Shown in pieces: positions 1 through 62,838 of a stretch of 62,838 nt of DNA. Location of the stretch: positions 1 through 62,838 of the forward strand of contig ONBJ01000001.1 in NCBI GenBank assembly GCA_900316025.1, written 5' to 3'. Below the pieces are notes generated by a model, which was given only the letters and a program-made list of their open reading frames with translations, was not told the DNA's origin and did not search any database. Made by a program: the position numbers and the translations under genes. Every line of letters starts with the position of its first letter. The stretch's first letter is position 1. Source of the DNA: an uncultured Eubacteriales bacterium (GTDB lineage Bacteria > Bacillota > Clostridia > Oscillospirales > Acutalibacteraceae).

Positions 1-1133
1 ATAACAAATGTCTGATAATCCTGATATGATTTATCAACATAAGCTGTTATCCTGATATTATCGTCCAGCATTTCAGCCTGCATACTTTTAAGCTTTACGC
101 ACCTTGAAATTTCTGCAAAGCCGTCACCCTCTACAGAGGTTTTTGCGGAAATTCCTCCGAATATTTTTGGTGAGATATAATAAATAACCTTGTCTACTAT
201 TCCCTGCTTAAAGGCATTGAAAGCAAGTGTTCCGCCGCCCTCTATAAGTATGCTGTCAATACCCATACTTCCTAAATTATCCATAAGACTGTCAAGGTCA
301 ACTCTTCCGCAGTACTCTCTTACTCTTAGAATTTCTGCTCCCATTTTTTTTAGTAAAGACGCTTTTATACTGTCCTCGTCCTGCAACGTTGCGATGATTG
401 TTCTGTATTTGTCGGCTGTCTGAACTATATTTGAATCAGTCGGTATTCTGAGGTTTGAATCTACTATTATTCTTACAGGTGAGGTCAGCCCCTCTGTACG
501 GCAGTTAAGCATAGGATTGTCGGCGATAACTGTATTGATACCCACCATAATTCCGCTCATATAATGTCTGAGCATATGTACCTCTTCACGGGCTTTTTCG
601 TTGGAAATCCACTTTGACTTTCCTGTATATGTAGCAATTTTTCCGTCAAGCGTAACGGCAGACTTGTATAATACAAAAGGTCTTTTTTCGGTTATGTATT
701 TCATAAAGACTTCGTTAAGTCTTATGCTTTCTTTTTCAAGAAGTCCTGTGCGTACTTCTATACCAGCATTTTTTAATTTTTCTATACCACGTCCGCTTAC
801 AAGAGGGTTAGGGTCTTTTGCTCCTATTACAACTCTTCCGATTTTTTCCTTGACTATTCTGTCTGCACACGGCGGCGTTTTTCCCGTATGACTGCAAGGC
901 TCTAAGGTAACGTACATTGTCGCTCCTTCAACGCTTTCCTCTGCACTGTCGAATGCGTTTACTTCAGCGTGCCAGTCACCGTATTTTTTGTGATAACCCT
1001 CTCCTATAATTCTTCCGTCCTTTACTATTACAGCTCCTACCATCGGATTTGGAGAAGTAAATCCTCTCGCCTTTTCCGCAAGCTGTAATGCGTATCTCAT
1101 ATATGAATAGTCATCTTGTGTAAAAATGCTCAT
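1..1133 (-). CDS. ribD: RibD, riboflavin deaminase/reductase (3' part outside window)
   Basis: Bifunctional diaminohydroxyphosphoribosylaminopyrimidine deaminase and 5-amino-6-(5-phosphoribosylamino)uracil reductase, two steps of cytosolic riboflavin synthesis. The N-terminal deaminase shows the zinc motif HAEVNAF and further on EPCSHTGKTPPC. The reductase domain follows, and the reading frame stays open to the left edge, so the gene is cut there. The ATG at 1131-1133 has AGGTGA just upstream. It is the first gene after an FMN riboswitch and terminator, so expression should fall when FMN is plentiful. Other rib genes probably follow beyond the edge. Confidence 0.95.
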   Translation of the reverse strand, partial: MSIFTQDDYSYMRYALQLAEKARGFTSPNPMVGAVIVKDGRIIGEGYHKKYGDWHAEVNAFDSAEESVEGATMYVTLEPCSHTGKTPPCADRIVKEKIGRVVIGAKDPNPLVSGRGIEKLKNAGIEVRTGLLEKESIRLNEVFMKYITEKRPFVLYKSAVTLDGKIATYTGKSKWISNEKAREEVHMLRHYMSGIMVGINTVIADNPMLNCRTEGLTSPVRIIVDSNLRIPTDSNIVQTADKYRTIIATLQDEDSIKASLLKKMGAEILRVREYCGRVDLDSLMDNLGSMGIDSILIEGGGTLAFNAFKQGIVDKVIYYISPKIFGGISAKTSVEGDGFAEISRCVKLKSMQAEMLDDNIRITAYVDKSYQDYQTFV

Positions 1134-1170
1134 CTGAAATTCACCTGCCTGTAAAAATATATGCTTGAAA

Positions 1171-1201
1171 ATAAAAAACGTAACGCTGTGAGGCATTACG
1201 T
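1171..1201 (-). terminator. Intrinsic terminator in the rib leader
   Basis: Read on the minus strand, ACGTAATGC and GCGTTACGT form a stem with one G-U pair and a 6-nt loop, followed by TTTTTTAT. It lies between the FMN aptamer and ribD, where the expression platform of a transcription-terminating riboswitch is expected. Confidence 0.8.
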
Positions 1202-1272
1202 CCTTAATTTCCGATAAAATTCCCTGGCGGTTATTTAAAACTAATCCAAAATATTCCGAAACAATCCGCCAC

Positions 1273-1380
1273 AGGTTTCTATCGTCCGGACTGTACCGTC
1301 GGCTTTGGATTTTCACCAAATCAGCTTTCTGCTCGTGGGCTTTTACCACCGGTGAGGACTTTCACCCCGCCTCGAAACCT
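1273..1380 (-). promoter_or_regulatory. FMN riboswitch (RFN element)
   Basis: On the minus strand the conserved RFN blocks appear in order: AGGTTTC closing stem, GGGGTGAAAGTCC, ACCGGTGGTAAAAGCCC, ACGAGC, TTGGTGAAAATCCAA, AGCCGACGGTACAGTCC, GGACGATAG, and GAAACCT closing the P1 stem. This matches the known FMN aptamer core. It sits in the ribD leader upstream of an intrinsic terminator, so FMN binding should favour termination. Confidence 0.95.
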
Positions 1381-1424
1381 TAACTTTTTTTGTAAAAACT
1401 GAATAGTTTTTCGCTACAGTTATA

Positions 1425-1452
1425 ATTATATCACTGCTTTTAAAAATGTCAA
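1425..1452 (-). promoter_or_regulatory. Sigma-A promoter of the rib operon
   Basis: On the minus strand TTGACA (1447-1452) and TATAAT (1425-1430) are both perfect consensus hexamers with a 16-bp spacer. Transcription would start around 1418 and run into the FMN riboswitch. Confidence 0.85.
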
Positions 1453-1485
1453 CAAATAAATCAGCGTAACCTTCGGCTTACAGCA

Positions 1486-1587
1486 GGGGGCGATTGCCGT
1501 CCCCGTGAAGAATTTCACGGGCATTCACCTTGCTTTGCAAGGTGAACAATCAAAATACTTCGTATTTTGATTGCGGCAATCGCCCCC
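1486..1587. repeat. Three-arm cloverleaf repeat, copy 1
   Basis: Outer inverted repeat GGGGGCGATTGCCG (1486-1499) with CGGCAATCGCCCCC (1574-1587). The interior holds three hairpins: CCCGTGAA/TTCACGGG, TTCACCTTGC/GCAAGGTGAA and AATCAAAATAC/GTATTTTGATT, with loops of 3-4 nt. It lies between the rib promoter and the 3' end of yfbR. Seven further copies occur in the window. Confidence 0.9.
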
Positions 1588-1637
1588 ACTTTGGTTTCAG
1601 ATACAGCCTTGGTTCAGGTCAGTATAAAAAAATGGGT

Positions 1638-2225
1638 TTATTTTTGTTCATCAAGAGTAAGCTCATATGCCGGGAACATCTCCTGCATAAAGACTTTAAC
1701 CTCGGGCAAATCGATTTTTTCTATAGCTCTGAGCTTTGACTGCTTTATCTTTGAGTACTCGGCATTACCCATAATAAGCTCTTCCGTACATTTTATAAGT
1801 GCGGATATGGTATCGGCAGCCTTTACATATTTCCACAGCAGAAGTTCGTCCTCATTCTCGCAGAGTATACTTTTGTATTCTGCGGCTATATCATCGGGAA
1901 GCATTTTGAGCAGACTTAGCCTTGCCTGTTCTTCAAGCTCTTTATAGGCATTGGTTATGGTACGGTTATCATATTTTACAGGTGTAGGCAAATCTCCCGT
2001 TATTATTTCGCTTACATCGTGAAACATAGCAAGCACAGCAAGACGTTCGGGATTTATACTTCCGTCAAACCTCTTGTTGTTTATTACGCCCAGTGCGTGG
2101 GCCACCATTGCAACTTCAAGAGAATGCTCGCTTAAATTTTCGTTTCTCGTATTTTTCATCAGTCCCCATCGATGAATATACTTAATCCTCGACATCATAG
2201 CATAAAAGCTGTATATCTCACTCAT
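1638..2225 (-). CDS. yfbR: YfbR-type 5'-deoxynucleotidase (HD domain)
   Basis: Hydrolyses deoxyribonucleoside 5'-monophosphates in the cytosol, helping nucleotide balance. The 195-residue product matches E. coli YfbR closely in length and motifs: RWGLM, ENLSEHSLEVAMVAHAL (metal-binding His), MFHDVSEIITGDLPTPVKY (HD motif) and a late KAADTISALIKC helix. It is the last gene of a minus-strand run after DUF1877 (31-bp gap) and DUF1015. Nothing in the sequence shows its regulation. Confidence 0.9.
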   Translation of the reverse strand: MSEIYSFYAMMSRIKYIHRWGLMKNTRNENLSEHSLEVAMVAHALGVINNKRFDGSINPERLAVLAMFHDVSEIITGDLPTPVKYDNRTITNAYKELEEQARLSLLKMLPDDIAAEYKSILCENEDELLLWKYVKAADTISALIKCTEELIMGNAEYSKIKQSKLRAIEKIDLPEVKVFMQEMFPAYELTLDEQK

Positions 2226-2256
2226 ATTACCACTCTTTTAAATCATAAAATCTAAA

Positions 2257-2745
2257 TCAGTCTATATAAAACGCAACGTCAAGACCTCTGGCAGCAGCTT
2301 CAAAAAAGAATTTCCTCATTTCATCAAAATATCCGTAAACATAATCAAAAAATTCTTCTTCGTCCTCTCCGTATACCAAAGGATATATACGAACGCTGAC
2401 CATTTTCTTAAAATCGAAAATCTTGCGGAACTCTGCCTCGTCCATAGTTTTCATTGCTTCTGCAATTTCCTTTACTTCCTTTGCACTTATAAAAGAAAGC
2501 GGAAACTCATACGGAATTATATAGTCACTGCCTATAACGAGATTTCCCCAAGGGGGTTCGCCTGTTTCGTCCGTTTCGCCTGTAGTGCCTGTGAGAGTAA
2601 ACTGTATTGCCTGCCACGTTTTGTCTATATCAAGCTGTTCGCTTTCGTCAAGTTTATCAATAAATTTGTACAGGTCAAGCTTCCCGAATTTCATTCTTCT
2701 CATATTTGTAGAGGAAGTCCTGAAATAATGTCCTATCATACCCAT
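2257..2745 (-). CDS. DUF1877 (YfbM-like) protein
   Basis: Cytosolic 162-residue protein of unknown function. The start MGMIGHYFR and the stretch LDIDKTWQAIQFTLTGT match the E. coli YfbM/DUF1877 pattern (MGMIGYF..., RLDIDKRWDFLHFGLTGT). There is no signal peptide or membrane segment. It lies between DUF1015 and yfbR with gaps of about 25-30 bp, suggesting co-transcription. E. coli names both proteins in the same yfb series, but I infer no shared function from that. Confidence 0.8.
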   Translation of the reverse strand: MGMIGHYFRTSSTNMRRMKFGKLDLYKFIDKLDESEQLDIDKTWQAIQFTLTGTTGETDETGEPPWGNLVIGSDYIIPYEFPLSFISAKEVKEIAEAMKTMDEAEFRKIFDFKKMVSVRIYPLVYGEDEEEFFDYVYGYFDEMRKFFFEAAARGLDVAFYID

Positions 2746-2768
2746 AATAATTACTCCAAAGCGAAAAA

Positions 2769-4052
2769 TCAGTCATCGAGCTTGTTCATAACCATACCTG
2801 TAATCATCTTGGGATAGAAATATGTCGATTTCTGAGGCATTTTTTCGCCGTTTGAGGCTACGTCCCTTATCTCGGAAACTCTTGTGGGATTGAGAATAAA
2901 TGCACACTGAACCTTTCCGCTGTCTACGCTTTCTACTGCCTCGTCAAAGATTTTTGTATAGGTAAGGTTAATCTGCTTAGCCATATTGTCTGCATCTATG
3001 CCGAAAATTTTCTCAAGAACAAGCGTATGGAGAACTGTTACATCAAGCTGCTGAGTTGCACTGCTTGCATTCGGAAGAAGCTCTCTGATAACCTGCATAT
3101 CCTTCAATACAAGAAGATTGTACTTTTTGTTTCCTGAGTAGAAAGCATATGCCTTTTTGCCCTCTTTGTAAAGTCCCATAAGAACTTCTTCGGCACTGTT
3201 TATATCGTCATATTCTGTAACCTCGAAATACTCTCTGCACTTTTCAAGAACCTTTTCTGCATCAAAATCCTTCAAATCACGTACAAGACGGTGTGTAGGG
3301 AATACAACCAGTCCGGGGTGTTCCATATCTACAAGCATCATCATCTGATAGTCACAGCCATCGCCCTCTTTTGCAAGTCCCTGCTCTCTCATATAGTTTC
3401 TGTAGTTGAGTGCTGTTTCATATCTGTGATGTCCGTCTGCTATGTAAAGCTTTCTGTCTGCAAAATCATCACAAATCTGATTTACGGCAGCTTCGTCTGT
3501 TATTATCCACATTCTGTGGATTACGCCCTCACCGTCAGTAAGCTGAATGTCAGGTTCTTTGTCGGAAAGCTTGTCTATTGTTGAAAGAGTACCCTTGCCG
3601 CCGTCCATATACAGGGAATATATCTGACTGAAATTACAGTTGGTTGCTTTCATAAGATTAAATCTGTCCTCTTTAGCCTTGGAAAGCGTAAATTCATGAG
3701 GAAGTATTACTCCCTTGCTGAATTCCTCTATCTTTACACGGCATATTATACCCTTTATACTCTTTCTTTCGCCGTATGCGGTAAACTCTTCTTCATATAT
3801 GTATATAGCAGGCTTATCCTCTGTGAAAAGAATTTCATCTCTGAGCCACTCGTTGAGAATTTCGGCAGCCTTGCCGTATCTGTCCTCACCCTTGGGAAGC
3901 TCCAGACGGATTATATTGTAAGGATTTGTCTTTATATATTCCTCTCTCTGCTCATCGCTTATTATATCGTAAGGCGGACAAACAAGCTTGCTGATATCTC
4001 CTGCCTTTTCGCAGTTAAATCTCATACCCTTATACGCTTTAACAACTGCCAT
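2769..4052 (-). CDS. DUF1015 family protein
   Basis: Soluble protein of 427 residues of the DUF1015 (COG4198) family. It opens with MAVVKAYKGMRFN and VCPPYDIIS, typical of the family. Near residue 205 it carries the signature YIADGHHRYETAL; the DGHHR pattern resembles the nucleotide-binding loop of ParB-like kinase folds, so a kinase-type activity is possible but unproven. The ATG is preceded by AAGGAGAG. It leads the DUF1015-DUF1877-yfbR run. No biochemical role can be assigned from sequence alone. Confidence 0.8.
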   Translation of the reverse strand: MAVVKAYKGMRFNCEKAGDISKLVCPPYDIISDEQREEYIKTNPYNIIRLELPKGEDRYGKAAEILNEWLRDEILFTEDKPAIYIYEEEFTAYGERKSIKGIICRVKIEEFSKGVILPHEFTLSKAKEDRFNLMKATNCNFSQIYSLYMDGGKGTLSTIDKLSDKEPDIQLTDGEGVIHRMWIITDEAAVNQICDDFADRKLYIADGHHRYETALNYRNYMREQGLAKEGDGCDYQMMMLVDMEHPGLVVFPTHRLVRDLKDFDAEKVLEKCREYFEVTEYDDINSAEEVLMGLYKEGKKAYAFYSGNKKYNLLVLKDMQVIRELLPNASSATQQLDVTVLHTLVLEKIFGIDADNMAKQINLTYTKIFDEAVESVDSGKVQCAFILNPTRVSEIRDVASNGEKMPQKSTYFYPKMITGMVMNKLDD

Positions 4053-4113
4053 AACAAAATCTCTCCTTAAAATAAAGAATAATTTATAATCTGAACAAGC
4101 TTAAAAGCTCAAT

Positions 4114-5226
4114 TCATACTGATTTTTTATTTTTTCCGAACTCTGGAAAGCTTTTAACAAACGGCATAAACCTGTTTATAATCAGAACTATGACTGTTTC
4201 AATAGCCACAAGTATTATAAATACGACTGCCAGTCTTAAAAGCTGCGGCGGGAAAAAATTTATAAATGAACATACCTTTTTTATCAGGGTTTCAAAATAG
4301 AATGCAAAATCTATAGCGGCTCTGTTGTGAGTTGCCATTATTACAAGAGAATTCATTCCCAGAAAGCTTATAAATCTCAGCTTATGCGGAAATGCCCTGC
4401 ACATAAGAATAACGGCAAACGAACCCGAAAATGAGCAGATATAATATAAAAACGGATTGCCTATCTGCAAAAGACATATGTTTACTGAAGAGTTAAATCT
4501 GAAAAGTATAATATCTGCCGCAAGTAAAATCAGACCTGCCGAAAATACATAAACAGGGTGATTTTCTACTATGTCAGAAGACAGAAGCTTATATGCAAAA
4601 AATCCTGCATATATGAAAACACAGGTAATAAATGCACGTACAGAATAAAGAAATACAAGAAAAAATATATCTCCTGCGGTGCTTTTATATGACATCTTAG
4701 ATACATCAGGATAAACATAAACAGCCAGCAAAGAAGTAATAACAGGCGTAACCGCAACAAATATAAATCGGTTTACCTTTAGCTTTTCAAGAGCAAAAAA
4801 CAAAATTTCAGTAAAAAACAATGCCGGCAGATACCATAAAGCATTGTACCCCTTTAAAGTAAGCGTTCTCATAATTGTAACCTGCAAGTCGAACGTACTT
4901 CCCGAATTAAGAAAAATCATCTCCAGAACCTGCAAAGCAAGTGCAATTACAGAAAGCATAAAATACGGATATATTATAGTCTTTAACTTTTTTATGAAAA
5001 GCTCCTTAAATGTCTGCTTTTCCCATTTCCTGCTGTAACCGAAAATTATTCCTGTAATTATAAAAAACAGCGGCATATGAAACGAAAATATAAAGTCATA
5101 AAGCTGTATGGAAATATGCGGTTCTCCGTAAAACGGAAAATGTCCCAGCATAACAATCAGTATTCCTATTCCCTTTGCGAGGTCGAGATAATCCAGTCTT
5201 TTTCCGCTCAAAGCTTTTTCTTTCAT
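4114..5226 (-). CDS. Acyltransferase 3 family membrane protein
   Basis: Integral membrane O-acyltransferase of about 370 residues with roughly ten hydrophobic segments. The start of the domain, RLDYLDLAKGIGILIVMLGH, followed by FSFHMPLFFIITGIIFGY, is the hallmark of acyltransferase family 3 (OafA, WecH, fucose O-acetylase group), including the catalytic-region His. It probably transfers an acetyl group to a surface glycan or wall polymer; the acceptor is unknown. I chose the ATG at 5224-5226 because GGAGAG lies 5 bp upstream. A GTG ten codons earlier (5254-5256) lacks a good ribosome site. Confidence 0.85.
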   Translation of the reverse strand: MKEKALSGKRLDYLDLAKGIGILIVMLGHFPFYGEPHISIQLYDFIFSFHMPLFFIITGIIFGYSRKWEKQTFKELFIKKLKTIIYPYFMLSVIALALQVLEMIFLNSGSTFDLQVTIMRTLTLKGYNALWYLPALFFTEILFFALEKLKVNRFIFVAVTPVITSLLAVYVYPDVSKMSYKSTAGDIFFLVFLYSVRAFITCVFIYAGFFAYKLLSSDIVENHPVYVFSAGLILLAADIILFRFNSSVNICLLQIGNPFLYYICSFSGSFAVILMCRAFPHKLRFISFLGMNSLVIMATHNRAAIDFAFYFETLIKKVCSFINFFPPQLLRLAVVFIILVAIETVIVLIINRFMPFVKSFPEFGKNKKSV

Positions 5227-5352
5227 ACACACTCTCCGATTTATAAATTCAGTCACGAACTTTTCATTCTTATTACTCCCTGACTATTTTATATAATCTT
5301 AAGAAAAAGGTCAATATAAAGTATAAATTTATTTTTTCAATGATATGCCGTG

Positions 5353-5382
5353 TTGAAATTATTTATAAAATTATGCTATAAT
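5353..5382 (+). promoter_or_regulatory. Sigma-A promoter of the S26 peptidase gene
   Basis: TTGAAA (5353-5358), 18-bp spacer, TATAAT (5377-5382). The predicted start near 5389 leaves a leader of about 27 nt before the ATG at 5416. Confidence 0.7.
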
Positions 5383-5415
5383 TACTTATACTTTTAGGTG
5401 AGGCTGATTAAAAAT

Positions 5416-5892
5416 ATGAACGCTTCAAAAAAACTCGTGAAAAAAGAAAAGCTCTCAGAGCTTATAAGCGAAACAATAAAATATGAAAACGGTGTATTTT
5501 ACCTCACAGTAACTGGAACAAGTATGACTCCTACGCTTTACTCGGACAGTTCCTCTGTAGCTCTTGTTTCAGTCGAAAGAAAGCCTGTAAGAAAATACGA
5601 CATAGTTCTTTTTAAAAGAGATAACGGAGATATAGTTCTGCACAGAGTAATAAAAATCCTGTCTGACGGACAACTTCTCATCAACGGTGACAGTCAGGTA
5701 TGGACGGAAACAGTAAAGGCGGAAAACATAATAGCAGTTGTAAAAAGCTATAACAAGAACAACAGAGCTGTAAAGTGCAGCGGTATACGCTTTTTCTGCA
5801 AATCGGCAGTATGGTGTTTACTGCGGCCTTTTCGTCCGAAAATATTCAAACTTTCGGCAACCTTAAAGCGTTTTATCCGCTTTAAAAATTAG
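5416..5892 (+). CDS. Soluble S24/S26 signal-peptidase-like protein
   Basis: A 158-residue protein with the S26 fold. The nucleophile region reads VTGTSMTPTLYSD. Where bacterial signal peptidases use a Lys general base it has DIVLHRVIKI, the His form seen in SipW and ER-type signal peptidases. A later INGDSQ box fits the family. Unlike SipW it has no N-terminal membrane anchor; only a weakly hydrophobic C-terminal stretch (RFFCKSAVWCLLRPF) is present. The ATG at 5416 follows AGGTGAGG; a GTG at 5398 has no ribosome site. No obvious substrate or maturation partner lies next to it. Confidence 0.75.
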   Translation: MNASKKLVKKEKLSELISETIKYENGVFYLTVTGTSMTPTLYSDSSSVALVSVERKPVRKYDIVLFKRDNGDIVLHRVIKILSDGQLLINGDSQVWTETVKAENIIAVVKSYNKNNRAVKCSGIRFFCKSAVWCLLRPFRPKIFKLSATLKRFIRFKN

Positions 5893-5954
5893 AAGCTGAT
5901 TTATCCCCTTTCTCACCTTCAATTTGTTAAGATTTTTGCAAAGCTGCGTAAAAA

Positions 5955-6056
5955 TGCGGCGATTGCAGTCGTCAAAAGCATAGCTTTTGACAAATTTAAA
6001 AGCTATGCTTTTAAATTTCCTCGTGAATTTATTCACGAGGGACTGCAATCGCCGCA
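5955..6056. repeat. Three-arm cloverleaf repeat, copy 2
   Basis: A perfect 16-bp outer stem, TGCGGCGATTGCAGTC (5955-5970) with GACTGCAATCGCCGCA (6041-6056). The interior is tiled exactly by three hairpins at 5971-5991 (GTCAAAAGC arms), 5992-6018 (AAATTTAAAAGC arms) and 6019-6040 (CCTCGTGAAT arms), leaving no unpaired bases between them. It sits between convergent genes. Confidence 0.9.
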
Positions 6057-6090
6057 GGTTGGGTTACATATATAAGCTTCTGTACAAAAA

Positions 6091-6840
6091 TTATCCTATA
6101 AACATCTGAACCCAGTATTTTATACCGTTATGTTCGTAGTATCCAATACCTATGCCACTGAAATTACCATTCAGAACGTTAGCTTTATGTCCTTCCGAGT
6201 TCATCCAGCCTTTAACAACTGCTTCAGGTGAGGTATATCCTGATGCAATATTTTCTCCGAGGAAGCGATAAGAGATATTTTTTTCTTTAACTACCGAGAA
6301 GCAATCCTGACCGTTAGGACGGGTATGAGAAAATGTTTGAGAAATTTCCATAGCTCTTATATTTGCCACACCGCACATATCCTCTCTTTTTACCAACTGA
6401 TTAAGTCCAGCCTTTTCACGTTCAATATTAGTCAGACGTACAACTTCGTCTATGTAAGATGAGGCGGCATTATCATCGTTTTCCGTATTCTGAGGGACTG
6501 TCGGTTCAGTTGCAGCTTCGTGAGGAGCAGTATCATCATTATTATCATTGTTGGTATAGGGAATATCTGTAGGATTTTCAACATCATTAATACTGTTTTC
6601 TTCTGATGAAGGTACTGTATTACAATTTTGGTTAAAAAGCAAACAACAATTATTTGATATGCTTTGCGGTGAAAGTTTGTCTGTACAGTTAGCTGTGTTA
6701 GAAATACATATCACCTTACAATTTGAATCCTGAAATATACAAGAGTACTCCGCACATGCTGCGATAGGTGTCAGCAACATAGCATAAGATATGGTTGCTG
6801 TGCATAAAACTGCCGATATTAATTTTTTGCCCTTTTTCAT
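6091..6840 (-). CDS. Secreted CAP-domain protein (SCP/PR1, YkwD-like) with Cys-rich N region
   Basis: Exported protein of 249 residues. The start MKKGKKLISAVLC and a hydrophobic stretch ending near AACA form a signal peptide; AGGAG precedes this ATG. Next comes a Cys-rich region with seven Cys in about 45 residues (about 30-75), then an acidic Thr/Pro/Asn linker, then a CAP domain with NIEREKAGL, FSHTRPNGQDCF, GENIASGY, VKGWMNSEGHKANVLN and a WVQMFIG end. CAP proteins of this type are common extracellular or spore-coat-associated proteins in Bacillota; the exact role is unknown. An upstream in-frame ATG at 6943-6945 would bury the signal peptide. Confidence 0.85.
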   Translation of the reverse strand: MKKGKKLISAVLCTATISYAMLLTPIAACAEYSCIFQDSNCKVICISNTANCTDKLSPQSISNNCCLLFNQNCNTVPSSEENSINDVENPTDIPYTNNDNNDDTAPHEAATEPTVPQNTENDDNAASSYIDEVVRLTNIEREKAGLNQLVKREDMCGVANIRAMEISQTFSHTRPNGQDCFSVVKEKNISYRFLGENIASGYTSPEAVVKGWMNSEGHKANVLNGNFSGIGIGYYEHNGIKYWVQMFIG

Positions 6841-6886
6841 AAAAACAACTCCTAAAAAATCTACAGTAATTTTATACTGTACAAAC

Positions 6887-6915
6887 ATAATACACCTAAA
6901 GCAGATAATTTTCAA
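6887..6915 (-). promoter_or_regulatory. Sigma-A promoter of the CAP-domain gene
   Basis: On the minus strand TTGAAA (6910-6915), 17-bp spacer, TATTAT (6887-6892). It lies about 45 bp before the chosen start and inside the extended upstream frame, which supports the downstream start. Confidence 0.65.
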
Positions 6916-7065
6916 TAAAATATTGAAATTACATATATTTTTCAAATTTTACATTATATAGCAATATTTTAATATTTATATAAAACCTCATAAAAGGATA
7001 CTTTTTATCGTTGGCTGTAAATTTTTTATTTGAAAATAACACCTTTAATTATTTTATACAAATAC

Positions 7066-7102
7066 TTACGGCTTCGCTGCAATTACCGCAGCGAAGCCGT
7101 AA
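7066..7102 (-). terminator. 15-bp hairpin downstream of the EamA gene
   Basis: TTACGGCTTCGCTGC (7066-7080) and GCAGCGAAGCCGTAA (7088-7102) pair perfectly around a 7-nt loop. It is placed where the pantothenate/EamA operon should end, but the following T-run is weak. The GGCTTCGCT motif also occurs in the flanks of some cloverleaf copies, so it may be a repeat remnant acting as terminator. Confidence 0.6.
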
Positions 7103-7110
7103 ACCTAATT

Positions 7111-8004
7111 TTAATTTTCAGATAAGGCTCTCTTTTTTTTATTGTAAAGAAACATAATTACTGCCATAGAACATATTATTGTATATCCTGCCCAGCTTAA
7201 AATATCGGGAATTTGTCCGAATACCATAAAGCCAAGCGAAGCGGCAAAAATTATCTGAGAGTAGTCATATACAGAAATTTCTCTGGCAGGAGCGTGACAG
7301 TATGCCGCCGTAATAGTGAACTGACCTCCTGCTGCCGAAAGTCCTGCCAGCAGTAAAAATATAAGCTGCTGCCAGCTCATAGGTACAAATCCGACTATAA
7401 GAAAAGGAAGTGTAACCGCACAGGAAAAAGCCGAGAAAAAGAAAACAATCACCGCACCTTTTACATTTTTCTGTCCCAGCATTCTTACAAAAGTATATGC
7501 TATACCTGCACACATTCCGCCAAAAAGTCCTGCAAAAGCAGGAACAGTATCCGCATTGGCAAAGCTTGGCTTTACTACAAGCATAGCTCCTGCAAATGCC
7601 GCAGCTACTATAATAATCTGAACAGGCTTAATTTTTTCCTTCAGTAAAATTACGCTGAATATTATTGCAAAAAACGGGGACATCTTATTCAGAATTGATG
7701 CGTCCGCAAGGTCAAGCTGTCCCAACGCATAGAAATTGCACAGAACCCCTGCCGTTCCGAATGACGCACGAAGTATAAGCGGAAGCACTGCATTTGCAGG
7801 AATTTGTATCCTTTCGCCGTCCCTGACAAGAATAATTCCTGCAAACAGAAACGCTACAAAATTTCTGAAAAAGCTCTTTTGCAGTGAAGGAAGGTTTCCC
7901 GAAAGCTGTACGAACATATTCATAAGAGCAAAGAAAAACGCTGATAAAACAATCAGTACAATTCCCTTATATAACGGTCTGATATTTTTTAGTTTATCAA
8001 TCAT
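7111..8004 (-). CDS. EamA/DMT-family transporter
   Basis: Integral membrane protein of 297 residues with ten predicted helices arranged as two EamA repeats of about 140 residues (start KGIVLIVLSAFFFALMNMF). The drug/metabolite transporter family moves small metabolites, usually outward. It starts 19 bp after the panD stop, on the same strand, and so closes the pan operon. That position suggests a substrate linked to pantothenate, beta-alanine or a precursor; this is inference. The C-terminus is a basic stretch (NKKKRAL), as expected for a cytosolic end. Confidence 0.85.
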   Translation of the reverse strand: MIDKLKNIRPLYKGIVLIVLSAFFFALMNMFVQLSGNLPSLQKSFFRNFVAFLFAGIILVRDGERIQIPANAVLPLILRASFGTAGVLCNFYALGQLDLADASILNKMSPFFAIIFSVILLKEKIKPVQIIIVAAAFAGAMLVVKPSFANADTVPAFAGLFGGMCAGIAYTFVRMLGQKNVKGAVIVFFFSAFSCAVTLPFLIVGFVPMSWQQLIFLLLAGLSAAGGQFTITAAYCHAPAREISVYDYSQIIFAASLGFMVFGQIPDILSWAGYTIICSMAVIMFLYNKKKRALSEN

Positions 8005-8023
8005 ACTTCTGTTCCCGAAAACT

Positions 8024-8422
8024 TTACTTTATCATATCTTCACTTAATACACCATATTTTTCATAGTGTACTTTTTTTACTATCCTGTTATCACCATCTA
8101 CAAAAATGACCTTCGGTCTGTGAGAAGATACACTGCTTTCCTCAATCTGACAATATGACATAATTATAACGTGGTCGCCTGTCTGCACACATCGTGCGGC
8201 AGCTCCGTTAAGGCAAATCATACCCGAATTTCTTTCTCCTGCTATTGTATATGTTTCCAGCCTGTTTCCGTTGTCAACGTCAACAACCTGTACCTTTTCG
8301 TATTCATATATTCCTGCCGCCTCCATCAGCGTGGGGTCTATTGTAATACTTCCTATATAGTTAAGCTCCGACTGCGTTACAACTGCACGGTGTATCTTGC
8401 CCTTTAACATCGTAATCTGCAT
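8024..8422 (-). CDS. panD: Aspartate 1-decarboxylase
   Basis: Makes beta-alanine from L-aspartate for pantothenate. The proenzyme is 132 residues. Self-cleavage should occur at G24-S25 in YIGSITID, leaving a pyruvoyl group on S25. K9 (LKGKIHRA), the [10 protein letters not shown] strand and [11 protein letters not shown] block match the family. It starts 22 bp after panC. The order panG-panB-panC-panD supplies both halves of pantothenate. Confidence 0.95.
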
Positions 8423-8444
8423 ATATTTCAGCCTCTCATAAAAT

Positions 8445-9302
8445 TTATATTTCCTTGCCGTTCTCTGTTATGAAATTGTCTATAAGTCTGGTTTTTCCTA
8501 TATATACAGCTACGGCTGCAAGAATATCCCCATCTATATCTTCAACCTTTTCTACATCGGGAAAGCTCACTATTTCAACATAATCTATCTTTGCAAGCGG
8601 TTCGCTTTCGATAATATCAGATATACTCTTTTTTATTACGGAAGCACTTGTTTCTCCGCACAAAACCATTTTTCTGCCTTCCTCAAGAGCCTTATGCAGT
8701 ATGAGTGCAGCCTGTCTTTCATCTTTGCTGAGATAAACATTTCTTGAGCTTCTTGCCAGTCCGTCAGCCTCTCTTACTATAGGACAGCCTATAATCTCTA
8801 TATCAAAGTTCAAATCCCTTACCATTCTTTTTATAACGGCAAGCTGCTGTGCGTCCTTCTGTCCGAAGTATGCCTTGTCGGGAGAAGCTATGTTAAAAAG
8901 CTTTGAAACAACTGTGCATACACCTCTGAAATGTATGGGTCTGCTTTTTCCGCACAGTTCCTCCGAAGGGCCTGTCATATTAACAAATGTAGTTGCATTC
9001 GGAAAATACATTTCTTCTGTTGTCGGGTGAAAAATTACATCTGCTCCCTCCTGCTCGCAGACCTTTGCATCTCTTTCAATATCTCTGGGATAACTTTCCA
9101 AATCTTCCGTAGGTGCAAACTGTGTGGGATTGACAAAGTCGCTTACAATTACCCTGTCATTCTCCTTGCTTGCACGTCTTATAAGGCTTGCATGACCCTC
9201 ATGAAGATAGCCCATTGTGGGTACAAGACCTATGGTAAGTCCGCTTTTTTTCCATTCTTTTACAATCTCTCTTACTTCTGAAACAGTGCTTACGATTTTC
9301 AT
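8445..9302 (-). CDS. panC: Pantothenate synthetase
   Basis: Cytosolic ATP-dependent ligase joining pantoate and beta-alanine, 285 residues, normal length. Motifs: [18 protein letters not shown] with the HIGH-type site, [35 protein letters not shown] and the KMSKS-like region [11 protein letters not shown]. The start is preceded by AAGGAG. The gene is separated from panB by 166 bp that hold a three-arm cloverleaf, although both lie in one apparent operon. Confidence 0.97.
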
Positions 9303-9344
9303 AAAATTATCTCCTTAAATTTTTACTCCCTGCCTGCGTCAGCA

Positions 9345-9438
9345 GGCGATTGCAGGTGTCAAAAGATTTTCTTTTGACACTGTTTAAAGGTTTCACCTTT
9401 AAACATACCGCAGACTTGTCTGCGGTACTGCAATCGCC
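9345..9438. repeat. Three-arm cloverleaf repeat, copy 3 (inside pan operon)
   Basis: Outer stem GGCGATTGCAG (9345-9355) with CTGCAATCGCC (9428-9438). Three hairpins tile the inside at 9356-9380 (GTGTCAAAAGA arms), 9381-9405 (TGTTTAAAGGT arms) and 9406-9427 (TACCGCAGAC arms). It lies between panB and panC, which point the same way with no visible promoter between them, so it would be in the operon mRNA. Confidence 0.9.
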
Positions 9439-9468
9439 GCATCTGCAAACTTTAAAACTGAGCAACAG

Positions 9469-10296
9469 TTATTTTAAACCATCAACAACCTTACTGTCAA
9501 TATAGTATGTATGCTCCTCACACGGAAAGCTTCCGTTGTTTATCTCCTCGTGATAAGCTTTGAAGGCTTCTTTCATAGCTTCACCTACACTTGTATATTT
9601 CTTTACGAATTTCGGGGTAAAATCAGAAAACATTCCAAGCATATCCTGATAAACAAGAACCTGACCGTCACATTCAGAGCCTGCACCAATTCCTATTGTG
9701 GGGATTGTAAGCTCCTTTGTTATTCTCTCCGCCAGCTTTGACGGTATACACTCCAGTACCAGAGCGAAAGCTCCTGCTTTTTCTACGGCACGTGCATCGT
9801 CAAGAAGCTTCTGTGCTTTTTCGGCAGTCTTTCCCTGAACCTTGAAGCCTCCGAAAGCATTTATTGACTGAGGTGTCAGTCCCAGATGTGCCATAACGGG
9901 AATACCTGCATTTACTATAGCGGTTATCTGAGGACATACCTCCAGACCGCCCTCAAGCTTGACTGCATTTGCTCCTGCCTCTTTTACAAGTCTGCCTGCG
10001 TTTACAACGGCATCATAAACAGAGGTCTGATATGACATAAAGGGCATATCAATTACTACCATAGCATTTTTTGCACCTCTTGCAACAGCCGCTCCGTGAT
10101 GTATCATATCCTCCATAGTTACTGCAAGGGTATTTTCATATCCGAGCATAACATTTCCGAGCGAATCGCCTACCAGTATGGCATTTATTCCCGCTTCATC
10201 GATAAGCTTTGCCGTGGAGTAGTCATACGCAGTGAGCATACTTATTTTTGTTCCGTCTTTCTTGCTGTTCTGCATAGTTAAAACAGTATTTTTCAT
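9469..10296 (-). CDS. panB: Ketopantoate hydroxymethyltransferase
   Basis: Transfers a hydroxymethyl group from methylene-THF to 2-ketoisovalerate to give ketopantoate. Length 275, normal. Motifs: [58 protein letters not shown] and [22 protein letters not shown]. The start overlaps the stop of the upstream gene in an ATGA, so the two are translationally coupled; the upstream product probably uses PanB's product. Confidence 0.97.
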
Positions 10297-11153
10297 TTCA
10301 GAAGCACCCTTTCAATAAGTTCGTATTTTTCAGACAACTGAGGTTTGTCTTTATTCTTCAATTCTGATATTTCCAGAACCTTTATACCCAACGCTTTATA
10401 AATTTCTTTGGATTGTACGTCAAGTACGTTCAGATGTTTTTCAACGGTACTGACATCTCCACGCTCAATCGCTCCTGTAAGAGCCTGCTCCGCTCCGTTT
10501 GCGAGTGCATTTTTCAGATTATCCAGCATAAGCGGTGCAATCAGGGCATATGAATCCTTTTCGGAAAATCCGCAGTCTTTGAGAAGATCCGCAGATGTAT
10601 ACAGAAGTCCCATAAGATTGTTGCTTGCCATAGCCAGTGCCGCATGGTAAAGAGGCTTTTTTTCTTTGCTGACAATATAAGCCTTATTTCCCGTACTTTC
10701 AAGCAGGCTTTCCATTCTCTGCAAAAAAAATCCGCAGCCCTCCAGCGTGAAGAAAGCATTTTTAAGAAGCTTATATGAGCTGAATTTACTGCTGAATGCG
10801 TATACAGGGTGAATACTTCCCGTATATGCACCGTACTCATATGCTTCCGTAAAAACATCAGATGATAATGAGCCACTAAAATGACATATGATTTTATTTC
10901 TGACAAGTGTTTTATCAATGCAATCCCATACATTTTTTATTTCGCTGTCACTGACAGTTATAAAAAGGGTATCGCTTGACATTAAAAGTTCCGAAAGCTC
11001 TGAAAAAGCTTTCGTATTACAAAAATCGGCGGATTCCTCAGCACTTTTCAATGTTCTGCTGTAAAATCCCGTTATAAGGTGTTCAGTATTTTCGGAAATA
11101 TACTTTGCAACAGATGTTCCCACACGTCCTGCACCTATCACACCAATTTTCAT
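10293..11153 (-). CDS. panG: DUF2520 Rossmann protein, probable ketopantoate reductase PanG
   Basis: A 286-residue oxidoreductase. The N-terminus [18 protein letters not shown] is an NAD(P)-binding Rossmann motif; GSIHPVYAF follows near residue 115, and a helical C-terminal domain ([16 protein letters not shown]) completes the DUF2520 layout. It lacks the PanE/ApbA pattern. Established knowledge: PanG, described in Francisella and some Bacillota, is a second ketopantoate reductase of this kind. The 4-bp overlap with panB and lack of panE nearby support that role. The ATG at 11151-11153 follows GGAGGTGA; a frame extension upstream has no ribosome site. Confidence 0.75.
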
Positions 11154-11235
11154 ACCATCACCTCCGCATACGATTTGATAACGAAGTGACAACATATCCT
11201 CTGATACAGCTTCATTAAGAATGCCGCTCAACAGA

Positions 11236-11264
11236 ATAATAACACAAAATCAGATTTTCAGCAA
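11236..11264 (-). promoter_or_regulatory. Candidate promoter of the pan operon
   Basis: On the minus strand TTGCTG (11259-11264), 17-bp spacer, TATTAT (11236-11241), giving a leader of about 75 nt before panG. Confidence 0.6.
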
Positions 11265-11348
11265 TATATAAAGAAAATATTATCTGACATAAGCTAAAAA
11301 ACAATATGACGTAGAAAAGTTATTGTAGAAAAATCATTATATAAAGAT

Positions 11349-11386
11349 ACGTCAGAAGCTGTCTTTTTACGAACAGCCTCTGACGT
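11349..11386 (-). terminator. Terminator of the first amino acid ABC operon
   Basis: On the minus strand ACGTCAGAGGCTGT and ACAGCTTCTGACGT form a stem (one mismatch) followed by ATCTTTAT. It lies 40-80 bp after the ATPase stop. The rest of 11265-11426 is AT-rich and shows nothing else. Confidence 0.65.
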
Positions 11387-11426
11387 GCATTCTAATTTTC
11401 AATTTTCCATTTTCAATTTTCCATTT

Positions 11427-12242
11427 TTATAGGTTTCCCTGAAGCTGCGTAAATCTTGAAAGAAATGCCTGTGTTCTGGGATTTTGGGGATTATCTATAA
11501 CCTGCTGAGGAGTTCCCTGCTCCACAATAACGCCGTCTGCCATAAATATTATTTTATCGGCAACATCTCTTGCAAATTCTATTTCGTGCGTTACTACAAT
11601 CATAGTACTGTCCGATGATTTCAGTCCCTTTATAACATTGAGAACTTCCCCCGTAAGCTCAGGGTCAAGTGCAGATGTAGGCTCATCAAAGCATAGTACT
11701 GTCGGGTTCAGTGCCAAAGCCCTTGCAATAGCAACTCTCTGTTGCTGACCTCCGCTCAGGTTACAGGGATATTCGTTACTTTTATGGCTTAGTCCCACCT
11801 TTTCCAGCAAAGAATTTGCCGTATCATTTATCATTTTAACAGCTTCCTTGTAGTCGGTAATACCCTGATAATCCTCTTTCTTGAAAATTTTCTCCTTGGC
11901 AAGAATTTTAGGTGCAAGAACTATATTTTCAAAAACAGTATACTGCGGAAAAAGATTGAACGATTGAAATACCAATCCGAAATTCAGTCTTTTTTCTCTT
12001 ATCTCCCTTTCGCTTTTTGCCGAACTGTCGGAACTGTCGAAAAGTACATCTTCTACCACTGTAACCTTTCCTCCGTCCGCTTCCTCAAGAAAATTAAGAC
12101 AGCGTAAAAGAGTGGTTTTGCCTGAGCCTGAAGAACCTATTATTGCAAGTACTTCTCCCTTTTCCAGCGAGAAGCTTATACCTTTCAGCACAACTGTTTT
12201 GCCGAAACTCTTTTTTATATCTTCAACTTTAAGAAAAGACAC
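11427..12242 (-). CDS. Polar amino acid ABC transporter, ATP-binding protein
   Basis: Cytosolic ATPase of 271 residues in the GlnQ/ArtP group. Walker A GSSGSGKTT, Q-loop FQSFNLFPQYTVFENI, signature LSGGQQQRVAIARAL, Walker [15 protein letters not shown] and the H-loop VTHEIEFA are intact. An insertion of about 25 residues (EDYQGITDYKEAVKMINDT) follows the Q-loop region. The start is GTG, with GGAGGGTGA before it. It is the last gene of a binding protein-permease-ATPase operon and lies 18 bp after the permease. Confidence 0.93.
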   Translation of the reverse strand: MSFLKVEDIKKSFGKTVVLKGISFSLEKGEVLAIIGSSGSGKTTLLRCLNFLEEADGGKVTVVEDVLFDSSDSSAKSEREIREKRLNFGLVFQSFNLFPQYTVFENIVLAPKILAKEKIFKKEDYQGITDYKEAVKMINDTANSLLEKVGLSHKSNEYPCNLSGGQQQRVAIARALALNPTVLCFDEPTSALDPELTGEVLNVIKGLKSSDSTMIVVTHEIEFARDVADKIIFMADGVIVEQGTPQQVIDNPQNPRTQAFLSRFTQLQGNL

Positions 12243-12260
12243 AGTAAATCACCCTCCTTG

Positions 12261-12911
12261 TCAGGATTTGAAAAAGTCAAGCTTTTTCTCTATGAATGAG
12301 AAAAGCAGAGTTAAAATTCCGCAGAACGCAAGGAAAAACAATGCCGAATAGAACAGCGGCCATATAAGTCCTTCCATTGAAAAATCCTTTGCATTCATCA
12401 GTATTTCAGGTATGGCAATAACACTGGCAAGCGATGTATCCTTGACAAGCGTTATGATTTCATTTCCGATAGGTGCGGTAATTCTTTTGATTACCTGAAG
12501 CAGAATTATTCTGAAAAATATGTGGGACTTTCTTAATCCGAGAACCTGTCCTGCCTCATACTGTCCCTTTGGTATCGATTCTATTCCCCCACGGTATATT
12601 TCTGAGAGGTAAGCAGAGTAGTTTATTACAAATGCAATAAGAGCCGCCTGCATTCTCGGAAAGCTTACCTGTCCGTCCGACATAAGCGGCGGTATGTAAA
12701 ATACTACAAACAACTGCAGCATAAGAGGTGTTCCCCTTATTATCCATACTACCGTTTTTGTGAGAAATTTAAGCGGTCTGAACTTCGACATAGAACCCAT
12801 AGATACTATAAGTCCTATGGGAAGTGCCAGAAGAAGCGTTATGATAAAGATAAAACAATTTTCACCGAACCCCTTGAAAAGCTGTTCGGTAACGTTTAAA
12901 AACTGTTCCAT
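12261..12911 (-). CDS. Polar amino acid ABC transporter, permease
   Basis: Inner-membrane permease of 216 residues, His/Glu/Gln/Arg/opine family, with about five helices. The ATPase-contact loop reads GQYEAGQVLGLRKSHIFFRIILLQ (EAA motif), and RGTPLMLQLFVVFY and LVKDTSLASVIAIPEIL are family signatures. It pairs with the ATPase downstream and the lipoprotein upstream. A cloverleaf repeat fills the 212-bp gap to the binding-protein gene and could lower expression of permease and ATPase relative to the binding protein (inference). Confidence 0.92.
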   Translation of the reverse strand: MEQFLNVTEQLFKGFGENCFIFIITLLLALPIGLIVSMGSMSKFRPLKFLTKTVVWIIRGTPLMLQLFVVFYIPPLMSDGQVSFPRMQAALIAFVINYSAYLSEIYRGGIESIPKGQYEAGQVLGLRKSHIFFRIILLQVIKRITAPIGNEIITLVKDTSLASVIAIPEILMNAKDFSMEGLIWPLFYSALFFLAFCGILTLLFSFIEKKLDFFKS

Positions 12912-12973
12912 TAATGATTTACCTTCCTGACTTATTTTTTAGTCTGAATAAAAACCTTCGGCTACGCTCATAC

Positions 12974-13066
12974 GGCGATTGCAGATTCAAAAGCATTCGC
13001 TTTTGAATCCTTCAAGGCTACGCCTTGAAGTCCGAAGCAGCTTTGCTGCTTCGTTATGCAATCGCC
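12974..13066. repeat. Three-arm cloverleaf repeat, copy 4 (inside ABC operon)
   Basis: Outer stem GGCGATTGCA (12974-12983) with TGCAATCGCC (13057-13066), three arms at 12984-13009 (GATTCAAAAGC), 13010-13030 (CTTCAAGGC) and 13033-13053 (CGAAGCAGC). Outside the stem GCTACGCTCA and TGAGCGAAGC face each other, extending the inverted repeat. It separates the binding-protein gene from its permease. Confidence 0.9.
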
Positions 13067-13123
13067 TGCAAAGTCTGAGCGAAGCTGTAAGCTTCTTTTT
13101 TTTCAATTTTCTGAGGTCAGATA

Positions 13124-13978
13124 TTATTTTGACTTGAGTATGAGCAAACTGTCAAGGTTATATTTCTTGCCTATCTTGTCAAGAGTACCGTCATCTGCAA
13201 CCTTCTGCATAGCCTCGTTAAGCTTTTTGAGAGTTTCTGTGCTGTCCTTTCTTATAGCAACTCCGTACTGCTCGGGAGCAAAGTCCTTGCCCTCCACAAC
13301 CTGAAGGTCTGAATAGTCTGAGCCTGAAGAAAGTGTTCCTATCGACATTACATAGTCTATAACCGCAATATCTGCCGTACCTGACTTTACCTCAAGAAGT
13401 GCCTTTGCCTGTGAATCTACAGAAACATATGAAGCGTCCTTGAAGAACTCGTACTCTTTGGCAACGTCCTCACCTGCTGATTTTTTCTCCGCAACAACCG
13501 TAGCGTCCTTTAAGTTTTCAGCTTTTGTGAATTTCTCGGCATTTTCCTTTTTGGTAACCATAACCTGTTTGTTTTCCATATATGGAACAGATATATCCAT
13601 ATTGGCTTTTCTTTCATCGGTTATTGTAAGACCGTTCCATATGCAGTCTATGGTTTTGGATTTAAGCTCAACCTCTTTTGAATCCCAGTCTATTTTCTGG
13701 AATACAGGCTTAACTCCCAGTTCCTTGCAGACACTCTCTGCAAATTCCGTTTCAAAGCCTGTCAGCTTGCCGCTGTCGTCCTTATAGTTCATAGGCTCAA
13801 AGTAGGTTATTCCTATGACAAGCTCACCCTTGTTTTTTATGTAGTCCCAGTCTGCGGAAGATGTCTGCGAAGTATTCGTTTTGGTGTCAGAGTTGGAATT
13901 TCCGCTTCCGCCTGAGCAGCCCGTCAGAGCTGTGACCGCCATAAGTGCTGATAACATAACTGCCGTAAATTTTTTCAT
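13124..13978 (-). CDS. Polar amino acid ABC transporter, substrate-binding lipoprotein (canonical)
   Basis: Extracellular lipoprotein of 284 residues (SBP_bac_3 family). Signal peptide with lipobox LTGC, then a Ser/Asn/Thr linker. Domain order is the usual one: lobe 1 start GELVIGITYFEPMNYKDDSGKLTG..., TITDERKANMDISVPY, hinge, lobe 2 (ATVVAEKKSAGEDVAKEY), then lobe 1 C-terminal helix LKKLNEAMQKVADDGTLDKIGKKY. It is the first gene of its operon and serves as an in-window reference for the permuted paralogue at 14164. Confidence 0.93.
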   Translation of the reverse strand: MKKFTAVMLSALMAVTALTGCSGGSGNSNSDTKTNTSQTSSADWDYIKNKGELVIGITYFEPMNYKDDSGKLTGFETEFAESVCKELGVKPVFQKIDWDSKEVELKSKTIDCIWNGLTITDERKANMDISVPYMENKQVMVTKKENAEKFTKAENLKDATVVAEKKSAGEDVAKEYEFFKDASYVSVDSQAKALLEVKSGTADIAVIDYVMSIGTLSSGSDYSDLQVVEGKDFAPEQYGVAIRKDSTETLKKLNEAMQKVADDGTLDKIGKKYNLDSLLILKSK

Positions 13979-14016
13979 TGTAATTTCCTCCTGAAAAAAT
14001 ATTTATATTGGTTTAT

Positions 14017-14046
14017 ATTATAACATCAATAAATTACCAAAGTAAA
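14017..14046 (-). promoter_or_regulatory. Promoter of the first ABC operon
   Basis: On the minus strand TTTACT (14041-14046), 18-bp spacer, TATAAT (14017-14022), close upstream of the binding-protein gene, whose ribosome site is AGGAGG. Confidence 0.65.
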
Positions 14047-14095
14047 GTATTAAAAAATGATTTTTGTAAAAACCATTTAAATTTTGTCTATAAGC

Positions 14096-14124
14096 TTGAT
14101 TTTATTGCTATGTTATATTATCAT
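14096..14124 (+). promoter_or_regulatory. Candidate promoter of the second ABC operon
   Basis: TTGATT (14096-14101), 17-bp spacer, TATCAT (14119-14124). A TATAAT at 14132-14137 lacks a good -35. The region is divergent to the promoter at 14017-14046. Confidence 0.5.
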
Positions 14125-14163
14125 ATATGGTATTATAATTTATATACAAGGAGAGATATTCCA

Positions 14164-15006
14164 ATGAAAAAACTTTTATCTATTGTGTTGGCTGCGGCTA
14201 TTGTTGCTGCGGCAGGTATCACTATGTCTGCGTGCGGCTCAGGCAGCGGAGCAGGCGGCAATACAAATTCATCAGCTTCCACAGATGCAACAAAGACAAT
14301 CAAGTCAAAGGACGACCTTGCAGGTGCAAGAATAGGCGTTCAGCTTGGCACAACAGGCGATATTGCATATGCTTCCGATTATGAAAAGGAAGGCTCTGTA
14401 ATCGAAAGATATAACAAGGGTGCAGATGCGGTTATAGCTCTTACTCAGGGAAAGGTTGACTGCGTAATAATCGACAGCGAACCCGCCAAGGCTTTTGTAG
14501 AACAGAACAAAGGCTTGAAAATTCTTGACGATACATTCGACACTGAGGAATATGCGATAGCTCTGCCCAAGGATAAGGAAAATCTTGTAAAGGACTTCAA
14601 CAATGCTCTTGATGAGCTTACAAAGGACGGTACTCTGAAGAGTATAGTTGACAACTATATCGGCGATGATACAAAGGGCAAATCACCTTATAAGAGTCCT
14701 GAAAACGTTGATACCTCAAAGGGTGAGCTTCATATGGCTACAAATGCTGCTTTTGAACCCTACGAATACAAGGAAAACAATCAGATAGTAGGCATAGACC
14801 CTATGATTGCACAGGCTATCTGCGACAAGCTCGGCTATAAGCTTGTAATAGATGATATGGATTTTGATGCTATCATAACGGCTGTACAGTCAGGTAAGGC
14901 TGATTTCGGTATGGCAGGTATGACAATCAAAGACGAAAGAAAAGAGGCTGTCAGCTTTACCACTCCCTACACAAAGACAACTCAGGTTATAATAGTAAAG
15001 GAATAA
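14164..15006 (+). CDS. Circularly permuted amino acid substrate-binding lipoprotein
   Basis: Lipoprotein of 280 residues; lipidation Cys at 24 (MSAC). All parts of an SBP_bac_3 protein are present, but in swapped order. After the linker comes lobe 2, which normally follows the first hinge: KSKDDLAGARIGVQLGTTGD (about 47-66), ADAVIALTQGKVDCVIIDSE, then the usual C-terminal segment EEYAIALPKDKENLVKDFNN and KDGTLKSIVDNYIG. A linker (about 166-187) leads to what is normally the N-terminal half: MATNAAFEPYEYKENNQIVG, DMDFDAIITAVQSGKADFG, MTIKDERKEAVSF, ending at the hinge strand TQVIIVKE. The ATG follows AGGAGAG. It is the first gene of a complete importer. Confidence 0.9.
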   Translation: MKKLLSIVLAAAIVAAAGITMSACGSGSGAGGNTNSSASTDATKTIKSKDDLAGARIGVQLGTTGDIAYASDYEKEGSVIERYNKGADAVIALTQGKVDCVIIDSEPAKAFVEQNKGLKILDDTFDTEEYAIALPKDKENLVKDFNNALDELTKDGTLKSIVDNYIGDDTKGKSPYKSPENVDTSKGELHMATNAAFEPYEYKENNQIVGIDPMIAQAICDKLGYKLVIDDMDFDAIITAVQSGKADFGMAGMTIKDERKEAVSFTTPYTKTTQVIIVKE

Positions 15007-15036
15007 TTCAAACGGTATAAATAAAGGATATTGGGT

Positions 15037-15768
15037 ATGCAGGATTTTTTTGAAAGTATTGAAAAAAGCTTTACAAAAACCTTTATCACCGATGACCGTT
15101 GGCTTCAGCTTCTTCAGGGACTTGGAGTAACAGTACAGATAACTCTTCTGGCTGGTATTCTCGGTATAGTTATAGGTACGCTTATAGCTATAATACGCTC
15201 AACTCACGACCTCAACCTTTCGGGGAAAAAGTGCTGTAAACCCGGTGATTATGTTTTAAAGGTTTTGAATTTCATATGTAATATATATATTACGATAATA
15301 AGAGGTACTCCGATTGTAATTCAGCTTATGATTATGTATTATGTAATCTTTGCGTCATCAAGAAACGGCATTCTTGCGGCGGTGCTGTCGTTCGGAATAA
15401 ACTCGGGAGCATATGTTGCTGAGATAGTACGCTCTGGCATTATGTCCATAGACAAGGGACAGGCAGAAGCAGGACGTTCTCTTGGCTTCAATTACTCGCA
15501 GACTATGATATTTATTATAATACCGCAGGCTATAAAAAATATTCTTCCTGCTTTGGGAAATGAGTTTATAGTTCTTGTCAAGGAAACCTCTGTGGCAGGT
15601 TATGTGGCTTTGCAGGATTTAACGTATGTCGGAAACCTTATCCGCTCCCGTACATATGAGGCATTCTTCCCTCTTATCGTGGTAGCTTTGATTTATCTTG
15701 TTATAGTTCTCATTCTTACATTCCTGCTTAAACGTCTTGAGAGGAGGCTGCGTAACAGTGAACACTGA
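15037..15768 (+). CDS. Polar amino acid ABC transporter, permease
   Basis: Permease of 243 residues for the second importer. Family signatures: [50 protein letters not shown], the EAA loop [17 protein letters not shown], and [18 protein letters not shown] basic insert around residues 55-70 ([18 protein letters not shown]) lengthens the first cytosolic loop. I chose the ATG at 15037, 9 bp after AAGGA; a TTG two codons earlier is too close to it. It overlaps the ATPase gene by 11 bp. Confidence 0.92.
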
Positions 15769-16504
15769 TAATAATGAGGTTCTTATAAAAGTCGAAGAGC
15801 TTCGCAAATCCTTCGGGAAAAATGAGGTGCTTAAAGGTATCAATGCCGAAATCAGAAAAGGCGATGTTATGGTGGTTATCGGAGCTTCAGGTTCGGGAAA
15901 ATCTACTTTTCTGAGATGTCTTAATCTTCTTGAAGAGCCGACAGGAGGTCACATATTTTTTGAGGGTACGGATATTACGGACAAATCTGTAAACATCAAT
16001 TTACACAGACGTAAAATGGGTATGGTTTTTCAGCAGTTCAATCTTTTTCCTCATATGACTGTTCTCAGAAATATGACGCTTGCACCCTCGAAAATTCTGG
16101 GAATGAAGAAGGAAGAAGTTGAGGCAAAGGCTATACATCTTCTTGAAAAGGTAGGTCTTGCCGACAGACGTGACGCATATCCTTCACAGCTTTCGGGCGG
16201 TCAGAAGCAGAGAATTGCTATAGTCAGGGCATTGTGTATGAACCCCGATGTTATGCTTTTCGATGAACCCACATCAGCTCTTGACCCCGAAATGGTAGGA
16301 GAAGTTCTTGAGGTTATGAAGCAGCTCGCCAAAGACGGTATGACTATGGTTGTCGTTACTCACGAAATGGGCTTTGCCCGTGAGGTAGCAACTACTGTAG
16401 CTTTTGTCGACAACGGTGTTATTGTAGAACAGAACAATCCAAAGGATTTCTTTAACAATCCTCAGAATCCACGTCTTAAAGATTTTCTGTCGAAAGTTCT
16501 TTAA
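15758..16504 (+). CDS. Polar amino acid ABC transporter, ATP-binding protein
   Basis: ATPase of 248 residues, GlnQ type. Walker [11 protein letters not shown]-loop [16 protein letters not shown], signature [15 protein letters not shown], Walker [16 protein letters not shown]-loop VTHEMGFA. The start is taken as GTG at 15758, after AGGAGG at 15741-15747, inside the permease gene; the overlap suggests coupled translation. Together with 14164 and 15037 it forms a complete importer, and a strong terminator follows. Confidence 0.93.
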
Positions 16505-16510
16505 GTTTTT

Positions 16511-16548
16511 ATCAGGCTGCGGACAACTGTCCGCAGCCTGATTTTTTT
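16511..16548 (+). terminator. Terminator of the second ABC operon
   Basis: ATCAGGCTGCGGACA and TGTCCGCAGCCTGAT form a 15-bp stem with a tight loop, then TTTTTTT. The core GCTGCGGACA reappears in the terminator at 60732-60769, again beside a family-2 repeat. Confidence 0.9.
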
Positions 16549-16554
16549 AATAAC

Positions 16555-16644
16555 GTTTAAAGGTTTCACCCTTAAAAATCCTGACCAAAGGCTCTGCCTT
16601 TGGAAACCGCAAGCCTTTGAAAAGGCTTGACCTAAACTTTATGG
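16555..16644. repeat. Family-2 three-hairpin repeat (inverse of 60642-60731)
   Basis: Directly after the terminator come three hairpins: TTTAAAGGT/ACCCTTAAA, CCAAAGGC/GCCTTTGG and AAGCCTT/AAAGGCTT, then GACCTAAACTTTATGG. The same series in the opposite strand sense lies at 60642-60731 with few differences. Relative to the upstream gene both copies read terminator, arm C, arm B, arm A. Confidence 0.85.
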
Positions 16645-16739
16645 TTTCTTTATTTTTGTTTTTGACAATCGCATTTTGCAGTGAAAATTTTATCTGTCAA
16701 TTCAATTTTTGTACTAAACGTTATAATATGCTCTTTCGC

Positions 16740-16768
16740 TTGACAAACAGTTATATTCGGGGTAAAAT
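16740..16768 (+). promoter_or_regulatory. Sigma-A promoter of the EctB-like gene
   Basis: TTGACA (16740-16745), 17-bp spacer, TAAAAT (16763-16768), with a leader of about 55 nt to the TTG start. The stretch 16645-16739 shows nothing else. Confidence 0.75.
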
Positions 16769-16829
16769 CATAGTGCCGAAAAATCGTAAATACGTTAATT
16801 ATTGTGTATGAAAAGAGGTTGTAAAGGTA

Positions 16830-18095
16830 TTGAATACTCAGACTTTTGAAAAGTACGAATCAGAGGTTCGCTCTTATTGCAGACATTTTCCCACAGTCTT
16901 TTCACAGGCTAAAGGCTCAAAACTTTTTGACGAGCTTGGAAACGAGTATATAGATTTCTTCTGCGGTGCAGGTGCTGTAAATTATGGTCATAATAACAGC
17001 TATATAAAGCCTAAGCTTGCAAACTATATTATGAGTGATGGTATTATGCACGCTCTTGATATGTATACTACTCCTAAACGTGAATTTATAGACTTTATGG
17101 AGGAAAAAATACTGAAGCCCAGAGGTCTTGACTATAAGATTATGTTCCCCGGCCCTACAGGAACAAATGCTGTTGAGGCTGCTCTCAAGATAGCAAGAAA
17201 GGTTAAGGGAAGAAGTAATATATTTGCTCTTACGGGCTGTTTCCACGGAATGACGCTCGGTGCTTTGTCTCTCACGACAGACGCTGCAGCAAGAAAAGGT
17301 GCAGGTGTCAAGCTTACAGATGTTACTCACATTCCTGCTCCTTATATGTATCCTGAGTTTGATACTGTAAAGTATATGCAGGATTTGCTTGACGATGACC
17401 ATTCTGCTGTTGAAAAGCCTGCGGCTCTTATCATAGAAACAGTTCAGGCTGAGGGCGGAATATGGGTATTTGATAATGAGTATTTGAAGAGTGTACGCCG
17501 CTTCTGCGATGACAACGATATTCTTCTTATCATAGACGATATACAGGTAGGCTGTGCAAGAACAGGTACTTACTTCTCATTTGAAAGAGCAGGTATACAG
17601 CCTGATATATTTGTTATGTCAAAGTCTATAGGCGGATACGGTCTGCCGTTTGCTCTTACACTGTTCAGACCTGAGCTGGACAAGTGGCTTCCCGGTGAAC
17701 ATAACGGTACTTTCAGAGGTAATCAGCTTGCTATGGTCGCTGCAAAAGCAGGTCTTGAGTTTATGCTCAAGGAAAATGTGGAGCAGCAGGCTGTAAACAG
17801 CGGAAAGATTATTAAAGAGTATGTCGAAAACGAAATTCTCCCTCTTGACAGCCGTCTTAAATTAAGGGGAATTGGTATGATATGGGGTATTGAGTTTGAC
17901 GGTATACCTGTTGAGGGTCTCAGCGAAAAGGTTACTGTAAAAGCATTTGAGAAAAAACTTATTGTAGAATGTGCAGGAAGAAAAAATTCCGTTGTCAAGC
18001 TTATGCCTCCGCTGGTTATCGAAAAAGAGGTTCTTATGGAGGGTCTTTCAAAGCTTAAAGAGGCTGTAAGGGACTGTCTTTCAGAATTGAATTAA
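16830..18095 (+). CDS. EctB-like diaminobutyrate-2-oxoglutarate aminotransferase
   Basis: PLP enzyme of fold type I (class III), 421 residues. Family traits: FEKYESEVRSYCRHFPTVF, EYIDFFCGAGAVNYGHNN, MFPGPTGTNAVEAALKIARK, LTGCFHGMTLGALSLT, IIETVQAEGGI, LIIDDIQVGCARTGT and SKSIGGYGLP with the PLP lysine. This pattern is that of EctB, which makes L-2,4-diaminobutyrate from aspartate semialdehyde. No ectA or ectC is present, so the product is probably not ectoine. The start is TTG with AAAGG nearby. A terminator separates it from the ATP-grasp gene, its likely partner. Confidence 0.85.
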   Translation: MNTQTFEKYESEVRSYCRHFPTVFSQAKGSKLFDELGNEYIDFFCGAGAVNYGHNNSYIKPKLANYIMSDGIMHALDMYTTPKREFIDFMEEKILKPRGLDYKIMFPGPTGTNAVEAALKIARKVKGRSNIFALTGCFHGMTLGALSLTTDAAARKGAGVKLTDVTHIPAPYMYPEFDTVKYMQDLLDDDHSAVEKPAALIIETVQAEGGIWVFDNEYLKSVRRFCDDNDILLIIDDIQVGCARTGTYFSFERAGIQPDIFVMSKSIGGYGLPFALTLFRPELDKWLPGEHNGTFRGNQLAMVAAKAGLEFMLKENVEQQAVNSGKIIKEYVENEILPLDSRLKLRGIGMIWGIEFDGIPVEGLSEKVTVKAFEKKLIVECAGRKNSVVKLMPPLVIEKEVLMEGLSKLKEAVRDCLSELN

Positions 18096-18099
18096 TTAA

Positions 18100-18137
18100 A
18101 TCAGGGCAAAGGTTAAAACGCCTTTGCCTTGATTTTT
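18100..18137 (+). terminator. Terminator between the EctB-like and ATP-grasp genes
   Basis: ATCAGGGCAAAGG and CCTTTGCCTTGAT form a 13-bp stem (one G-T pair) with an 8-nt loop, then TTTTTG. Only 27 bp remain before the ATP-grasp start, too few for a promoter, so that gene probably depends on read-through. Confidence 0.75.
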
Positions 18138-18164
18138 GATTATCAAATTAAAGGGGAGTTTATT

Positions 18165-19178
18165 ATGAATGTAAAATATATAGCAAGAGTTCTGAGCGGT
18201 GCAAAGTTCAAAAAAATGTTTGAAAAAATTGATATGATACACGAAAAAACAGGTAAAAACAAGATCGGACTTTTTTTTGATATGATAGGCTGTACCATTA
18301 AATACGGTGCAGGATATAATGACTACATAATTTTTGAGTTCTATAATATGAATGCTAAGGAAAGAAAAACTTACCTTACCAGAATGAAAAACAAAAAGCT
18401 TGTAACTACTCTTAATGACCTCAGATTTTCTCATATATTTGATGAGAAAAATCTTTTTGACGAGAAATTTGCAGAGTTTATGGGCAGAGAAATTCTCGAT
18501 ATTGCAAAAATTGATTATGACAGGTTTGAACAGTTTGTAAAAGGCAAGGATTTCTTCTTTGCAAAGCCCTACATCGGAGAGAGCGGAAAGGGTATCGAAA
18601 AAATCAAAACCTCTGATTTCTCCTCGGTAAAGGAACTGTGGAGCTATGTTACAAATCCCGAAAAGAATTTTGGTGTTATTGAAGAGGTTATCGTTCAGCA
18701 CCCTCAGGCTGCTAAGATATATCCTAATTCGCTTAACTGTCTTAGAGTGGTTACTCTTGTAAATAATGGTGAGGCTCATATACTGTATTCTGTGTTTAAG
18801 ATGGGTAATAACGGCGGCTTTGTTGATAATCTTGAAAACGGCGGTCTTGCTTGCCACTTTGATTTGGATAAGGGCGAAATTATAGGTCAGGGTCATACTT
18901 CGGCTTTGGTAAACTATGACGCTCACCCTGCTACAGGTATTAAATTTGTCGGCTATAAGCTTCCCTTTATGGACGAAGTAAAGGATATGGTCAAAAAGGC
19001 TGCTATGGTAATTCCTGAGTTCAGATACGTTGGCTGGGACGTTTGTCTTACGCCTAACGGCCCTGCTATCGTTGAAGGTAACGATTACCCTGCTTATGAT
19101 TTTCCTCAGCTCCCCGACCCCGATAAGCCCAGAATAGGCTTAATTCCTAAAATAGAAAAATTCGGTATTAAACTTTGA
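18165..19178 (+). CDS. ATP-grasp enzyme (sugar-transfer-associated type)
   Basis: Cytosolic protein of 337 residues resembling the ATPgrasp_ST family. ATP-grasp features: the Gly-rich loop FFAKPYIGESGKGIEKI (about 133-149), VIEEVIVQHPQAAKIYPNSLNCLRVVT, and the metal-binding end GWDVCLTPNGPAIVEGNDYPAYDF. ATP-grasp enzymes join a carboxylate to an amine or thiol through an acyl phosphate. As neighbour of an EctB-like enzyme it may attach diaminobutyrate to an acceptor; this is inference. The ATG at 18165 follows AAGGGGAG; an upstream in-frame start at 18129 overlaps the terminator. Confidence 0.8.
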   Translation: MNVKYIARVLSGAKFKKMFEKIDMIHEKTGKNKIGLFFDMIGCTIKYGAGYNDYIIFEFYNMNAKERKTYLTRMKNKKLVTTLNDLRFSHIFDEKNLFDEKFAEFMGREILDIAKIDYDRFEQFVKGKDFFFAKPYIGESGKGIEKIKTSDFSSVKELWSYVTNPEKNFGVIEEVIVQHPQAAKIYPNSLNCLRVVTLVNNGEAHILYSVFKMGNNGGFVDNLENGGLACHFDLDKGEIIGQGHTSALVNYDAHPATGIKFVGYKLPFMDEVKDMVKKAAMVIPEFRYVGWDVCLTPNGPAIVEGNDYPAYDFPQLPDPDKPRIGLIPKIEKFGIKL

Positions 19179-19196
19179 GTAGCTTTTCAGATTGAT

Positions 19197-19235
19197 AAGG
19201 TCTGCTCATAAGCCTGAGGCTTATGAGCAGACCTT
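19197..19235 (+). terminator. Terminator after the ATP-grasp gene
   Basis: AAGGTCTGCTCATAAGCC and GGCTTATGAGCAGACCTT form an 18-bp perfect stem around 3 nt, followed by ACTCTTTTG. Confidence 0.8.
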
Positions 19236-19277
19236 ACTCTTTTGTCACAAAAGAAAACCTGCGGCTTCGCTCAGGCT

Positions 19278-19373
19278 GCGATTGCAGACGACAAAAGCGT
19301 TCCGCTTTTGTCAGATTTCAAGCAAAGCTTGAAATCTCGCTTCGGACAAATGTCCGAAGCGGTCTGCAATCGC
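19278..19373. repeat. Three-arm cloverleaf repeat, copy 5
   Basis: Outer stem GCGATTGCAGA (19278-19288) with TCTGCAATCGC (19363-19373). Arms at 19290-19312 (GACAAAAGCG), 19313-19337 (AGATTTCAAGC) and 19338-19361 (CGCTTCGGACA). GGCTTCGCTCAGGC lies just outside on the left only. An open frame crossing this repeat is not a gene. Confidence 0.9.
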
Positions 19374-19506
19374 CCCGACTTCCGACAAGATGATTTTTCA
19401 GGCTGTGCTGAAAACTTTTTCAAAAATTTTATAAAATTTCAGAAAACAAGAGAAATCAGGAGTAAAATTAAGAAAATAAAAGAAACACATTGAAAAGATA
19501 CATATA

Positions 19507-19539
19507 TTTGACTTTTTATGACTTTGACTTTATCTGACT
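19507..19539 (+). promoter_or_regulatory. Tandem CtsR operators at the ctsR promoter
   Basis: Two pairs of heptads follow the CtsR rule of direct heptads spaced by 3 bp: TTTGACT (19507-19513) with TATGACT (19517-19523), and TTTGACT (19523-19529) with TCTGACT (19533-19539). An opposite-strand AGTCAAA lies at 19572-19578. TATAAA at 19545-19550 is the likely -10, so bound CtsR would cover the promoter. This indicates autoregulation of the operon, released by heat or protein damage. Confidence 0.85.
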
Positions 19540-19632
19540 TTTAATATAAAATCAAATCAAAGGTTAGGAAAAGTCAAAACCACAATAAAACAAAATTAAA
19601 CTTTTCTGTATCTTAAATCAGAGGTGATTTGT

Positions 19633-20088
19633 ATGAGAATAAGCGATCTGGTTGCGGAATATATAAAAAATATACTGGACGAAAGCAACGGTACTGCGGA
19701 AATTCAGCGTAATGAACTTGCAAACAACATCGGCTGTGTGCCAAGCCAGATAAATTATGTTATAAGCTCACGCTTTACTCAGGAAAACGGATATGTTGTC
19801 GAAAGCCGAAGAGGCGGCGGCGGATATATCAGAATAACCAGAGTACATCTTACTACCGAAAAAGGGGGAATTATAATGCACGTTGTAAACTCTGTAGGTG
19901 AAACCCTTGACGAAACATCAGCAAACTTCATTCTTGAAAACCTGATTTCGGGAAACATAATCCAAAAGGACACAGCAAGAATAATATCTGCCGGTATTTC
20001 GGAAAAGGCGTTCTCTCAGATACCCAAGGAACTGAGAAACAATGTAAGGTCTACTGTTTTCAAAAATATGCTTTTAACTCAGGTCTGA
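19633..20088 (+). CDS. ctsR: CtsR, class III heat-shock repressor
   Basis: DNA-binding repressor of clp genes, 151 residues. The N-terminal winged helix (MRISDLVAEYIKNILDE, VPSQINYVISSRFT) ends with the Gly-rich wing RRGGGGYIRI that reads the operator, and a C-terminal helical dimer domain follows. The ATG at 19633 follows AGAGGTGA; an in-frame GTG three codons earlier overlaps that ribosome site. First gene of ctsR-mcsA-mcsB-clpC. McsB is expected to inactivate CtsR under stress. Confidence 0.97.
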   Translation: MRISDLVAEYIKNILDESNGTAEIQRNELANNIGCVPSQINYVISSRFTQENGYVVESRRGGGGYIRITRVHLTTEKGGIIMHVVNSVGETLDETSANFILENLISGNIIQKDTARIISAGISEKAFSQIPKELRNNVRSTVFKNMLLTQV

Positions 20089-20123
20089 ACAGAAAATAAT
20101 CACATAACAGGGAGGAAATAATT

Positions 20124-20630
20124 ATGATTTGCGGAATCTGCGGAAAAAATCAGGCAACATCACACTTCACATCTATAGTCAACGGAAATTATAAAGAACT
20201 TTGGCTTTGTCCTGAGTGTGCAAAAAACAAAGGAATAGGCATAGGAAATCTCTTTACCCATACTGCTACCGATTTCAGCAGTTTTCTGGGAAGCTTTTTC
20301 GGTGACGGACTTCCGTCAAGAACAAGTGCGACAAGGTGTAAATCCTGCGGTTCTTCATTTGCGGATATAGCCCGTTCGGGAAAGGTCGGCTGTGCCGATT
20401 GCTATACAAACTTTTATGATGAACTTCTGCCGTCCATACAAAAAATACACGGCAACATCAGACATACAGGAAAGATTGCATCGTGTGCAAATCCTCAGCT
20501 CAAAGCGGAAAAGGAGCTTGAAAAAATAAAGACGGAGCTTGACAATGCAGTAAAGGAACAGAATTTCGAGCTTGCAGCAAAGCTCAGAGATAAAATAAAG
20601 GAAATGGAAGGAGGAAAGGATAATGGCTGA
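20124..20630 (+). CDS. mcsA: McsA, activator of the McsB arginine kinase
   Basis: Adaptor of 168 residues with two zinc-binding regions, ICGICG plus LCPECA and RCKSCG plus GCADCY, and a C-terminal UVR/coiled-coil domain (EQNFELAAKLRDKIKEME). McsA binds and activates McsB and helps control CtsR. AGGGAGGAAAT precedes the ATG. The 3' end overlaps mcsB by 8 bp, typical of coupled translation in this operon. Confidence 0.95.
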   Translation: MICGICGKNQATSHFTSIVNGNYKELWLCPECAKNKGIGIGNLFTHTATDFSSFLGSFFGDGLPSRTSATRCKSCGSSFADIARSGKVGCADCYTNFYDELLPSIQKIHGNIRHTGKIASCANPQLKAEKELEKIKTELDNAVKEQNFELAAKLRDKIKEMEGGKDNG

Positions 20631-21651
20631 GAAATGGTATGAAAAAAACGGTTTGGAAGGTGACGTGGCAATAAGTTCACGTATAAGGCTTGCCAGAAAT
20701 CTTAAAAATTATCCTTTCCCCCACCTTATGAGCTTACAGCAAAAAAATGAGGTGGCAAACAAAATCAGGGAAGCTCTTGAGGGAAGCAACTCATATATAG
20801 CGGCTACTTTCAGATTTATAAATATGGCACAGCTTAATGATACCGAAGCAGGTTCTCTGATGGAAAGGCATCTTATAAGCCCTGTGTTTGCACAGAACAG
20901 GGCAGGAAAATATCTGCTTCTTACCGATGACGAAACAATAAGCATTATGATAAATGAAGAGGATCACCTCAGAATACAGGTTCTTTCAGAGGGACTTTCC
21001 TTGAAAAAGGCATATGATACAGCCGATAAAATTGATACGCTTCTGGATAATTCTCTAGGATTTGCCTTTCACAACAAGCTGGGTTATCTGACGCAGTGTC
21101 CTACAAATCTCGGAACAGGGCTGAGAGCTTCGGTTATGCTCCATATTCCCGCTTTGGAGTCAGGCGGTGCAATTCCAAGACTTGAGGATAATCTTTCCAA
21201 AATAGGTCTTGCTCTCAGAGGAACATTCGGCGAAGGTACAGATGCACAGGTAGGATTATATCAGCTTTCAAATCAGGTAACGCTTGGTCTTTCGGAAAAG
21301 AATGCAATAGAAAATCTTCAGAACGTCGCATTACAGCTTATCACAAAAGAACGTGATATGAGAAATGAAATCTGCAGACGCACCGAAATCAGGGATTATA
21401 TTATGAGATGCTTCGGTACGCTCAGATACGCTGTTGTTATAAGCCACGGTGAGGGTCTGAAACTTCTTTCGGCAGTAAGAATGGGTATAAACGAAAAGCT
21501 TATAAACGGTATTTCACTTGATACGGTGAACAAGCTTATGATTGAGCTTCAGCCGTGTACTCTTTCGGTAAACTCAGGCAAACAGCTTTCGCCTCAGCAG
21601 AGAGATATTATGAGAGCAGATATTCTCAACAAAAGTACAGCTCACAGCTAA
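20623..21651 (+). CDS. mcsB: McsB, protein-arginine kinase
   Basis: Phosphorylates arginines of misfolded proteins and CtsR, marking substrates for ClpC-ClpP. Length 342. Phosphagen-kinase-like motifs: SSRIRLARNLKNYPFP, LTQCPTNLGTGLRASVMLHIPAL with the Cys-containing loop, and GTFGEGTDAQVGLYQLSN. A C-terminal RDIMRA matches the allosteric phosphoarginine-binding motif of the family. clpC lies 220 bp downstream, and a cloverleaf repeat fills the gap. Confidence 0.96.
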   Translation: MAEKWYEKNGLEGDVAISSRIRLARNLKNYPFPHLMSLQQKNEVANKIREALEGSNSYIAATFRFINMAQLNDTEAGSLMERHLISPVFAQNRAGKYLLLTDDETISIMINEEDHLRIQVLSEGLSLKKAYDTADKIDTLLDNSLGFAFHNKLGYLTQCPTNLGTGLRASVMLHIPALESGGAIPRLEDNLSKIGLALRGTFGEGTDAQVGLYQLSNQVTLGLSEKNAIENLQNVALQLITKERDMRNEICRRTEIRDYIMRCFGTLRYAVVISHGEGLKLLSAVRMGINEKLINGISLDTVNKLMIELQPCTLSVNSGKQLSPQQRDIMRADILNKSTAHS

Positions 21652-21661
21652 CGTCAGCATG

Positions 21662-21759
21662 GGGGCGATTGCCGTTAAGAATACTTCGTATTCTTAACGC
21701 TTTAAGAGCTATGCTCTTAAAGATTTATGTCGGGAATCCGACATAAATGCAATCGCCCC
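21662..21759. repeat. Three-arm cloverleaf repeat, copy 6 (between mcsB and clpC)
   Basis: Outer stem GGGGCGATTGC (21662-21672) with GCAATCGCCCC (21749-21759). The three arms tile the interior exactly: 21673-21699 (CGTTAAGAATAC), 21700-21722 (CTTTAAGAGC) and 21723-21748 (ATTTATGTCGG). It lies within the CtsR operon mRNA. Confidence 0.92.
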
Positions 21760-21871
21760 ACGCACAGACGGAAGCAGTGCTGAAATAAAAAAGTTTTTTG
21801 CAGGTTATATTAACCGACAAAAAACAGGAGTAAACGGAAGTATTATGAAATACATACAGGAGGTATGACTT

Positions 21872-24334
21872 ATGTACAAATTCACAGGATTTACTGAAAA
21901 TGCAAACAGAGCTATGAACTACGCAATAGAGAACGCACAGCTTCTCGGGCATACGTACATCGGAACGGAACATATACTGCTCGGACTTTTGCAGGAAAAC
22001 TCGGGAGTGGCATATGCGGCTCTTGAAAGTGCAGGAGTAAGCTTCGGAGCGGTTGAAAACAAAATCAGGGAACAGATAGGAGCAGGAAGCACCTCCAGAC
22101 TTACGGTAAATGACCTTACTCCCAGAAGCAAAAGAGTTATACAGACGGCTCTTGCGGTTGCTTCGGGACTGCATCACAGCTATGTGGGAACTGAACATCT
22201 GCTCATAGCCTTACTTCAGGATACCGACAGCTATGCCGTAAGAATGCTCAACGAAATCGGAGCAAGACCCGATGACATTGAACAGGGCATAAAATCTCAG
22301 TTTCAGGGCGGAAGCTTCGGCGATGAAAACAGCTTTTCAAAAGGTGGTACGGCGACAGCATCAAAAGGCGGCAAAACCGATACTCTTGACAAATACGGCG
22401 TTGACCTTACCGCAAAGGCAAAAAAAGGTGAGATAGACCCTGTCATCGGCAGAAAAAAGGAGATAGAAAGAGTTATACAGATACTTTCCAGACGTTCAAA
22501 GAACAATCCGTGCCTTATAGGTGAACCCGGTGTCGGAAAAACAGCCGTTGCCGAGGGACTTGCACTCAAAATAGCCAACAATGATGTTCCCGACCTTTTG
22601 CAGGGAAAAAGAGTTGTAGCTCTTGACCTTACGGGTATGGTAGCAGGTACAAAGTACAGGGGCGATTTTGAGGACAGAATAAAAAATGCCATAGATGAGG
22701 TAAAAGCTTCGGGAAATGTAATTCTCTTTATAGATGAGCTGCATACAATAGTAGGTGCAGGAAGTGCAGAGGGTTCTTCTGACGCTGCAAATATTCTGAA
22801 ACCGTCACTTGCAAGAGGTGACTTTCAGGTAATAGGAGCTACTACTCTGAATGAGTACAGAAAATATATAGAAAAGGACTCCGCTCTTGAAAGACGTTTT
22901 CAGCCTGTAACGGTGGGTGAACCTACTCAGGAGGAAACGGTTGAAATTCTGAAAGGTCTGCGTGACAGGTATGAGGCACATCACAAGGTTAAAATTACAG
23001 ATGAAGCCATTGAAACTGCCGTAAAGCTTTCTTCAAGGTATATCAACGACAGATTTTTACCCGACAAGGCTATAGACCTCATTGACGAATCGGCTTCAAG
23101 AGTTCGTCTGCAAAATCATACTGAACCTGACGAAATAAAAACACTCGAAAAGGAAATCGAACGTCTGGAGTCCGAAAAAAGCTCAGCCGTAAACGAGCAG
23201 CGTTTTGAAGCGGCTGCAAAGCTCAGGGACGAAGAAAAGGCTTTGCGTGAAAAGTATGATAAAGCCGTAAGCGACTGGAAATCCCACATCGGCGGAAGCG
23301 TAAAGCAGGTTACTGAGGAAGATATTGCTCAGGTTGTATCAGGCTGGACAGGCGTACCCGTTGCACAGCTCACTCAGGAGGAAAGCGAAAGACTTCTGAA
23401 AATGGAAGAAATTCTCCATAAAAGACTGATAGGTCAGAATGAGGCTGTTTCAGCGGTAGCAAGGTCAATAAGACGAGGCAGGGTAGGTCTGAAAGACCCC
23501 AAGCGTCCGATAGGCTCATTCATATTCTTAGGCCCTACGGGTGTAGGAAAAACCGAGCTTTGCAAGGCTCTTGCAGAAGCTATGTTCGGTGACGAAAACA
23601 ATATGATAAGACTTGATATGTCCGAATTTATGGAAAAGCATACGGTTTCAAAGCTTGTAGGCTCTCCTCCGGGATATGTAGGATATGACGAGGGCGGTCA
23701 GCTTACCGAACAGGTAAGACGCAAGCCTTATTCCGTAATACTTTTTGACGAAATAGAAAAAGCTCACCCCGATGTTTTCAATATGCTTCTTCAAATTCTC
23801 GATGACGGCAGACTTACGGACTCTCAGGGCAGACACGTTGATTTCAGAAACACCATAATTATTATGACCTCCAATGTCGGTGCAAGATATATCACTCAGC
23901 AGACTTCAAAGGAACTCGGCTTTGCTTTCAGCGAAGAAAACAGCACTCAGAACGACTTTGAAAAAATAAAGGAAACCGTTATGAATGAACTTAAAAACAC
24001 ATTCAGACCCGAATTTCTTAACAGAGTTGATGATATTATAGTTTTCACAAAGCTTTCCGACACGGAAATTGAGCAGATTGCAACACTTATGCTTACATCT
24101 CTTTCAAAAAGACTGTCCGATATGGATATAAGCATAAGCTTCAGTGATGAGGCTGTAAAGCACATAGCAAAGATAGGCTTTGACCCTGTATACGGTGCAA
24201 GACCTTTAAGACGTGCTATAAGCTCAAAAATTGAAGATGCTGTAAGTGAGGAAATATTAAAGGGTAACATAAAGAACGGCGATAAGGTAGAATGTACGCT
24301 TGAGGACAATAATTTCATATTCAAAAAAATCTGA
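21872..24334 (+). CDS. clpC: ClpC, AAA+ unfoldase
   Basis: Hsp100 unfoldase of 820 residues that feeds substrates to ClpP. Two N-terminal Clp repeats (FTENANRAMNYAIENA; SKRVIQTALAVASGL), D1 with Walker A GEPGVGKTA and Walker B ILFIDELHT, a UVR-type middle domain (EQRFEAAAKLRDEEKAL) where McsA/MecA adaptors act, D2 with GPTGVGKTE and ILFDEIEKAHPDVF, and a C-terminal D2-small domain. The ATG is preceded by AGGAGGTATG. The cloverleaf upstream lies in its leader, which could affect message stability or give clpC its own level. Confidence 0.97.
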   Translation: MYKFTGFTENANRAMNYAIENAQLLGHTYIGTEHILLGLLQENSGVAYAALESAGVSFGAVENKIREQIGAGSTSRLTVNDLTPRSKRVIQTALAVASGLHHSYVGTEHLLIALLQDTDSYAVRMLNEIGARPDDIEQGIKSQFQGGSFGDENSFSKGGTATASKGGKTDTLDKYGVDLTAKAKKGEIDPVIGRKKEIERVIQILSRRSKNNPCLIGEPGVGKTAVAEGLALKIANNDVPDLLQGKRVVALDLTGMVAGTKYRGDFEDRIKNAIDEVKASGNVILFIDELHTIVGAGSAEGSSDAANILKPSLARGDFQVIGATTLNEYRKYIEKDSALERRFQPVTVGEPTQEETVEILKGLRDRYEAHHKVKITDEAIETAVKLSSRYINDRFLPDKAIDLIDESASRVRLQNHTEPDEIKTLEKEIERLESEKSSAVNEQRFEAAAKLRDEEKALREKYDKAVSDWKSHIGGSVKQVTEEDIAQVVSGWTGVPVAQLTQEESERLLKMEEILHKRLIGQNEAVSAVARSIRRGRVGLKDPKRPIGSFIFLGPTGVGKTELCKALAEAMFGDENNMIRLDMSEFMEKHTVSKLVGSPPGYVGYDEGGQLTEQVRRKPYSVILFDEIEKAHPDVFNMLLQILDDGRLTDSQGRHVDFRNTIIIMTSNVGARYITQQTSKELGFAFSEENSTQNDFEKIKETVMNELKNTFRPEFLNRVDDIIVFTKLSDTEIEQIATLMLTSLSKRLSDMDISISFSDEAVKHIAKIGFDPVYGARPLRRAISSKIEDAVSEEILKGNIKNGDKVECTLEDNNFIFKKI

Positions 24335-24357
24335 TGTAACAACTGTAAAAGACTAAA

Positions 24358-24395
24358 ACTCAAAAGTCCCCGTATAAAAACGGGGGCTTTTGAGT
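24358..24395. terminator. Bidirectional terminator between clpC and the amylase gene
   Basis: ACTCAAAAGTCCCCGT and ACGGGGGCTTTTGAGT form a long stem around ATAAAA. T-rich stretches follow on both strands, so it can end both convergent transcripts. Confidence 0.85.
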
Positions 24396-24426
24396 TTCTT
24401 GAGTTTAATTGTAAAAAGGACAACTA

Positions 24427-26604
24427 TTATTTGCTCAACTTCTTTCTTGCAAGCACAACTGTTCCGCCTGCTGCCATAAGCAATGCCATAAGTGCTGCCG
24501 TTGCTGTAGCGTCACCTGTTGCAACCTTGCCTGTTGTATCGTTTGATGTTGTGTTTGAGCTTGTGTTTGAACCTGTTGTATTTGAAGCGTTGTTGTTTGA
24601 AGTGGGGGTTGTCTGAGTGCCTGCACCTGTACCGCTTGTTCCGCCCTGTGTGGGAGCTGTTGCAATATCACCTGTTGTATCAGATGTAGGCTGCTCCTCT
24701 GAACCGCTCTGTGTAGGCTGCTCGCTTGTGGGTTCTTCTGTAGGCTCTTCTACAGGCTCAACATACTTCTCAACGAGAATTGTCTTGTGTGCTCCGCTGT
24801 TGAATGTAACCTTTCCGTCTGCTACAGTTGTAATAGTGCCGTCATAAGCGTTTACAACCTGTGTTCCGTTTTCAAAGATTGAAGATACATCAATTGTTAC
24901 GTCTGTATTTTCGGAAGATGTTATAGCTGCTGCTATCTTGTCCTCGACATTGTTCTTTGAATATGTTCTTGTGAAAGCTACAGCCTGTGCATCGCTGCAC
25001 TCAATAGCTGCGTTTGCACCTGCACCTACTGCAACGTGGCTGCTTCTGAACTTGCCAACTTTCTGCCAGTGCTGACTAAGTTCTTCATCTATGCTGTCCC
25101 AGTTCATAAAGCTTCTGAGAGCGTGGTCTGCAAGACCTATTCTTGTACCGTCATCAAGTCTTACCATAGGGAGCTTCTGTCTGTTTGTTTCATCTCCGTA
25201 GTATATCTGGATAGCACCGGGAAGAAGCTGGAACGCTGAACCCTGATAATACATATCAGCATTTGTCTTGCTGTTTGCAAGTGTATCATCGTGTGAAGAA
25301 ATATATGAAAGAACGTTGAAGTTATCGTTTGTATTTATCTGGTCGGCATAGCTCTGATACTTTGCTGCAAGACTGCTGAGTGCGGGAAGTCCTCCGCCGT
25401 TCTCAAAGTTTATCATTGAGTCAAATCCGCCTGTTGTGTAGTAATCGCTTGCAGGAACAAGTGACATACCGTAGTTTTCGCCTGTCATCCAGAAGCTGTT
25501 GTCATCAAGAACCTTGTCGGGATTTGCTGCTTTCCACTCGTTGAGTGCCGAAACACATTCTGCCTTCAAAGCACCCCATGCTTCCTTCTCAACGTGCTTT
25601 GCGGTATCACAGCGGAAACCGTCTATACCGAACTCTCTTACCCACTCCGAAAGCCAGCATATCTGATAGTTTCTTACAGTCTTTGCATAGCCCTTTGCCT
25701 CGAACCATGCGTTTGTGCTTGCTGTCTTGCTCTCAAGAGTACCCTCTTTTGTCCACTTTGTTCTGAGCATTTCGGGAATATCAACCGTACCTGTTGCTTC
25801 TGTTCTGAAGTCAGGAAGATAGTCCACGCCCTTTGTCAAATCATCGTTTCCGTCACCGCTGGTATATCCTGCAATTCCTGCTCTTATCCAGTCATTGCCC
25901 CACCATTTTGACCAGTCATTTGCACTGCTGTTATAGTCTATTTTTCCGTAATAGTTATCGTTTATGTTGCCGAAATCATAGTAAACGCTTTCCCAGCCGC
26001 TTTTAAGTGTACCGTATGAAAACTCGTTCATATCATACATTGTTGCATATCCGGGGTGGTTCATTACTACGTCCATAACAACTCTTATGCCGTGGCTGTG
26101 AGCTGCCTCTACCATCTCTCCGAACTCTTCCTTTGTACCGAAGTTCGCATCGGTATTGGTATAGTCCAGAAGATAATATCCGTGATAACCGTAATGTGCA
26201 AAGCTCTTTCTGCCGTTTCCGCCTACTGTGTATCCGTGAGCCTGCTCATAGGGTGCTGAAATCCACAGTGCATTTACTCCAAGATTATTAAAATAACCCT
26301 CGTTTATTTTCTGTGTAATTCCCTTGAAGTCACCACCCTGAAAACAGCCTGCATCTGTAATCATATCATCGGCTACGCTTCCGTCCTGCTTCAGTCCTCT
26401 GTTATAGGAATGGTCGTTGCTTGTATCTCCGTTATTGAAACGGTCTGTAAGCAGAAAGTATACTGACGCATTATCCCATGAAAAGCTTGACGGTGTTTTC
26501 TGTACTTCTGTAGCTGCTCCTGAAAAAGCCGTTGAAGTCGCTGCCAATGATGTAACCATTGCAGCCGAAAGAACAACCGCCAGAGTTTTTTTACCTAACT
26601 TCAT
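24427..26604 (-). CDS. Cell-surface GH13 alpha-amylase with sortase-type C-terminus
   Basis: Secreted starch hydrolase of 725 residues. Signal peptide at 1-30, then a GH13 barrel resembling the MalS-like group (VYFLLTDRFNNGDTSND). Conserved regions: DVVMNHPG, GFRCDTAKHV (nucleophile Asp near 326), MTGENYG (acid/base Glu near 375) and YISSHDD (near 438). A beta-sandwich C domain and a Pro/Thr/Ser/Gln linker follow. The end reads VATGD (about 694-698), a hydrophobic helix and ARKKLSK, a wall-sorting signal of non-standard form. AAAGGAGA precedes the start. It has its own promoter. Confidence 0.92.
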   Translation of the reverse strand: MKLGKKTLAVVLSAAMVTSLAATSTAFSGAATEVQKTPSSFSWDNASVYFLLTDRFNNGDTSNDHSYNRGLKQDGSVADDMITDAGCFQGGDFKGITQKINEGYFNNLGVNALWISAPYEQAHGYTVGGNGRKSFAHYGYHGYYLLDYTNTDANFGTKEEFGEMVEAAHSHGIRVVMDVVMNHPGYATMYDMNEFSYGTLKSGWESVYYDFGNINDNYYGKIDYNSSANDWSKWWGNDWIRAGIAGYTSGDGNDDLTKGVDYLPDFRTEATGTVDIPEMLRTKWTKEGTLESKTASTNAWFEAKGYAKTVRNYQICWLSEWVREFGIDGFRCDTAKHVEKEAWGALKAECVSALNEWKAANPDKVLDDNSFWMTGENYGMSLVPASDYYTTGGFDSMINFENGGGLPALSSLAAKYQSYADQINTNDNFNVLSYISSHDDTLANSKTNADMYYQGSAFQLLPGAIQIYYGDETNRQKLPMVRLDDGTRIGLADHALRSFMNWDSIDEELSQHWQKVGKFRSSHVAVGAGANAAIECSDAQAVAFTRTYSKNNVEDKIAAAITSSENTDVTIDVSSIFENGTQVVNAYDGTITTVADGKVTFNSGAHKTILVEKYVEPVEEPTEEPTSEQPTQSGSEEQPTSDTTGDIATAPTQGGTSGTGAGTQTTPTSNNNASNTTGSNTSSNTTSNDTTGKVATGDATATAALMALLMAAGGTVVLARKKLSK

Positions 26605-26670
26605 CGTAATATCTCCTTTATTTTAGAATGGCAATACAGCCGATTTGATTTTATCATAATTGAAAATTTA

Positions 26671-26690
26671 TTTGAATAGATTAATTCAAA
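26671..26690. promoter_or_regulatory. Palindrome in the amylase leader, possible operator
   Basis: TTTGAAT and ATTCAAA form an exact inverted repeat with a 6-bp centre, 16 bp downstream of the amylase -10. The placement suits a repressor site for a carbohydrate regulator, but no regulator gene lies nearby. Confidence 0.4.
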
Positions 26691-26705
26691 AAAACTTAAC
26701 AAACT

Positions 26706-26734
26706 ATAATATATTTTTTCATTATAATTGTCAA
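26706..26734 (-). promoter_or_regulatory. Sigma-A promoter of the amylase gene
   Basis: On the minus strand TTGACA (26729-26734), 17-bp spacer, TATTAT (26706-26711), giving a leader of about 100 nt. A second candidate, the extended -10 TGATAAAAT, lies closer to the gene. Confidence 0.7.
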
Positions 26735-26759
26735 TTTGCACTAAAATAACTTCGGTGAG

Positions 26760-27395
26760 TTATGAAACCCTTTTGAAAACCGCTACAGTGTTGCTTCCTT
26801 CGTCCGTATCTCTGAGTTCCTGTCTTTTCTTGTCAAATTCAAAGCTGCCGAACTCTCCGCTTACATCGGATACATAGGCAAGAACCTCGCCGCTGAACGA
26901 ATACCGTCCTGTCATAATATTTCCTGCGTTTTCCAGAGTAAACGTCTTGTCCTCTTTGAACGTATACACCGTACTTCTGGTTATCATTGTATGCTGACCG
27001 TCCGAACGCTCATAATATTCCAGCTTCCAGCTTCCCAGAATATCCTCCAAATCAGCGGTAATGTCCTCTGTTGACGGCTCAGACCCTTCGCTTGCAGGTT
27101 CTTCCGTGGGCGGCTGTGTCGGCGGAGGAGTGGTAATAGGCTCGTTTATTGTTATTGAAAATGTAGCAGGCTCCTGCGGAACATATTCCTGTGTAGGTTC
27201 TTCTGTTGTGGACTCCTGAGTGGGTGCCTGAGTAGGTGCCTGAGTGGGTGCTTTTGTTTCGGTCTGAGTTGCCTTTTGCGTAGGTGCTGTCACGCTTGCC
27301 TGCGTAGCATTCACATTGTCGTCCGCTCCCGAACAGCCTGACATACTCAGCGTAATTGCAGAAATAATGCAGAATACAGTTATAAGCCTTTTCAT
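26760..27395 (-). CDS. Lipoprotein with PTQ-rich linker and lipocalin-like domain
   Basis: Exported lipoprotein of 211 residues. Lipobox MSGC at about 20, then a low-complexity linker built on APTQ repeats, then a C-terminal domain (about 110-210) with ILGSWKLEYYE, VYTFKEDKTFTLENAG and VAVFKRV. The pattern of a short beta barrel starting with G-W-K is that of lipocalin-like domains found in Clostridia. The ligand is unknown. GGGAGGAGG precedes the ATG. Linker style matches the neighbouring amylase, so both are surface-exposed. Confidence 0.75.
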   Translation of the reverse strand: MKRLITVFCIISAITLSMSGCSGADDNVNATQASVTAPTQKATQTETKAPTQAPTQAPTQESTTEEPTQEYVPQEPATFSITINEPITTPPPTQPPTEEPASEGSEPSTEDITADLEDILGSWKLEYYERSDGQHTMITRSTVYTFKEDKTFTLENAGNIMTGRYSFSGEVLAYVSDVSGEFGSFEFDKKRQELRDTDEGSNTVAVFKRVS

Positions 27396-27560
27396 CTTTT
27401 TCCCTCCTCTCCCGTTCTGAATTAAATATTTCCGTTACAGATTTATTATACCTCAAATAAAATAAATTTCAACAAATTTTTATAAAAAATATGGCTTATC
27501 AACTTGATTTTTTGATATTTAAGAACATATAAATCCGTTTTGTACCTTAAAGACAACAAA

Positions 27561-27599
27561 AACCTGCCCTAAGACATACTTGAACGTCTATGGGCAGGT
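27561..27599 (-). terminator. Terminator of rpsT
   Basis: On the minus strand ACCTGCCCATAGAC and GTCTTAGGGCAGGT pair with one mismatch around 10 nt, then TTTTTG. It is about 50 bp after the rpsT stop; 27396-27560 shows no other feature. Confidence 0.8.
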
Positions 27600-27651
27600 A
27601 ATTTTCCGCTTTCAAAAATCAAGCGTAACAATTCTTCTGTTCACGCAGGAA

Positions 27652-27912
27652 TTATGCTGATGCGTTGAGTTTCTTTGCCAGTGCAGACTTTCTTCTGGCA
27701 GCAGTATTTTTGTGGAGAATACCCTTACTAACTGCAGTATCAATCTTCTTTACTGCAAGACGAACTGCTTCTGCTTTATCGGCTGAATTTGTATCGATAG
27801 CTACAAAAGCGTTCTTGACCGATGTTCTGAGAGCTGACTTAAAAGCCTTGTTTCTTGCATTCTTTGTTGCAGTAACCTTTACTCTCTTCTTTGCTGATTT
27901 TATATTTGGCAT
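27652..27912 (-). CDS. rpsT: 30S ribosomal protein S20
   Basis: Primary 16S rRNA-binding protein, 86 residues. MPNIKSAKKRVKVTATKNARNKAFKS and the basic helices up to NTAARRKSALAKKLNA match S20. The ATG at 27910-27912 is preceded by AAGGAGGTG; a start three codons earlier would place the ribosome site inside the gene. Monocistronic, with its own terminator. Confidence 0.97.
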   Translation of the reverse strand: MPNIKSAKKRVKVTATKNARNKAFKSALRTSVKNAFVAIDTNSADKAEAVRLAVKKIDTAVSKGILHKNTAARRKSALAKKLNASA

Positions 27913-28108
27913 ACGGTACACCTCCTTCTTTACACTTGTGCGTTAGATATTCTACCATTAAATATACAAAATTTCAAGTCTTTTAAAAAAAAACTGAAAA
28001 TAAATCTTATTTTTTACAATAGTCATATGTTGAAATTTAAATTTTACACTATGTTTGTTGAAAATATCTTTTTACGAATACTTTCAGGCTTTGTTTTCAG
28101 TAACAAAT

Positions 28109-28366
28109 TCAGTTTTTCCCACGCATATATTTCATATAGTAGAGTATTCCCGTAGCCGCCAGCACACACAGGGAAATTCCTCTTATTATCCAGGCATATA
28201 CTCCCTGCATAAGCTCAGCCCCTGCGATAAGCTTATCTGCAAGCCTCCAGCCTCCCAGAAACAGAAAATATATTCCAGGAATAATCAGTATTTTAAACTC
28301 ACGGAATCCCCTGTACAGAATATATGCTCCCACAAGGAAAAATCCTGCTATGTATATATAATCCAC
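28109..28366 (-). CDS. Small three-helix membrane protein, paralogue of the next gene
   Basis: Protein of about 85 residues with three hydrophobic helices and a basic C-terminus (YMKYMRGKN). I took the GTG at 28364-28366, which follows GGAGG by 8 bp; an ATG six codons earlier has a poor ribosome site. It shares a pattern with the upstream protein: F-x-x-F-x-IL, later G-x-W, LI, and G-x-E-x-MQ, so the two are a tandem duplicate. Function unknown. The 195 bp between it and rpsT show nothing clear. Confidence 0.6.
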   Translation of the reverse strand: MDYIYIAGFFLVGAYILYRGFREFKILIIPGIYFLFLGGWRLADKLIAGAELMQGVYAWIIRGISLCVLAATGILYYMKYMRGKN

Positions 28367-28393
28367 TCTTTCTTCCTCCGACATTTCCGATAA

Positions 28394-28729
28394 TCAGTCA
28401 TCAGGTCTGTTGTTTATATCTATATGGTGTCTGCTTTTTGTCCTGTTTCTCTTTCTGCTTTTAGACAGCGTTTCCCTTCTCGGACGGTTGTATACAAGGC
28501 AGATTATCAGATACCCTCCGAATATTATAATTCCTGCATAGTGTATCCACTGCATCGCCTCAGTTCCGGGGTATATGTGGGTTATAAGATATTCTACAAA
28601 AATCCATATGCCCTCAAATATGAAAAAAAGGGCTACGGGTCTTAATATCGTAAAATGTCTGAACATCGGTGTAAACAGTATTATGGAAATTATCAGGCAC
28701 ACCGCTCCTGAAAGTATCGCTATAAGCAT
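28394..28729 (-). CDS. Small three-helix membrane protein with basic tail
   Basis: Protein of 111 residues with three to four membrane helices (AILSGAVCLIISIILF, ILRPVALFFIFEGIWIF, AGIIIFGGYLIICLVY) and a strongly basic tail (RPRRETLSKSRKRNRTKSR), expected in the cytosol. GGAGTGA precedes the ATG. Directly upstream of its paralogue at 28109, with 27 bp between. No family recognised. Confidence 0.65.
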   Translation of the reverse strand: MLIAILSGAVCLIISIILFTPMFRHFTILRPVALFFIFEGIWIFVEYLITHIYPGTEAMQWIHYAGIIIFGGYLIICLVYNRPRRETLSKSRKRNRTKSRHHIDINNRPDD

Positions 28730-28828
28730 AAGAATATCACTCCATCTCTGCGGAAAATATATTATTTTCTTTCCGATTTACGGTACATACAACTATATAT
28801 AATTAACTGCAATGCGGAAAGCAACTCA

Positions 28829-28863
28829 AAGTCCCGTAAAAGCTTTTTGCTTTTACGGGACTT
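28829..28863 (-). terminator. Hairpin terminator after the 28886 gene
   Basis: AAGTCCCGTAAAAGC and GCTTTTACGGGACTT form a perfect 15-bp stem with a 5-nt loop, just downstream of the stop on the minus strand. Confidence 0.7.
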
Positions 28864-28885
28864 CATCAGCAAACAAAAAATTACG

Positions 28886-29464
28886 TTATTCTTCTTTTTC
28901 TTCAATTTCCCTGAGCAAAGATTCATAGTCAAGCTCTGTATTTTCTGTGCTGTCGGCTTCGTCATTGTCTGTATCCGTATCCGACTCATCTTCTTCGCTG
29001 TTTTCTTCCTCTGAATCAGCTTCTTCCTCAGCGTTCTGACTGCCGCCTTCCCTTATATATCTGTCCATTATCAGACCTATACATATCGCTGCCGCTACCT
29101 GCAGAACAAAGAAAATAACGTTCATCAGCGTTTCGTTTATTCCTGCTATAACTCTGAAATCAAGCTGTATAAGGAGGAAATCCACAAAAAGCACTCCGAC
29201 AATCCGTCCCGTAACAGTGTAGCCGAACATCTCACAGCAAACAACTATTATCGGTATCAGCAGGAACAAATCCTGTGCCTTGAATATCAGTGCCAGTACT
29301 ATCAGCATTACCGAAAGTAAAATCAATGCTCCCTTAAGAAAAGTTTCGTAAAAATCGGAAGCAAGTCTTTTCACAATAAATGTAATCGCAACAGCCACAA
29401 CGGCAATAAGCATAAACACCCATTGTTCGGCAAATACCTTTGCTATAATGTCCAATATTTCCAC
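28886..29464 (-). CDS. Membrane protein with acidic C-terminal tail
   Basis: Protein of about 192 residues with four to five membrane helices in the first 135 residues and then an almost purely Asp/Glu/Ser tail (EEEADSEEENSEEDESDTD). The tail probably lies in the cytosol. GTG at 29462-29464 begins the frame, but GAGG is only 2 bp away, so a TTG three codons later is equally possible. Not recognised as a known family. It lies between the small membrane pair and the L,D-transpeptidase-like gene. Confidence 0.6.
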   Translation of the reverse strand: MEILDIIAKVFAEQWVFMLIAVVAVAITFIVKRLASDFYETFLKGALILLSVMLIVLALIFKAQDLFLLIPIIVVCCEMFGYTVTGRIVGVLFVDFLLIQLDFRVIAGINETLMNVIFFVLQVAAAICIGLIMDRYIREGGSQNAEEEADSEEENSEEDESDTDTDNDEADSTENTELDYESLLREIEEKEE

Positions 29465-29562
29465 ATCCTCGCAGTATTATAAATCACAAATTTTATTATA
29501 TCATATATTCAATCATATTTAAAGCTTTTTTTCAAAACAGGAACAAAAAATAATTTATTCTG

Positions 29563-30582
29563 TCAGAATATGAGTATATGAGGGTTTTTGGTTGCGTTAA
29601 GCACATTGAGATATTTCAGCATATCTTCCTCTGTCAGAGCTATGCTTCCATCTGTAGAGGTATCTCCGCATTCCATAAAAACCGCACTGCCCTTGCTTTT
29701 TTCAACCGCAACCGTATTATATTCGATAACGCAGCCGTATCTGAGAGCCTCGTCCTCAATCATATGCTTTGATGAGCTGAACTCATCGCTGTCGGCTTCA
29801 ACCTTCTTGTTGTACATATCGGATTCCCTGTCTGTAACCCAGTATGTTGTATCGGTAATTCTGAAAGTATTAAGCCATGTTGCAGGCTGTTCGTCCGTAA
29901 AGAACGCATCGCCTATTCCGTAAAATCCTGTAGGGGTTATGCCGTCATCAGCACTCTGCTTCTCCCCTGTTCCGTTTCTGCCTGTCCAGCCGTAACATCT
30001 GATTTCGTTTTTCCAGACATCGTCCTCCTGAGTAAAAATATATATATTAGCCTGTGCCCCGTATACATCTGCAACGACCACTTGTCCGCAGTTTTCTGCT
30101 TTTATATCCTCAAGGCTGTAATTTCCTCTTGCAATAAGTGTTTCAAAGTCCGTTTCACTGTCTTCCGTAGCCGCCTCTGTCGGTTCGGGGAGAACTGTAC
30201 CGACTTCTGTCGGATTTTCGGAGGCTTCAGGGGACGTATCAGGCTCGGTAGGTTTTTCCGTACCTGCATAAACCGTTGGTCTGTAAAGCTCCGTTGAAAT
30301 CTCTACCGACATTGTAGGTGCTTCATACTCCTTTTCGGAAGCGGTTTCCTTTTCTGTAGCCGCCTCTGTAGCCGCCTGAGATGTACCCGTAGGTTTTTCT
30401 TCAGGCTTATCAGCAGCATAAACCGTTGCCTGCGTATACGATGATGTGGTATCGCTGACGCTTGCTTTGCCGTTATCTCCGTTTCCCGCATTGTTTGAAT
30501 GTGCGGCAAAAATGATTACAGCAGCAACAATACAGAGCGTCACAGCAGCCGTTGCCGTTGATATTACAGCTTTATTTTTCAA
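29563..30582 (-). CDS. L,D-transpeptidase (YkuD)-like protein lacking the catalytic Cys
   Basis: Exported or membrane-anchored protein of 339 residues: N-terminal hydrophobic segment (AVISTATAAVTLCIVAAVIIFA), a long Thr/Glu/Pro linker, and a C-terminal domain (about 150-339) patterned like COG3786 YkuD proteins. GITPTGFYGIG, TYWVTDRESDMYN, SKHMIED, YGCVIEYN, GSAVFMEC and ALTEEDMLKYLNVL all align. Active enzymes have HxxC-type residues in FLH...TxGC; here they read FME and TDGS (Ser 313), so ordinary L,D-transpeptidase activity is unlikely. The TTG start at 30580-30582 follows GGAGAAGGTGA. Confidence 0.7.
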   Translation of the reverse strand: MKNKAVISTATAAVTLCIVAAVIIFAAHSNNAGNGDNGKASVSDTTSSYTQATVYAADKPEEKPTGTSQAATEAATEKETASEKEYEAPTMSVEISTELYRPTVYAGTEKPTEPDTSPEASENPTEVGTVLPEPTEAATEDSETDFETLIARGNYSLEDIKAENCGQVVVADVYGAQANIYIFTQEDDVWKNEIRCYGWTGRNGTGEKQSADDGITPTGFYGIGDAFFTDEQPATWLNTFRITDTTYWVTDRESDMYNKKVEADSDEFSSSKHMIEDEALRYGCVIEYNTVAVEKSKGSAVFMECGDTSTDGSIALTEEDMLKYLNVLNATKNPHILIF

Positions 30583-30744
30583 TAACAAGTCACCTTCTCC
30601 GCAAGGAAAGTTCAATCATATTTCCAGTCATATTTCCAACAACCTTCCGAGCTTGATTTTATCATTAAGTATATATTTTTACAACTGTTTTATTAATAAT
30701 TATTGTTAATTTATTGTAAAATATTTTTCCGTTTCAAATGACTG

Positions 30745-30773
30745 TTGAAGTAAGAATAAAAAGATGATATAAT
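30745..30773 (+). promoter_or_regulatory. Sigma-A promoter of the GT2 gene
   Basis: TTGAAG (30745-30750), 17-bp spacer, perfect TATAAT (30768-30773), about 40 bp upstream of the start. Confidence 0.75.
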
Positions 30774-30815
30774 CTTGTAAATATATTTTTTTACAATGGG
30801 TTTGGAGGATATTTT

Positions 30816-31796
30816 ATGACTACACTGTACCTTGCCGTTCCCTGCTACAACGAGGAAGAGGTTTTGCAGGATACCACCGACAAGCTTCTGAAAAAATACG
30901 GACAGCTTATCGGTGAGGGCAGAATTTCAAAAAAAAGCCGAATTGTCTATATTGATGACGGTTCAAAGGATAGAACCTGGGAAATAATCTCTGCACTTCA
31001 CGATAAGAACCCTATGATTTCAGGCTTGAAAATGAGCCGTAACAGAGGACATCAGAATACACTCTACGGCGGACTTATGACGCTTAAAGACTATGCAGAT
31101 GCTGTAATTTCCATAGACGCTGACTTACAGGACGATATAAACGCAATAGATGAAATGCTCACTAAATACGAGGAGGGCTGCGATATTGTATACGGTGTAA
31201 GACGCAAGCGTGAAACAGATACATTTTTCAAGCGTTTTACTGCCGAATCGTTCTACAAGATTTTGAAGGCTATGGGCGGCGATATAATTTTCAATCACGC
31301 CGATTTCAGACTTATGAGCAAACGTGCATTGGAAGCCTTTTCCTATTTCAGGGAAGTAAATCTGTTTCTCAGAGGTATGGTTCCTATGGTCGGCTTCAAA
31401 AGCGATATTGTAGAGTATGAACGCTTTGAGCGTCAGGCAGGCGAAAGCAAATATCCTCTGTCGAAGATGCTTGCTCTTGCGTGGCAGGGAATTACATCTC
31501 TCAGCGTAAAGCCTATACGCATGATTATGTGGCTGGGACTTTTCATATTTCTTATGGCTGTTCTGTTCGGCATATACTCGATTATAACCTATTTCTTAGG
31601 CTCTACAGAACCAGGCTGGGCAAGTATATTCATATCAATATGGGCTTTGGGCGGACTACAGCTCTTTGCCATAGGTGTTATAGGCGAATACCTCGGAAAG
31701 ATTTATCTTGAAACAAAGCACAGACCCGTATATATCGTTGAAAAGTTCGTAAATACAGAGGACGACAGCGATATTCTCACCGATGACGAATTTTAA
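30816..31796 (+). CDS. GT2 glycosyltransferase, polyprenol-phosphate type
   Basis: Membrane enzyme of 326 residues similar to GtrB/DPM1-like transferases that load a sugar onto undecaprenyl phosphate. GT-A domain: LAVPCYNEEEVL, IVYIDDGSKDRTW, SRNRGHQNTLYGG, SIDADLQDD (DxD), NHADFRLMS, and FERQAGESKYPLSKM. Two C-terminal membrane helices (about 230-285) follow. The lipid-linked sugar is normally flipped and used to decorate wall polymers. It shares a transcript with the lipoprotein gene downstream. Confidence 0.88.
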   Translation: MTTLYLAVPCYNEEEVLQDTTDKLLKKYGQLIGEGRISKKSRIVYIDDGSKDRTWEIISALHDKNPMISGLKMSRNRGHQNTLYGGLMTLKDYADAVISIDADLQDDINAIDEMLTKYEEGCDIVYGVRRKRETDTFFKRFTAESFYKILKAMGGDIIFNHADFRLMSKRALEAFSYFREVNLFLRGMVPMVGFKSDIVEYERFERQAGESKYPLSKMLALAWQGITSLSVKPIRMIMWLGLFIFLMAVLFGIYSIITYFLGSTEPGWASIFISIWALGGLQLFAIGVIGEYLGKIYLETKHRPVYIVEKFVNTEDDSDILTDDEF

Positions 31797-31811
31797 GGAG
31801 CTGCTTTGTAT

Positions 31812-32312
31812 ATGAAAAAAATATCTGCTCTCCCCCTTTTAGCCGTTATAATATGTATTGTAACGGTGCTGAGCGGCTGCTCTAATACTGTTGACGATAA
31901 GTATAAAACTCCCTCAAAAAGCTTTAAAGGGCTGAAATTTGAATGCGTTTCAAAGGGCGATACCGCCGCACGTATAAGAAATCAGATGGTTTACTATGAT
32001 TTCTGCGACTTTGTAAAAGAAGATTTGAACAGCAAGGGCAACAAGATAACCTCCATAGAGGTAAAGAGTGCTGACGGAAAGGTTTTCCACAGTAACCAGA
32101 CGGTTGCAAATATGACTGTCAATATCGAGGCTGAAAGCGGAGATATAAAATCAGGCAAATATCATATTGCCGCATATTTTGTCTATAATGTAAAAGATGA
32201 AACAAATGCTAAAATGTACCTTATAAATTACTGCTTTGTTTCAGGTTCAAAAATTGATACGTCACTTTTCGAGGAAAGCTACAGCATAATAAAGGACAAG
32301 ACAATTCCGTGA
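31812..32312 (+). CDS. Small lipoprotein of unknown function
   Basis: About 166 residues with signal peptide and lipobox VLSGC (Cys near 24). The mature part has no family I recognise. It starts just after the GT2 stop with AAGGAG at 31795-31800; ATG at 31812 is chosen, but a TTG at 31806 is better spaced. It may assist the GT2 product outside the cell, by position only. Confidence 0.65.
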   Translation: MKKISALPLLAVIICIVTVLSGCSNTVDDKYKTPSKSFKGLKFECVSKGDTAARIRNQMVYYDFCDFVKEDLNSKGNKITSIEVKSADGKVFHSNQTVANMTVNIEAESGDIKSGKYHIAAYFVYNVKDETNAKMYLINYCFVSGSKIDTSLFEESYSIIKDKTIP

Positions 32313-32344
32313 TTTTTATTTATGAATAAAGCTTTCATATACCT

Positions 32345-32384
32345 ATAACCGTTAATTGCAGAAAAAATTAACGGTTATCTTTTT
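32345..32384 (+). terminator. Terminator after the lipoprotein gene
   Basis: ATAACCGTTAATT and AATTAACGGTTAT form a perfect 13-bp stem with an 8-nt loop, then CTTTTT. It ends 16 bp before the helicase start. Confidence 0.85.
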
Positions 32385-32400
32385 GAGAAAGGATTTAAAG

Positions 32401-34809
32401 ATGGATAAGGACAGACTGAAAAAATTAAGAAATTCCATTATGGAAAAAGAGTTTTCAAGAATGAACGGCAGACAGCTTGAAGCTGTGTTCACCGCAAAAG
32501 GGCCTCTGCTGATACTTGCAGGTGCAGGAAGCGGAAAAACTACCGTTATAGTAAACCGTATCGCAAGCCTTATAAGCTGGGGAAGTGCATATAACAGTGA
32601 TATTTTCACATCTGAGCTTGATGACTGCGATATTGAGCTTATGGAAAAGTGTGCTGCGGGTAAGATGGCAGTTACGGACGAGCTTAGAAAAAAGCTTGCG
32701 GTATACCCTGCAAAGCCCTGGCAGATACTTGCAATAACATTCACCAACAAGGCAGCAGGTGAGCTTAAAGAACGTATTATGGCAAGAGTTCCCGATTCGG
32801 GTGATATATGGGCTTCGACTTTTCACTCAACCTGTGCTAAAATACTGAGAAGATACGGAGAAAGACTTGGTTATTCTTCAAGCTTTACAATTTACGATAC
32901 CGATGACCAGAAGCGTCAGATGAAGGATATTTTAAAGGCTATGAATGTAGATGAAAAAATTCTTTCTCACAGAAGCGTACTTGCGGAAATTTCAAGGGCA
33001 AAGGATAAGATGAAAAGTCCTGAGGATATGAAAAAGGAAGCAGTCAACGATAACCGTCTTATTACGATTTCAAAGGCATATGCGGTATACAGCGAACGTC
33101 TTTTCAGTTCAAATGCTATGGATTTCGATGACCTTATATACAACACGGTAAGGCTTTTCAGCGAAAACAAGGATATTCTTGAATACTACCAGAATATTTT
33201 CAGGTATATTATGGTTGACGAGTATCAGGACACAAACAAGGCTCAGTACAGACTTATAAATATGCTTGCAGATAAAAACAGAAATATCTGCATAGTGGGT
33301 GACGATGACCAGAGTATATATAAATTTCGTGGTGCTACGATAGAAAATATTCTCAGCTTTGAAAAAAGCTATCCTGACGGAAAGGTAATCAGGCTGGAGC
33401 AGAATTACCGCTCAACAAAGACAATTCTTGACGCTGCAAACAGCGTTATCTCAAACAACAGCGAGCGTAAGGGAAAAACATTGTGGACGGAAAACGTCAA
33501 GGGTGAAAAGATAACGGTACACAGGGCTTATTCTGAACGTGACGAGGCTAAATATATTGCTGATACCATAATGGAGCAGATTCAGAAGGGCAGAAAATTT
33601 TCCGATTTTGCAGTACTTTACAGAACCAACGCACAGTCAAACGTTATAGAACAGCATATGGTAAGAAGCGGCATTCCTCACAGGATTATAGGCGGTCACA
33701 GGTTCTATGACAGAGAGGAAATAAAGGATATGACTGCTTATCTTCAGGTTATAAACAATCCCTCCGATAACGTAAGGCTCAGAAGAATTATAAACAGACC
33801 CAAACGCTTCATAGGTGCTGCCACGGTGGAAAAAGCTATAGAAATATCTTCCGTACTTGGTGAAAGTCTGTATTTTGTAATCAGAAATGCAGCCGATTAT
33901 GAACCTCTCAGACGTTCCGCTTCAAAGCTTTCAGCGTTTGCCGATATGATAGAAAGTCTTAGTGATTTTTATGAAAACGAAAGCGGTTCACTGTCACAGC
34001 TTTACAGAAAGCTTCTTGAGGTTACGGAATATGAGGAGTTTCTTAAAAAGGAAAAAGAGGACAGCGACAGCAGAATCCAGAATATAAACGAGCTTCTCAC
34101 AAACATAAGGAACTATGAGGAGGATAATCCCGAAACGGCTTCGCTGTCAGGCTTTCTTGAAGATATTGCACTTATTTCGGATATTGACAATTACGACGGT
34201 GAATCGGACAGTGTGGTGCTTATGACACTTCATTCTGCAAAGGGACTTGAATTTCCCGTTGTATTTATTCCGGGTTTTGAGGACGGCATATTTCCGGGAA
34301 TACACTCTATTATGAATCAGAGTGAGCTTCAGGAAGAAAGGCGGCTTGCCTATGTCGGAATAACACGGGCAAAGGAAAAGCTGTACATAGTTCATGCCGG
34401 TGAGCGTATGCTGTATGGTTCAACAACGTACAATGCACTTTCACGCTTTGTAAAGGAAATTCCTGCGGAATGTGCAGAATTTACTCCGGCAAAAAAGACA
34501 AAGTCAGTTTCTTCATCAGGCACTTCAAAAGCAGGCGGAGTACGTTCTGCGGCATCTTCGGGAAGAACTTTTCTTGACAATAATTTTGCAAAAGCCAATG
34601 CGTTTGCAAACAATACATATTCAGCAAAACCCAAGGCAGTTTCAAAAACAAGCTTCAGTACAGGAGATACGGTAAAGCATAATGTTTTCGGAAGAGGTGT
34701 GATAATATCTGCCGTTCCTATGGCAAACGATACACTTCTTGAAATTGCATTTGACAAAACAGGAACAAAAAAGCTTATGGCTAACTTTGCCAAACTGGAA
34801 AAAGTTTGA
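32401..34809 (+). CDS. pcrA: UvrD/PcrA-type DNA helicase
   Basis: Superfamily 1A 3'-5' helicase of 802 residues for repair and replication-conflict resolution. Motifs in order: LAGAGSGKTT (I), ITFTNKAAGELKERI (Ia), FDDLI, VDEYQDTN (II), VGDDDQSIYKFRGA (III), LEQNYRST (IV), MTLHSAKGLEFPVVF (V), RLAYVGITRAKEKLY (VI). The C-terminal Ser/Ala-rich linker and a small domain with DTVKHNVFGRGVI match PcrA. The insertion of about 35 residues in domain 1A (residues 50-95) is longer than usual. ATG at 32401 follows AGAAAGGA. Confidence 0.93.
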   Translation: MDKDRLKKLRNSIMEKEFSRMNGRQLEAVFTAKGPLLILAGAGSGKTTVIVNRIASLISWGSAYNSDIFTSELDDCDIELMEKCAAGKMAVTDELRKKLAVYPAKPWQILAITFTNKAAGELKERIMARVPDSGDIWASTFHSTCAKILRRYGERLGYSSSFTIYDTDDQKRQMKDILKAMNVDEKILSHRSVLAEISRAKDKMKSPEDMKKEAVNDNRLITISKAYAVYSERLFSSNAMDFDDLIYNTVRLFSENKDILEYYQNIFRYIMVDEYQDTNKAQYRLINMLADKNRNICIVGDDDQSIYKFRGATIENILSFEKSYPDGKVIRLEQNYRSTKTILDAANSVISNNSERKGKTLWTENVKGEKITVHRAYSERDEAKYIADTIMEQIQKGRKFSDFAVLYRTNAQSNVIEQHMVRSGIPHRIIGGHRFYDREEIKDMTAYLQVINNPSDNVRLRRIINRPKRFIGAATVEKAIEISSVLGESLYFVIRNAADYEPLRRSASKLSAFADMIESLSDFYENESGSLSQLYRKLLEVTEYEEFLKKEKEDSDSRIQNINELLTNIRNYEEDNPETASLSGFLEDIALISDIDNYDGESDSVVLMTLHSAKGLEFPVVFIPGFEDGIFPGIHSIMNQSELQEERRLAYVGITRAKEKLYIVHAGERMLYGSTTYNALSRFVKEIPAECAEFTPAKKTKSVSSSGTSKAGGVRSAASSGRTFLDNNFAKANAFANNTYSAKPKAVSKTSFSTGDTVKHNVFGRGVIISAVPMANDTLLEIAFDKTGTKKLMANFAKLEKV

Positions 34810-34845
34810 TTTTTTTGTATTTCAGGCTTAGGATAATATTTTTGT

Positions 34846-34899
34846 GTGAATTACTCATTTTAAGGTAAGTATGCTTTATCAGGAGTAATTCACTTTTTT
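34846..34899 (+). terminator. Terminator of pcrA
   Basis: GTGAATTACTC and GAGTAATTCAC form an 11-bp stem around a 26-nt loop, followed by TTTTTT. Confidence 0.75.
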
Positions 34900-34903
34900 A
34901 TTG

Positions 34904-34985
34904 TTAAAGGGCTTTGCCCTTTAAAATCCCACAAGGGGCGTTGCCCCTTGACCCCACCACTTTTGAAAAAGTGGACAAAACTTTC
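34904..34985. repeat. Family-2-like three-hairpin repeat after pcrA
   Basis: Three hairpins follow the terminator: TTAAAGGGC/GCCCTTTAA, AAGGGGC/GCCCCTT and CCACTTTT/AAAAGTGG, then GACAAAACTTTCCG. Layout and tail resemble the copies at 16555 and 60642, but arms B and C have other sequences. Confidence 0.75.
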
Positions 34986-35120
34986 CGTTTTTTTACAAAT
35001 TATAAGGATTTTTTGAAAATTTTTAAATTTTTTTGAATCAGGTGTAATATTCAGGGCAGGTCAATTGTTTAATTTATGAAAGGGATTTAGGGAAGCATTA
35101 AACGCACAGGAGGTTTTGAA

Positions 35121-35594
35121 ATGGATTCTACCGAATATCACCGAATAGTAGACAGGTATCTTGATGACGTATACCGAACAGTGCTGAGCTGCTGCAAAAA
35201 CAGGGAAAATGCCGAAGATGCCGTTCAGAATGCTTTTCTCAAGCTTCTGAAACTGAAAGATACGGAATTTACCGACAGCGAGCATATAAAACGCTGGCTT
35301 ATCAGGGTAGCTTTGAACGAGTGTAAAAACGTCTGGAAATCGTTCTGGAACAGAAACAAGGTTTCATTTGATGACCTTGACACAGATCCGTCATACCGTG
35401 ACGAAATCCACGAGGAGCTTATACACGTTCTTGAAAAGCTTCCGCAGAATTACAGAGCTGTCATTCATCTGTACTATTATGAGGGATACCCTGTAAAGGA
35501 TATTGCGGATATACTGGAAATATCGGAATCCAATGTTCAGATAAGACTTAAACGTGCGAGGGACAAATTGAAGGTATTACTTGAGGAGGAATAA
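35121..35594 (+). CDS. ECF-type RNA polymerase sigma factor
   Basis: Extracytoplasmic-function sigma factor of 157 residues. Sigma-2 region: YLDDVYRTVLSCCKNRENAEDAVQNAFLKLL with the conserved EDAVQ; RWLIRVALNECKN. Sigma-4 HTH: LPQNYRAVIHLYYYEGYPVKDIADILEISESNVQIRLKRAR. AGGAGG precedes the ATG. The gene for its probable membrane anti-sigma starts 2 bp after the stop. The upstream region 34990-35100 is AT-rich and may hold an autoregulated promoter, but I cannot define it. Confidence 0.9.
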   Translation: MDSTEYHRIVDRYLDDVYRTVLSCCKNRENAEDAVQNAFLKLLKLKDTEFTDSEHIKRWLIRVALNECKNVWKSFWNRNKVSFDDLDTDPSYRDEIHEELIHVLEKLPQNYRAVIHLYYYEGYPVKDIADILEISESNVQIRLKRARDKLKVLLEEE

Positions 35595-35596
35595 TT

Positions 35597-36382
35597 GTGA
35601 ATAATCAGGACAGAACAATCAGCAGACTTTATACTGAGGTTTACGGTAATGTACACGCAGGTACAGAATTTAAGGAAAAGATACGCACTATAACCGAGGC
35701 AGGCATAAAAACCACAAAGAGAGTATCATTCAAAGCGGTTTGTATTATTGCGGCGGCAGTACTGCTGATTACGGCAGGCGGTCTGGTTGTATCGGCATCA
35801 AGAGGTGTATATGATACGGTAATCATTAACGGAGTGGAGAAAAAGGCAAGATACGGAGATTTCGGAAACGGTACACGCATATGGGGCTATGAGGACGGCG
35901 ACACAATGTATACTGTATATGTATACGGTGATTTCGATACCGAAAAGGATACTCTTAATTTCGTTGATTACGGTGAGTATTTCCTTGCATCTACCGATAA
36001 AGAACCTAAGCTCAATCTTTACAGTGATATAGATAAGTCTGAAAATTCTTACATCAGAGAAGCAGGTGGAGAAAAGATACTTTGTATAAAAGATGACTAC
36101 GGCATACAGGAAATTATGCTTGAATATGACGCTCAGGACGGAAGCGAGGACGGTAAAATATCAAGAGATGGAACAACTCTTGAAACATTTGCTGTTCTTC
36201 CCAACGGTTCTATAGTAAATACGGTAAAATCGAAAATAACAATCTTTGATAAAATTGCAAACCGTTTCGGCGGCGGAGTATTCAGCGGAACTGTCAATGA
36301 AAATTCTTGGGACTGGGAACATTTCTGGGGCAGCTTTGAAGACGGTAATTTTGCTGATAACTTCTTCGGCGGTGAAAAATAA
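35597..36382 (+). CDS. Putative anti-sigma factor (single-pass membrane protein)
   Basis: Protein of 261 residues: cytosolic N-terminus of about 47 residues, one membrane helix (AVCIIAAAVLLITAGGLVVSA, about 48-68), and an extracellular domain with many acidic and aromatic residues, ending in a Trp/Phe/Gly-rich tail (NSWDWEHFWGSFEDGNF). Position directly after the sigma gene and the topology suggest it binds the sigma factor and senses an envelope signal. No ZAS zinc motif is seen. The product may instead be a regulator of another type. Confidence 0.65.
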   Translation: MNNQDRTISRLYTEVYGNVHAGTEFKEKIRTITEAGIKTTKRVSFKAVCIIAAAVLLITAGGLVVSASRGVYDTVIINGVEKKARYGDFGNGTRIWGYEDGDTMYTVYVYGDFDTEKDTLNFVDYGEYFLASTDKEPKLNLYSDIDKSENSYIREAGGEKILCIKDDYGIQEIMLEYDAQDGSEDGKISRDGTTLETFAVLPNGSIVNTVKSKITIFDKIANRFGGGVFSGTVNENSWDWEHFWGSFEDGNFADNFFGGEK

Positions 36383-36405
36383 ATCTGTATAGTGTATTTT
36401 ATATA

Positions 36406-36441
36406 GGGCAGTGCTTGGAAATATAATGCTAAGCACTGCCC
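36406..36441. terminator. Terminator of the sigma/anti-sigma operon
   Basis: GGGCAGTGCTT and AAGCACTGCCC form a perfect 11-bp stem around 14 nt. No long T-run follows. Confidence 0.6.
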
Positions 36442-36485
36442 GCTTTCAGATTTTACTCAAAAACTGCATATGTCGGGATATGAAA

Positions 36486-36530
36486 AAGCTCACGGTTTCC
36501 AATGGCTTTGCTTTTGGAAACCGTGAGCTT
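36486..36530. repeat. Long hairpin between convergent genes
   Basis: AAGCTCACGGTTTCCAA and TTGGAAACCGTGAGCTT pair over 17 bp around an 11-nt loop. GGTTTCCAA and the central GGCTTTGC recall arm B of the family-2 repeats. It may also end the phosphoglucomutase transcript. Confidence 0.7.
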
Positions 36531-36575
36531 CAGTAAATCAAAAATTTTGTGTTTATATGTGTCGGGGTTGGTCTG

Positions 36576-38303
36576 TTAATCCACGCCCATAAGTTTTCTT
36601 CCTTCTTCTACAAGCTGTTCTGCTATATCGGAAGCTTCTGCCTCGTCCTTTCCGACACCTGTAATATAAAGCTTGATTTTAGGTTCTGTACCGCTGGGTC
36701 TTACAGTTATCGAACAGCCGTCATTTAGCATATAGGCTATTACATTGGACTTGGGCAGCTTGATTTCCTCTTCCCTGCCTGTTTCCTTGTCAAATTTAAC
36801 GCTGAGCTTATAGTCATTGATAACTTCAATCTTTCTTCCGAGAATTTCTGTAAATTCATTACTACGCTCACGCAAACTCTGCATAATGCCGTTCATTTTC
36901 TGTAAACCTTCCGCACCGCCGAACTCAAAGCTTGTGGTTTTGTTTTTATAATAACCAAATTCACGGTAAAGGCTTGTTATAACATCGTCAAGTGAACGAC
37001 CCTGTTTTCTATAGTAAGCTGCCATTTCGCATATAAGCATAGATGCAACAACAGCGTCCTTATCTCTTACATATGTTCCTGCAAGATAGCCGTAGCTTTC
37101 CTCGAATCCGAAGATATATCTTTCTTCCTGACCTTCCTCTTCAAGTCTGAGAATCTGCTCGCCTATATACTTGAAGCCTGTGAGTACGTTTCTGAGTTCA
37201 CAGCCGTACTTATCGCAGATTTTCTGAATAAGCTCAGTAGTAACGATTGTCTTTACAACAAAAGGCTTTTCGGGCAGATTGTTAAGCTCTTTTCTGCACG
37301 AAAGAATGTAGTTTGTGAGCATTATACCTGTTTCGTTGCCCGTCATAAGTCTGTAAGAACCGTCAGCAAGTCTTACAGCTATGCCTACTCTGTCGGAGTC
37401 GGGGTCGGTAGCAAGGAGAAGGTCGGCATTTATTTTTTTGCAGAGGTCAATGCCAAGCTGCATAGGCTGCTGTATTTCGGGATTGGGATAAGGACAGGTT
37501 GTAAAGTTGCCGTCAGGCATTTCCTGCTCTTTTACAACTGTAACGTCATCAATACCGATTTCGGAAAGTATTCTTCTTACAAGCTTGTTTCCTGCTCCGT
37601 TGAGGGGAGTGTATACAACTTTAAGACCTGAGCCTTTGCAAATTCCAGGATTTACAGCCTGCTTTTTAACGTTTTCTATATAGCTGTCGTAAACACTGTC
37701 GTCAATATATTCTATGCTGCCGTCTTTCAGACCCTGTTCAAAGTCTATAGTCTTAACATCTTTGAACATATCTATACTCTGTATTTCGGAATAAACCGCA
37801 TCTGCACTTTCATCTGTCATCTGACAGCCGTCACTGCCGTAGCACTTATAGCCGTTGTACTTTGCAGGATTGTGACTTGCAGTTACCATAATACCTGCCT
37901 TACACTTCAGCTCTCTTACGCAGAAAGATACAACAGGTGTAGGCTGAAGCTCTCTTGCAACGTAAGCCTTTATTCCGTTTGCCGCAAGAACCTTTGCAGC
38001 TTCTTTTACGAATACATCTGAATTTATTCTTGAATCGCCTGCTATTGCAACAGCGGATTTTTCATAATTTTTCTTTAAGTAATTAGCCAGTCCCTGAGTA
38101 GCATAACGGATTACATATATATTCATTCTGTTTGTTCCCGCACCGAGAATACCTCTCAGTCCTGCTGTTCCGAATTCCAGCTCACGGTAAAATCTGTCAT
38201 AGATTTCATAATCATTGTCTTTGATACTCTCCAGCTCTCTGACAAGCTGAGGGTCTTCCTTTGCATTTTCCGTCCATTGCTCGTAAAGTTTTTTGGTATC
38301 CAT
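36576..38303 (-). CDS. Phosphoglucomutase/phosphomannomutase
   Basis: Alpha-D-phosphohexomutase of 575 residues, interconverting glucose-1-P and glucose-6-P, or the mannose forms. Domains in order: EFGTAGLRGILG, catalytic Ser loop GIMVTASHNPAKYNG, metal loop LLATDPDSDRVGI, sugar loop FGFEESYGYLAG, and phosphate loop RPSGTEPKIKLY. The length and first motifs fit the PgcA-like Bacillota group. In a starch user it links glucose-1-P from glucan phosphorolysis to glycolysis. AAAGGAG precedes the ATG. Confidence 0.93.
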   Translation of the reverse strand: MDTKKLYEQWTENAKEDPQLVRELESIKDNDYEIYDRFYRELEFGTAGLRGILGAGTNRMNIYVIRYATQGLANYLKKNYEKSAVAIAGDSRINSDVFVKEAAKVLAANGIKAYVARELQPTPVVSFCVRELKCKAGIMVTASHNPAKYNGYKCYGSDGCQMTDESADAVYSEIQSIDMFKDVKTIDFEQGLKDGSIEYIDDSVYDSYIENVKKQAVNPGICKGSGLKVVYTPLNGAGNKLVRRILSEIGIDDVTVVKEQEMPDGNFTTCPYPNPEIQQPMQLGIDLCKKINADLLLATDPDSDRVGIAVRLADGSYRLMTGNETGIMLTNYILSCRKELNNLPEKPFVVKTIVTTELIQKICDKYGCELRNVLTGFKYIGEQILRLEEEGQEERYIFGFEESYGYLAGTYVRDKDAVVASMLICEMAAYYRKQGRSLDDVITSLYREFGYYKNKTTSFEFGGAEGLQKMNGIMQSLRERSNEFTEILGRKIEVINDYKLSVKFDKETGREEEIKLPKSNVIAYMLNDGCSITVRPSGTEPKIKLYITGVGKDEAEASDIAEQLVEEGRKLMGVD

Positions 38304-38568
38304 AATATTACGCTCCTTTACAAAAATAATAAATAACTCCGGGAAATAAAACCGCCTGTAGGCAATTTTACCACAATATCAATTAAATTTCAATATTTTG
38401 TTTCTATATAAAGCCTATATTTACCACATATTTTTGACTTTTATGACAATGTATTTAATATTATATTCCGTATTAAAGCTTTATATTGCAGGATATTTAA
38501 ATAATTATACGCTTGTAATTCTTTATATGCACAAAATTCTGAAAAAATAAAAAATAAAGTGATTTTTG
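38304..38568. other. Intergenic region without recognisable gene
   Basis: AT-rich divergent region between the phosphoglucomutase and lipoprotein genes. Apart from the plus-strand promoter at 38569-38597 I see no repeat, RNA or conserved open frame. A minus-strand promoter for the mutase must lie here but is not clear-cut. Confidence 0.5.
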
Positions 38569-38597
38569 TTGCATTACGGACAAATATATTATAAAAT
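38569..38597 (+). promoter_or_regulatory. Promoter of the lipoprotein gene
   Basis: TTGCAT (38569-38574), 17-bp spacer, TAAAAT (38592-38597), about 35 bp before the start. Confidence 0.65.
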
Positions 38598-38631
38598 CAA
38601 ATAGAGAACTCTTCAAGGAGAAAACAGAACT

Positions 38632-39321
38632 ATGAATAAAGCTTTTATTAAAATAATGGTCATTCCGCTGCTGACGGTACTTCTTTTTTCGGGCTGCGGA
38701 CAAAAGAGTAATAAATCTAATACGGTGTACACTCCGAAACATTCGGCAGAAAGCATATTCCGCAGGGCAAGCAACATACAATCCGCAGAAAATATGAAAA
38801 CTACCTGCTCGATTGAGAGCTTCAGCAAGTATAACATAAAGCACGAGGCTTACGGCAGAATAGCGTCTACCCTTAATATATCTGATGTTGAGGACGATAT
38901 AGGTCTGCCCGTTATACGTCATGTGGGAGATGTCTACTATTCCGTTCACAAGATAACCGACAGCAAAAACGACAAGCCTGTGTACGGATTTATTATGTAT
39001 AAGGAAAGCGGCTCTCTTTCAGACGGCTGGTGTACGGATACTCTGCGTACATATAAGGATTTCAAGACGCTAAAAACAGGAGACAGTCTGAACAAGGTAC
39101 GCAGGATTGACCCCTATTTCTGCCTGTTTGAAAATATAAATAAAAATATCGCTACAGGCTATCATACTCTTGCAGACGGCACGGAATACGTTATAAATTA
39201 CAGACGCAACAACAATTATGACGAGTATCATATTTCAAGTATGGTATACAAGGAGGAGAAAAGCGGTCTGAGCAGCATTCTTCTCGATATTGACCGTCAT
39301 CTTGTTGAAAAAGATGAGTAA
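38632..39321 (+). CDS. Lipoprotein of unknown function
   Basis: Exported lipoprotein of 229 residues. Lipobox LFSGC (Cys near 22). The mature domain contains mixed strands such as RHVGDVYYSVHKITD and TLADGTEYVINYRR; the latter suggests a LolA/LppX-like or DUF beta-half-barrel but the match is weak. AAGGAG precedes the ATG. Monocistronic by context. Confidence 0.65.
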   Translation: MNKAFIKIMVIPLLTVLLFSGCGQKSNKSNTVYTPKHSAESIFRRASNIQSAENMKTTCSIESFSKYNIKHEAYGRIASTLNISDVEDDIGLPVIRHVGDVYYSVHKITDSKNDKPVYGFIMYKESGSLSDGWCTDTLRTYKDFKTLKTGDSLNKVRRIDPYFCLFENINKNIATGYHTLADGTEYVINYRRNNNYDEYHISSMVYKEEKSGLSSILLDIDRHLVEKDE

Positions 39322-39446
39322 TATATTTATTAAGTATATGTGCGACAGCAGAATATTCACAAAAAACAGATATATGATTGTATAAAATGCACAATATGCT
39401 TTCGGGAATTTCTATGTTTGATATAAAAAGAGTTTTATCAAATGAA

Positions 39447-39475
39447 TTGTAAATATTTTATAAATATGATAAAAT
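39447..39475 (+). promoter_or_regulatory. Promoter of the intracellular pullulanase gene
   Basis: TTGTAA (39447-39452), 17-bp spacer, TAAAAT (39470-39475) with the extended -10 TGA before it. A loose inverted repeat (TTTGATA ... TTATCAAA) lies just upstream around 39417-39442 and could be an operator. Confidence 0.6.
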
Positions 39476-39557
39476 GTCATAGGGATATATGTGCAATACA
39501 TAACAAAAGAGCTGTTTATTGCACATTTTAAAATTGAAACAGGAGAAGTGAGTACTA

Positions 39558-41798
39558 ATGTTTAAATTTTCAATGCCCGATTGTACGCTGAACATAAATG
39601 CGGCTGAAAATCTTGAACGTGCATCGGAAGAGCTTGACAAGCTTGCCTATGACGGAAATGATTTGGGTTCTGTGTATACTCCTGAAAGTACGTCTTTCAA
39701 GGTATGGTCTCCTACGGCTTCGGAGGTTACTCTGAACCTTTACAGAACCGGAAGTGACGCTGAGGAAGGTGCCGAAAATCTCGGAAGCTCACCTATGGGC
39801 TACGATGAAACAAACGGTGTATGGAGCGTTACCGCAGAGGGCGATTTAAAGAATGTTTACTATACTTATTCCGTAAAAAACGGTGATAAGGTCAGTGAGG
39901 TTACAGACATTTACGCAAAGGCTGTGGGAGTAAACGGCGACAGAGGAATGGTCGTTGAGCTGAAAGAAACCAATCCCGATGGCTGGAGCGAAGACAAGAG
40001 GGTTCTGCCTGAACATCAGACAGAGGCTGTCGTATGGGAGGTTCACGTAAGGGACTTTTCGGAAAATTCCAACAGCGGAGTAAGCGAGGTTCACCGTGGA
40101 AAATATCTTGCGTTTACGGAGCTTGAAACGGTATTGCCTGAGTTTCCTGATATTCCTACGGGAGTGCAGTACCTTAAAAGTCTGGGTGTAACGCACGTTC
40201 ATATAAATCCGATGTATGACTTCGGCTCTGTAGATGAAACAAAAGCAGGCTCAGATGAATATAACTGGGGATATGACCCTAAAAACTATAATGCTCCAGA
40301 GGGAAGCTATTCAACAAATCCTTATGACGGAAATGTAAGAATTAATGAGCTTAAACAGATGATACAGGCTCTGCACAGTCAGGGCTTGGGCGTTATTATG
40401 GACGTTGTATATAACCATACATACGAGAGTGAAGACAGCTTTTTCAATCTTACAGTTCCTAAGTATTACTACAGATTTAACAATGACGGAAGCTGGATGA
40501 CACACTCATTCTGCGGAGATGACACAGCGTCCGAAAGAGCTATGTACAGTAAGTTTATGGTGGATTCCGTTTACTACTGGGCAAGCGAATATCATCTGGA
40601 CGGTTTCAGGTTTGATATTATGAGTCTGCATGATGTGGACACTATGAGAAAAATCAGGGAAAAGCTTGATACCATAGACAGCAGAATAATGATATACGGC
40701 GAAGCGTGGGATATGGGCAAAGTTGAGGGCATAGAATTTGCAACTCAGAAGAACATATCAAAGCTTGAAAGAGTAGCCGCTTTCAATGACGGAATAAGGG
40801 ATTCCTTAAAGGGAAGCGTATTTGTTACCGATGAAAAAGGCTTTATACAGGGAGCAGGCGGTTCTGAAAAAGTTACTGCAGGCATTCTGGGAGCAACGGG
40901 CGAATGGGCTGATACCCCCGAAAGTACGGTTACGTTTATTTCCTGTCATGACAATATGACCCTGTATGACAAGCTTGTTGCAACGGTTCTCGGAACGGAG
41001 GACAGCTCACTTTACAGAAAGCGTAACGAAAAGGTTGTAGCTATGAACAAGCTTGGTGCAGCTATAATTTTTACGTCGCAGGGAATGCCCCTCATACTTG
41101 CAGGTGAGGAAATGGCTCGTTCAAAGGACGGAGAACATAACAGCTATAAGTCATCTCCTGAGCTTAATATGATTGACTGGAACAATCTTGCACAGTTCGG
41201 CGACCTTACAGCTTACTATAAGGGACTTATAGATTTGAGAAAGTGTTATGCACCTTTCAGCGACAGCACAAATACAACCATAAACAATATGCAGGTTTTT
41301 GAAGATACCGATGACTACACAATAGCAGTTGCTTACTGTAATCCTGTTGCTGACGATACTCAGTGGGATAAGGTTGTGTGCGTGTTCAACGGTGATACTG
41401 AAAAAGACATAGAGCTTGAAATTCAGGGCGAGGACTTACCCGAAAGCTGGGTAGTAGTTGTCAACAGTGAAAAAGCAGGAGTTGAAAGCTTAGGCTGTGT
41501 TGATAACTCAAAAGTACTTGTTCCGAAAAGTTCTGCGGTAGTTCTTGTTGACAAGGAAAGCTTTGACAAGGCTGCGGTAAAGGCAGATACAAAACTTAAA
41601 GATGTTCTTTGTGATGCCGCTTCAAAGTTTGCAGAAAAAAATACAAAGGCTATAGTAAAAGTGGAAGAGGATAAGAGCAAAAATAAGAGAAAGCATAAAA
41701 TTCTCAGAACAGCAGGTATTATAGCAGGCTCGGTAGCTGTTGCCGCAACGATTGCAGGTGTTGCCGTAGTCAGAAGCAGAAGAAAAAATAAGAAATAA
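39558..41798 (+). CDS. Type I pullulanase-like GH13 without signal peptide, C-terminal membrane anchor
   Basis: Debranching GH13 enzyme of 746 residues, cutting alpha-1,6 links in glucans. CBM48-like N domain (SFKVWSPTASEVTLNLY), the type I pullulanase motif YNWGYDPKNYN (about 234), DVVYNHTY, GFRFDIMSLHD (nucleophile Asp), IYGEAWDMG (acid/base Glu near 382) and ISCHDNMTLYD. The N-terminus MFKFSMPDCTLN is not a signal peptide, and AGGAGAAG fixes this start. The C-terminus has a single helix (TAGIIAGSVAVAATIAGVAVV, about 716-736) between basic clusters. It should therefore sit on the inner face of the membrane. Paralogue of the secreted enzyme downstream. Confidence 0.9.
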   Translation: MFKFSMPDCTLNINAAENLERASEELDKLAYDGNDLGSVYTPESTSFKVWSPTASEVTLNLYRTGSDAEEGAENLGSSPMGYDETNGVWSVTAEGDLKNVYYTYSVKNGDKVSEVTDIYAKAVGVNGDRGMVVELKETNPDGWSEDKRVLPEHQTEAVVWEVHVRDFSENSNSGVSEVHRGKYLAFTELETVLPEFPDIPTGVQYLKSLGVTHVHINPMYDFGSVDETKAGSDEYNWGYDPKNYNAPEGSYSTNPYDGNVRINELKQMIQALHSQGLGVIMDVVYNHTYESEDSFFNLTVPKYYYRFNNDGSWMTHSFCGDDTASERAMYSKFMVDSVYYWASEYHLDGFRFDIMSLHDVDTMRKIREKLDTIDSRIMIYGEAWDMGKVEGIEFATQKNISKLERVAAFNDGIRDSLKGSVFVTDEKGFIQGAGGSEKVTAGILGATGEWADTPESTVTFISCHDNMTLYDKLVATVLGTEDSSLYRKRNEKVVAMNKLGAAIIFTSQGMPLILAGEEMARSKDGEHNSYKSSPELNMIDWNNLAQFGDLTAYYKGLIDLRKCYAPFSDSTNTTINNMQVFEDTDDYTIAVAYCNPVADDTQWDKVVCVFNGDTEKDIELEIQGEDLPESWVVVVNSEKAGVESLGCVDNSKVLVPKSSAVVLVDKESFDKAAVKADTKLKDVLCDAASKFAEKNTKAIVKVEEDKSKNKRKHKILRTAGIIAGSVAVAATIAGVAVVRSRRKNKK

Positions 41799-41832
41799 TA
41801 TGACAATTACAGGTTTACGGCATCGCTCAGGC

Positions 41833-41929
41833 TGCGATTGCAGTCTTCAAAAGCGTTCGCTTTTGAACGCTCCGAGGGTTTCACCCTCGGAGTGCCTTGC
41901 GGATTAATCCGCAAGGGGCTGCAATCGCA
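41833..41929. repeat. Three-arm cloverleaf repeat, copy 7 (between pullulanases)
   Basis: Outer stem TGCGATTGCAG (41833-41843) with CTGCAATCGCA (41919-41929), arms at 41846-41867 (TTCAAAAGCG), 41870-41892 (CTCCGAGGGT) and 41895-41916 (CCTTGCGGAT). Outside it TCGCTCA and TGAGTGA, with GGC and GCC beyond, extend the inverted repeat. Confidence 0.9.
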
Positions 41930-42046
41930 TGAGTGAAGCCGCAAGCGGTTTTATTTATTTTAAGATTTTGTTTTTGAACAATCCGTAATCGTTCTGTGCC
42001 GAAAAGCACAGTGATTATATAAAATTTTTCACGGGGAGGATTAAGA

Positions 42047-45000
42047 GTGAAACTAAATAAAATAATCGCTGCTATGCTTGCAGTAATGATGGTTGGCACA
42101 ACCGCTTCGGTAGCCGTATCAGCGGCTGACCCCGAAAGTGCTAATCCCTACGAAGCACAGGCAGCAGCATATGATGCACAGGCATATGCTGGAAATGACT
42201 TGGGTGCTGTTTACACACCCGAAAAGACCACTTTCAAGCTGTGGTCACCGTCCGCACAGAGCGTAAAGCTTAACCTTTACACAAAGGGAAGTGATGCAGA
42301 AAACGGAGCATTGAAGCTTCAAAGCTTGAATATGACAAAGAGTGATAATGCTGTATGGAGTATTACCGTATCAAGTGACCTGAAAAATATGTACTATACC
42401 TACAGCGTTACAAACAACGGCAGAACCGAAGAAACAGTTGACCCTTATGCAAAGGCAGTAGGTGTAAACGGTGAAAGAGGTATGATAGTAGACCTCGACA
42501 GTACCGACCCTGCAAACTGGGATAATGACACCGCTTTCCAGAGAGTTGCAAATCAGAGTGACGCATCTGTATGGGAAGTTCATGTAAAGGACTTTTCCTA
42601 TGATGCAAGCTCAGGCGTAAGCGAGGCAAACCGTGGCAAGTATCTTGCATTCACTGAGGAAAATACAACACTCAACGGAGAGGGCAAGCTTTCCACAGGC
42701 ATTAAGTATCTCAAAGAGCTTGGAATAAACTATGTTCAGATAAACCCGTTCTATGACTACGGTTCAGTAGATGAAACAGGTTCGGATACGCAGTTCAACT
42801 GGGGATATGACCCTAAGAACTACAACGCACCCGAGGGAAGCTATTCATCAAACCCCTATGACGGTAATGTAAGAATTAACGAAACAAAGCAGATGATACA
42901 GAGTCTGCACAACAACGGAATGGGAGTAATTATGGACGTTGTATACAACCATACATACTCATCGGATTCCGTATTCCAGAAAACAGTTCCCGACTATTAC
43001 TACAGAATTAATGCTGACGGAAGCTTCTCAAACGGCTCAGGCTGCGGTAACGATACAGCTTCAGAACGTGAGATGTACAGAAAGTATATGGTAGATTCCG
43101 TAACCTACTGGGCAAAGGAATACCACATTGACGGTTTCAGATTTGACCTTATGGGACTGCACGATGTTCAGACAATGAACGAAATCCGTGCGGCTCTCGA
43201 TGAAATTGACCCCGACATCATAGTTTACGGTGAGGGCTGGTCATTGTCATCAACATTTGACAGAGGAGCAGTACCTGCTGCACAGGCAAATTCAAAGCAG
43301 CTCAACAGCCGTGTAGGCTGCTTCAACGACCAGATACGTGACGGACTTAAGGGAAGCGTATTCCAGTCAAAGGGCAAGGCTTATATTCAGGGCGACAAGA
43401 CGGCTGCAAAGGCTGTATATCTCGGATTGCTTGCAAATACTCCCAGAGGCGGAAACTGGCAGTCAACAACTCCTGAGCAGACAGTAACATATGCTTCATG
43501 TCACGATAATGCTACACTTTATGACCGTCTTGTTTATTCAATGGGCGGAGATTTCACAGAGCGTTATGATTCATACATCAAGATGAACAAGCTCAGTGCA
43601 GCAACAGTATTCGCTTCACAGGGCGTTGCATTTATGCTCGCAGGTGAGGAGTTCGCAAGAACAAAGATAGGCGATGAGAACAGCTATTCATCATCACCCG
43701 ATGAGAATAAGCTCGACTGGAACAGAACAGTAGATTATGCTGACCTTCTCTCATACTACAAGGGTATGCTTGAATTCAGAAACTACTTTGAGCCTGTAAG
43801 AACACCCGTAAAGCTTGACAGCGTAACAGGTGAATATTCTACAGAAACAGGTATTGTAAAGGTTGTATACGCAGACCAGAACTTTGCTTGGAAAAATGTT
43901 GTAATACTCCTTAATGACTCAACCGAAGATCAGGTTGTTACTCTCGAAAGCACTCTGCCCGACAAGTGGGTATCCGTTGTAAACGGAGATATGGCAGGTA
44001 TCACGGCTATTGATGAGTTCTCAGGCAGAGATATTACAGTTCCCGCAGGTGAACCCCTCATTCTCGTTGACAAGAACAGCTATACTTCAGCAGGTCAGGC
44101 TCCTGCAAAGGGTGTAGTTGAGGTTCAGCACGTTGACGAAGTTACAGGTGCAGTTCTTTCCTCATACGTTATCACAGGAAAAGTAGGCGAATATTACGCA
44201 ACAAAGCCCAGCTCAAGCTTTGAGCTTGACTACAACCTGAGCAGCCGCTCAGACAACACTGAAGGCTACTTCACAAGTAATAAGACAGTTGTAAAATATA
44301 TGTATAAGCCCAATACCGTTAAGTTCAACGATGTGAACGGTGACGGAAGAGTAAGCCTTATAGACGCTGTTCTTATGCAGAAGTATATAATGGGTCTTAA
44401 AACACTCACAGCTCAGCAGATAGAAAATGCTGATGTAAATATGAACGGTAAGGTAGACCTTGCTGACGTAGTTCTTATTCAGAGAGCTTTGCTCGGCTAT
44501 CCCGCACCCAAGGCTATAGGTACTCTCACAGTATCTTATGTTGACGAGGACGGCAACAAGCTCCAGAAAGATTTGGTTGAAAAGAGAAAAGCAGGTCAGT
44601 CTTATGAAACTTCACCTGCAGAAATCAACTACTATTCATTGGTTGAGGACAGACTTCCCGACAATGCAACAGGAAAAATATCTGTAGGCAACACAGTTGT
44701 AACATATGTTTACAAGCTTAATGCACTTACTTCAACTATAAAGGTTAAGATGCCCGAGGGTTCAACAGATGTTCCCAATCTCTATGTATGGGAAGAGGGC
44801 AGCAGTACTCCTAACTGCGGAGCTTGGCCCGGTACAGCTATGACTGCTGCAAGTGACGGCTGGTATGAGGCTTCATTCGCAACATCAGGCACATATAACT
44901 GGATTGTAAACTATGGTTCAACCCAGACACCCGATATGATTGGTTACAGCGGCAACCAGTGGGTTATTATGGCTGAGGACGGAACTCCTACAGTAGCTAC

Positions 45001-45316
45001 AACTACGGTTAATGTAAAAATGCCTGCAGATGTAGACTGGACTCCTTACCTCTATGTATGGCAGACATCTGTTCAGACAGGTGACAGAGATTTCAACCCT
45101 CTCGGAAACTGGGCTGGTGCTCAGATGACTGACTTTGATAAGGACGGCTGGTATACAGCAAGCTTCTATTGTCAGGGCAGCGGCTCATACAACTGGATTG
45201 TAAACAACAATGCAGGTGTTCAGACCGCAGACAATACCGATGTTACAGGTTCTATATGGGTAGTTATGGCAGACGCTACAACTCCTGCTTCTGTTACACC
45301 CGATAAGCCCGAATAA
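42047..45316 (+). CDS. Secreted type I pullulanase with dockerin and starch-binding modules
   Basis: Extracellular GH13 debranching enzyme of 1089 residues. Signal peptide (1-27), CBM48-like domain, catalytic barrel with FNWGYDPKNYN (about 250), GFRFDLMGLHD, VYGEGWSL (about 394) and ASCHDNATLYD (about 483). Then a MucBP-like domain (about 689-755), a type I dockerin (about 758-823) with two Ca loops starting DVNGDGRVSL and DVNMNGKVDL, a second MucBP-like domain, and two C-terminal Trp-rich starch-binding modules of CBM26 type (about 896 and 985 on). The start is GTG after GGGGAGGA. The dockerin should plug it into a cohesin scaffold as in R. bromii amylosomes. Confidence 0.93.
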   Translation: MKLNKIIAAMLAVMMVGTTASVAVSAADPESANPYEAQAAAYDAQAYAGNDLGAVYTPEKTTFKLWSPSAQSVKLNLYTKGSDAENGALKLQSLNMTKSDNAVWSITVSSDLKNMYYTYSVTNNGRTEETVDPYAKAVGVNGERGMIVDLDSTDPANWDNDTAFQRVANQSDASVWEVHVKDFSYDASSGVSEANRGKYLAFTEENTTLNGEGKLSTGIKYLKELGINYVQINPFYDYGSVDETGSDTQFNWGYDPKNYNAPEGSYSSNPYDGNVRINETKQMIQSLHNNGMGVIMDVVYNHTYSSDSVFQKTVPDYYYRINADGSFSNGSGCGNDTASEREMYRKYMVDSVTYWAKEYHIDGFRFDLMGLHDVQTMNEIRAALDEIDPDIIVYGEGWSLSSTFDRGAVPAAQANSKQLNSRVGCFNDQIRDGLKGSVFQSKGKAYIQGDKTAAKAVYLGLLANTPRGGNWQSTTPEQTVTYASCHDNATLYDRLVYSMGGDFTERYDSYIKMNKLSAATVFASQGVAFMLAGEEFARTKIGDENSYSSSPDENKLDWNRTVDYADLLSYYKGMLEFRNYFEPVRTPVKLDSVTGEYSTETGIVKVVYADQNFAWKNVVILLNDSTEDQVVTLESTLPDKWVSVVNGDMAGITAIDEFSGRDITVPAGEPLILVDKNSYTSAGQAPAKGVVEVQHVDEVTGAVLSSYVITGKVGEYYATKPSSSFELDYNLSSRSDNTEGYFTSNKTVVKYMYKPNTVKFNDVNGDGRVSLIDAVLMQKYIMGLKTLTAQQIENADVNMNGKVDLADVVLIQRALLGYPAPKAIGTLTVSYVDEDGNKLQKDLVEKRKAGQSYETSPAEINYYSLVEDRLPDNATGKISVGNTVVTYVYKLNALTSTIKVKMPEGSTDVPNLYVWEEGSSTPNCGAWPGTAMTAASDGWYEASFATSGTYNWIVNYGSTQTPDMIGYSGNQWVIMAEDGTPTVATTTVNVKMPADVDWTPYLYVWQTSVQTGDRDFNPLGNWAGAQMTDFDKDGWYTASFYCQGSGSYNWIVNNNAGVQTADNTDVTGSIWVVMADATTPASVTPDKPE

Positions 45317-45350
45317 GTTGTATAATTCAAATGAAAATATGTGAAATTTC

Positions 45351-45372
45351 AGGCAGGCTGTCAAGCCTGCCT
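45351..45372. terminator. Hairpin between convergent pullulanase and alarmone synthetase genes
   Basis: AGGCAGGCT and AGCCTGCCT form a perfect 9-bp stem around 4 nt; it overlaps the 3' end of the alarmone synthetase gene. No T-run follows. Confidence 0.5.
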
Positions 45373-45993
45373 GTTCTGTTCGGAATATATGGACTCCATT
45401 TTAAGGCTTATAGAGTTAAGCTCTTCCGCATATTCCTGAAATTTTTTGCTTACCGTTCCTGAAAAATCGTTTTTAAGCGTCTTATAGTGAAGCTGATGTT
45501 CTATGTTCGCCCAGCAGTCCATAGTGAGCGTCCTTATCTGAACTTCAACAGGATAATACTCTATACCTTTAAGATAATGTATCGGAACTACTACTATCAT
45601 ATGATAGCTTCTGTAGCCCGATTTTTTGGGTTTCTTTATATAATCCCTCTCCCTTACAACATCAAGGCACGATTTCAATGCACGTACCACTTCATATACA
45701 TCCTGCTGATAGTAGGTTATTACCCTTACCCCTGCAATATCTGTAAGATATTCCCTTGCATTTTCCAAATCTACTTCATATCCACGTCCTGCAAGCTTGT
45801 TCACAATGCTGTCCAGAGATTTTACACGCTGCATTATCTGATGTATCGGGTTGTGCCTGTGAAGATGTCCGTAATCAGCGTCCAGTGCCTCAAGCCGTAT
45901 TCTTACAAGATTTATCGCATCGTTGTAAGGACGTATAAACTCCGTATATTCCTTCAGTGTTTCTATCATTTTGTTCGTATTATTTTTATCCAT
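45361..45993 (-). CDS. Small alarmone synthetase (RelA/SpoT domain, RelQ/YjbM-like)
   Basis: Synthetase-only (p)ppGpp enzyme of 210 residues, making alarmones in the cytosol. Features: DIAGVRVITYYQQDVYEVV, RERDYIKKPKKSGYRSYHMIV (G-loop and substrate sites), YYPVEVQIRTLTMDCWANIEHQLHYK. No HD hydrolase or TGS domain is present. Length and motifs fit RelQ/SAS1. The ribosome site (GGCGG) is weak. It stands alone between the pullulanase and DUF896 genes. Confidence 0.9.
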   Translation of the reverse strand: MDKNNTNKMIETLKEYTEFIRPYNDAINLVRIRLEALDADYGHLHRHNPIHQIMQRVKSLDSIVNKLAGRGYEVDLENAREYLTDIAGVRVITYYQQDVYEVVRALKSCLDVVRERDYIKKPKKSGYRSYHMIVVVPIHYLKGIEYYPVEVQIRTLTMDCWANIEHQLHYKTLKNDFSGTVSKKFQEYAEELNSISLKMESIYSEQNRQA

Positions 45994-46189
45994 AGTACCG
46001 CCATTTTAAAATATCGTTATATTGCATAAAAATTAAATCTGTTTATTGTGTATGTTTTATGATGAAATTTTCGTTTGTTCATACTTTATTAATAAACGTA
46101 TGTTATATTTATATGCGTCACAGGAAAACAATATAACTCATTTATATGTTTTACTTTGTTTTCTCATTTTTTCTTCTTATATATTCTCA

Positions 46190-46226
46190 GACAAAGGCAA
46201 TGCGTTTTTTTCGCATTGCCTTTGTC
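46190..46226. terminator. Terminator of the DUF896 gene
   Basis: GACAAAGGCAATGCG and CGCATTGCCTTTGTC form a perfect 15-bp stem around a T-rich loop, 19 bp beyond the stop. The AT-rich remainder of 45994-46189 shows nothing else. Confidence 0.75.
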
Positions 46227-46244
46227 AGTTTCATACGGCTTTTA

Positions 46245-46454
46245 TTATTTTTTACGCATATCCCTGACGTTTGTTACCGAACCGTCAGGCTTTTCTATAA
46301 CCATACTGTCGAGCTGCCCCTGAAGACTGGAGCGGAACTCACCTATGTATTCCTTGTAGAGTGCTTTCTGTTCCGCAAGCTCCTCGTCCGTCAGTCCGAC
46401 CTCTCTTTTCTTTTTTGCAAGCTGATTAATTCTGTTTATCTTGTCATTTGTCAC
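46245..46454 (-). CDS. DUF896 (YnzC-like) protein
   Basis: Small soluble protein of about 69 residues. DKINRINQLAKKKREVGLTDEE and QKALYKEYIGEFRSSLQGQLDSM match YnzC/DUF896. In B. subtilis YnzC belongs to the SOS-linked yneA region, but that context is absent here. I chose GTG at 46452-46454, after GAGGT; it gives the usual family start. A GTG five codons earlier lacks a ribosome site. Confidence 0.85.
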   Translation of the reverse strand: MTNDKINRINQLAKKKREVGLTDEELAEQKALYKEYIGEFRSSLQGQLDSMVIEKPDGSVTNVRDMRKK

Positions 46455-46671
46455 GTCCGGATACCTCACTTAAATTAACTTATGCGGAAATTATATCATA
46501 TATGTATATAATTTGGTTTAATAATCTGTTAATAGCCTTCGGCAATCATATAACAATTATAAAAATAAATTGTTACGCATATGTATATTGTATAGTACAG
46601 ACTTTTTAAAATTTGTCGGAAAAAGCATTGAATGTCAAATGTAAATAAATTATTAAAGCATAAAATAATGC

Positions 46672-46700
46672 TTGATTTTTGGAAACAAAAGGTATATCAT
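46672..46700 (+). promoter_or_regulatory. Sigma-A promoter of groESL
   Basis: TTGATT (46672-46677), 17-bp spacer, TATCAT (46695-46700), with the CIRCE element starting 4 bp downstream. Confidence 0.8.
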
Positions 46701-46704
46701 ATCA

Positions 46705-46731
46705 TTAGCACTCAGGATATAAGAGTGCTAA
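46705..46731 (+). promoter_or_regulatory. CIRCE operator (HrcA binding site)
   Basis: TTAGCACTC, 9-bp spacer, GAGTGCTAA: a perfect match to the CIRCE consensus, placed at the transcription start of groES-groEL. HrcA (not encoded here) should repress the operon at normal temperature. Confidence 0.97.
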
Positions 46732-46763
46732 AAACAACGATTAACCATTAGGAGGATAATATT

Positions 46764-47048
46764 ATGACTATCAAACCTTTATTAGACAGGGTAGTTCTGA
46801 AATCTGCCAAGGCAGAAGAAAAAACCAAGAGCGGTATTGTTCTTGCAGCATCGGCACAGGAGAAGCCTCAGTTTGCTGATGTAGTTGCAGTAGGCCCGGG
46901 CGGAGTTGTAGATGGTAAAGAGGTTACAATGTATGTAAAGGTTGGCGATAAGGTAATAACCAACCAGTATTCGGGAACAAACGTAAAGCTCGATAATGAG
47001 GAATATACAATAGTAAAGCAGTCTGATATACTCGCTGTTGTGGAGTAA
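46764..47048 (+). CDS. groS: GroES co-chaperonin
   Basis: The 10-kDa lid of the GroEL folding chamber, 94 residues. MTIKPLLDRVVLKSAKAEEKTKSGIVL with the mobile loop, AVGPGG and KVGDKVITNQYSGT are standard. AGGAGG precedes the ATG. groEL starts 48 bp downstream in the same CIRCE-controlled operon. Confidence 0.98.
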   Translation: MTIKPLLDRVVLKSAKAEEKTKSGIVLAASAQEKPQFADVVAVGPGGVVDGKEVTMYVKVGDKVITNQYSGTNVKLDNEEYTIVKQSDILAVVE

Positions 47049-47075
47049 TTCATATTCGGAAGATTGCTATTATGA

Positions 47076-48719
<1,644 letters not shown>

Positions 48720-48737
48720 TAAATAATTGTATTTTAA

Positions 48738-48777
48738 AAAACCTGAAATTCAGTTCGGCTGAATTTCAGGTTTTTTG
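48738..48777. terminator. Terminator of groESL, probably bidirectional
   Basis: AAACCTGAAATTCAG and CTGAATTTCAGGTTT form a perfect 15-bp stem with loop TTCGG, then T-runs on both strands. Confidence 0.9.
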
Positions 48778-48805
48778 CGTTTGATGTATAAACAATGAAA
48801 ATATA

Positions 48806-50392
48806 TTAGTTTTCTTTACTTTCTTTTTCAGAAGTTACCTTTTCCTCCCTGAAGATTAAAAGAAGAACTGACGGAAAAATAAAAAAGCTTACTATGAAAA
48901 ATCTGAAATCTATACCTGAAAGAAGCAGCATCGTACCCCAGTTATGTATGAGCAGCGGTATGCAAAGAAGTATTTTTTTCCAGTGCTTTGAAAATTTCAT
49001 TTTCGCCATTACTGCTGCAAGTATAATCAGATTTATAACACCTGTAAAATAGAACAAATACTTAAATACAGTTGACATAATTATATCTGCATATGATATG
49101 AACAAATCGTCAATTATGCCGCCTCCGGATTTTTCAATTCCCACGCTGTTGTCTGCTGTTTCTGTATATTGATGCCAGTCCACATTACCGTCTACAGCAA
49201 CTACCCTGTTAAAAAGTACGGCAGCCGCTTTTAGTGATGATGTCGGCTCTATGACAATACACTTTACAGCAAGTCTGCAAACATTAAATATGCCTACATC
49301 ATCAAGAACTTCAAGATTGAATTTCTTTCCGTTTTTGCTCCATTTTATGCTGTTGAAATTGCCGCACTGATATTCGTCCCACGCATCCTGCGGTGCTATA
49401 GAATATGCAAATGCTTTAAGTTCATCATCAAGAACCTCCGGCTTTTCCTTTACAACATTTGCTATTATAGTCATAGGCATTCCTGCCATTTCAACACATC
49501 TTTTTTCAGCACTTTTAACCTGCATAACAGTATAAAGTGGTATTTTTATAATAATAAAAAGAAGAATAAACAAGGCAGTAATCCATATTCTTTGTTTTTT
49601 CTCTATGTAAAACATTACTGCTATAAAAAGCGGAAGTATAAGTAATATTGCATTGTGTCTGAATATAACCGCAAGAACTGCGAAAACGGAAAATAAAACA
49701 ACATTGAGCTTTTTATTCATCCACTTTCCTTTTGTGAAAAATATATGGAGTGTATATGTCATCAAAACCATAGAAGCAATGGAAAACGCTATATCCTTGG
49801 TCGGAATAACCGCAAGGCTGTGTATTCCCGGATTAAGAAGAATAAAAAGCAGGGTTATAAGCGAATATTTTTTTCCTGCATACAACATAAGAACATATTC
49901 CATATATGCAAAGGAAAGTGAAAGATAGAGAACCTGCATAAATACAATACTTCCGACATTTCCTGTAATCTTATAAGGGAGCGTAAATATTATAAATGTA
50001 TGCAGTGCGGGGTGCCAGTCGTTGTAGTCATTATTAATCATCTGCGTATATTGATTGATACTGTCAATTACAAAGCCACCCGGATAGACCGACACATATC
50101 TTATAAAAAAGATTGCAAAATTAACAGCAAAAAATATCAGAAACCACATTCTTTTCTGTTTTACTGTATACTCCTGTGTATCAACAGGTATTTTCAAAGT
50201 CCGTATCCAATCAAAAAGTTTCGGACACAGTAAAAGGGATACGAAAAATATTGCGGCAATACTCAGCAATATCATCCATATATTGCAGTTATCCACTGTA
50301 AGCACTCTCAATGTAAATATAACCGTCACATAAAGAGCAAATATAATTCCGTTTATTCCCTCAAAATGCTTAAAAATTTTTTTAATCAACAT
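48806..50392 (-). CDS. Polytopic membrane protein, GT-C/DUF6020-like
   Basis: Membrane protein of 528 residues with about 11-12 helices. The loop after the third helix, YPGGFVIDSINQYTQM...YNDWHPALHTF, contains acidic and His residues in the place where GT-C glycosyltransferases bind lipid-linked sugars; the pattern matches DUF6020-type proteins. It probably transfers a sugar on the outer face of the membrane, but donor and acceptor are unknown. It overlaps the mscS gene by 11 bp and is third in the MORN-MscS operon. GAGAGGG precedes the ATG. Confidence 0.75.
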   Translation of the reverse strand: MLIKKIFKHFEGINGIIFALYVTVIFTLRVLTVDNCNIWMILLSIAAIFFVSLLLCPKLFDWIRTLKIPVDTQEYTVKQKRMWFLIFFAVNFAIFFIRYVSVYPGGFVIDSINQYTQMINNDYNDWHPALHTFIIFTLPYKITGNVGSIVFMQVLYLSLSFAYMEYVLMLYAGKKYSLITLLFILLNPGIHSLAVIPTKDIAFSIASMVLMTYTLHIFFTKGKWMNKKLNVVLFSVFAVLAVIFRHNAILLILPLFIAVMFYIEKKQRIWITALFILLFIIIKIPLYTVMQVKSAEKRCVEMAGMPMTIIANVVKEKPEVLDDELKAFAYSIAPQDAWDEYQCGNFNSIKWSKNGKKFNLEVLDDVGIFNVCRLAVKCIVIEPTSSLKAAAVLFNRVVAVDGNVDWHQYTETADNSVGIEKSGGGIIDDLFISYADIIMSTVFKYLFYFTGVINLIILAAVMAKMKFSKHWKKILLCIPLLIHNWGTMLLLSGIDFRFFIVSFFIFPSVLLLIFREEKVTSEKESKEN

Positions 50393-51224
50393 ATGTACCC
50401 TCTCTTTGTGATATAGTTCCGTCTTTGTTTACAACAGGATAATAAGGTGCTTTTATTCCGTTTTCTTCAAAGGCTGTATTTATCTGTTCCTGTATTTTGT
50501 AGTATAAATCCCAGTAATCCTGATTTTTACACCAGAATTTTACATCAAGAGTGACGTATATATCCGACTGACCGAATATTCCTATTACCATATCATTTTC
50601 CCTTACCGTAAGCGGCTCTTTTTTTATTATATTTCTTGCTATTGATTTAGCTTTCGGGAAATCGTTGTCATATGAAAGCCTGTATGCAAGTTCAATACGC
50701 CTTTCCTCATTGGTTGAGAAATTTACAACACTTTTTGAGGTTATATTTCTGTTAGGGATAATAATATTTTTGTTGTCCAAAGTATTTATATGAGTTGAAA
50801 ACAATGCGATTTTTGTAACCGTTCCCTCATCATCGCCTATTTTCAGATAGTCGCCCTCCTTGAACGGGTGAGTGAAAATAAGCAGTATACCGCTTGCTAT
50901 ATTACCGAGTGTATCCTGAAGTGCAAGTCCTACGGTTATTGTCGCCGCTCCTACTGCTGTAATAATTGTGGTCACGTCCACTCCAAGCTGACTTAAAGTT
51001 ATCAGTATTACGAGCATTCTGAAAACAACCAGTATAAACGAGCGGAAAAAATATTCTGCGGCGGTATCTATCCTGCTTTTTTCTATAATTCTCATTATCA
51101 GCTTTGTGAGGTATTTCGCCAGTATCCAGCCCACTATGAAGATAATAAGTGCAAAGGTCAAATCAGGAAGTTTTTCAATAAAATATTTCCACATTGATTC
51201 AAAAAAGCTTAATTTGTTTTCCAT
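50382..51224 (-). CDS. MscS-family mechanosensitive channel
   Basis: Small-conductance mechanosensitive channel of 280 residues that releases solutes on osmotic downshock. Three N-terminal helices; the pore helix region VTTIITAVGAATITVGLALQDTLGNIASGILL is characteristic; the beta domain follows with FKEGDYLKIGDDEGTVTKI and the C-terminal alpha/beta part. It starts 1 bp after the stop of the MORN-repeat gene and overlaps the GT-C-like gene, so the three are one operon. Confidence 0.93.
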   Translation of the reverse strand: MENKLSFFESMWKYFIEKLPDLTFALIIFIVGWILAKYLTKLIMRIIEKSRIDTAAEYFFRSFILVVFRMLVILITLSQLGVDVTTIITAVGAATITVGLALQDTLGNIASGILLIFTHPFKEGDYLKIGDDEGTVTKIALFSTHINTLDNKNIIIPNRNITSKSVVNFSTNEERRIELAYRLSYDNDFPKAKSIARNIIKKEPLTVRENDMVIGIFGQSDIYVTLDVKFWCKNQDYWDLYYKIQEQINTAFEENGIKAPYYPVVNKDGTISQREGTYVD

Positions 51225-51225
51225 A

Positions 51226-53826
51226 CTATTTCACCATATTATAAGTAACATTTAAAAATTTTACGGCTTCCGTACCGACAACAGCCTTATCCGAAAATAC
51301 TCCGCTTATAACAGTACCGTCACCGCAGTATATGACACCGCTGCCCGATGCAATACCGTTCAGGAAAGAACCTGTATACCTGTGGTCGGAATAAAGTATA
51401 GTTCCTTTTCCGCACGGAATGCCGTCCTTGAGCTGTCCTGAGTATACTCCCGAAAGCATAGGCTGTTCAACGACAAATTCTCTTGCCTGTCGGAATTTTT
51501 CGTATTCGGTATCTTTAAGCTTTGAAATATATTCAAGTTCGGGCATTTCTCTCAGTGAAACCTTCATACTTTTCAGCGGCTCTCCGTTTTTGAAAATACC
51601 CTCAAAGAGTTTTTCGCCGTATTCGGTAAAGGTACAGCCCATACCCGACCTTAAATCTCCTTTTACGTTTCCGTCATATATTACGCTCATACCGTCCTTT
51701 GAGTATTCCCTCATATATTCGCATTCGCCGTTTTTATAGATACACTCCTTTATAAGAATACCGTCCTTGATAACGTTTATACGTCCGTCGGGAGAACCCT
51801 CGGAAAAAGAACCTGCCATAGAAATACCGTTTTCAAGCTTGAGCAGACCCGCTCCGCTGTACTTACCGTTTTTCCACATTCCGGAATAGACTTCCCTGCC
51901 GTTTTCATAGCTTATTCCGAAATCTGAAAATATATCATTCTCAAATGTACCCATATACACACATTCGCCGTTCTGATAAAGTCTGCCTGTTCCTGACCTT
52001 ACCCCCTCAGAAAGCTGTCCGTCATACACTTTAACTCCGTTACTGTAGCATATTCCGCTGCCGTCAGGTTTATTATTCAGAACCGTTCCGCTGTAATTAA
52101 TCATACCGTTTTCATCGTATACGGTTATTTTTCCCTTTGCCTGACCGTTTGTAAATTTACCGTCGCTGTAGCTTCCGTCATCGTTATACAGCCTGCCGTC
52201 ACCGTTATAAAGTCCTTTTTTCCAGCTTCCTGTATATATGGTTGCTCCCGAAGAGTTTTTCAGCTCTCCCCTGCCCGACGGCATTCCTGCAAGAAATTCT
52301 CCTGTATATACATTTCCGTTTTCGTATATGAGCATACCGTTTCCGCTGTAAAGATTGCGTCTGAACTCGCCCTTATATTTTATGCTTCCGTCCTCATTAA
52401 AAAGAGTTCCTTCTCCGTCCATACTTCCGTTTTTATAGTCGCCGCTGTAGAGAAGTATTCCGTCTGCTGATATTACAGTTCCTTTTTGCTGCTGTTCTCC
52501 GTTTCTGCTTTTAGCTATAAAAATTTCTCCGTTTTCGGGATTGATACTTATTCCTCCCGATTTTTCGCCGTATCTGCTTCCTGCATATACAAGACTTCTG
52601 TTTTTGTCAAATTTTGCAAAGATAAAATTCCTTTCTCCGTCACAGAAATCCGCAACGGTTATACCTCCGTCAACCGCTCTGAATTCTATACCGAAACCGT
52701 TCTTTTTGCCGTCAATGTAGCTGCCTGCATAAGCTATTTTTCCGCTTTTGAAAAATGTTACACCGAAACCGTTCTTTTTATCGTCAAGATATTCTCCCTC
52801 ATAAAGCGTTTTTCCTGAAAGCGTCTGTGTTCTTCCACTGCCAGAACGCTTTCCGTCCGAGGTAAGCTCTCCGAAGTACAATCCTTTTTCTTTTGCGGAT
52901 ATATTTACAATCTTATCCGCAGAAACCGTGTAATCTGTATTTCCGCCTGCAATTCTTTTCTGAGGAATTTCCTCTGTGAAAGAGGCTTCTTCTTCCTCAT
53001 CTTCAGGCTGTTCCTCTGCTTCATTATCATCGGGTTTGACAATAGTTTCTGAAACAGGCAATACCGCCGCTGCCGAATATCCTGTGAATATATCTTCTGT
53101 ATCTGCAAGATTTCGGAAGTCTGTATCTTTATCCAGTGCCGAAATATCAAAATACTGCTTTATTTCCGCATTTGTTACGTTTTCCTCCGATGTTTCCTCG
53201 TCTTCTCCCGAAAGAATGGTTTCCCACTGTTTTTCAAGCTCCTCATCGCCGAAGTAGTACTTTATGTTGTTTACTGTAGCAGATACAGACGGCTGACAAA
53301 GCATAGCTGCCTGCTCAACGTCATATTCGCTGTCCGACATAGGAAGTGCGTAAAGTATCTGAGGAAATGAGGTTTCTCCGTCATAAACGGCTATAGCTGC
53401 TCTGTCATCATTCAGCCACGGCATAAGCGATATTACAGGCTCGCTCTGATTTCTTTCAAAATATTCAGTCTTTTGCCATATGTGGGAATGATTGAAGTAC
53501 ATCTTTTTCCGTATGAAGCCTGACTGCTCCCTGTAAATTATTATATACCCTGCCGGCTCTGCTACTGCTTCTTCGGATAATATTCCATTTTCCAACGCTC
53601 TCCATTTAAGCTTTCCTCTTGCGTCAATACGGTACATATACGAATATCTGCTGCCGTTGACGGAAAATGAAATTTTATCCTTTACCGTTTTTCCTCCGCC
53701 TGCAAAGTATCTGTTTCTTGCGTCTGTAAGTATATCCGCAGGAACGGTGTAAAGTTCTTTTTCATTGTAAAAAACATTGAGATATATACAGGTTTTATCC
53801 AAATCCCGACTATAATTATTTTTCAT
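51226..53826 (-). CDS. Large MORN-repeat protein
   Basis: Cytosolic protein of 866 residues without signal peptide or membrane helix. The first ~220 residues form an unrecognised domain with aromatic strands (SYMYRIDARGKLKWRA), followed by an acidic segment (EDEEEEASFTEE). From about 315 to the end there are roughly twenty MORN-type repeats of 20-23 residues, such as YEGEYLDDKKNGFGVTFF, YSGDYKNGSMDGEGTLFN and YTGEFLAGMPSGRGELKN. In eukaryotes MORN repeats bind membrane lipids or dimerise. Here it leads the operon with mscS and a GT-C-like gene. GGGGAGGAG precedes the ATG. Confidence 0.85.
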   Translation of the reverse strand: MKNNYSRDLDKTCIYLNVFYNEKELYTVPADILTDARNRYFAGGGKTVKDKISFSVNGSRYSYMYRIDARGKLKWRALENGILSEEAVAEPAGYIIIYREQSGFIRKKMYFNHSHIWQKTEYFERNQSEPVISLMPWLNDDRAAIAVYDGETSFPQILYALPMSDSEYDVEQAAMLCQPSVSATVNNIKYYFGDEELEKQWETILSGEDEETSEENVTNAEIKQYFDISALDKDTDFRNLADTEDIFTGYSAAAVLPVSETIVKPDDNEAEEQPEDEEEEASFTEEIPQKRIAGGNTDYTVSADKIVNISAKEKGLYFGELTSDGKRSGSGRTQTLSGKTLYEGEYLDDKKNGFGVTFFKSGKIAYAGSYIDGKKNGFGIEFRAVDGGITVADFCDGERNFIFAKFDKNRSLVYAGSRYGEKSGGISINPENGEIFIAKSRNGEQQQKGTVISADGILLYSGDYKNGSMDGEGTLFNEDGSIKYKGEFRRNLYSGNGMLIYENGNVYTGEFLAGMPSGRGELKNSSGATIYTGSWKKGLYNGDGRLYNDDGSYSDGKFTNGQAKGKITVYDENGMINYSGTVLNNKPDGSGICYSNGVKVYDGQLSEGVRSGTGRLYQNGECVYMGTFENDIFSDFGISYENGREVYSGMWKNGKYSGAGLLKLENGISMAGSFSEGSPDGRINVIKDGILIKECIYKNGECEYMREYSKDGMSVIYDGNVKGDLRSGMGCTFTEYGEKLFEGIFKNGEPLKSMKVSLREMPELEYISKLKDTEYEKFRQAREFVVEQPMLSGVYSGQLKDGIPCGKGTILYSDHRYTGSFLNGIASGSGVIYCGDGTVISGVFSDKAVVGTEAVKFLNVTYNMVK

Positions 53827-53942
53827 TTTTCTCCTCCCCAGACCTACAATAAACCAATTATAATACTACTACATTATTACAAATTTTTCAAGAATTTATA
53901 TGACATCTTGTACGTAAAAGAATAGCCATACCTGAGCGGTGA

Positions 53943-54039
53943 GGCGATTGCAGACGAAAAAAGACTTGTCTTTTTTCGTAAAAAAACGCTTATGCGTTTT
54001 TGCGGCTCGTGGAAAATTCCACGAGCCTCTGCAATCGCC
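53943..54039. repeat. Three-arm cloverleaf repeat, copy 8
   Basis: Outer stem GGCGATTGCAGA (53943-53954) with TCTGCAATCGCC (54028-54039). Arms: CGAAAAAAGAC (53955-53978), an AAAAAACGC arm (about 53980-54003) and GGCTCGTGGAA (54004-54027). It lies between divergent genes, upstream of the dusB promoter. Confidence 0.9.
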
Positions 54040-54083
54040 CCGACTGCGGCGGTTTTATTTGAATTTCATCTTGATTTTTTATC

Positions 54084-54111
54084 TTGACTTTCAGTTTGCG
54101 TATGATATAAT
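54084..54111 (+). promoter_or_regulatory. Sigma-A promoter of dusB
   Basis: TTGACT (54084-54089), 16-bp spacer, perfect TATAAT (54106-54111) with an extended -10 TGA. Confidence 0.8.
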
Positions 54112-54153
54112 AACCGAAAGTCAAAGCATAACTTGGATTTGAGGTTGTTTTTT

Positions 54154-55122
54154 ATGAAGATAGGTAATGTTGCCATAAACGGAATTGTCGGACTTGCTCC
54201 GATGGCAGGAGTTGCCGACAGGGCATTCAGGGAAATATGCAGGGAAATGGGAGCCTGCTATGTTGTAAGCGAAATGGTAAGTTCAAAGGGAGTTTCATAT
54301 AAGAATGAACGCTCAACCGAACTTATGGCGGTTTCGGAATATGAACACCCCTGTGCAGTACAGCTTTTCGGAAATGAACCTGATACTATGGCTGTCGCAG
54401 CAAAAACCGCACTGAAATTCAGACCTGATATTCTGGATATAAATATGGGCTGTCCTGCACCCAAGATAGCAGGAAACGGCTGCGGCTGTGCATTGATGAA
54501 AAATCCTGAGCTTTGCGGAGAAATAGTAAAGGCTGTGACAGAAGTTTCAGATATACCCGTAACCGTAAAGATACGAAAAGGATATGATGACGAACATCTT
54601 AATGCTTTGGAAGTAGCTCAGTACTGCGTTGAAAACGGTGCTTCAGCGATAGCAATACACGGCAGAACAGCAAAACAGATGTACAAGCCGTATGCAGACT
54701 GGGAAATAATTGCAAGACTTAAAGAAAAGCTCCCTGTTCCCGTTATAGGAAACGGAGATATTACGGACGGAGTATCAGCAAAGAAAATGCTCGATACTAC
54801 AGGCTGCGATATGGTTCTTGTAGGCAGAGCAAGTCTTGGAAATCCGTGGATATTCAGACAGATTAATGAATATATATTCAGCGGAAAGGATATTATACAG
54901 CCGACCTATGATGAAAGGCTTGAAATGATGGCAAAGCACGTGAAAAAGATATGCACATACAAAGGTGAAAACATAGGTATGAAGGAAGCACGGAAGCATA
55001 TAGCCTATTATCTTAAAGGATTTCACGGAGCGGCAGCTTTCAGGAACGAAGCAGGCAGACTTTGTACTTATGATGACCTGTTAAGACTTATTGAAAATGT
55101 GAGAAAAACTTTTGAATTATAA
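54154..55122 (+). CDS. dusB: tRNA-dihydrouridine synthase, DusB type
   Basis: FMN enzyme of 322 residues reducing uridine in tRNA D-loops. LAPMAGVADRAFREICREMGA, QLFGNEPDTM, DINMGCPAPKIAGNGCGCALMKNP (catalytic Cys), VTVKIRKGYDDEH, IHGRTAKQMYKPYADW and IGNGDI are signatures. I chose ATG at 54154, after GAGGTT; an in-frame upstream start at 54133 has no ribosome site. It is transcribed from its own promoter. Confidence 0.94.
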   Translation: MKIGNVAINGIVGLAPMAGVADRAFREICREMGACYVVSEMVSSKGVSYKNERSTELMAVSEYEHPCAVQLFGNEPDTMAVAAKTALKFRPDILDINMGCPAPKIAGNGCGCALMKNPELCGEIVKAVTEVSDIPVTVKIRKGYDDEHLNALEVAQYCVENGASAIAIHGRTAKQMYKPYADWEIIARLKEKLPVPVIGNGDITDGVSAKKMLDTTGCDMVLVGRASLGNPWIFRQINEYIFSGKDIIQPTYDERLEMMAKHVKKICTYKGENIGMKEARKHIAYYLKGFHGAAAFRNEAGRLCTYDDLLRLIENVRKTFEL

Positions 55123-55144
55123 CGCAGGTCAGACAGAGAGAAAA

Positions 55145-55192
55145 CATAAAGTTTAGGTCAAGCCTTTAAAAAGGCTTGACCTAAACTTTATG
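55145..55192. repeat. 23-bp perfect hairpin, partial family-2 repeat
   Basis: CATAAAGTTTAGGTCAAGCC and three more bases (55145-55167) pair perfectly with 55170-55192 across a 2-nt loop. One half equals the left end of the family-2 copy at 60642 and the other half equals the right end of the copy at 16644, so this is the outer flank plus arm A folded on itself. It lies between convergent dusB and LCP genes and may terminate both. Confidence 0.85.
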
Positions 55193-55215
55193 GCTGGTTT
55201 TTACTGATTTCCGGG

Positions 55216-56523
55216 TTAATCTGTGGCTTCTGTGTCTTCTGTTGCGTTCATAGCTTCGGAAACTCCTGAAGTATCTGAAAATCCCGTATAAGACGGCGGC
55301 TCTGTCGGAGGGTCGGTTTCTATTTCGGAATTATTTCTGACAACCGCATCTTCACCAAAAATAAATTTGGCAAGCTGAGTTCTCAGGGTTTGTATATCTG
55401 TAATTTCAAGAACTGACTGAGAAAGTGCATCGGGAGTTTTCTTGAACCAGCTATACTTATAGCAATCTCCTGTAGGAAGTCTGAATTCGCTGATACCATA
55501 GGAAAGATATGTCGGAGAATTTGCAACAAGTGTTGTAATCTCATCTTTTTTAAGGTTTGTGGTGAGCATAGGGCCTATTTCCGCAACAACCTTGACTATC
55601 TCCGTAAAGCTCGCTTTCTTGAACCTGTTCATAAGGGTTCTCATAAGGTTACGCTGTCTTGATGTTCTGTCAAAGTCATTTCCCGATATTACAACTTCGG
55701 GGTGTTCCTCGTCCTGATAGCCTCTGTTGCGTGCATACCACAGAGCCTGTCTGCCGTTGAGGTGTACAAGTCCGGGACTGTCCTTTATTTCGTATCTGTC
55801 TGTTGACTGATTATTTAAATAGGTCTGCCAGTTTATATAGTCAATTTCGTCCTGAGTAAGCTTTATGTCGATACCGTTGAGAGCATCTATTATGCTTTTG
55901 AAGCTTTTAAAATTAACTATGGCATAGCGGTCTATATCAACACCGAAATTTGCTTCAAGTGTCTGAACGGCAAGCTCCGCACCGCCAAGTCTGTATGCTG
56001 CATTCAGCTTATCCATACCGTACTCATTTCCTGCATTGTCATAGTATGGTATATTTACAAGCATATCACGCATAAATGAGGTCATTTTTACCTGCTTGTG
56101 CCTGTTGTCTATGGAAACCATAAGCATAGTATCACTTCTGCCGTACTGCGTATCACTTCCTGCACCCGAATCTTCTCCGAATATCAGTATGTTGAGTATC
56201 ATAGGGTCATTCAGAAGCGTACCGTCAAACAAATCAAGCGACTGCTCGCCGTCTTTTTTTATCTGCGAGGAAATCTTAGTCTTGGAGCTTGAATAGTTAT
56301 TCTTTTCATCTATAGCTTTGAAGCCTATCGTGCCAAGAATGTTATAATAATAAATCATTCCTGTGCCTGACGCAAGAAAAAACACAATAAGAAAGCAAAG
56401 CAGTACATTTTGCCATACAGGTCTTTTACCGCTTGCTTTTCTCATTTCTTTTTTAAGTTGTTTTTTCTCCTTACGTCTGCCCTTTTCGGTGTAAGAAAAT
56501 ATTTCGTTATTGCTTTCCGACAA
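55216..56523 (-). CDS. LytR-CpsA-Psr (LCP) family wall-polymer ligase
   Basis: Membrane enzyme of about 435 residues that attaches teichoic acid or other glycopolymers to peptidoglycan. Basic cytosolic N-terminus, one helix (VLLCFLIVFFLASGTGMIYYY), then the LCP domain with GSDTQYGRSDTMLMVSID, MTSFMRDMLVNIP, KLNAAYRLGG and GRQALWYARNRGYQDE (Arg residues bind the polyprenyl phosphate). Acidic Pro/Thr tail. I prefer TTG at 56521-56523, 10 bp after GGAGG; the GTG three codons earlier overlaps that site. Its gene neighbours make the probable polymer. Confidence 0.9.
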   Translation of the reverse strand: MSESNNEIFSYTEKGRRKEKKQLKKEMRKASGKRPVWQNVLLCFLIVFFLASGTGMIYYYNILGTIGFKAIDEKNNYSSSKTKISSQIKKDGEQSLDLFDGTLLNDPMILNILIFGEDSGAGSDTQYGRSDTMLMVSIDNRHKQVKMTSFMRDMLVNIPYYDNAGNEYGMDKLNAAYRLGGAELAVQTLEANFGVDIDRYAIVNFKSFKSIIDALNGIDIKLTQDEIDYINWQTYLNNQSTDRYEIKDSPGLVHLNGRQALWYARNRGYQDEEHPEVVISGNDFDRTSRQRNLMRTLMNRFKKASFTEIVKVVAEIGPMLTTNLKKDEITTLVANSPTYLSYGISEFRLPTGDCYKYSWFKKTPDALSQSVLEITDIQTLRTQLAKFIFGEDAVVRNNSEIETDPPTEPPSYTGFSDTSGVSEAMNATEDTEATD

Positions 56524-56653
56524 AACAGACACTCCTCCTACAGCATTACGGCATAATCCATTTCAGCCTTTATTATTTTATACATCGGTATCTTTAAAAG
56601 TATACCACATACAACGCAAAAAAATAAACATTTTTTACTTAATTTAATTTCAG

Positions 56654-56691
56654 AAAAAGATATTCTGTATGATTAAACAGAATATCTTTTT
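56654..56691. terminator. Terminator of the tarI/tarJ operon
   Basis: AAAAAGATATTCTGT and ACAGAATATCTTTTT form a perfect 15-bp stem around 8 nt, with T-runs on either strand. Confidence 0.85.
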
Positions 56692-56741
56692 TAAGGCTGA
56701 AAAATGTAATCATTTTGCTTTTTTATAAAGAAGTCACGGCT

Positions 56742-57755
56742 TTACAGATTCCACCTGAAAACTGTTTTGAACGGAGTATCCTGGTCTGTTGCGAAAACCC
56801 TGTGAATATCATCTATACTTTTGACTTCTGCATCTTCGTATATAATGCTTCCGAGCCTTCTTCTTATACGCTGGGTCTGCATAAGTGCGACCGCATCTTC
56901 AAAATTCTTCTTACCCGAACGGCTGCTGCCGACAATGGTAAGTCCCTTTTCGAGTATGGTTCTTGTATCTATGGGAATCTGATTTTCACTTACTCCCATA
57001 AGCACCACTGTTCCCTGAGGAAGTATGTGCTTTATAATATTGTTTATTGCATCATAGCTTCCCTCACCGCCGGCACATTCAAAGGCGTGGTCACATCTGT
57101 AATCATCGGGAATATCATAGGCAAGATAAGTTTTGTATACAAACGAAAATCTTGCAAGCTTTCTTGTACGTCTGCCTATAACCGTTATCCTGCTTTCGGG
57201 CAGACGCTCCTTCAGAGTACTGGCAACAACATATGCCAGAGGGCCGTCACCTACTATTGCTATATCTCCCCTGTGGCTGTGGGCAAAATTGAGCATACGG
57301 TCTACAGCGTGTACTGCCACACTGAAAAATTCCGTAATACACGCAATATGCGGCGGTATTCCGTCACAAGGAACTACCCTGTCAGGAATCAAATCCACAA
57401 ATTCACGCATAAACCCGTCATCTGAGCTTGAAAGAAATCTGGAGGCTTCGTCATAATTTTCACATACATAGTTGAGCCTTCGTGACGGCATATTCGGTAT
57501 CATTACAACCTGCTGTCCCGGAGAAAATGTCCCTGTTTTATCCAGCATAACCTCTCCGCAGCACTCATGGATAAGTGCCATAGGGAGCTTCTGACTTAAT
57601 ATTTTCATATCACGCTGTCCCCTGTAGTATCTCTGGTCAGCGTGACATATCGCCATATACTTCGGTCTTACAAGAACCTTGCCTTCCGTATTGACATCAC
57701 AAAGCTTGACGGAAATAAACTGAGGGTTTATAAGCTGATAAACGTAATTAATCAA
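56742..57755 (-). CDS. tarJ: TarJ-like ribulose-5-phosphate reductase (ribitol-5-P dehydrogenase)
   Basis: NADPH enzyme of the medium-chain dehydrogenase family, 337 residues, reducing ribulose-5-P to ribitol-5-P. MINYVYQLINPQF, AICHADQRYYRGQRD, LPMALIHECCGEV, IAIVGDGPLAYVVA (cofactor loop) and FECAGGEGSY match TarJ. The start is TTG, 8 bp after GGAGGT, and lies inside the tarI 3' end (8-bp overlap), so the pair is translationally coupled. With TarI it makes CDP-ribitol. Confidence 0.92.
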   Translation of the reverse strand: MINYVYQLINPQFISVKLCDVNTEGKVLVRPKYMAICHADQRYYRGQRDMKILSQKLPMALIHECCGEVMLDKTGTFSPGQQVVMIPNMPSRRLNYVCENYDEASRFLSSSDDGFMREFVDLIPDRVVPCDGIPPHIACITEFFSVAVHAVDRMLNFAHSHRGDIAIVGDGPLAYVVASTLKERLPESRITVIGRRTRKLARFSFVYKTYLAYDIPDDYRCDHAFECAGGEGSYDAINNIIKHILPQGTVVLMGVSENQIPIDTRTILEKGLTIVGSSRSGKKNFEDAVALMQTQRIRRRLGSIIYEDAEVKSIDDIHRVFATDQDTPFKTVFRWNL

Positions 57756-58461
57756 GACTTATACCTCCGGCTATAACCTCAGCTATTTCATAATCGTTTA
57801 CCGTTGTGATTTTCATATTCAGAACTTCTCCCCTTACAAGCTTTACGGGAATGTTCTTTATAACACATATCTTGCAGGCATCTGTAAGTATTTCCTTTTC
57901 CTCTTTTGTAAGCTGTGCATACGCTTCCTTTAGAAGAGTTATTTTAAATGACTGCGGTGTCTGTCCCTGATACATAAATTCACGGTTGGGAATTTCGGAA
58001 ATAACCGTTCCGTCCTCGGAGCATACTATGGTATCTGTAGCTCTAACAACAGTATCACAAGCTCCGTGTTCTATTGCCGCATCTATATTTTCATCTATTA
58101 TTCTAAGAGTAACAAACGGTCTTACTGCATCGTGAGTTACTATTATATCATCTTCATTAGCACCATAGTCACGGTTTATCTCATCAATTACCCTGAAAAT
58201 TGTATCGTTGCGTGTTTCTCCTCCCGGAGCAAGTCTTACTCTGGGTGTATCTATATCATATTTTTCCAAAAGGTCGTACATATATGACATCCAGTCGGGA
58301 TGTATTCCCAGATATACTGCATGAAATCTCCTGCATGCAAGCATTTTTTCAAGAGTATGAATGATTATAGGCTTTCCCTTAAGCAAAAGGAACTGCTTCG
58401 GCATAGATGAAACGTGCATTCGTGTTCCGCTTCCACCTGCAAGAATTGCTCCGTAAATCAT
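57748..58461 (-). CDS. tarI: TarI-like ribitol-5-phosphate cytidylyltransferase
   Basis: Makes CDP-ribitol from CTP and ribitol-5-P; 237 residues. IspD/TarI superfamily motifs: GAILAGGSGTRMHVSSMPKQFL, IIIHTLEKML, VTHDAVRPFV, FMYQGQTPQSFK, MKITTVNDYEIAE. The coupling to tarJ favours TarI over IspD. AGGAGGTAAC precedes the ATG. The licD gene is 18 bp upstream. Confidence 0.92.
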   Translation of the reverse strand: MIYGAILAGGSGTRMHVSSMPKQFLLLKGKPIIIHTLEKMLACRRFHAVYLGIHPDWMSYMYDLLEKYDIDTPRVRLAPGGETRNDTIFRVIDEINRDYGANEDDIIVTHDAVRPFVTLRIIDENIDAAIEHGACDTVVRATDTIVCSEDGTVISEIPNREFMYQGQTPQSFKITLLKEAYAQLTKEEKEILTDACKICVIKNIPVKLVRGEVLNMKITTVNDYEIAEVIAGGISLD

Positions 58462-58479
58462 ATTGTTACCTCCTAGTTT

Positions 58480-59361
58480 CTAATTCTTTTTCAAAAAAGG
58501 ATTTTTGAAATCATAACAGCTTTCATCGGGATTGCAGTAAACCACATCATGATGCGGTATCTGCTCTTCCTTCGGAGGCAAGTCCATATATTCTCCGAAA
58601 GCTGTCCTTAAATAAACGTCATATCCCTTTGGTATAGGCATTGACATTCCCTCAAATTCCCTGTAAACGGCACTTTCAAACGCTTCCTTGGGATACTCAC
58701 ACTGCATATAGTGAGGGCCTGCACAAAGCTCCGTTATTTTACTGCATTCGCTTACAGGATATTTGCTCATTTGTTTTTCAGCCATACGCCATATCCTGTT
58801 TCTTATTGATTTTCCTCTGAAAATGCCGAGAAGCATTCTGCTTCCGAAAGAAATTATTCCGCCGTGCTTTTCAGGAACTATCTGTGCAAGAAAAAGGGAA
58901 TATATCATCGCCCACATTTTCTGAAGCTTTCTTTTAAATCCGTCAGGACAGCCGTCCAGAGGAAAAACGTCCATAACCAGCCCGTGCGGAATATCAAGAT
59001 GTGCCTGATTAGCCTTTACACACGTTCCGCTGGTATCCACTATGGTTGTAAATATATTTCCCGTGAAGATATTGTCATTTGTCTTTAAGCAAAGGTATCT
59101 TTTATCCTTTGAGTATTTTTCCCACAGTGACGGTAATTTTTCATAATCCTTTCTCGGCATGAATATATCTATATCATCGTCCCACGGTATAAAGCCCTTG
59201 TTTCTGAGCGAACCTATGCAGCAGCCGCCGCAAAAATAAAAAAGCAGATTATGTTCGTCACAAAACTTCTTGAAATAAACAAGTGTTTCAAGCTCTCTGA
59301 GCTGTAGCTTTCTAAGCTGCTGAGGTGTAAATTCCACTTTTTCCATATTTTCACAATGCAA
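58480..59361 (-). CDS. LicD-family phosphotransferase
   Basis: Cytosolic enzyme of 293 residues that moves a phosphoalditol or phosphocholine group from a CDP donor to a glycan. LicD traits: LLFYFCGGCCIGSLRNKGFIPWDDDIDIFMPRKDYEKL and YCNPDESCYDF near the end. Because CDP-ribitol is made by the next two genes, ribitol phosphate is the likeliest group; mammalian fukutin/FKRP are LicD relatives using CDP-ribitol. The TTG at 59359-59361, 7 bp after GAGAGGTG, is chosen; the ATG five codons later has no ribosome site. Confidence 0.88.
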   Translation of the reverse strand: MHCENMEKVEFTPQQLRKLQLRELETLVYFKKFCDEHNLLFYFCGGCCIGSLRNKGFIPWDDDIDIFMPRKDYEKLPSLWEKYSKDKRYLCLKTNDNIFTGNIFTTIVDTSGTCVKANQAHLDIPHGLVMDVFPLDGCPDGFKRKLQKMWAMIYSLFLAQIVPEKHGGIISFGSRMLLGIFRGKSIRNRIWRMAEKQMSKYPVSECSKITELCAGPHYMQCEYPKEAFESAVYREFEGMSMPIPKGYDVYLRTAFGEYMDLPPKEEQIPHHDVVYCNPDESCYDFKNPFLKKN

Positions 59362-59388
59362 CCCGATGCACCTCTCGTATATAAATTT

Positions 59389-60435
59389 TTAATTTCCAAG
59401 ATAATACATTTTAACCTGCTTTATTTTCCGTTTAGCCTTATTGAGCCTGTCCTTTCTTATAGGAAAGTGAATCAGCCCTGCAAGCGTTCCGATACCGTAT
59501 GAAATATGCAGAAGCGGAAAAATAAACGGCAGCAATATAAAATGCTTACGTCTGTCCTTTCTTTTGAAAGCATTGAACGTAATATAAAGGTCAAAAGCTG
59601 CATAACAGGTCAGAAGCAGCGTAAGAAAAAGCGGTATTCCGCAAAAGCAAAGCATCGTACATACTATGAGCGACAAAACAAACGCAAGGGGGACAAAATA
59701 AAACTTTGACAAGCACTTCGGGAATGTCTTTACCGTCATTCCTATCCAGAAGCCGTTGCTGAATTTCTGAACAATCATTTTTCTGAGATTGCTGCGTATA
59801 TACTGATACGAAACAATATCGGGACTACAGCATATCTTATATCCTGCGTTTACTATACGGTAATGAAATTCGTTGTCCTCAGTACGCCCCAGAGCTTCGT
59901 TAAATCCGCCTACCCTTGCAAATACCTCTCTGCGGTATGCACCGTTGAATATGCTGTTTATATACTGCTTTCTTTTCTGTCTGTTCCTGTATTTAGCCAC
60001 ATTCCCGCCGAACATACATTCTTCCGCAGCAAGAAGTGTTTTATCCCAGCCTGTTTTGCTTACGGGAATGTTGGGTCTGCCCCCTCCGCATACATATTCT
60101 CCGCTGAGAATAACCTCTACATTGGAAGCTACAAAATTCTCAGGTATTTTTGCGTGTGCATCTATCTTTATGATTATATTTCCTCTTGTGTGGAGCAAAG
60201 CCGTATTCCAGCCTGCCGCCTGATTGCTTTTCTCGTGGTCTATTATCCTCACCGCAAAAAAATCGCTCTCACGGGCAAATTGCTCCATAATATTCCTTGT
60301 GCGGTCATCTGAGCCGTTGTTTACGAGAACAAGTTCAATTTTTTCATGTTCATACGTCTGCTGCTCTATATCGCTGAACAGGCGAGGCAAAAATCTTTCT
60401 TCATTGTACGCTATAACACACAATGTAACTAACAT
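59389..60435 (-). CDS. GT2 glycosyltransferase with C-terminal membrane helices
   Basis: Family 2 transferase of 348 residues. LCVIAYNEERFLPRLF, LVLVNNGSDDRT, AAGWNTALLHTRGNIIIKIDAHAKI (with DxH in place of DxD), GRTEDNEFHYRI (acid motif ED), then two to three membrane helices (about 250-325). It resembles SuccA/ExoM-type chain enzymes for surface glycans. ATG at 60433-60435 follows AAGGTGG. It leads GT2-licD-tarI-tarJ; the DAH variant in the metal site is seen in related family members. Confidence 0.85.
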   Translation of the reverse strand: MLVTLCVIAYNEERFLPRLFSDIEQQTYEHEKIELVLVNNGSDDRTRNIMEQFARESDFFAVRIIDHEKSNQAAGWNTALLHTRGNIIIKIDAHAKIPENFVASNVEVILSGEYVCGGGRPNIPVSKTGWDKTLLAAEECMFGGNVAKYRNRQKRKQYINSIFNGAYRREVFARVGGFNEALGRTEDNEFHYRIVNAGYKICCSPDIVSYQYIRSNLRKMIVQKFSNGFWIGMTVKTFPKCLSKFYFVPLAFVLSLIVCTMLCFCGIPLFLTLLLTCYAAFDLYITFNAFKRKDRRKHFILLPFIFPLLHISYGIGTLAGLIHFPIRKDRLNKAKRKIKQVKMYYLGN

Positions 60436-60506
60436 ATCAAAGTCCACCTTATAAAAAATACAATCTTATATCTGCACAATCCCTCTGATACTCAATATAG
60501 GGTTAT

Positions 60507-60515
60507 ATTATACCA
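60507..60515 (-). promoter_or_regulatory. Extended -10 promoter of the wall-polymer operon
   Basis: On the minus strand TGGTATAAT is an extended -10 with a perfect TATAAT (60507-60512); no good -35 lies upstream. It is about 72 bp before the GT2 start. Confidence 0.6.
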
Positions 60516-60641
60516 CTGTTTTCGTCAGGAATAAAGTTTTTTTTACCCATTTATAAATTTTTATGAAAACTATATAAATTTAAGCTTATATTGTTGTAAA
60601 CAAACGCAATCGAAATAATCTCACAGTCATAATAAAGAAGT

Positions 60642-60731
60642 CATAAAGTTTAGGTCAAGCCTTTTCAAAGGCTTGCGGTTTCCAAAGGCAGAGCCTTTGG
60701 TCAGGATTTTTAAGGGTGAAACCCTTAAAAA
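60642..60731. repeat. Family-2 three-hairpin repeat
   Basis: CATAAAGTTTAGGTC, then hairpins AAGCCTTT/AAAGGCTT, CCAAAGGC/GCCTTTGG and TTTTTAAGGGT/ACCCTTAAAAA. Inverse copy at 16555-16644; half copy at 55145-55192. Its last arm abuts the terminator of the Na/Pi cotransporter gene. Confidence 0.88.
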
Positions 60732-60769
60732 GCTGCGGACAAAACGGTAAAAACCGCATTGTCCGCAGC
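60727..60769 (-). terminator. Terminator of the Na/Pi cotransporter gene
   Basis: On the minus strand GCTGCGGACAA and TTGTCCGCAGC form an 11-bp stem around 16 nt, then TTTTT. The GCTGCGGACA core is shared with the terminator at 16511. Confidence 0.8.
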
Positions 60770-60797
60770 ATATTCCAAACATTATATCAATCAATAA

Positions 60798-62558
60798 TCA
60801 GACATTCTGAGGAAGAACATATTTCTTCTTATATTCCTTATAATCATCTTTGTAAGTTCCGTCATCATCGTGCCTGAACTCATAAAGATATTCGTGCGTT
60901 TCAAAGCTTTCTTCTTTAAGCTGTATCATACATACCGCTATATTTGAACAATGGTCAGAAACTCTTTCAATGGAGTTGAGAAGATCGGAGAATATGAATC
61001 CAAGTTCTATCGTACATATTCCTTCACGAAGCCTTTTTATATGTCTTTGCCTGAGTTCGTTTACTCTCTTGTCTATAACCTGCTCAAGAGGTTCTATCTT
61101 TTTCGCAAGCTCTATATCGTTCTTTATATATGCCTTTATTGTATTGTCAACAACCTCTATCAATGCACATATTACAACATCAAGCTCATTCACGGCACTT
61201 TCCGAAAAGAATATATCCTTCTCACGCATTTCGTTGGCAACATTTACAATGTAGACCGCATGGTCGCTTATACGCTCAAAGTCACCTATTGAATGAAGCA
61301 TTTTAGATGCCATAGCACTGTCTTTAGCCGTCAGATTTTTACTGCACAGCTTGACAAGATATGTACCAAGAACATCTTCATAAACATCTATTTTTTTCTC
61401 ATTTTCCCTTACCTTTTCGGCAATATCTTCACGGTAATTTGCAAGAACCATAAACGCATCATTTATAGTCGTTTCTGAAAGAAGTGCCATTTTGTTGGAC
61501 ATATTATTGCACTGTGATGTTGCCACCGCAGGTGTATTGAGAAAACGCTCATCAAGGAAGGGCGTATCGTCTTCGTTGTCCTTATCCTTGATTGTAAGGT
61601 AAGTAAGCTTTTCAAGCCACTTGCTCAGGGGCAGGAATACCGCAGTTGCCGTAACGCTGTATACTGTGTGTACAATAGCTATTTTTACAGGGTCTACCGC
61701 ATCTCCGAGGAATGCAAAATGCAGGAATGCATTGAGTATATAAAAAATGACAAGCATAGAACCCTTACCTATCAGATTAAAGTAAAGATGGATAAGAGCG
61801 GCACGCTTTGCGTTCTTCTTCGCTCCTATGCAGGAAAGAAGCGTAGGCACACAGGCACCTATATTAACTCCTAAAAGTATAGGTATTGCACTTGAATATG
61901 TAACGCTTCCCGTAGCAGAAAAAGCCTGTAAAATTCCGACAGTCGCAGATGAGCTTTGTATTATAGCCGTAAAAACTATTCCTACAAGCACACCGAATAC
62001 GGGGTTTGAGAACATCAGAAGTACGTTCTTGAACTCCGGTATATCTGCCAGCGGCTTTACCGCATCGCTCATTGTTGTCATACCTATCATAAGAACGGCA
62101 AAGCCTATAAGTATCGTGCCTATATCCTTTTTCTTAGGATCCTTTTTGCCGAACATAACCAATCCTATGCCTATTATTGCAAGTATCGGAGAAAAACTGC
62201 TGGGCTTCAGCAGACTTATAAGTATACTGTCGCCCTGTACTCCTGTAAGGCTGAGCAGCCACGCAGTAACCGTAGTACCCAGATTTGCACCCATAATTAC
62301 TCCGACAGCCTTTGACAGCTTCATTATACCTGAATTCACGAAGCCTACTACCATTACAGTCGTTGCCGATGACGACTGTATAATTCCAGTCACAAGTGCT
62401 CCTACCAAAAAACCCTTAAATTTATTGCTCGTTATTTTTTCAAGAAGCTTCTCAAGCTTTCCCCCTGAAAGCTTCTCCAGACCATCGCCCATTGTGTTCA
62501 TACCGAACAGGAAAAGGGCAAGTCCGCCGATTAAATTAAGCACGGCGAATACATCCAT
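60798..62558 (-). CDS. Na/Pi cotransporter family protein with PhoU-like domain
   Basis: Membrane protein of 586 residues. Two NaPi repeats with the QSSSATT signature (GIIQSSSATTVMVVGFVNSG; AIIQSSSATVGILQAFSATG) span about eight helices, then a C-terminal PhoU-like helical domain (about 350-560; VRENEKKIDVYEDVLGTYLVKL, IGDFERISDHAVYIVN, SIERVSDHCSNIAV). It probably takes up phosphate with sodium and may have a regulatory link through the PhoU part. I chose ATG at 62556-62558, after GAGAGGT; two upstream in-frame starts overlap that site. Confidence 0.9.
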   Translation of the reverse strand: MDVFAVLNLIGGLALFLFGMNTMGDGLEKLSGGKLEKLLEKITSNKFKGFLVGALVTGIIQSSSATTVMVVGFVNSGIMKLSKAVGVIMGANLGTTVTAWLLSLTGVQGDSILISLLKPSSFSPILAIIGIGLVMFGKKDPKKKDIGTILIGFAVLMIGMTTMSDAVKPLADIPEFKNVLLMFSNPVFGVLVGIVFTAIIQSSSATVGILQAFSATGSVTYSSAIPILLGVNIGACVPTLLSCIGAKKNAKRAALIHLYFNLIGKGSMLVIFYILNAFLHFAFLGDAVDPVKIAIVHTVYSVTATAVFLPLSKWLEKLTYLTIKDKDNEDDTPFLDERFLNTPAVATSQCNNMSNKMALLSETTINDAFMVLANYREDIAEKVRENEKKIDVYEDVLGTYLVKLCSKNLTAKDSAMASKMLHSIGDFERISDHAVYIVNVANEMREKDIFFSESAVNELDVVICALIEVVDNTIKAYIKNDIELAKKIEPLEQVIDKRVNELRQRHIKRLREGICTIELGFIFSDLLNSIERVSDHCSNIAVCMIQLKEESFETHEYLYEFRHDDDGTYKDDYKEYKKKYVLPQNV

Positions 62559-62680
62559 AAATTTTCTACCTCTCATCAGGATACGCAAATAAACCTTTTC
62601 ATATTATTTACGTATCATTATATTTGTTTCCGTCACAAGCTCAGATAATTTTGTCGAATTTTCCGATACTCACAGCTATC

Positions 62681-62710
62681 ATTATAACAGCTTACCTTAT
62701 TCATAATCAA
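62681..62710 (-). promoter_or_regulatory. Promoter of the Na/Pi cotransporter gene
   Basis: On the minus strand TTGATT (62705-62710), 18-bp spacer, perfect TATAAT (62681-62686). Confidence 0.7.
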
Positions 62711-62740
62711 GAGTATTTTTCTTCCTTCTGAGCTTTGTAG

Positions 62741-62838
62741 TGACATACTCCCGCCGCCTACGCTTCGCTTAGAGGCGGGGGCTTCTCGTTCAAGTACAGC
62801 AACCTGTACAGTATCAGCGAGCTAACCCCGTGTGTCCC
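62741..62838 (-). mobile_element. Right end of an IS200/IS605-type element (partial)
   Basis: TGACATACTCCCGCC is followed by a GC-rich stem (CCCGCCGCCTA with TAGAGGCGGG, 62750-62780) and GGCTTCTCGTTCAAGT. This resembles the region 3' of tnpB genes in IS605-like elements, where the hairpin is also the 3' scaffold of the TnpB guide RNA. The sequence to the right of the hairpin is more GC-rich than the neighbouring DNA. If right, tnpB lies on the minus strand beyond the edge. No tnpB protein can be read within the window, so the call rests on pattern memory. Confidence 0.5.

Follow-up and report, generated by a model that had tools for sequence, protein, structure and literature searches.

The window analysed here, a 62,838-nucleotide stretch of contig ONBJ01000001.1 (assembly GCA_900316025.1), belongs to an uncultured Eubacteriales bacterium of the Acutalibacteraceae (genome G000). 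It carries eight copies of a cloverleaf repeat next to or between predicted genes, two of them with orthologs noted here in the sister species (genome G001).

1270-1383: FMN riboswitch (minus; Rfam match), on the other flank of copy 1
1486-1587: copy 1, 102 nt, ~50 nt beyond the stop of ORF 1638-2225 (minus)
5955-6056: copy 2, between convergent ORFs 5398-5892 (plus) and 6091-6945 (minus)
9345-9438: copy 3, between ORFs 8445-9302 (minus) and 9469-10296 (minus, ketopantoate hydroxymethyltransferase domain); ortholog in the sister species at L137 19763-19856
12974-13066: copy 4, between ORFs 12261-12911 (minus) and 13124-13978 (minus), both with transport-system domains
19262-19276: left box of copy 5, CGGCTTCGCTCAGGC
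19278-19373: copy 5, between ORFs 18129-19178 (plus) and 19624-20088 (plus)
21662-21759: copy 6, 10 nt past ORF 20623-21651 (plus, ATP:guanido phosphotransferase domain)
41833-41929: copy 7, 34 nt past ORF 39558-41798 (plus, alpha-amylase domain); ortholog in the sister species at L168 ~15991-16088, with a partly disturbed fold
53943-54039: copy 8, between ORF 51226-53826 (minus, MORN repeats) and ORF 54133-55122 (plus, dihydrouridine synthase domain)

The motif GGCGATTGCMG, allowing at most one mismatch, matches the window 16 times, and the matches form eight inverted pairs; 100 shuffles gave a mean of 1.35 matches and a maximum of 5. All eight copies fold as RNA into one outer stem with exactly three hairpins. 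DNA folding yields the same structure with z-scores of -11 to -17, and for each copy none of 200 shuffles equalled it. A sequence-blind detector recovered exactly these eight copies as three-arm structures and no two- or four-arm structures in the window, and it found no two- or three-arm structures in five first-order Markov shuffles. A fold-based finder added one weak two-branch fold (16809-16904, -17.8 kcal/mol). The motif, Markov and DNA-fold shuffles together rule out a chance origin, and the motif pairs, folds and blind detector bear out the first-pass annotation, which had described eight copies of an outer inverted repeat enclosing three hairpins.

The core of the element is ~95 nt long and comprises an outer stem of ~8-15 bp bearing GCGATTGC/GCAATCGC and three abutting hairpins of ~20-27 nt. 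Degenerate, G+C-richer boxes of ~20 nt flank the core on both sides, so that the conserved composition runs ~20 nt further out at each end than first annotated. The boxes mostly face inward (117 versus 15 among 390 flanks, the box pattern having been picked from these very data). Of the several words seen in the boxes, CGTCAGCA occurs in 23 flanks and is not a general tag. A/T-rich tracts begin ~20 nt outside the outer motif and are nearly symmetric on the two sides. Among 206 copies called in the two genomes, 197 have GCGATTGC, or one of its listed variants, at both ends, and thereby show the terminal inverted repeats that characterize MITEs. The arms do not appear to be modules that shuffle freely: outside slot A, few arm cores are identical.

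The core pattern occurs at 156 sites in the source genome and 165 in the sister species, and at 0, 0, 0 and 1 sites in four other genus members; scoring of up to 150 candidates per genome gave at least 150 and at least 149 in the two carriers. No further carriers were found among 300 genomes of the family, or among 394 genomes of the order under stricter filters with at most 10 candidates per genome scored. Twenty stretches from G002-G005 (259,674 bases) contain no three-arm structure. A wider spread is not supported by the 15 stretches outside the sister species among the 61 matches listed, which do not fold into the design, and the only viral-contig match (L226) is a fragment of chromosome, 99.7-99.8% similar to the source genome. 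Within the sampled stretches, about half of each genome, 104 and 102 elements were called as three-branch folds under -40 kcal/mol; in nine of these 206, one side has neither the motif nor any of its listed variants, and some of the nine are non-members. Nearly all motif pairs (169 of 171) fall within called elements, and the remaining two are also elements. Below the same energy threshold, the finder returned 14 folds that are not three-branched (six two-branch and one four-branch per genome), one of which overlaps a true copy. Of the half-motifs, 4 of 151 and 12 of 161 lie outside called elements, and cut or missed elements account for part of these.

At Rfam gathering thresholds, the sole match in the window is the FMN riboswitch beside copy 1, and no match up to E 1 touches the eight copies. 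Among the literature matches listed, no repeat family has a three-arm cloverleaf design. The annotation, which knew of no named family with this architecture, agrees with both searches. It had also named what would refute it, namely only these eight copies with arms no better paired than shuffled sequence, or a match to a known family; what emerged was 156 sites, no shuffle out of 200 as well folded as any copy, and no Rfam match.

Several known elements resemble the cloverleaf in part. The bcr1 element of the Bacillus cereus group is a dispersed repeat with a conserved fold, and by description the cloverleaf is like it in both respects. Mitochondrial double-hairpin and repetitive hairpin elements are two-hairpin designs of organelle genomes that are thought to be mobile; judged by description, the cloverleaf is likewise dispersed, with three hairpins instead of two. 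In parvovirus ITRs and integron attC sites, a single strand folds into inner arms within a conserved outer part, a plan much like that of the cloverleaf, and no motif, setting or enzyme emerges as common to them. PMC3733652 describes REP/BIME sequences as short palindromes repeated many times in intergenic regions, for the most part behind genes and between co-directional or convergent ORFs. On that account the cloverleafs are similar, since they mostly follow genes and are rare between divergent ones. Unlike the REP/BIME unit, a 20-40 bp hairpin with an unpaired GTAG or CGTC tag, the cloverleaf is a closed three-arm four-way junction of ~95 nt whose arms vary yet stay paired, and its carriers are without PF01797. 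The pneumococcal repeats BOX, RUP and SPRITE appear in PMC3049150 as lineage-restricted, high-copy and structured, with apparent past spread and few new insertions. The cloverleaf matches this description in being lineage-restricted, high-copy, structured and apparently of old spread; set against it, the apical stems of the cloverleaf are strongly conserved at orthologous sites. We tentatively regard the cloverleaf as a new family of small interspersed repeats.

A coding origin can be rejected, as 181 of the 206 called copies are intergenic; a crude longest-ORF rule places 15 inside ORFs, and 10 lie at the ends of stretches. In tandem cases, copies lie at a median of 34 nt beyond the stop codon. 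Divergent intergenic regions are avoided in the two genomes (4/67 and 7/68 occupied versus 82/277 and 72/242 of tandem/convergent regions; Fisher 1.6e-5 and 8e-4). Copy 8 in the window shows the rare divergent placement. By a crude scan, separate terminator-like sites are present in 48 of 123 tandem regions with a copy versus 145 of 269 without (p 0.007), and in 9 of 24 versus 38 of 65 convergent regions (p 0.10).

This placement after genes, together with the fewer terminator-like sites in tandem regions, also fits an element that acts as RNA at the 3' ends of mRNAs. Once transcribed, the cloverleaf would terminate transcription or protect the mRNA upstream of it from exonucleases, a role also proposed for REP repeats. 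We consider this possible, if somewhat doubtful. A four-T run lies downstream of 51% of 134 tandem copies, in the direction an RNA element would favor, but the asymmetry is small (43% have the mirror run upstream), and orientation relative to the gene is 69 to 50 (p 0.10). The pairing itself argues against RNA. In a strand-symmetric recount admitting up to two mismatches per arm, 6243 of 6285 arm pairs are Watson-Crick (99.3%), with 14 G-T (0.2%), 11 A-C and 17 others, whereas 34 of 517 pairs (6.6%) are G-U in 24 tRNAs from the same stretches. When tandem copies are oriented by their upstream gene, wobble tolerance is not visible in the small numbers available: G-T versus A-C is 7 to 5 in the strand-symmetric recount and 10 to 12 in arms chosen by RNAfold, a choice that makes the latter count lean to G-T. 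The unoriented counts of G-T and A-C in ortholog arms (11 and 12) are uninformative on RNA and were set aside. Hairpin or cruciform DNA best fits the pairing data. The structured RNA suggested in the first-pass annotation thus keeps the placement after genes in its favor and the near-absence of wobble pairs against it; the DNA part of its protein-binding cruciform fares better, and the protein stays putative.

Most mapped orthologous sites are occupied in the other species (40/47 and 38/43); 57 and 59 copies were unmapped because sampling covered about half of each genome. When sites scored as empty were checked by eye, window position 41833 proved occupied, the mapping of L182 5748 is poor, and L155 16509 holds a copy of another repeat family and no cloverleaf. 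Nine mapped sites remain without the element. None of these is clean and three retain remnants. Direct-repeat words of 5-9 nt, as a sign of target-site duplication, are not in excess across 195 copies, and no sampled copy matches another of its own genome exactly in two arms. The Y1 transposase family PF01797 has no matches in either carrier genome, three in G002 and one in G004, both of which are without the repeat. One candidate for transfer, L093 16788 and L105 11845 with all arms identical across species, is a shared site next to which other DNA has been inserted: the left flank is in place and 83% alike, and the right flank lies ~2.9 kb further on in the sister species. With no PF01797 match, no flanking-repeat excess, no recent twin copies and mostly shared sites, the earlier suggestion of an element that moves as single-stranded DNA finds no support.

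Changes at orthologous sites were compared in 96 of 120 ortholog arms, since 19 differed in length parity and five were <60% identical. Apical stems changed at 12 of 960 sites (1.25%), 15-fold less than non-coding flanks (759/4024, 19%), and tips changed at 115 of 340 (34%). The apical stems hold their letters at each locus, which is more than pairing alone need require. Arms diverge far more between different copies than between orthologs, and a single recent spread does not account for this. The idea that structure is kept and sequence is not applies between copies; across the two species, the apical stems of a given locus are strongly conserved.

The arms of 40 ortholog pairs contain 54 coupled and 51 one-sided changes, after 87 gapped pairs and seven non-Watson-Crick pairs in the source genome were set aside. 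By our arithmetic, about five coupled changes are expected under site independence, and the observed number is ~10 times chance expectation. The one-sided arm changes, about as many as the coupled ones, count against a reading of selection on DNA. The outer stem, whose sides are ~75 nt apart, shows eight coupled and ten one-sided changes. Coupled changes comprise 28 transitions and 34 transversions, a ratio close to that of the flanks (351 to 408), and so give no sign of a G-U path. A paired variant, AACTTTC/GAAAGTT, occurs in 5 of 14 related copies in the source genome and 0 of 18 in the sister species, and these include three ortholog pairs. Tips are inverted at 11 of 120 orthologous arms, and at 10 of 31 comparable changed tips. 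These inversions do not prove hairpin processing, as the family tip pool predicts 7.3 against the 10 observed. That tip pool may itself contain inversion products.

Even without selection, template switching can make the two sides of a hairpin change together. The cloverleaf could then be a selfish or fossil miniature element with no host function, its arms homogenised and its spacers inverted by this process, a reading that we find rather improbable. The coupled changes and tip inversions match the signature given in PMC8604942, and the paired variant of the source genome also speaks for this reading. However, template switching alone should leave stems to drift nearly neutrally, and the apical stems change far less than the flanks. 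The outer stem also shows coupled changes, the tip inversions are not clearly above expectation, and half-motif remnants are few. A folded single-strand recombination or insertion site like integron attC, whose stem a candidate recombinase would read in place of the arm letters, is very improbable: the variable interior, conserved outer motif and near-perfect one-strand fold suit it, but the copies are dispersed among ordinary genes and the GCGATTGC/GCAATCGC outer stem, compared by eye with the attC core consensus (RYYYAAC/GTTRRRY), does not match.

The cloverleaf is probably a small interspersed repeat that spread once and has been mostly fixed since. Selection more likely acts on Watson-Crick pairing in a DNA hairpin or four-way junction than on RNA. 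As a whole, the explanation we favor, still with some reserve, is an ancestral spread followed by retention for a perfectly paired four-way junction at the DNA level. The family would have spread in a common ancestor of the two species, and probably did so as a mobile element that was not autonomous. Its retention could depend on a strand folding into the junction when DNA is single-stranded during replication, or alternatively in negatively supercoiled DNA during transcription. A putative host or mobile-element protein may read the outer GCGATTGC stem together with the flanking boxes, and the arms would serve chiefly for pairing. The element probably acts locally between adjacent genes, on topology, replication or transcript ends, in line with proposals for REP repeats. 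A bolder version strikes us as unlikely: ~160 perfectly paired single-strand four-way junctions that look like Holliday junctions, are under DNA-level selection and have a putative dedicated reader that recognizes the GCGATTGC stem, with arm letters largely free between copies.

Selection on bacterial interspersed repeats is seldom visible, though such repeats are many. Two genomes with more than 150 copies each, shared sites, coupled changes and little wobble allow one to ask whether selection acts on DNA shape as opposed to RNA or sequence. Should a protein read the junction, the cloverleafs would form a new class of chromosomal site; should template switching account for them, they would be a rich natural record of that process.

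The eight cloverleaf copies reported in the first-pass annotation are all present where it placed them, and the family to which they belong is real. With up to one mismatch, GGCGATTGCMG has 16 matches in the window, forming eight inverted pairs, against 1.35 expected. Every copy folds, both as RNA and as DNA, into a single outer stem enclosing exactly three hairpins, as had been described. The arms pair beyond chance, with DNA-folding z-scores of -11 to -17 and no shuffle of the eight copies folding as well. A pairing-only detector recovered exactly the eight three-arm copies in the window, no two-arm or four-arm structures there, and no structures in five Markov shuffles of it. The only Rfam match above threshold in the window is an FMN riboswitch (1270-1383, minus strand) that adjoins cloverleaf copy 1. 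No Rfam match up to E 1 falls on the eight copies, and no family of this design appeared among the top-ranked results of the literature searched, in line with the earlier view that it matches no named family.

The family extends far beyond the window. The pattern GCGATTGC N60-90 GCAATCGC occurs at 156 sites in the genome carrying the window (G000, 2.08 Mb), with none for the reversed control, and counts across the six genus genomes (G000-G005) are 156, 165, 0, 1, 0 and 0. The second, G001, is a sister species that matches the record RUG213 by element sequence; RUG stands for a rumen source. The covariance search proposed with the first-pass annotation found at least 150 elements in G000 and at least 149 in G001; it gave a single hit in G003, and the remaining three genus genomes had none. 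With strict filters, its matches among 394 genomes of the order were in the own genome only. Of 300 genomes of the family, drawn from 135 genera, a stricter pattern picks out G000 and G001 only, and no three-arm structure occurs in 20 stretches of G002-G005 totalling 259,674 bases. The lone G003 copy has a three-arm fold, and may lie on a misbinned contig, since G003 has 7% contamination and 674 bases of the contig are 86% like G000. L226, listed in IMG/VR as a viral contig, is in fact chromosomal: it shares 99.7-99.8% identity with G000, and its three cloverleafs match those of G000 letter for letter.

In samples of 976,649 bases of G000 and 883,790 bases of G001, 104 and 102 three-arm elements were called, containing 84/84 and 85/87 of the motif pairs. 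One uncalled pair is a three-arm copy (stretch L116, 561-652) displaced in the finder by an overlapping fold; the other is the ortholog of window copy 7. Arms are mostly 20-28 nt long. In the 173 copies for which orientation was possible, slot A is rich in CAAAAGC, B in TTCAAG and C in CGGAC or GGCAG. Outer-stem variants, such as GCGATTTC, GCGGTTGC and GCGGCTGC, are paired on both sides. The motif is flanked by some 20 nt of degenerate, G+C-richer sequence, with words including CGGCTTCG and CGTCAGCA, and then by A/T-rich sequence. Some copies (L078 8109-8251, L191 18400-18518) have a far longer perfect outer stem that extends through the flanking boxes.

Placement figures, approximate because ORFs were called by the longest-ORF rule, indicate that copies occupy 67/225 tandem, 15/52 convergent and 4/67 divergent intergenic regions of at least 120 nt in G000, and 60/197, 12/45 and 7/68 in G001, being rarer in divergent than in other regions (Fisher 1.6e-5 and 8e-4), and that in tandem regions they lie at a median of 34 nt from the upstream stop. 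Two large adjoining window ORFs (39558-41798, with an alpha-amylase domain, and 42047-45316) are 71-84% alike over their common stretches and form a tandem duplication.

Two other repeats were seen. One, of about 90 nt, carries the words TTTAAGGG, CAAAGGC and CAAGCCTTT; the other, in G002, is closed, with a TTAAAA outer stem and a CCACTTTTT arm, and looks like a design separate from the cloverleaf.

Second repeat family, serial hairpins: window 16555-16648, 60642-60729, 55145-55193 and 34899-34937; L155 16509-16635
G002 two-arm repeat: L118 17582-17657; L119 5519-5595; L120 9670-9745 and 12450-12518; L121 4452-4523 and 18448-18525

The second family gave 78 BLAST matches of at least 70 nt in sampled G000 and 50 in sampled G001; it also matched in stretches of G002, G003 and G004, with no match in those of G005. 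Its L155 member, which has a three-branch fold with outer stem AACTTTGAC, was rejected as a cloverleaf.

Aligned G000-G001 blocks of at least 1500 nt have a median identity of 87.5% (31 blocks, first stretch set). Of the mapped sites, 40/47 from G000 are occupied in G001 and 38/43 from G001 in G000. By eye, nine mapped sites truly lack the element; three retain a piece of it and none is a clean insertion, so the suggested comparison of filled and empty sites yielded empty sites but no clean insertion ends. Across 40 ortholog pairs, 1092 arm pairs are unchanged, 54 changed on both sides yet Watson-Crick (about 5 expected by chance at 6.6% changed arm sites, by our own arithmetic) and 51 changed on one side; for the outer stem the counts are 468, 8 and 10. 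By distance from the arm centre, changes number 12/960 at positions 3-7, 23/384 at 8-9 and 115/340 at 0-1, with 759/4024 in non-coding and 705/5853 in coding flanks. These rates show arm stems to be strongly constrained and tips to be free. The claim that structure is kept and sequence is not holds between copies, whose arms differ strongly, but not for the arm stems at orthologous loci, where sequence is strongly conserved. One copy (L093 16788 in one species, L105 11845 in the other) has three identical arms and a left flank just 83% alike, with about 2.9 kb of other DNA directly beyond the G001 copy.

More than 150 dispersed sites imply that the family spread in the past. As to the mobile miniature element moved as single-stranded DNA that had been proposed, there is no excess of target duplications at copies, no Y1 transposase in G000 or G001, and no within-genome pair with two identical arms among sampled copies. 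Same-slot arms of different copies differ by 39-77% at most stem positions and by 8-17% in the A-rich core of slot A, a figure inflated by centre alignment. Orthologous arms differ by 0-25% position by position, mostly by a few percent. It is a puzzle that arms are far apart between copies and close between orthologs, yet the family is absent from other genus members. Two readings would account for this: an old spread followed by loss of the element from relatives, or arms that diversified at birth or through exchange. The paired arm variant AACTTTC/GAAAGTT, found in 5/14 related copies in G000 and 0/18 in G001, hints by its distribution at exchange between copies; three of the G000 copies have AAATT in the G001 ortholog.

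AACTTTC/GAAAGTT copies of G000: L188 6579, L079 1868, L090 1100, L089 16462 and L084 12793

A structured RNA, also proposed earlier, agrees with the placement downstream of genes but not with the rarity of wobble pairs. In 602 arms parsed strand-symmetrically, 6243/6285 pairs are Watson-Crick, 14 G-T, 11 A-C and 17 other; in 24 tRNAs of the same stretches, G-U makes up 34/517 pairs. When arms are read in the direction of the upstream gene, G-T is not favoured over A-C (7 vs 5; 10 vs 12 in the other count), and the transition share of coupled changes is about that of flanks. Maintenance of pairing looks DNA-like, because wobble is nearly absent from the arms, whereas RNA under selection normally tolerates it. 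Template switching, described as homogenising inverted repeats (PMC8604942), could add to the upkeep of arm pairing.

The cloverleaf family, apparently unnamed so far, is real and belongs, broadly, with the small interspersed repeats, among which its structure is unusual; its function is inferred, and pairing at the DNA level is favoured.
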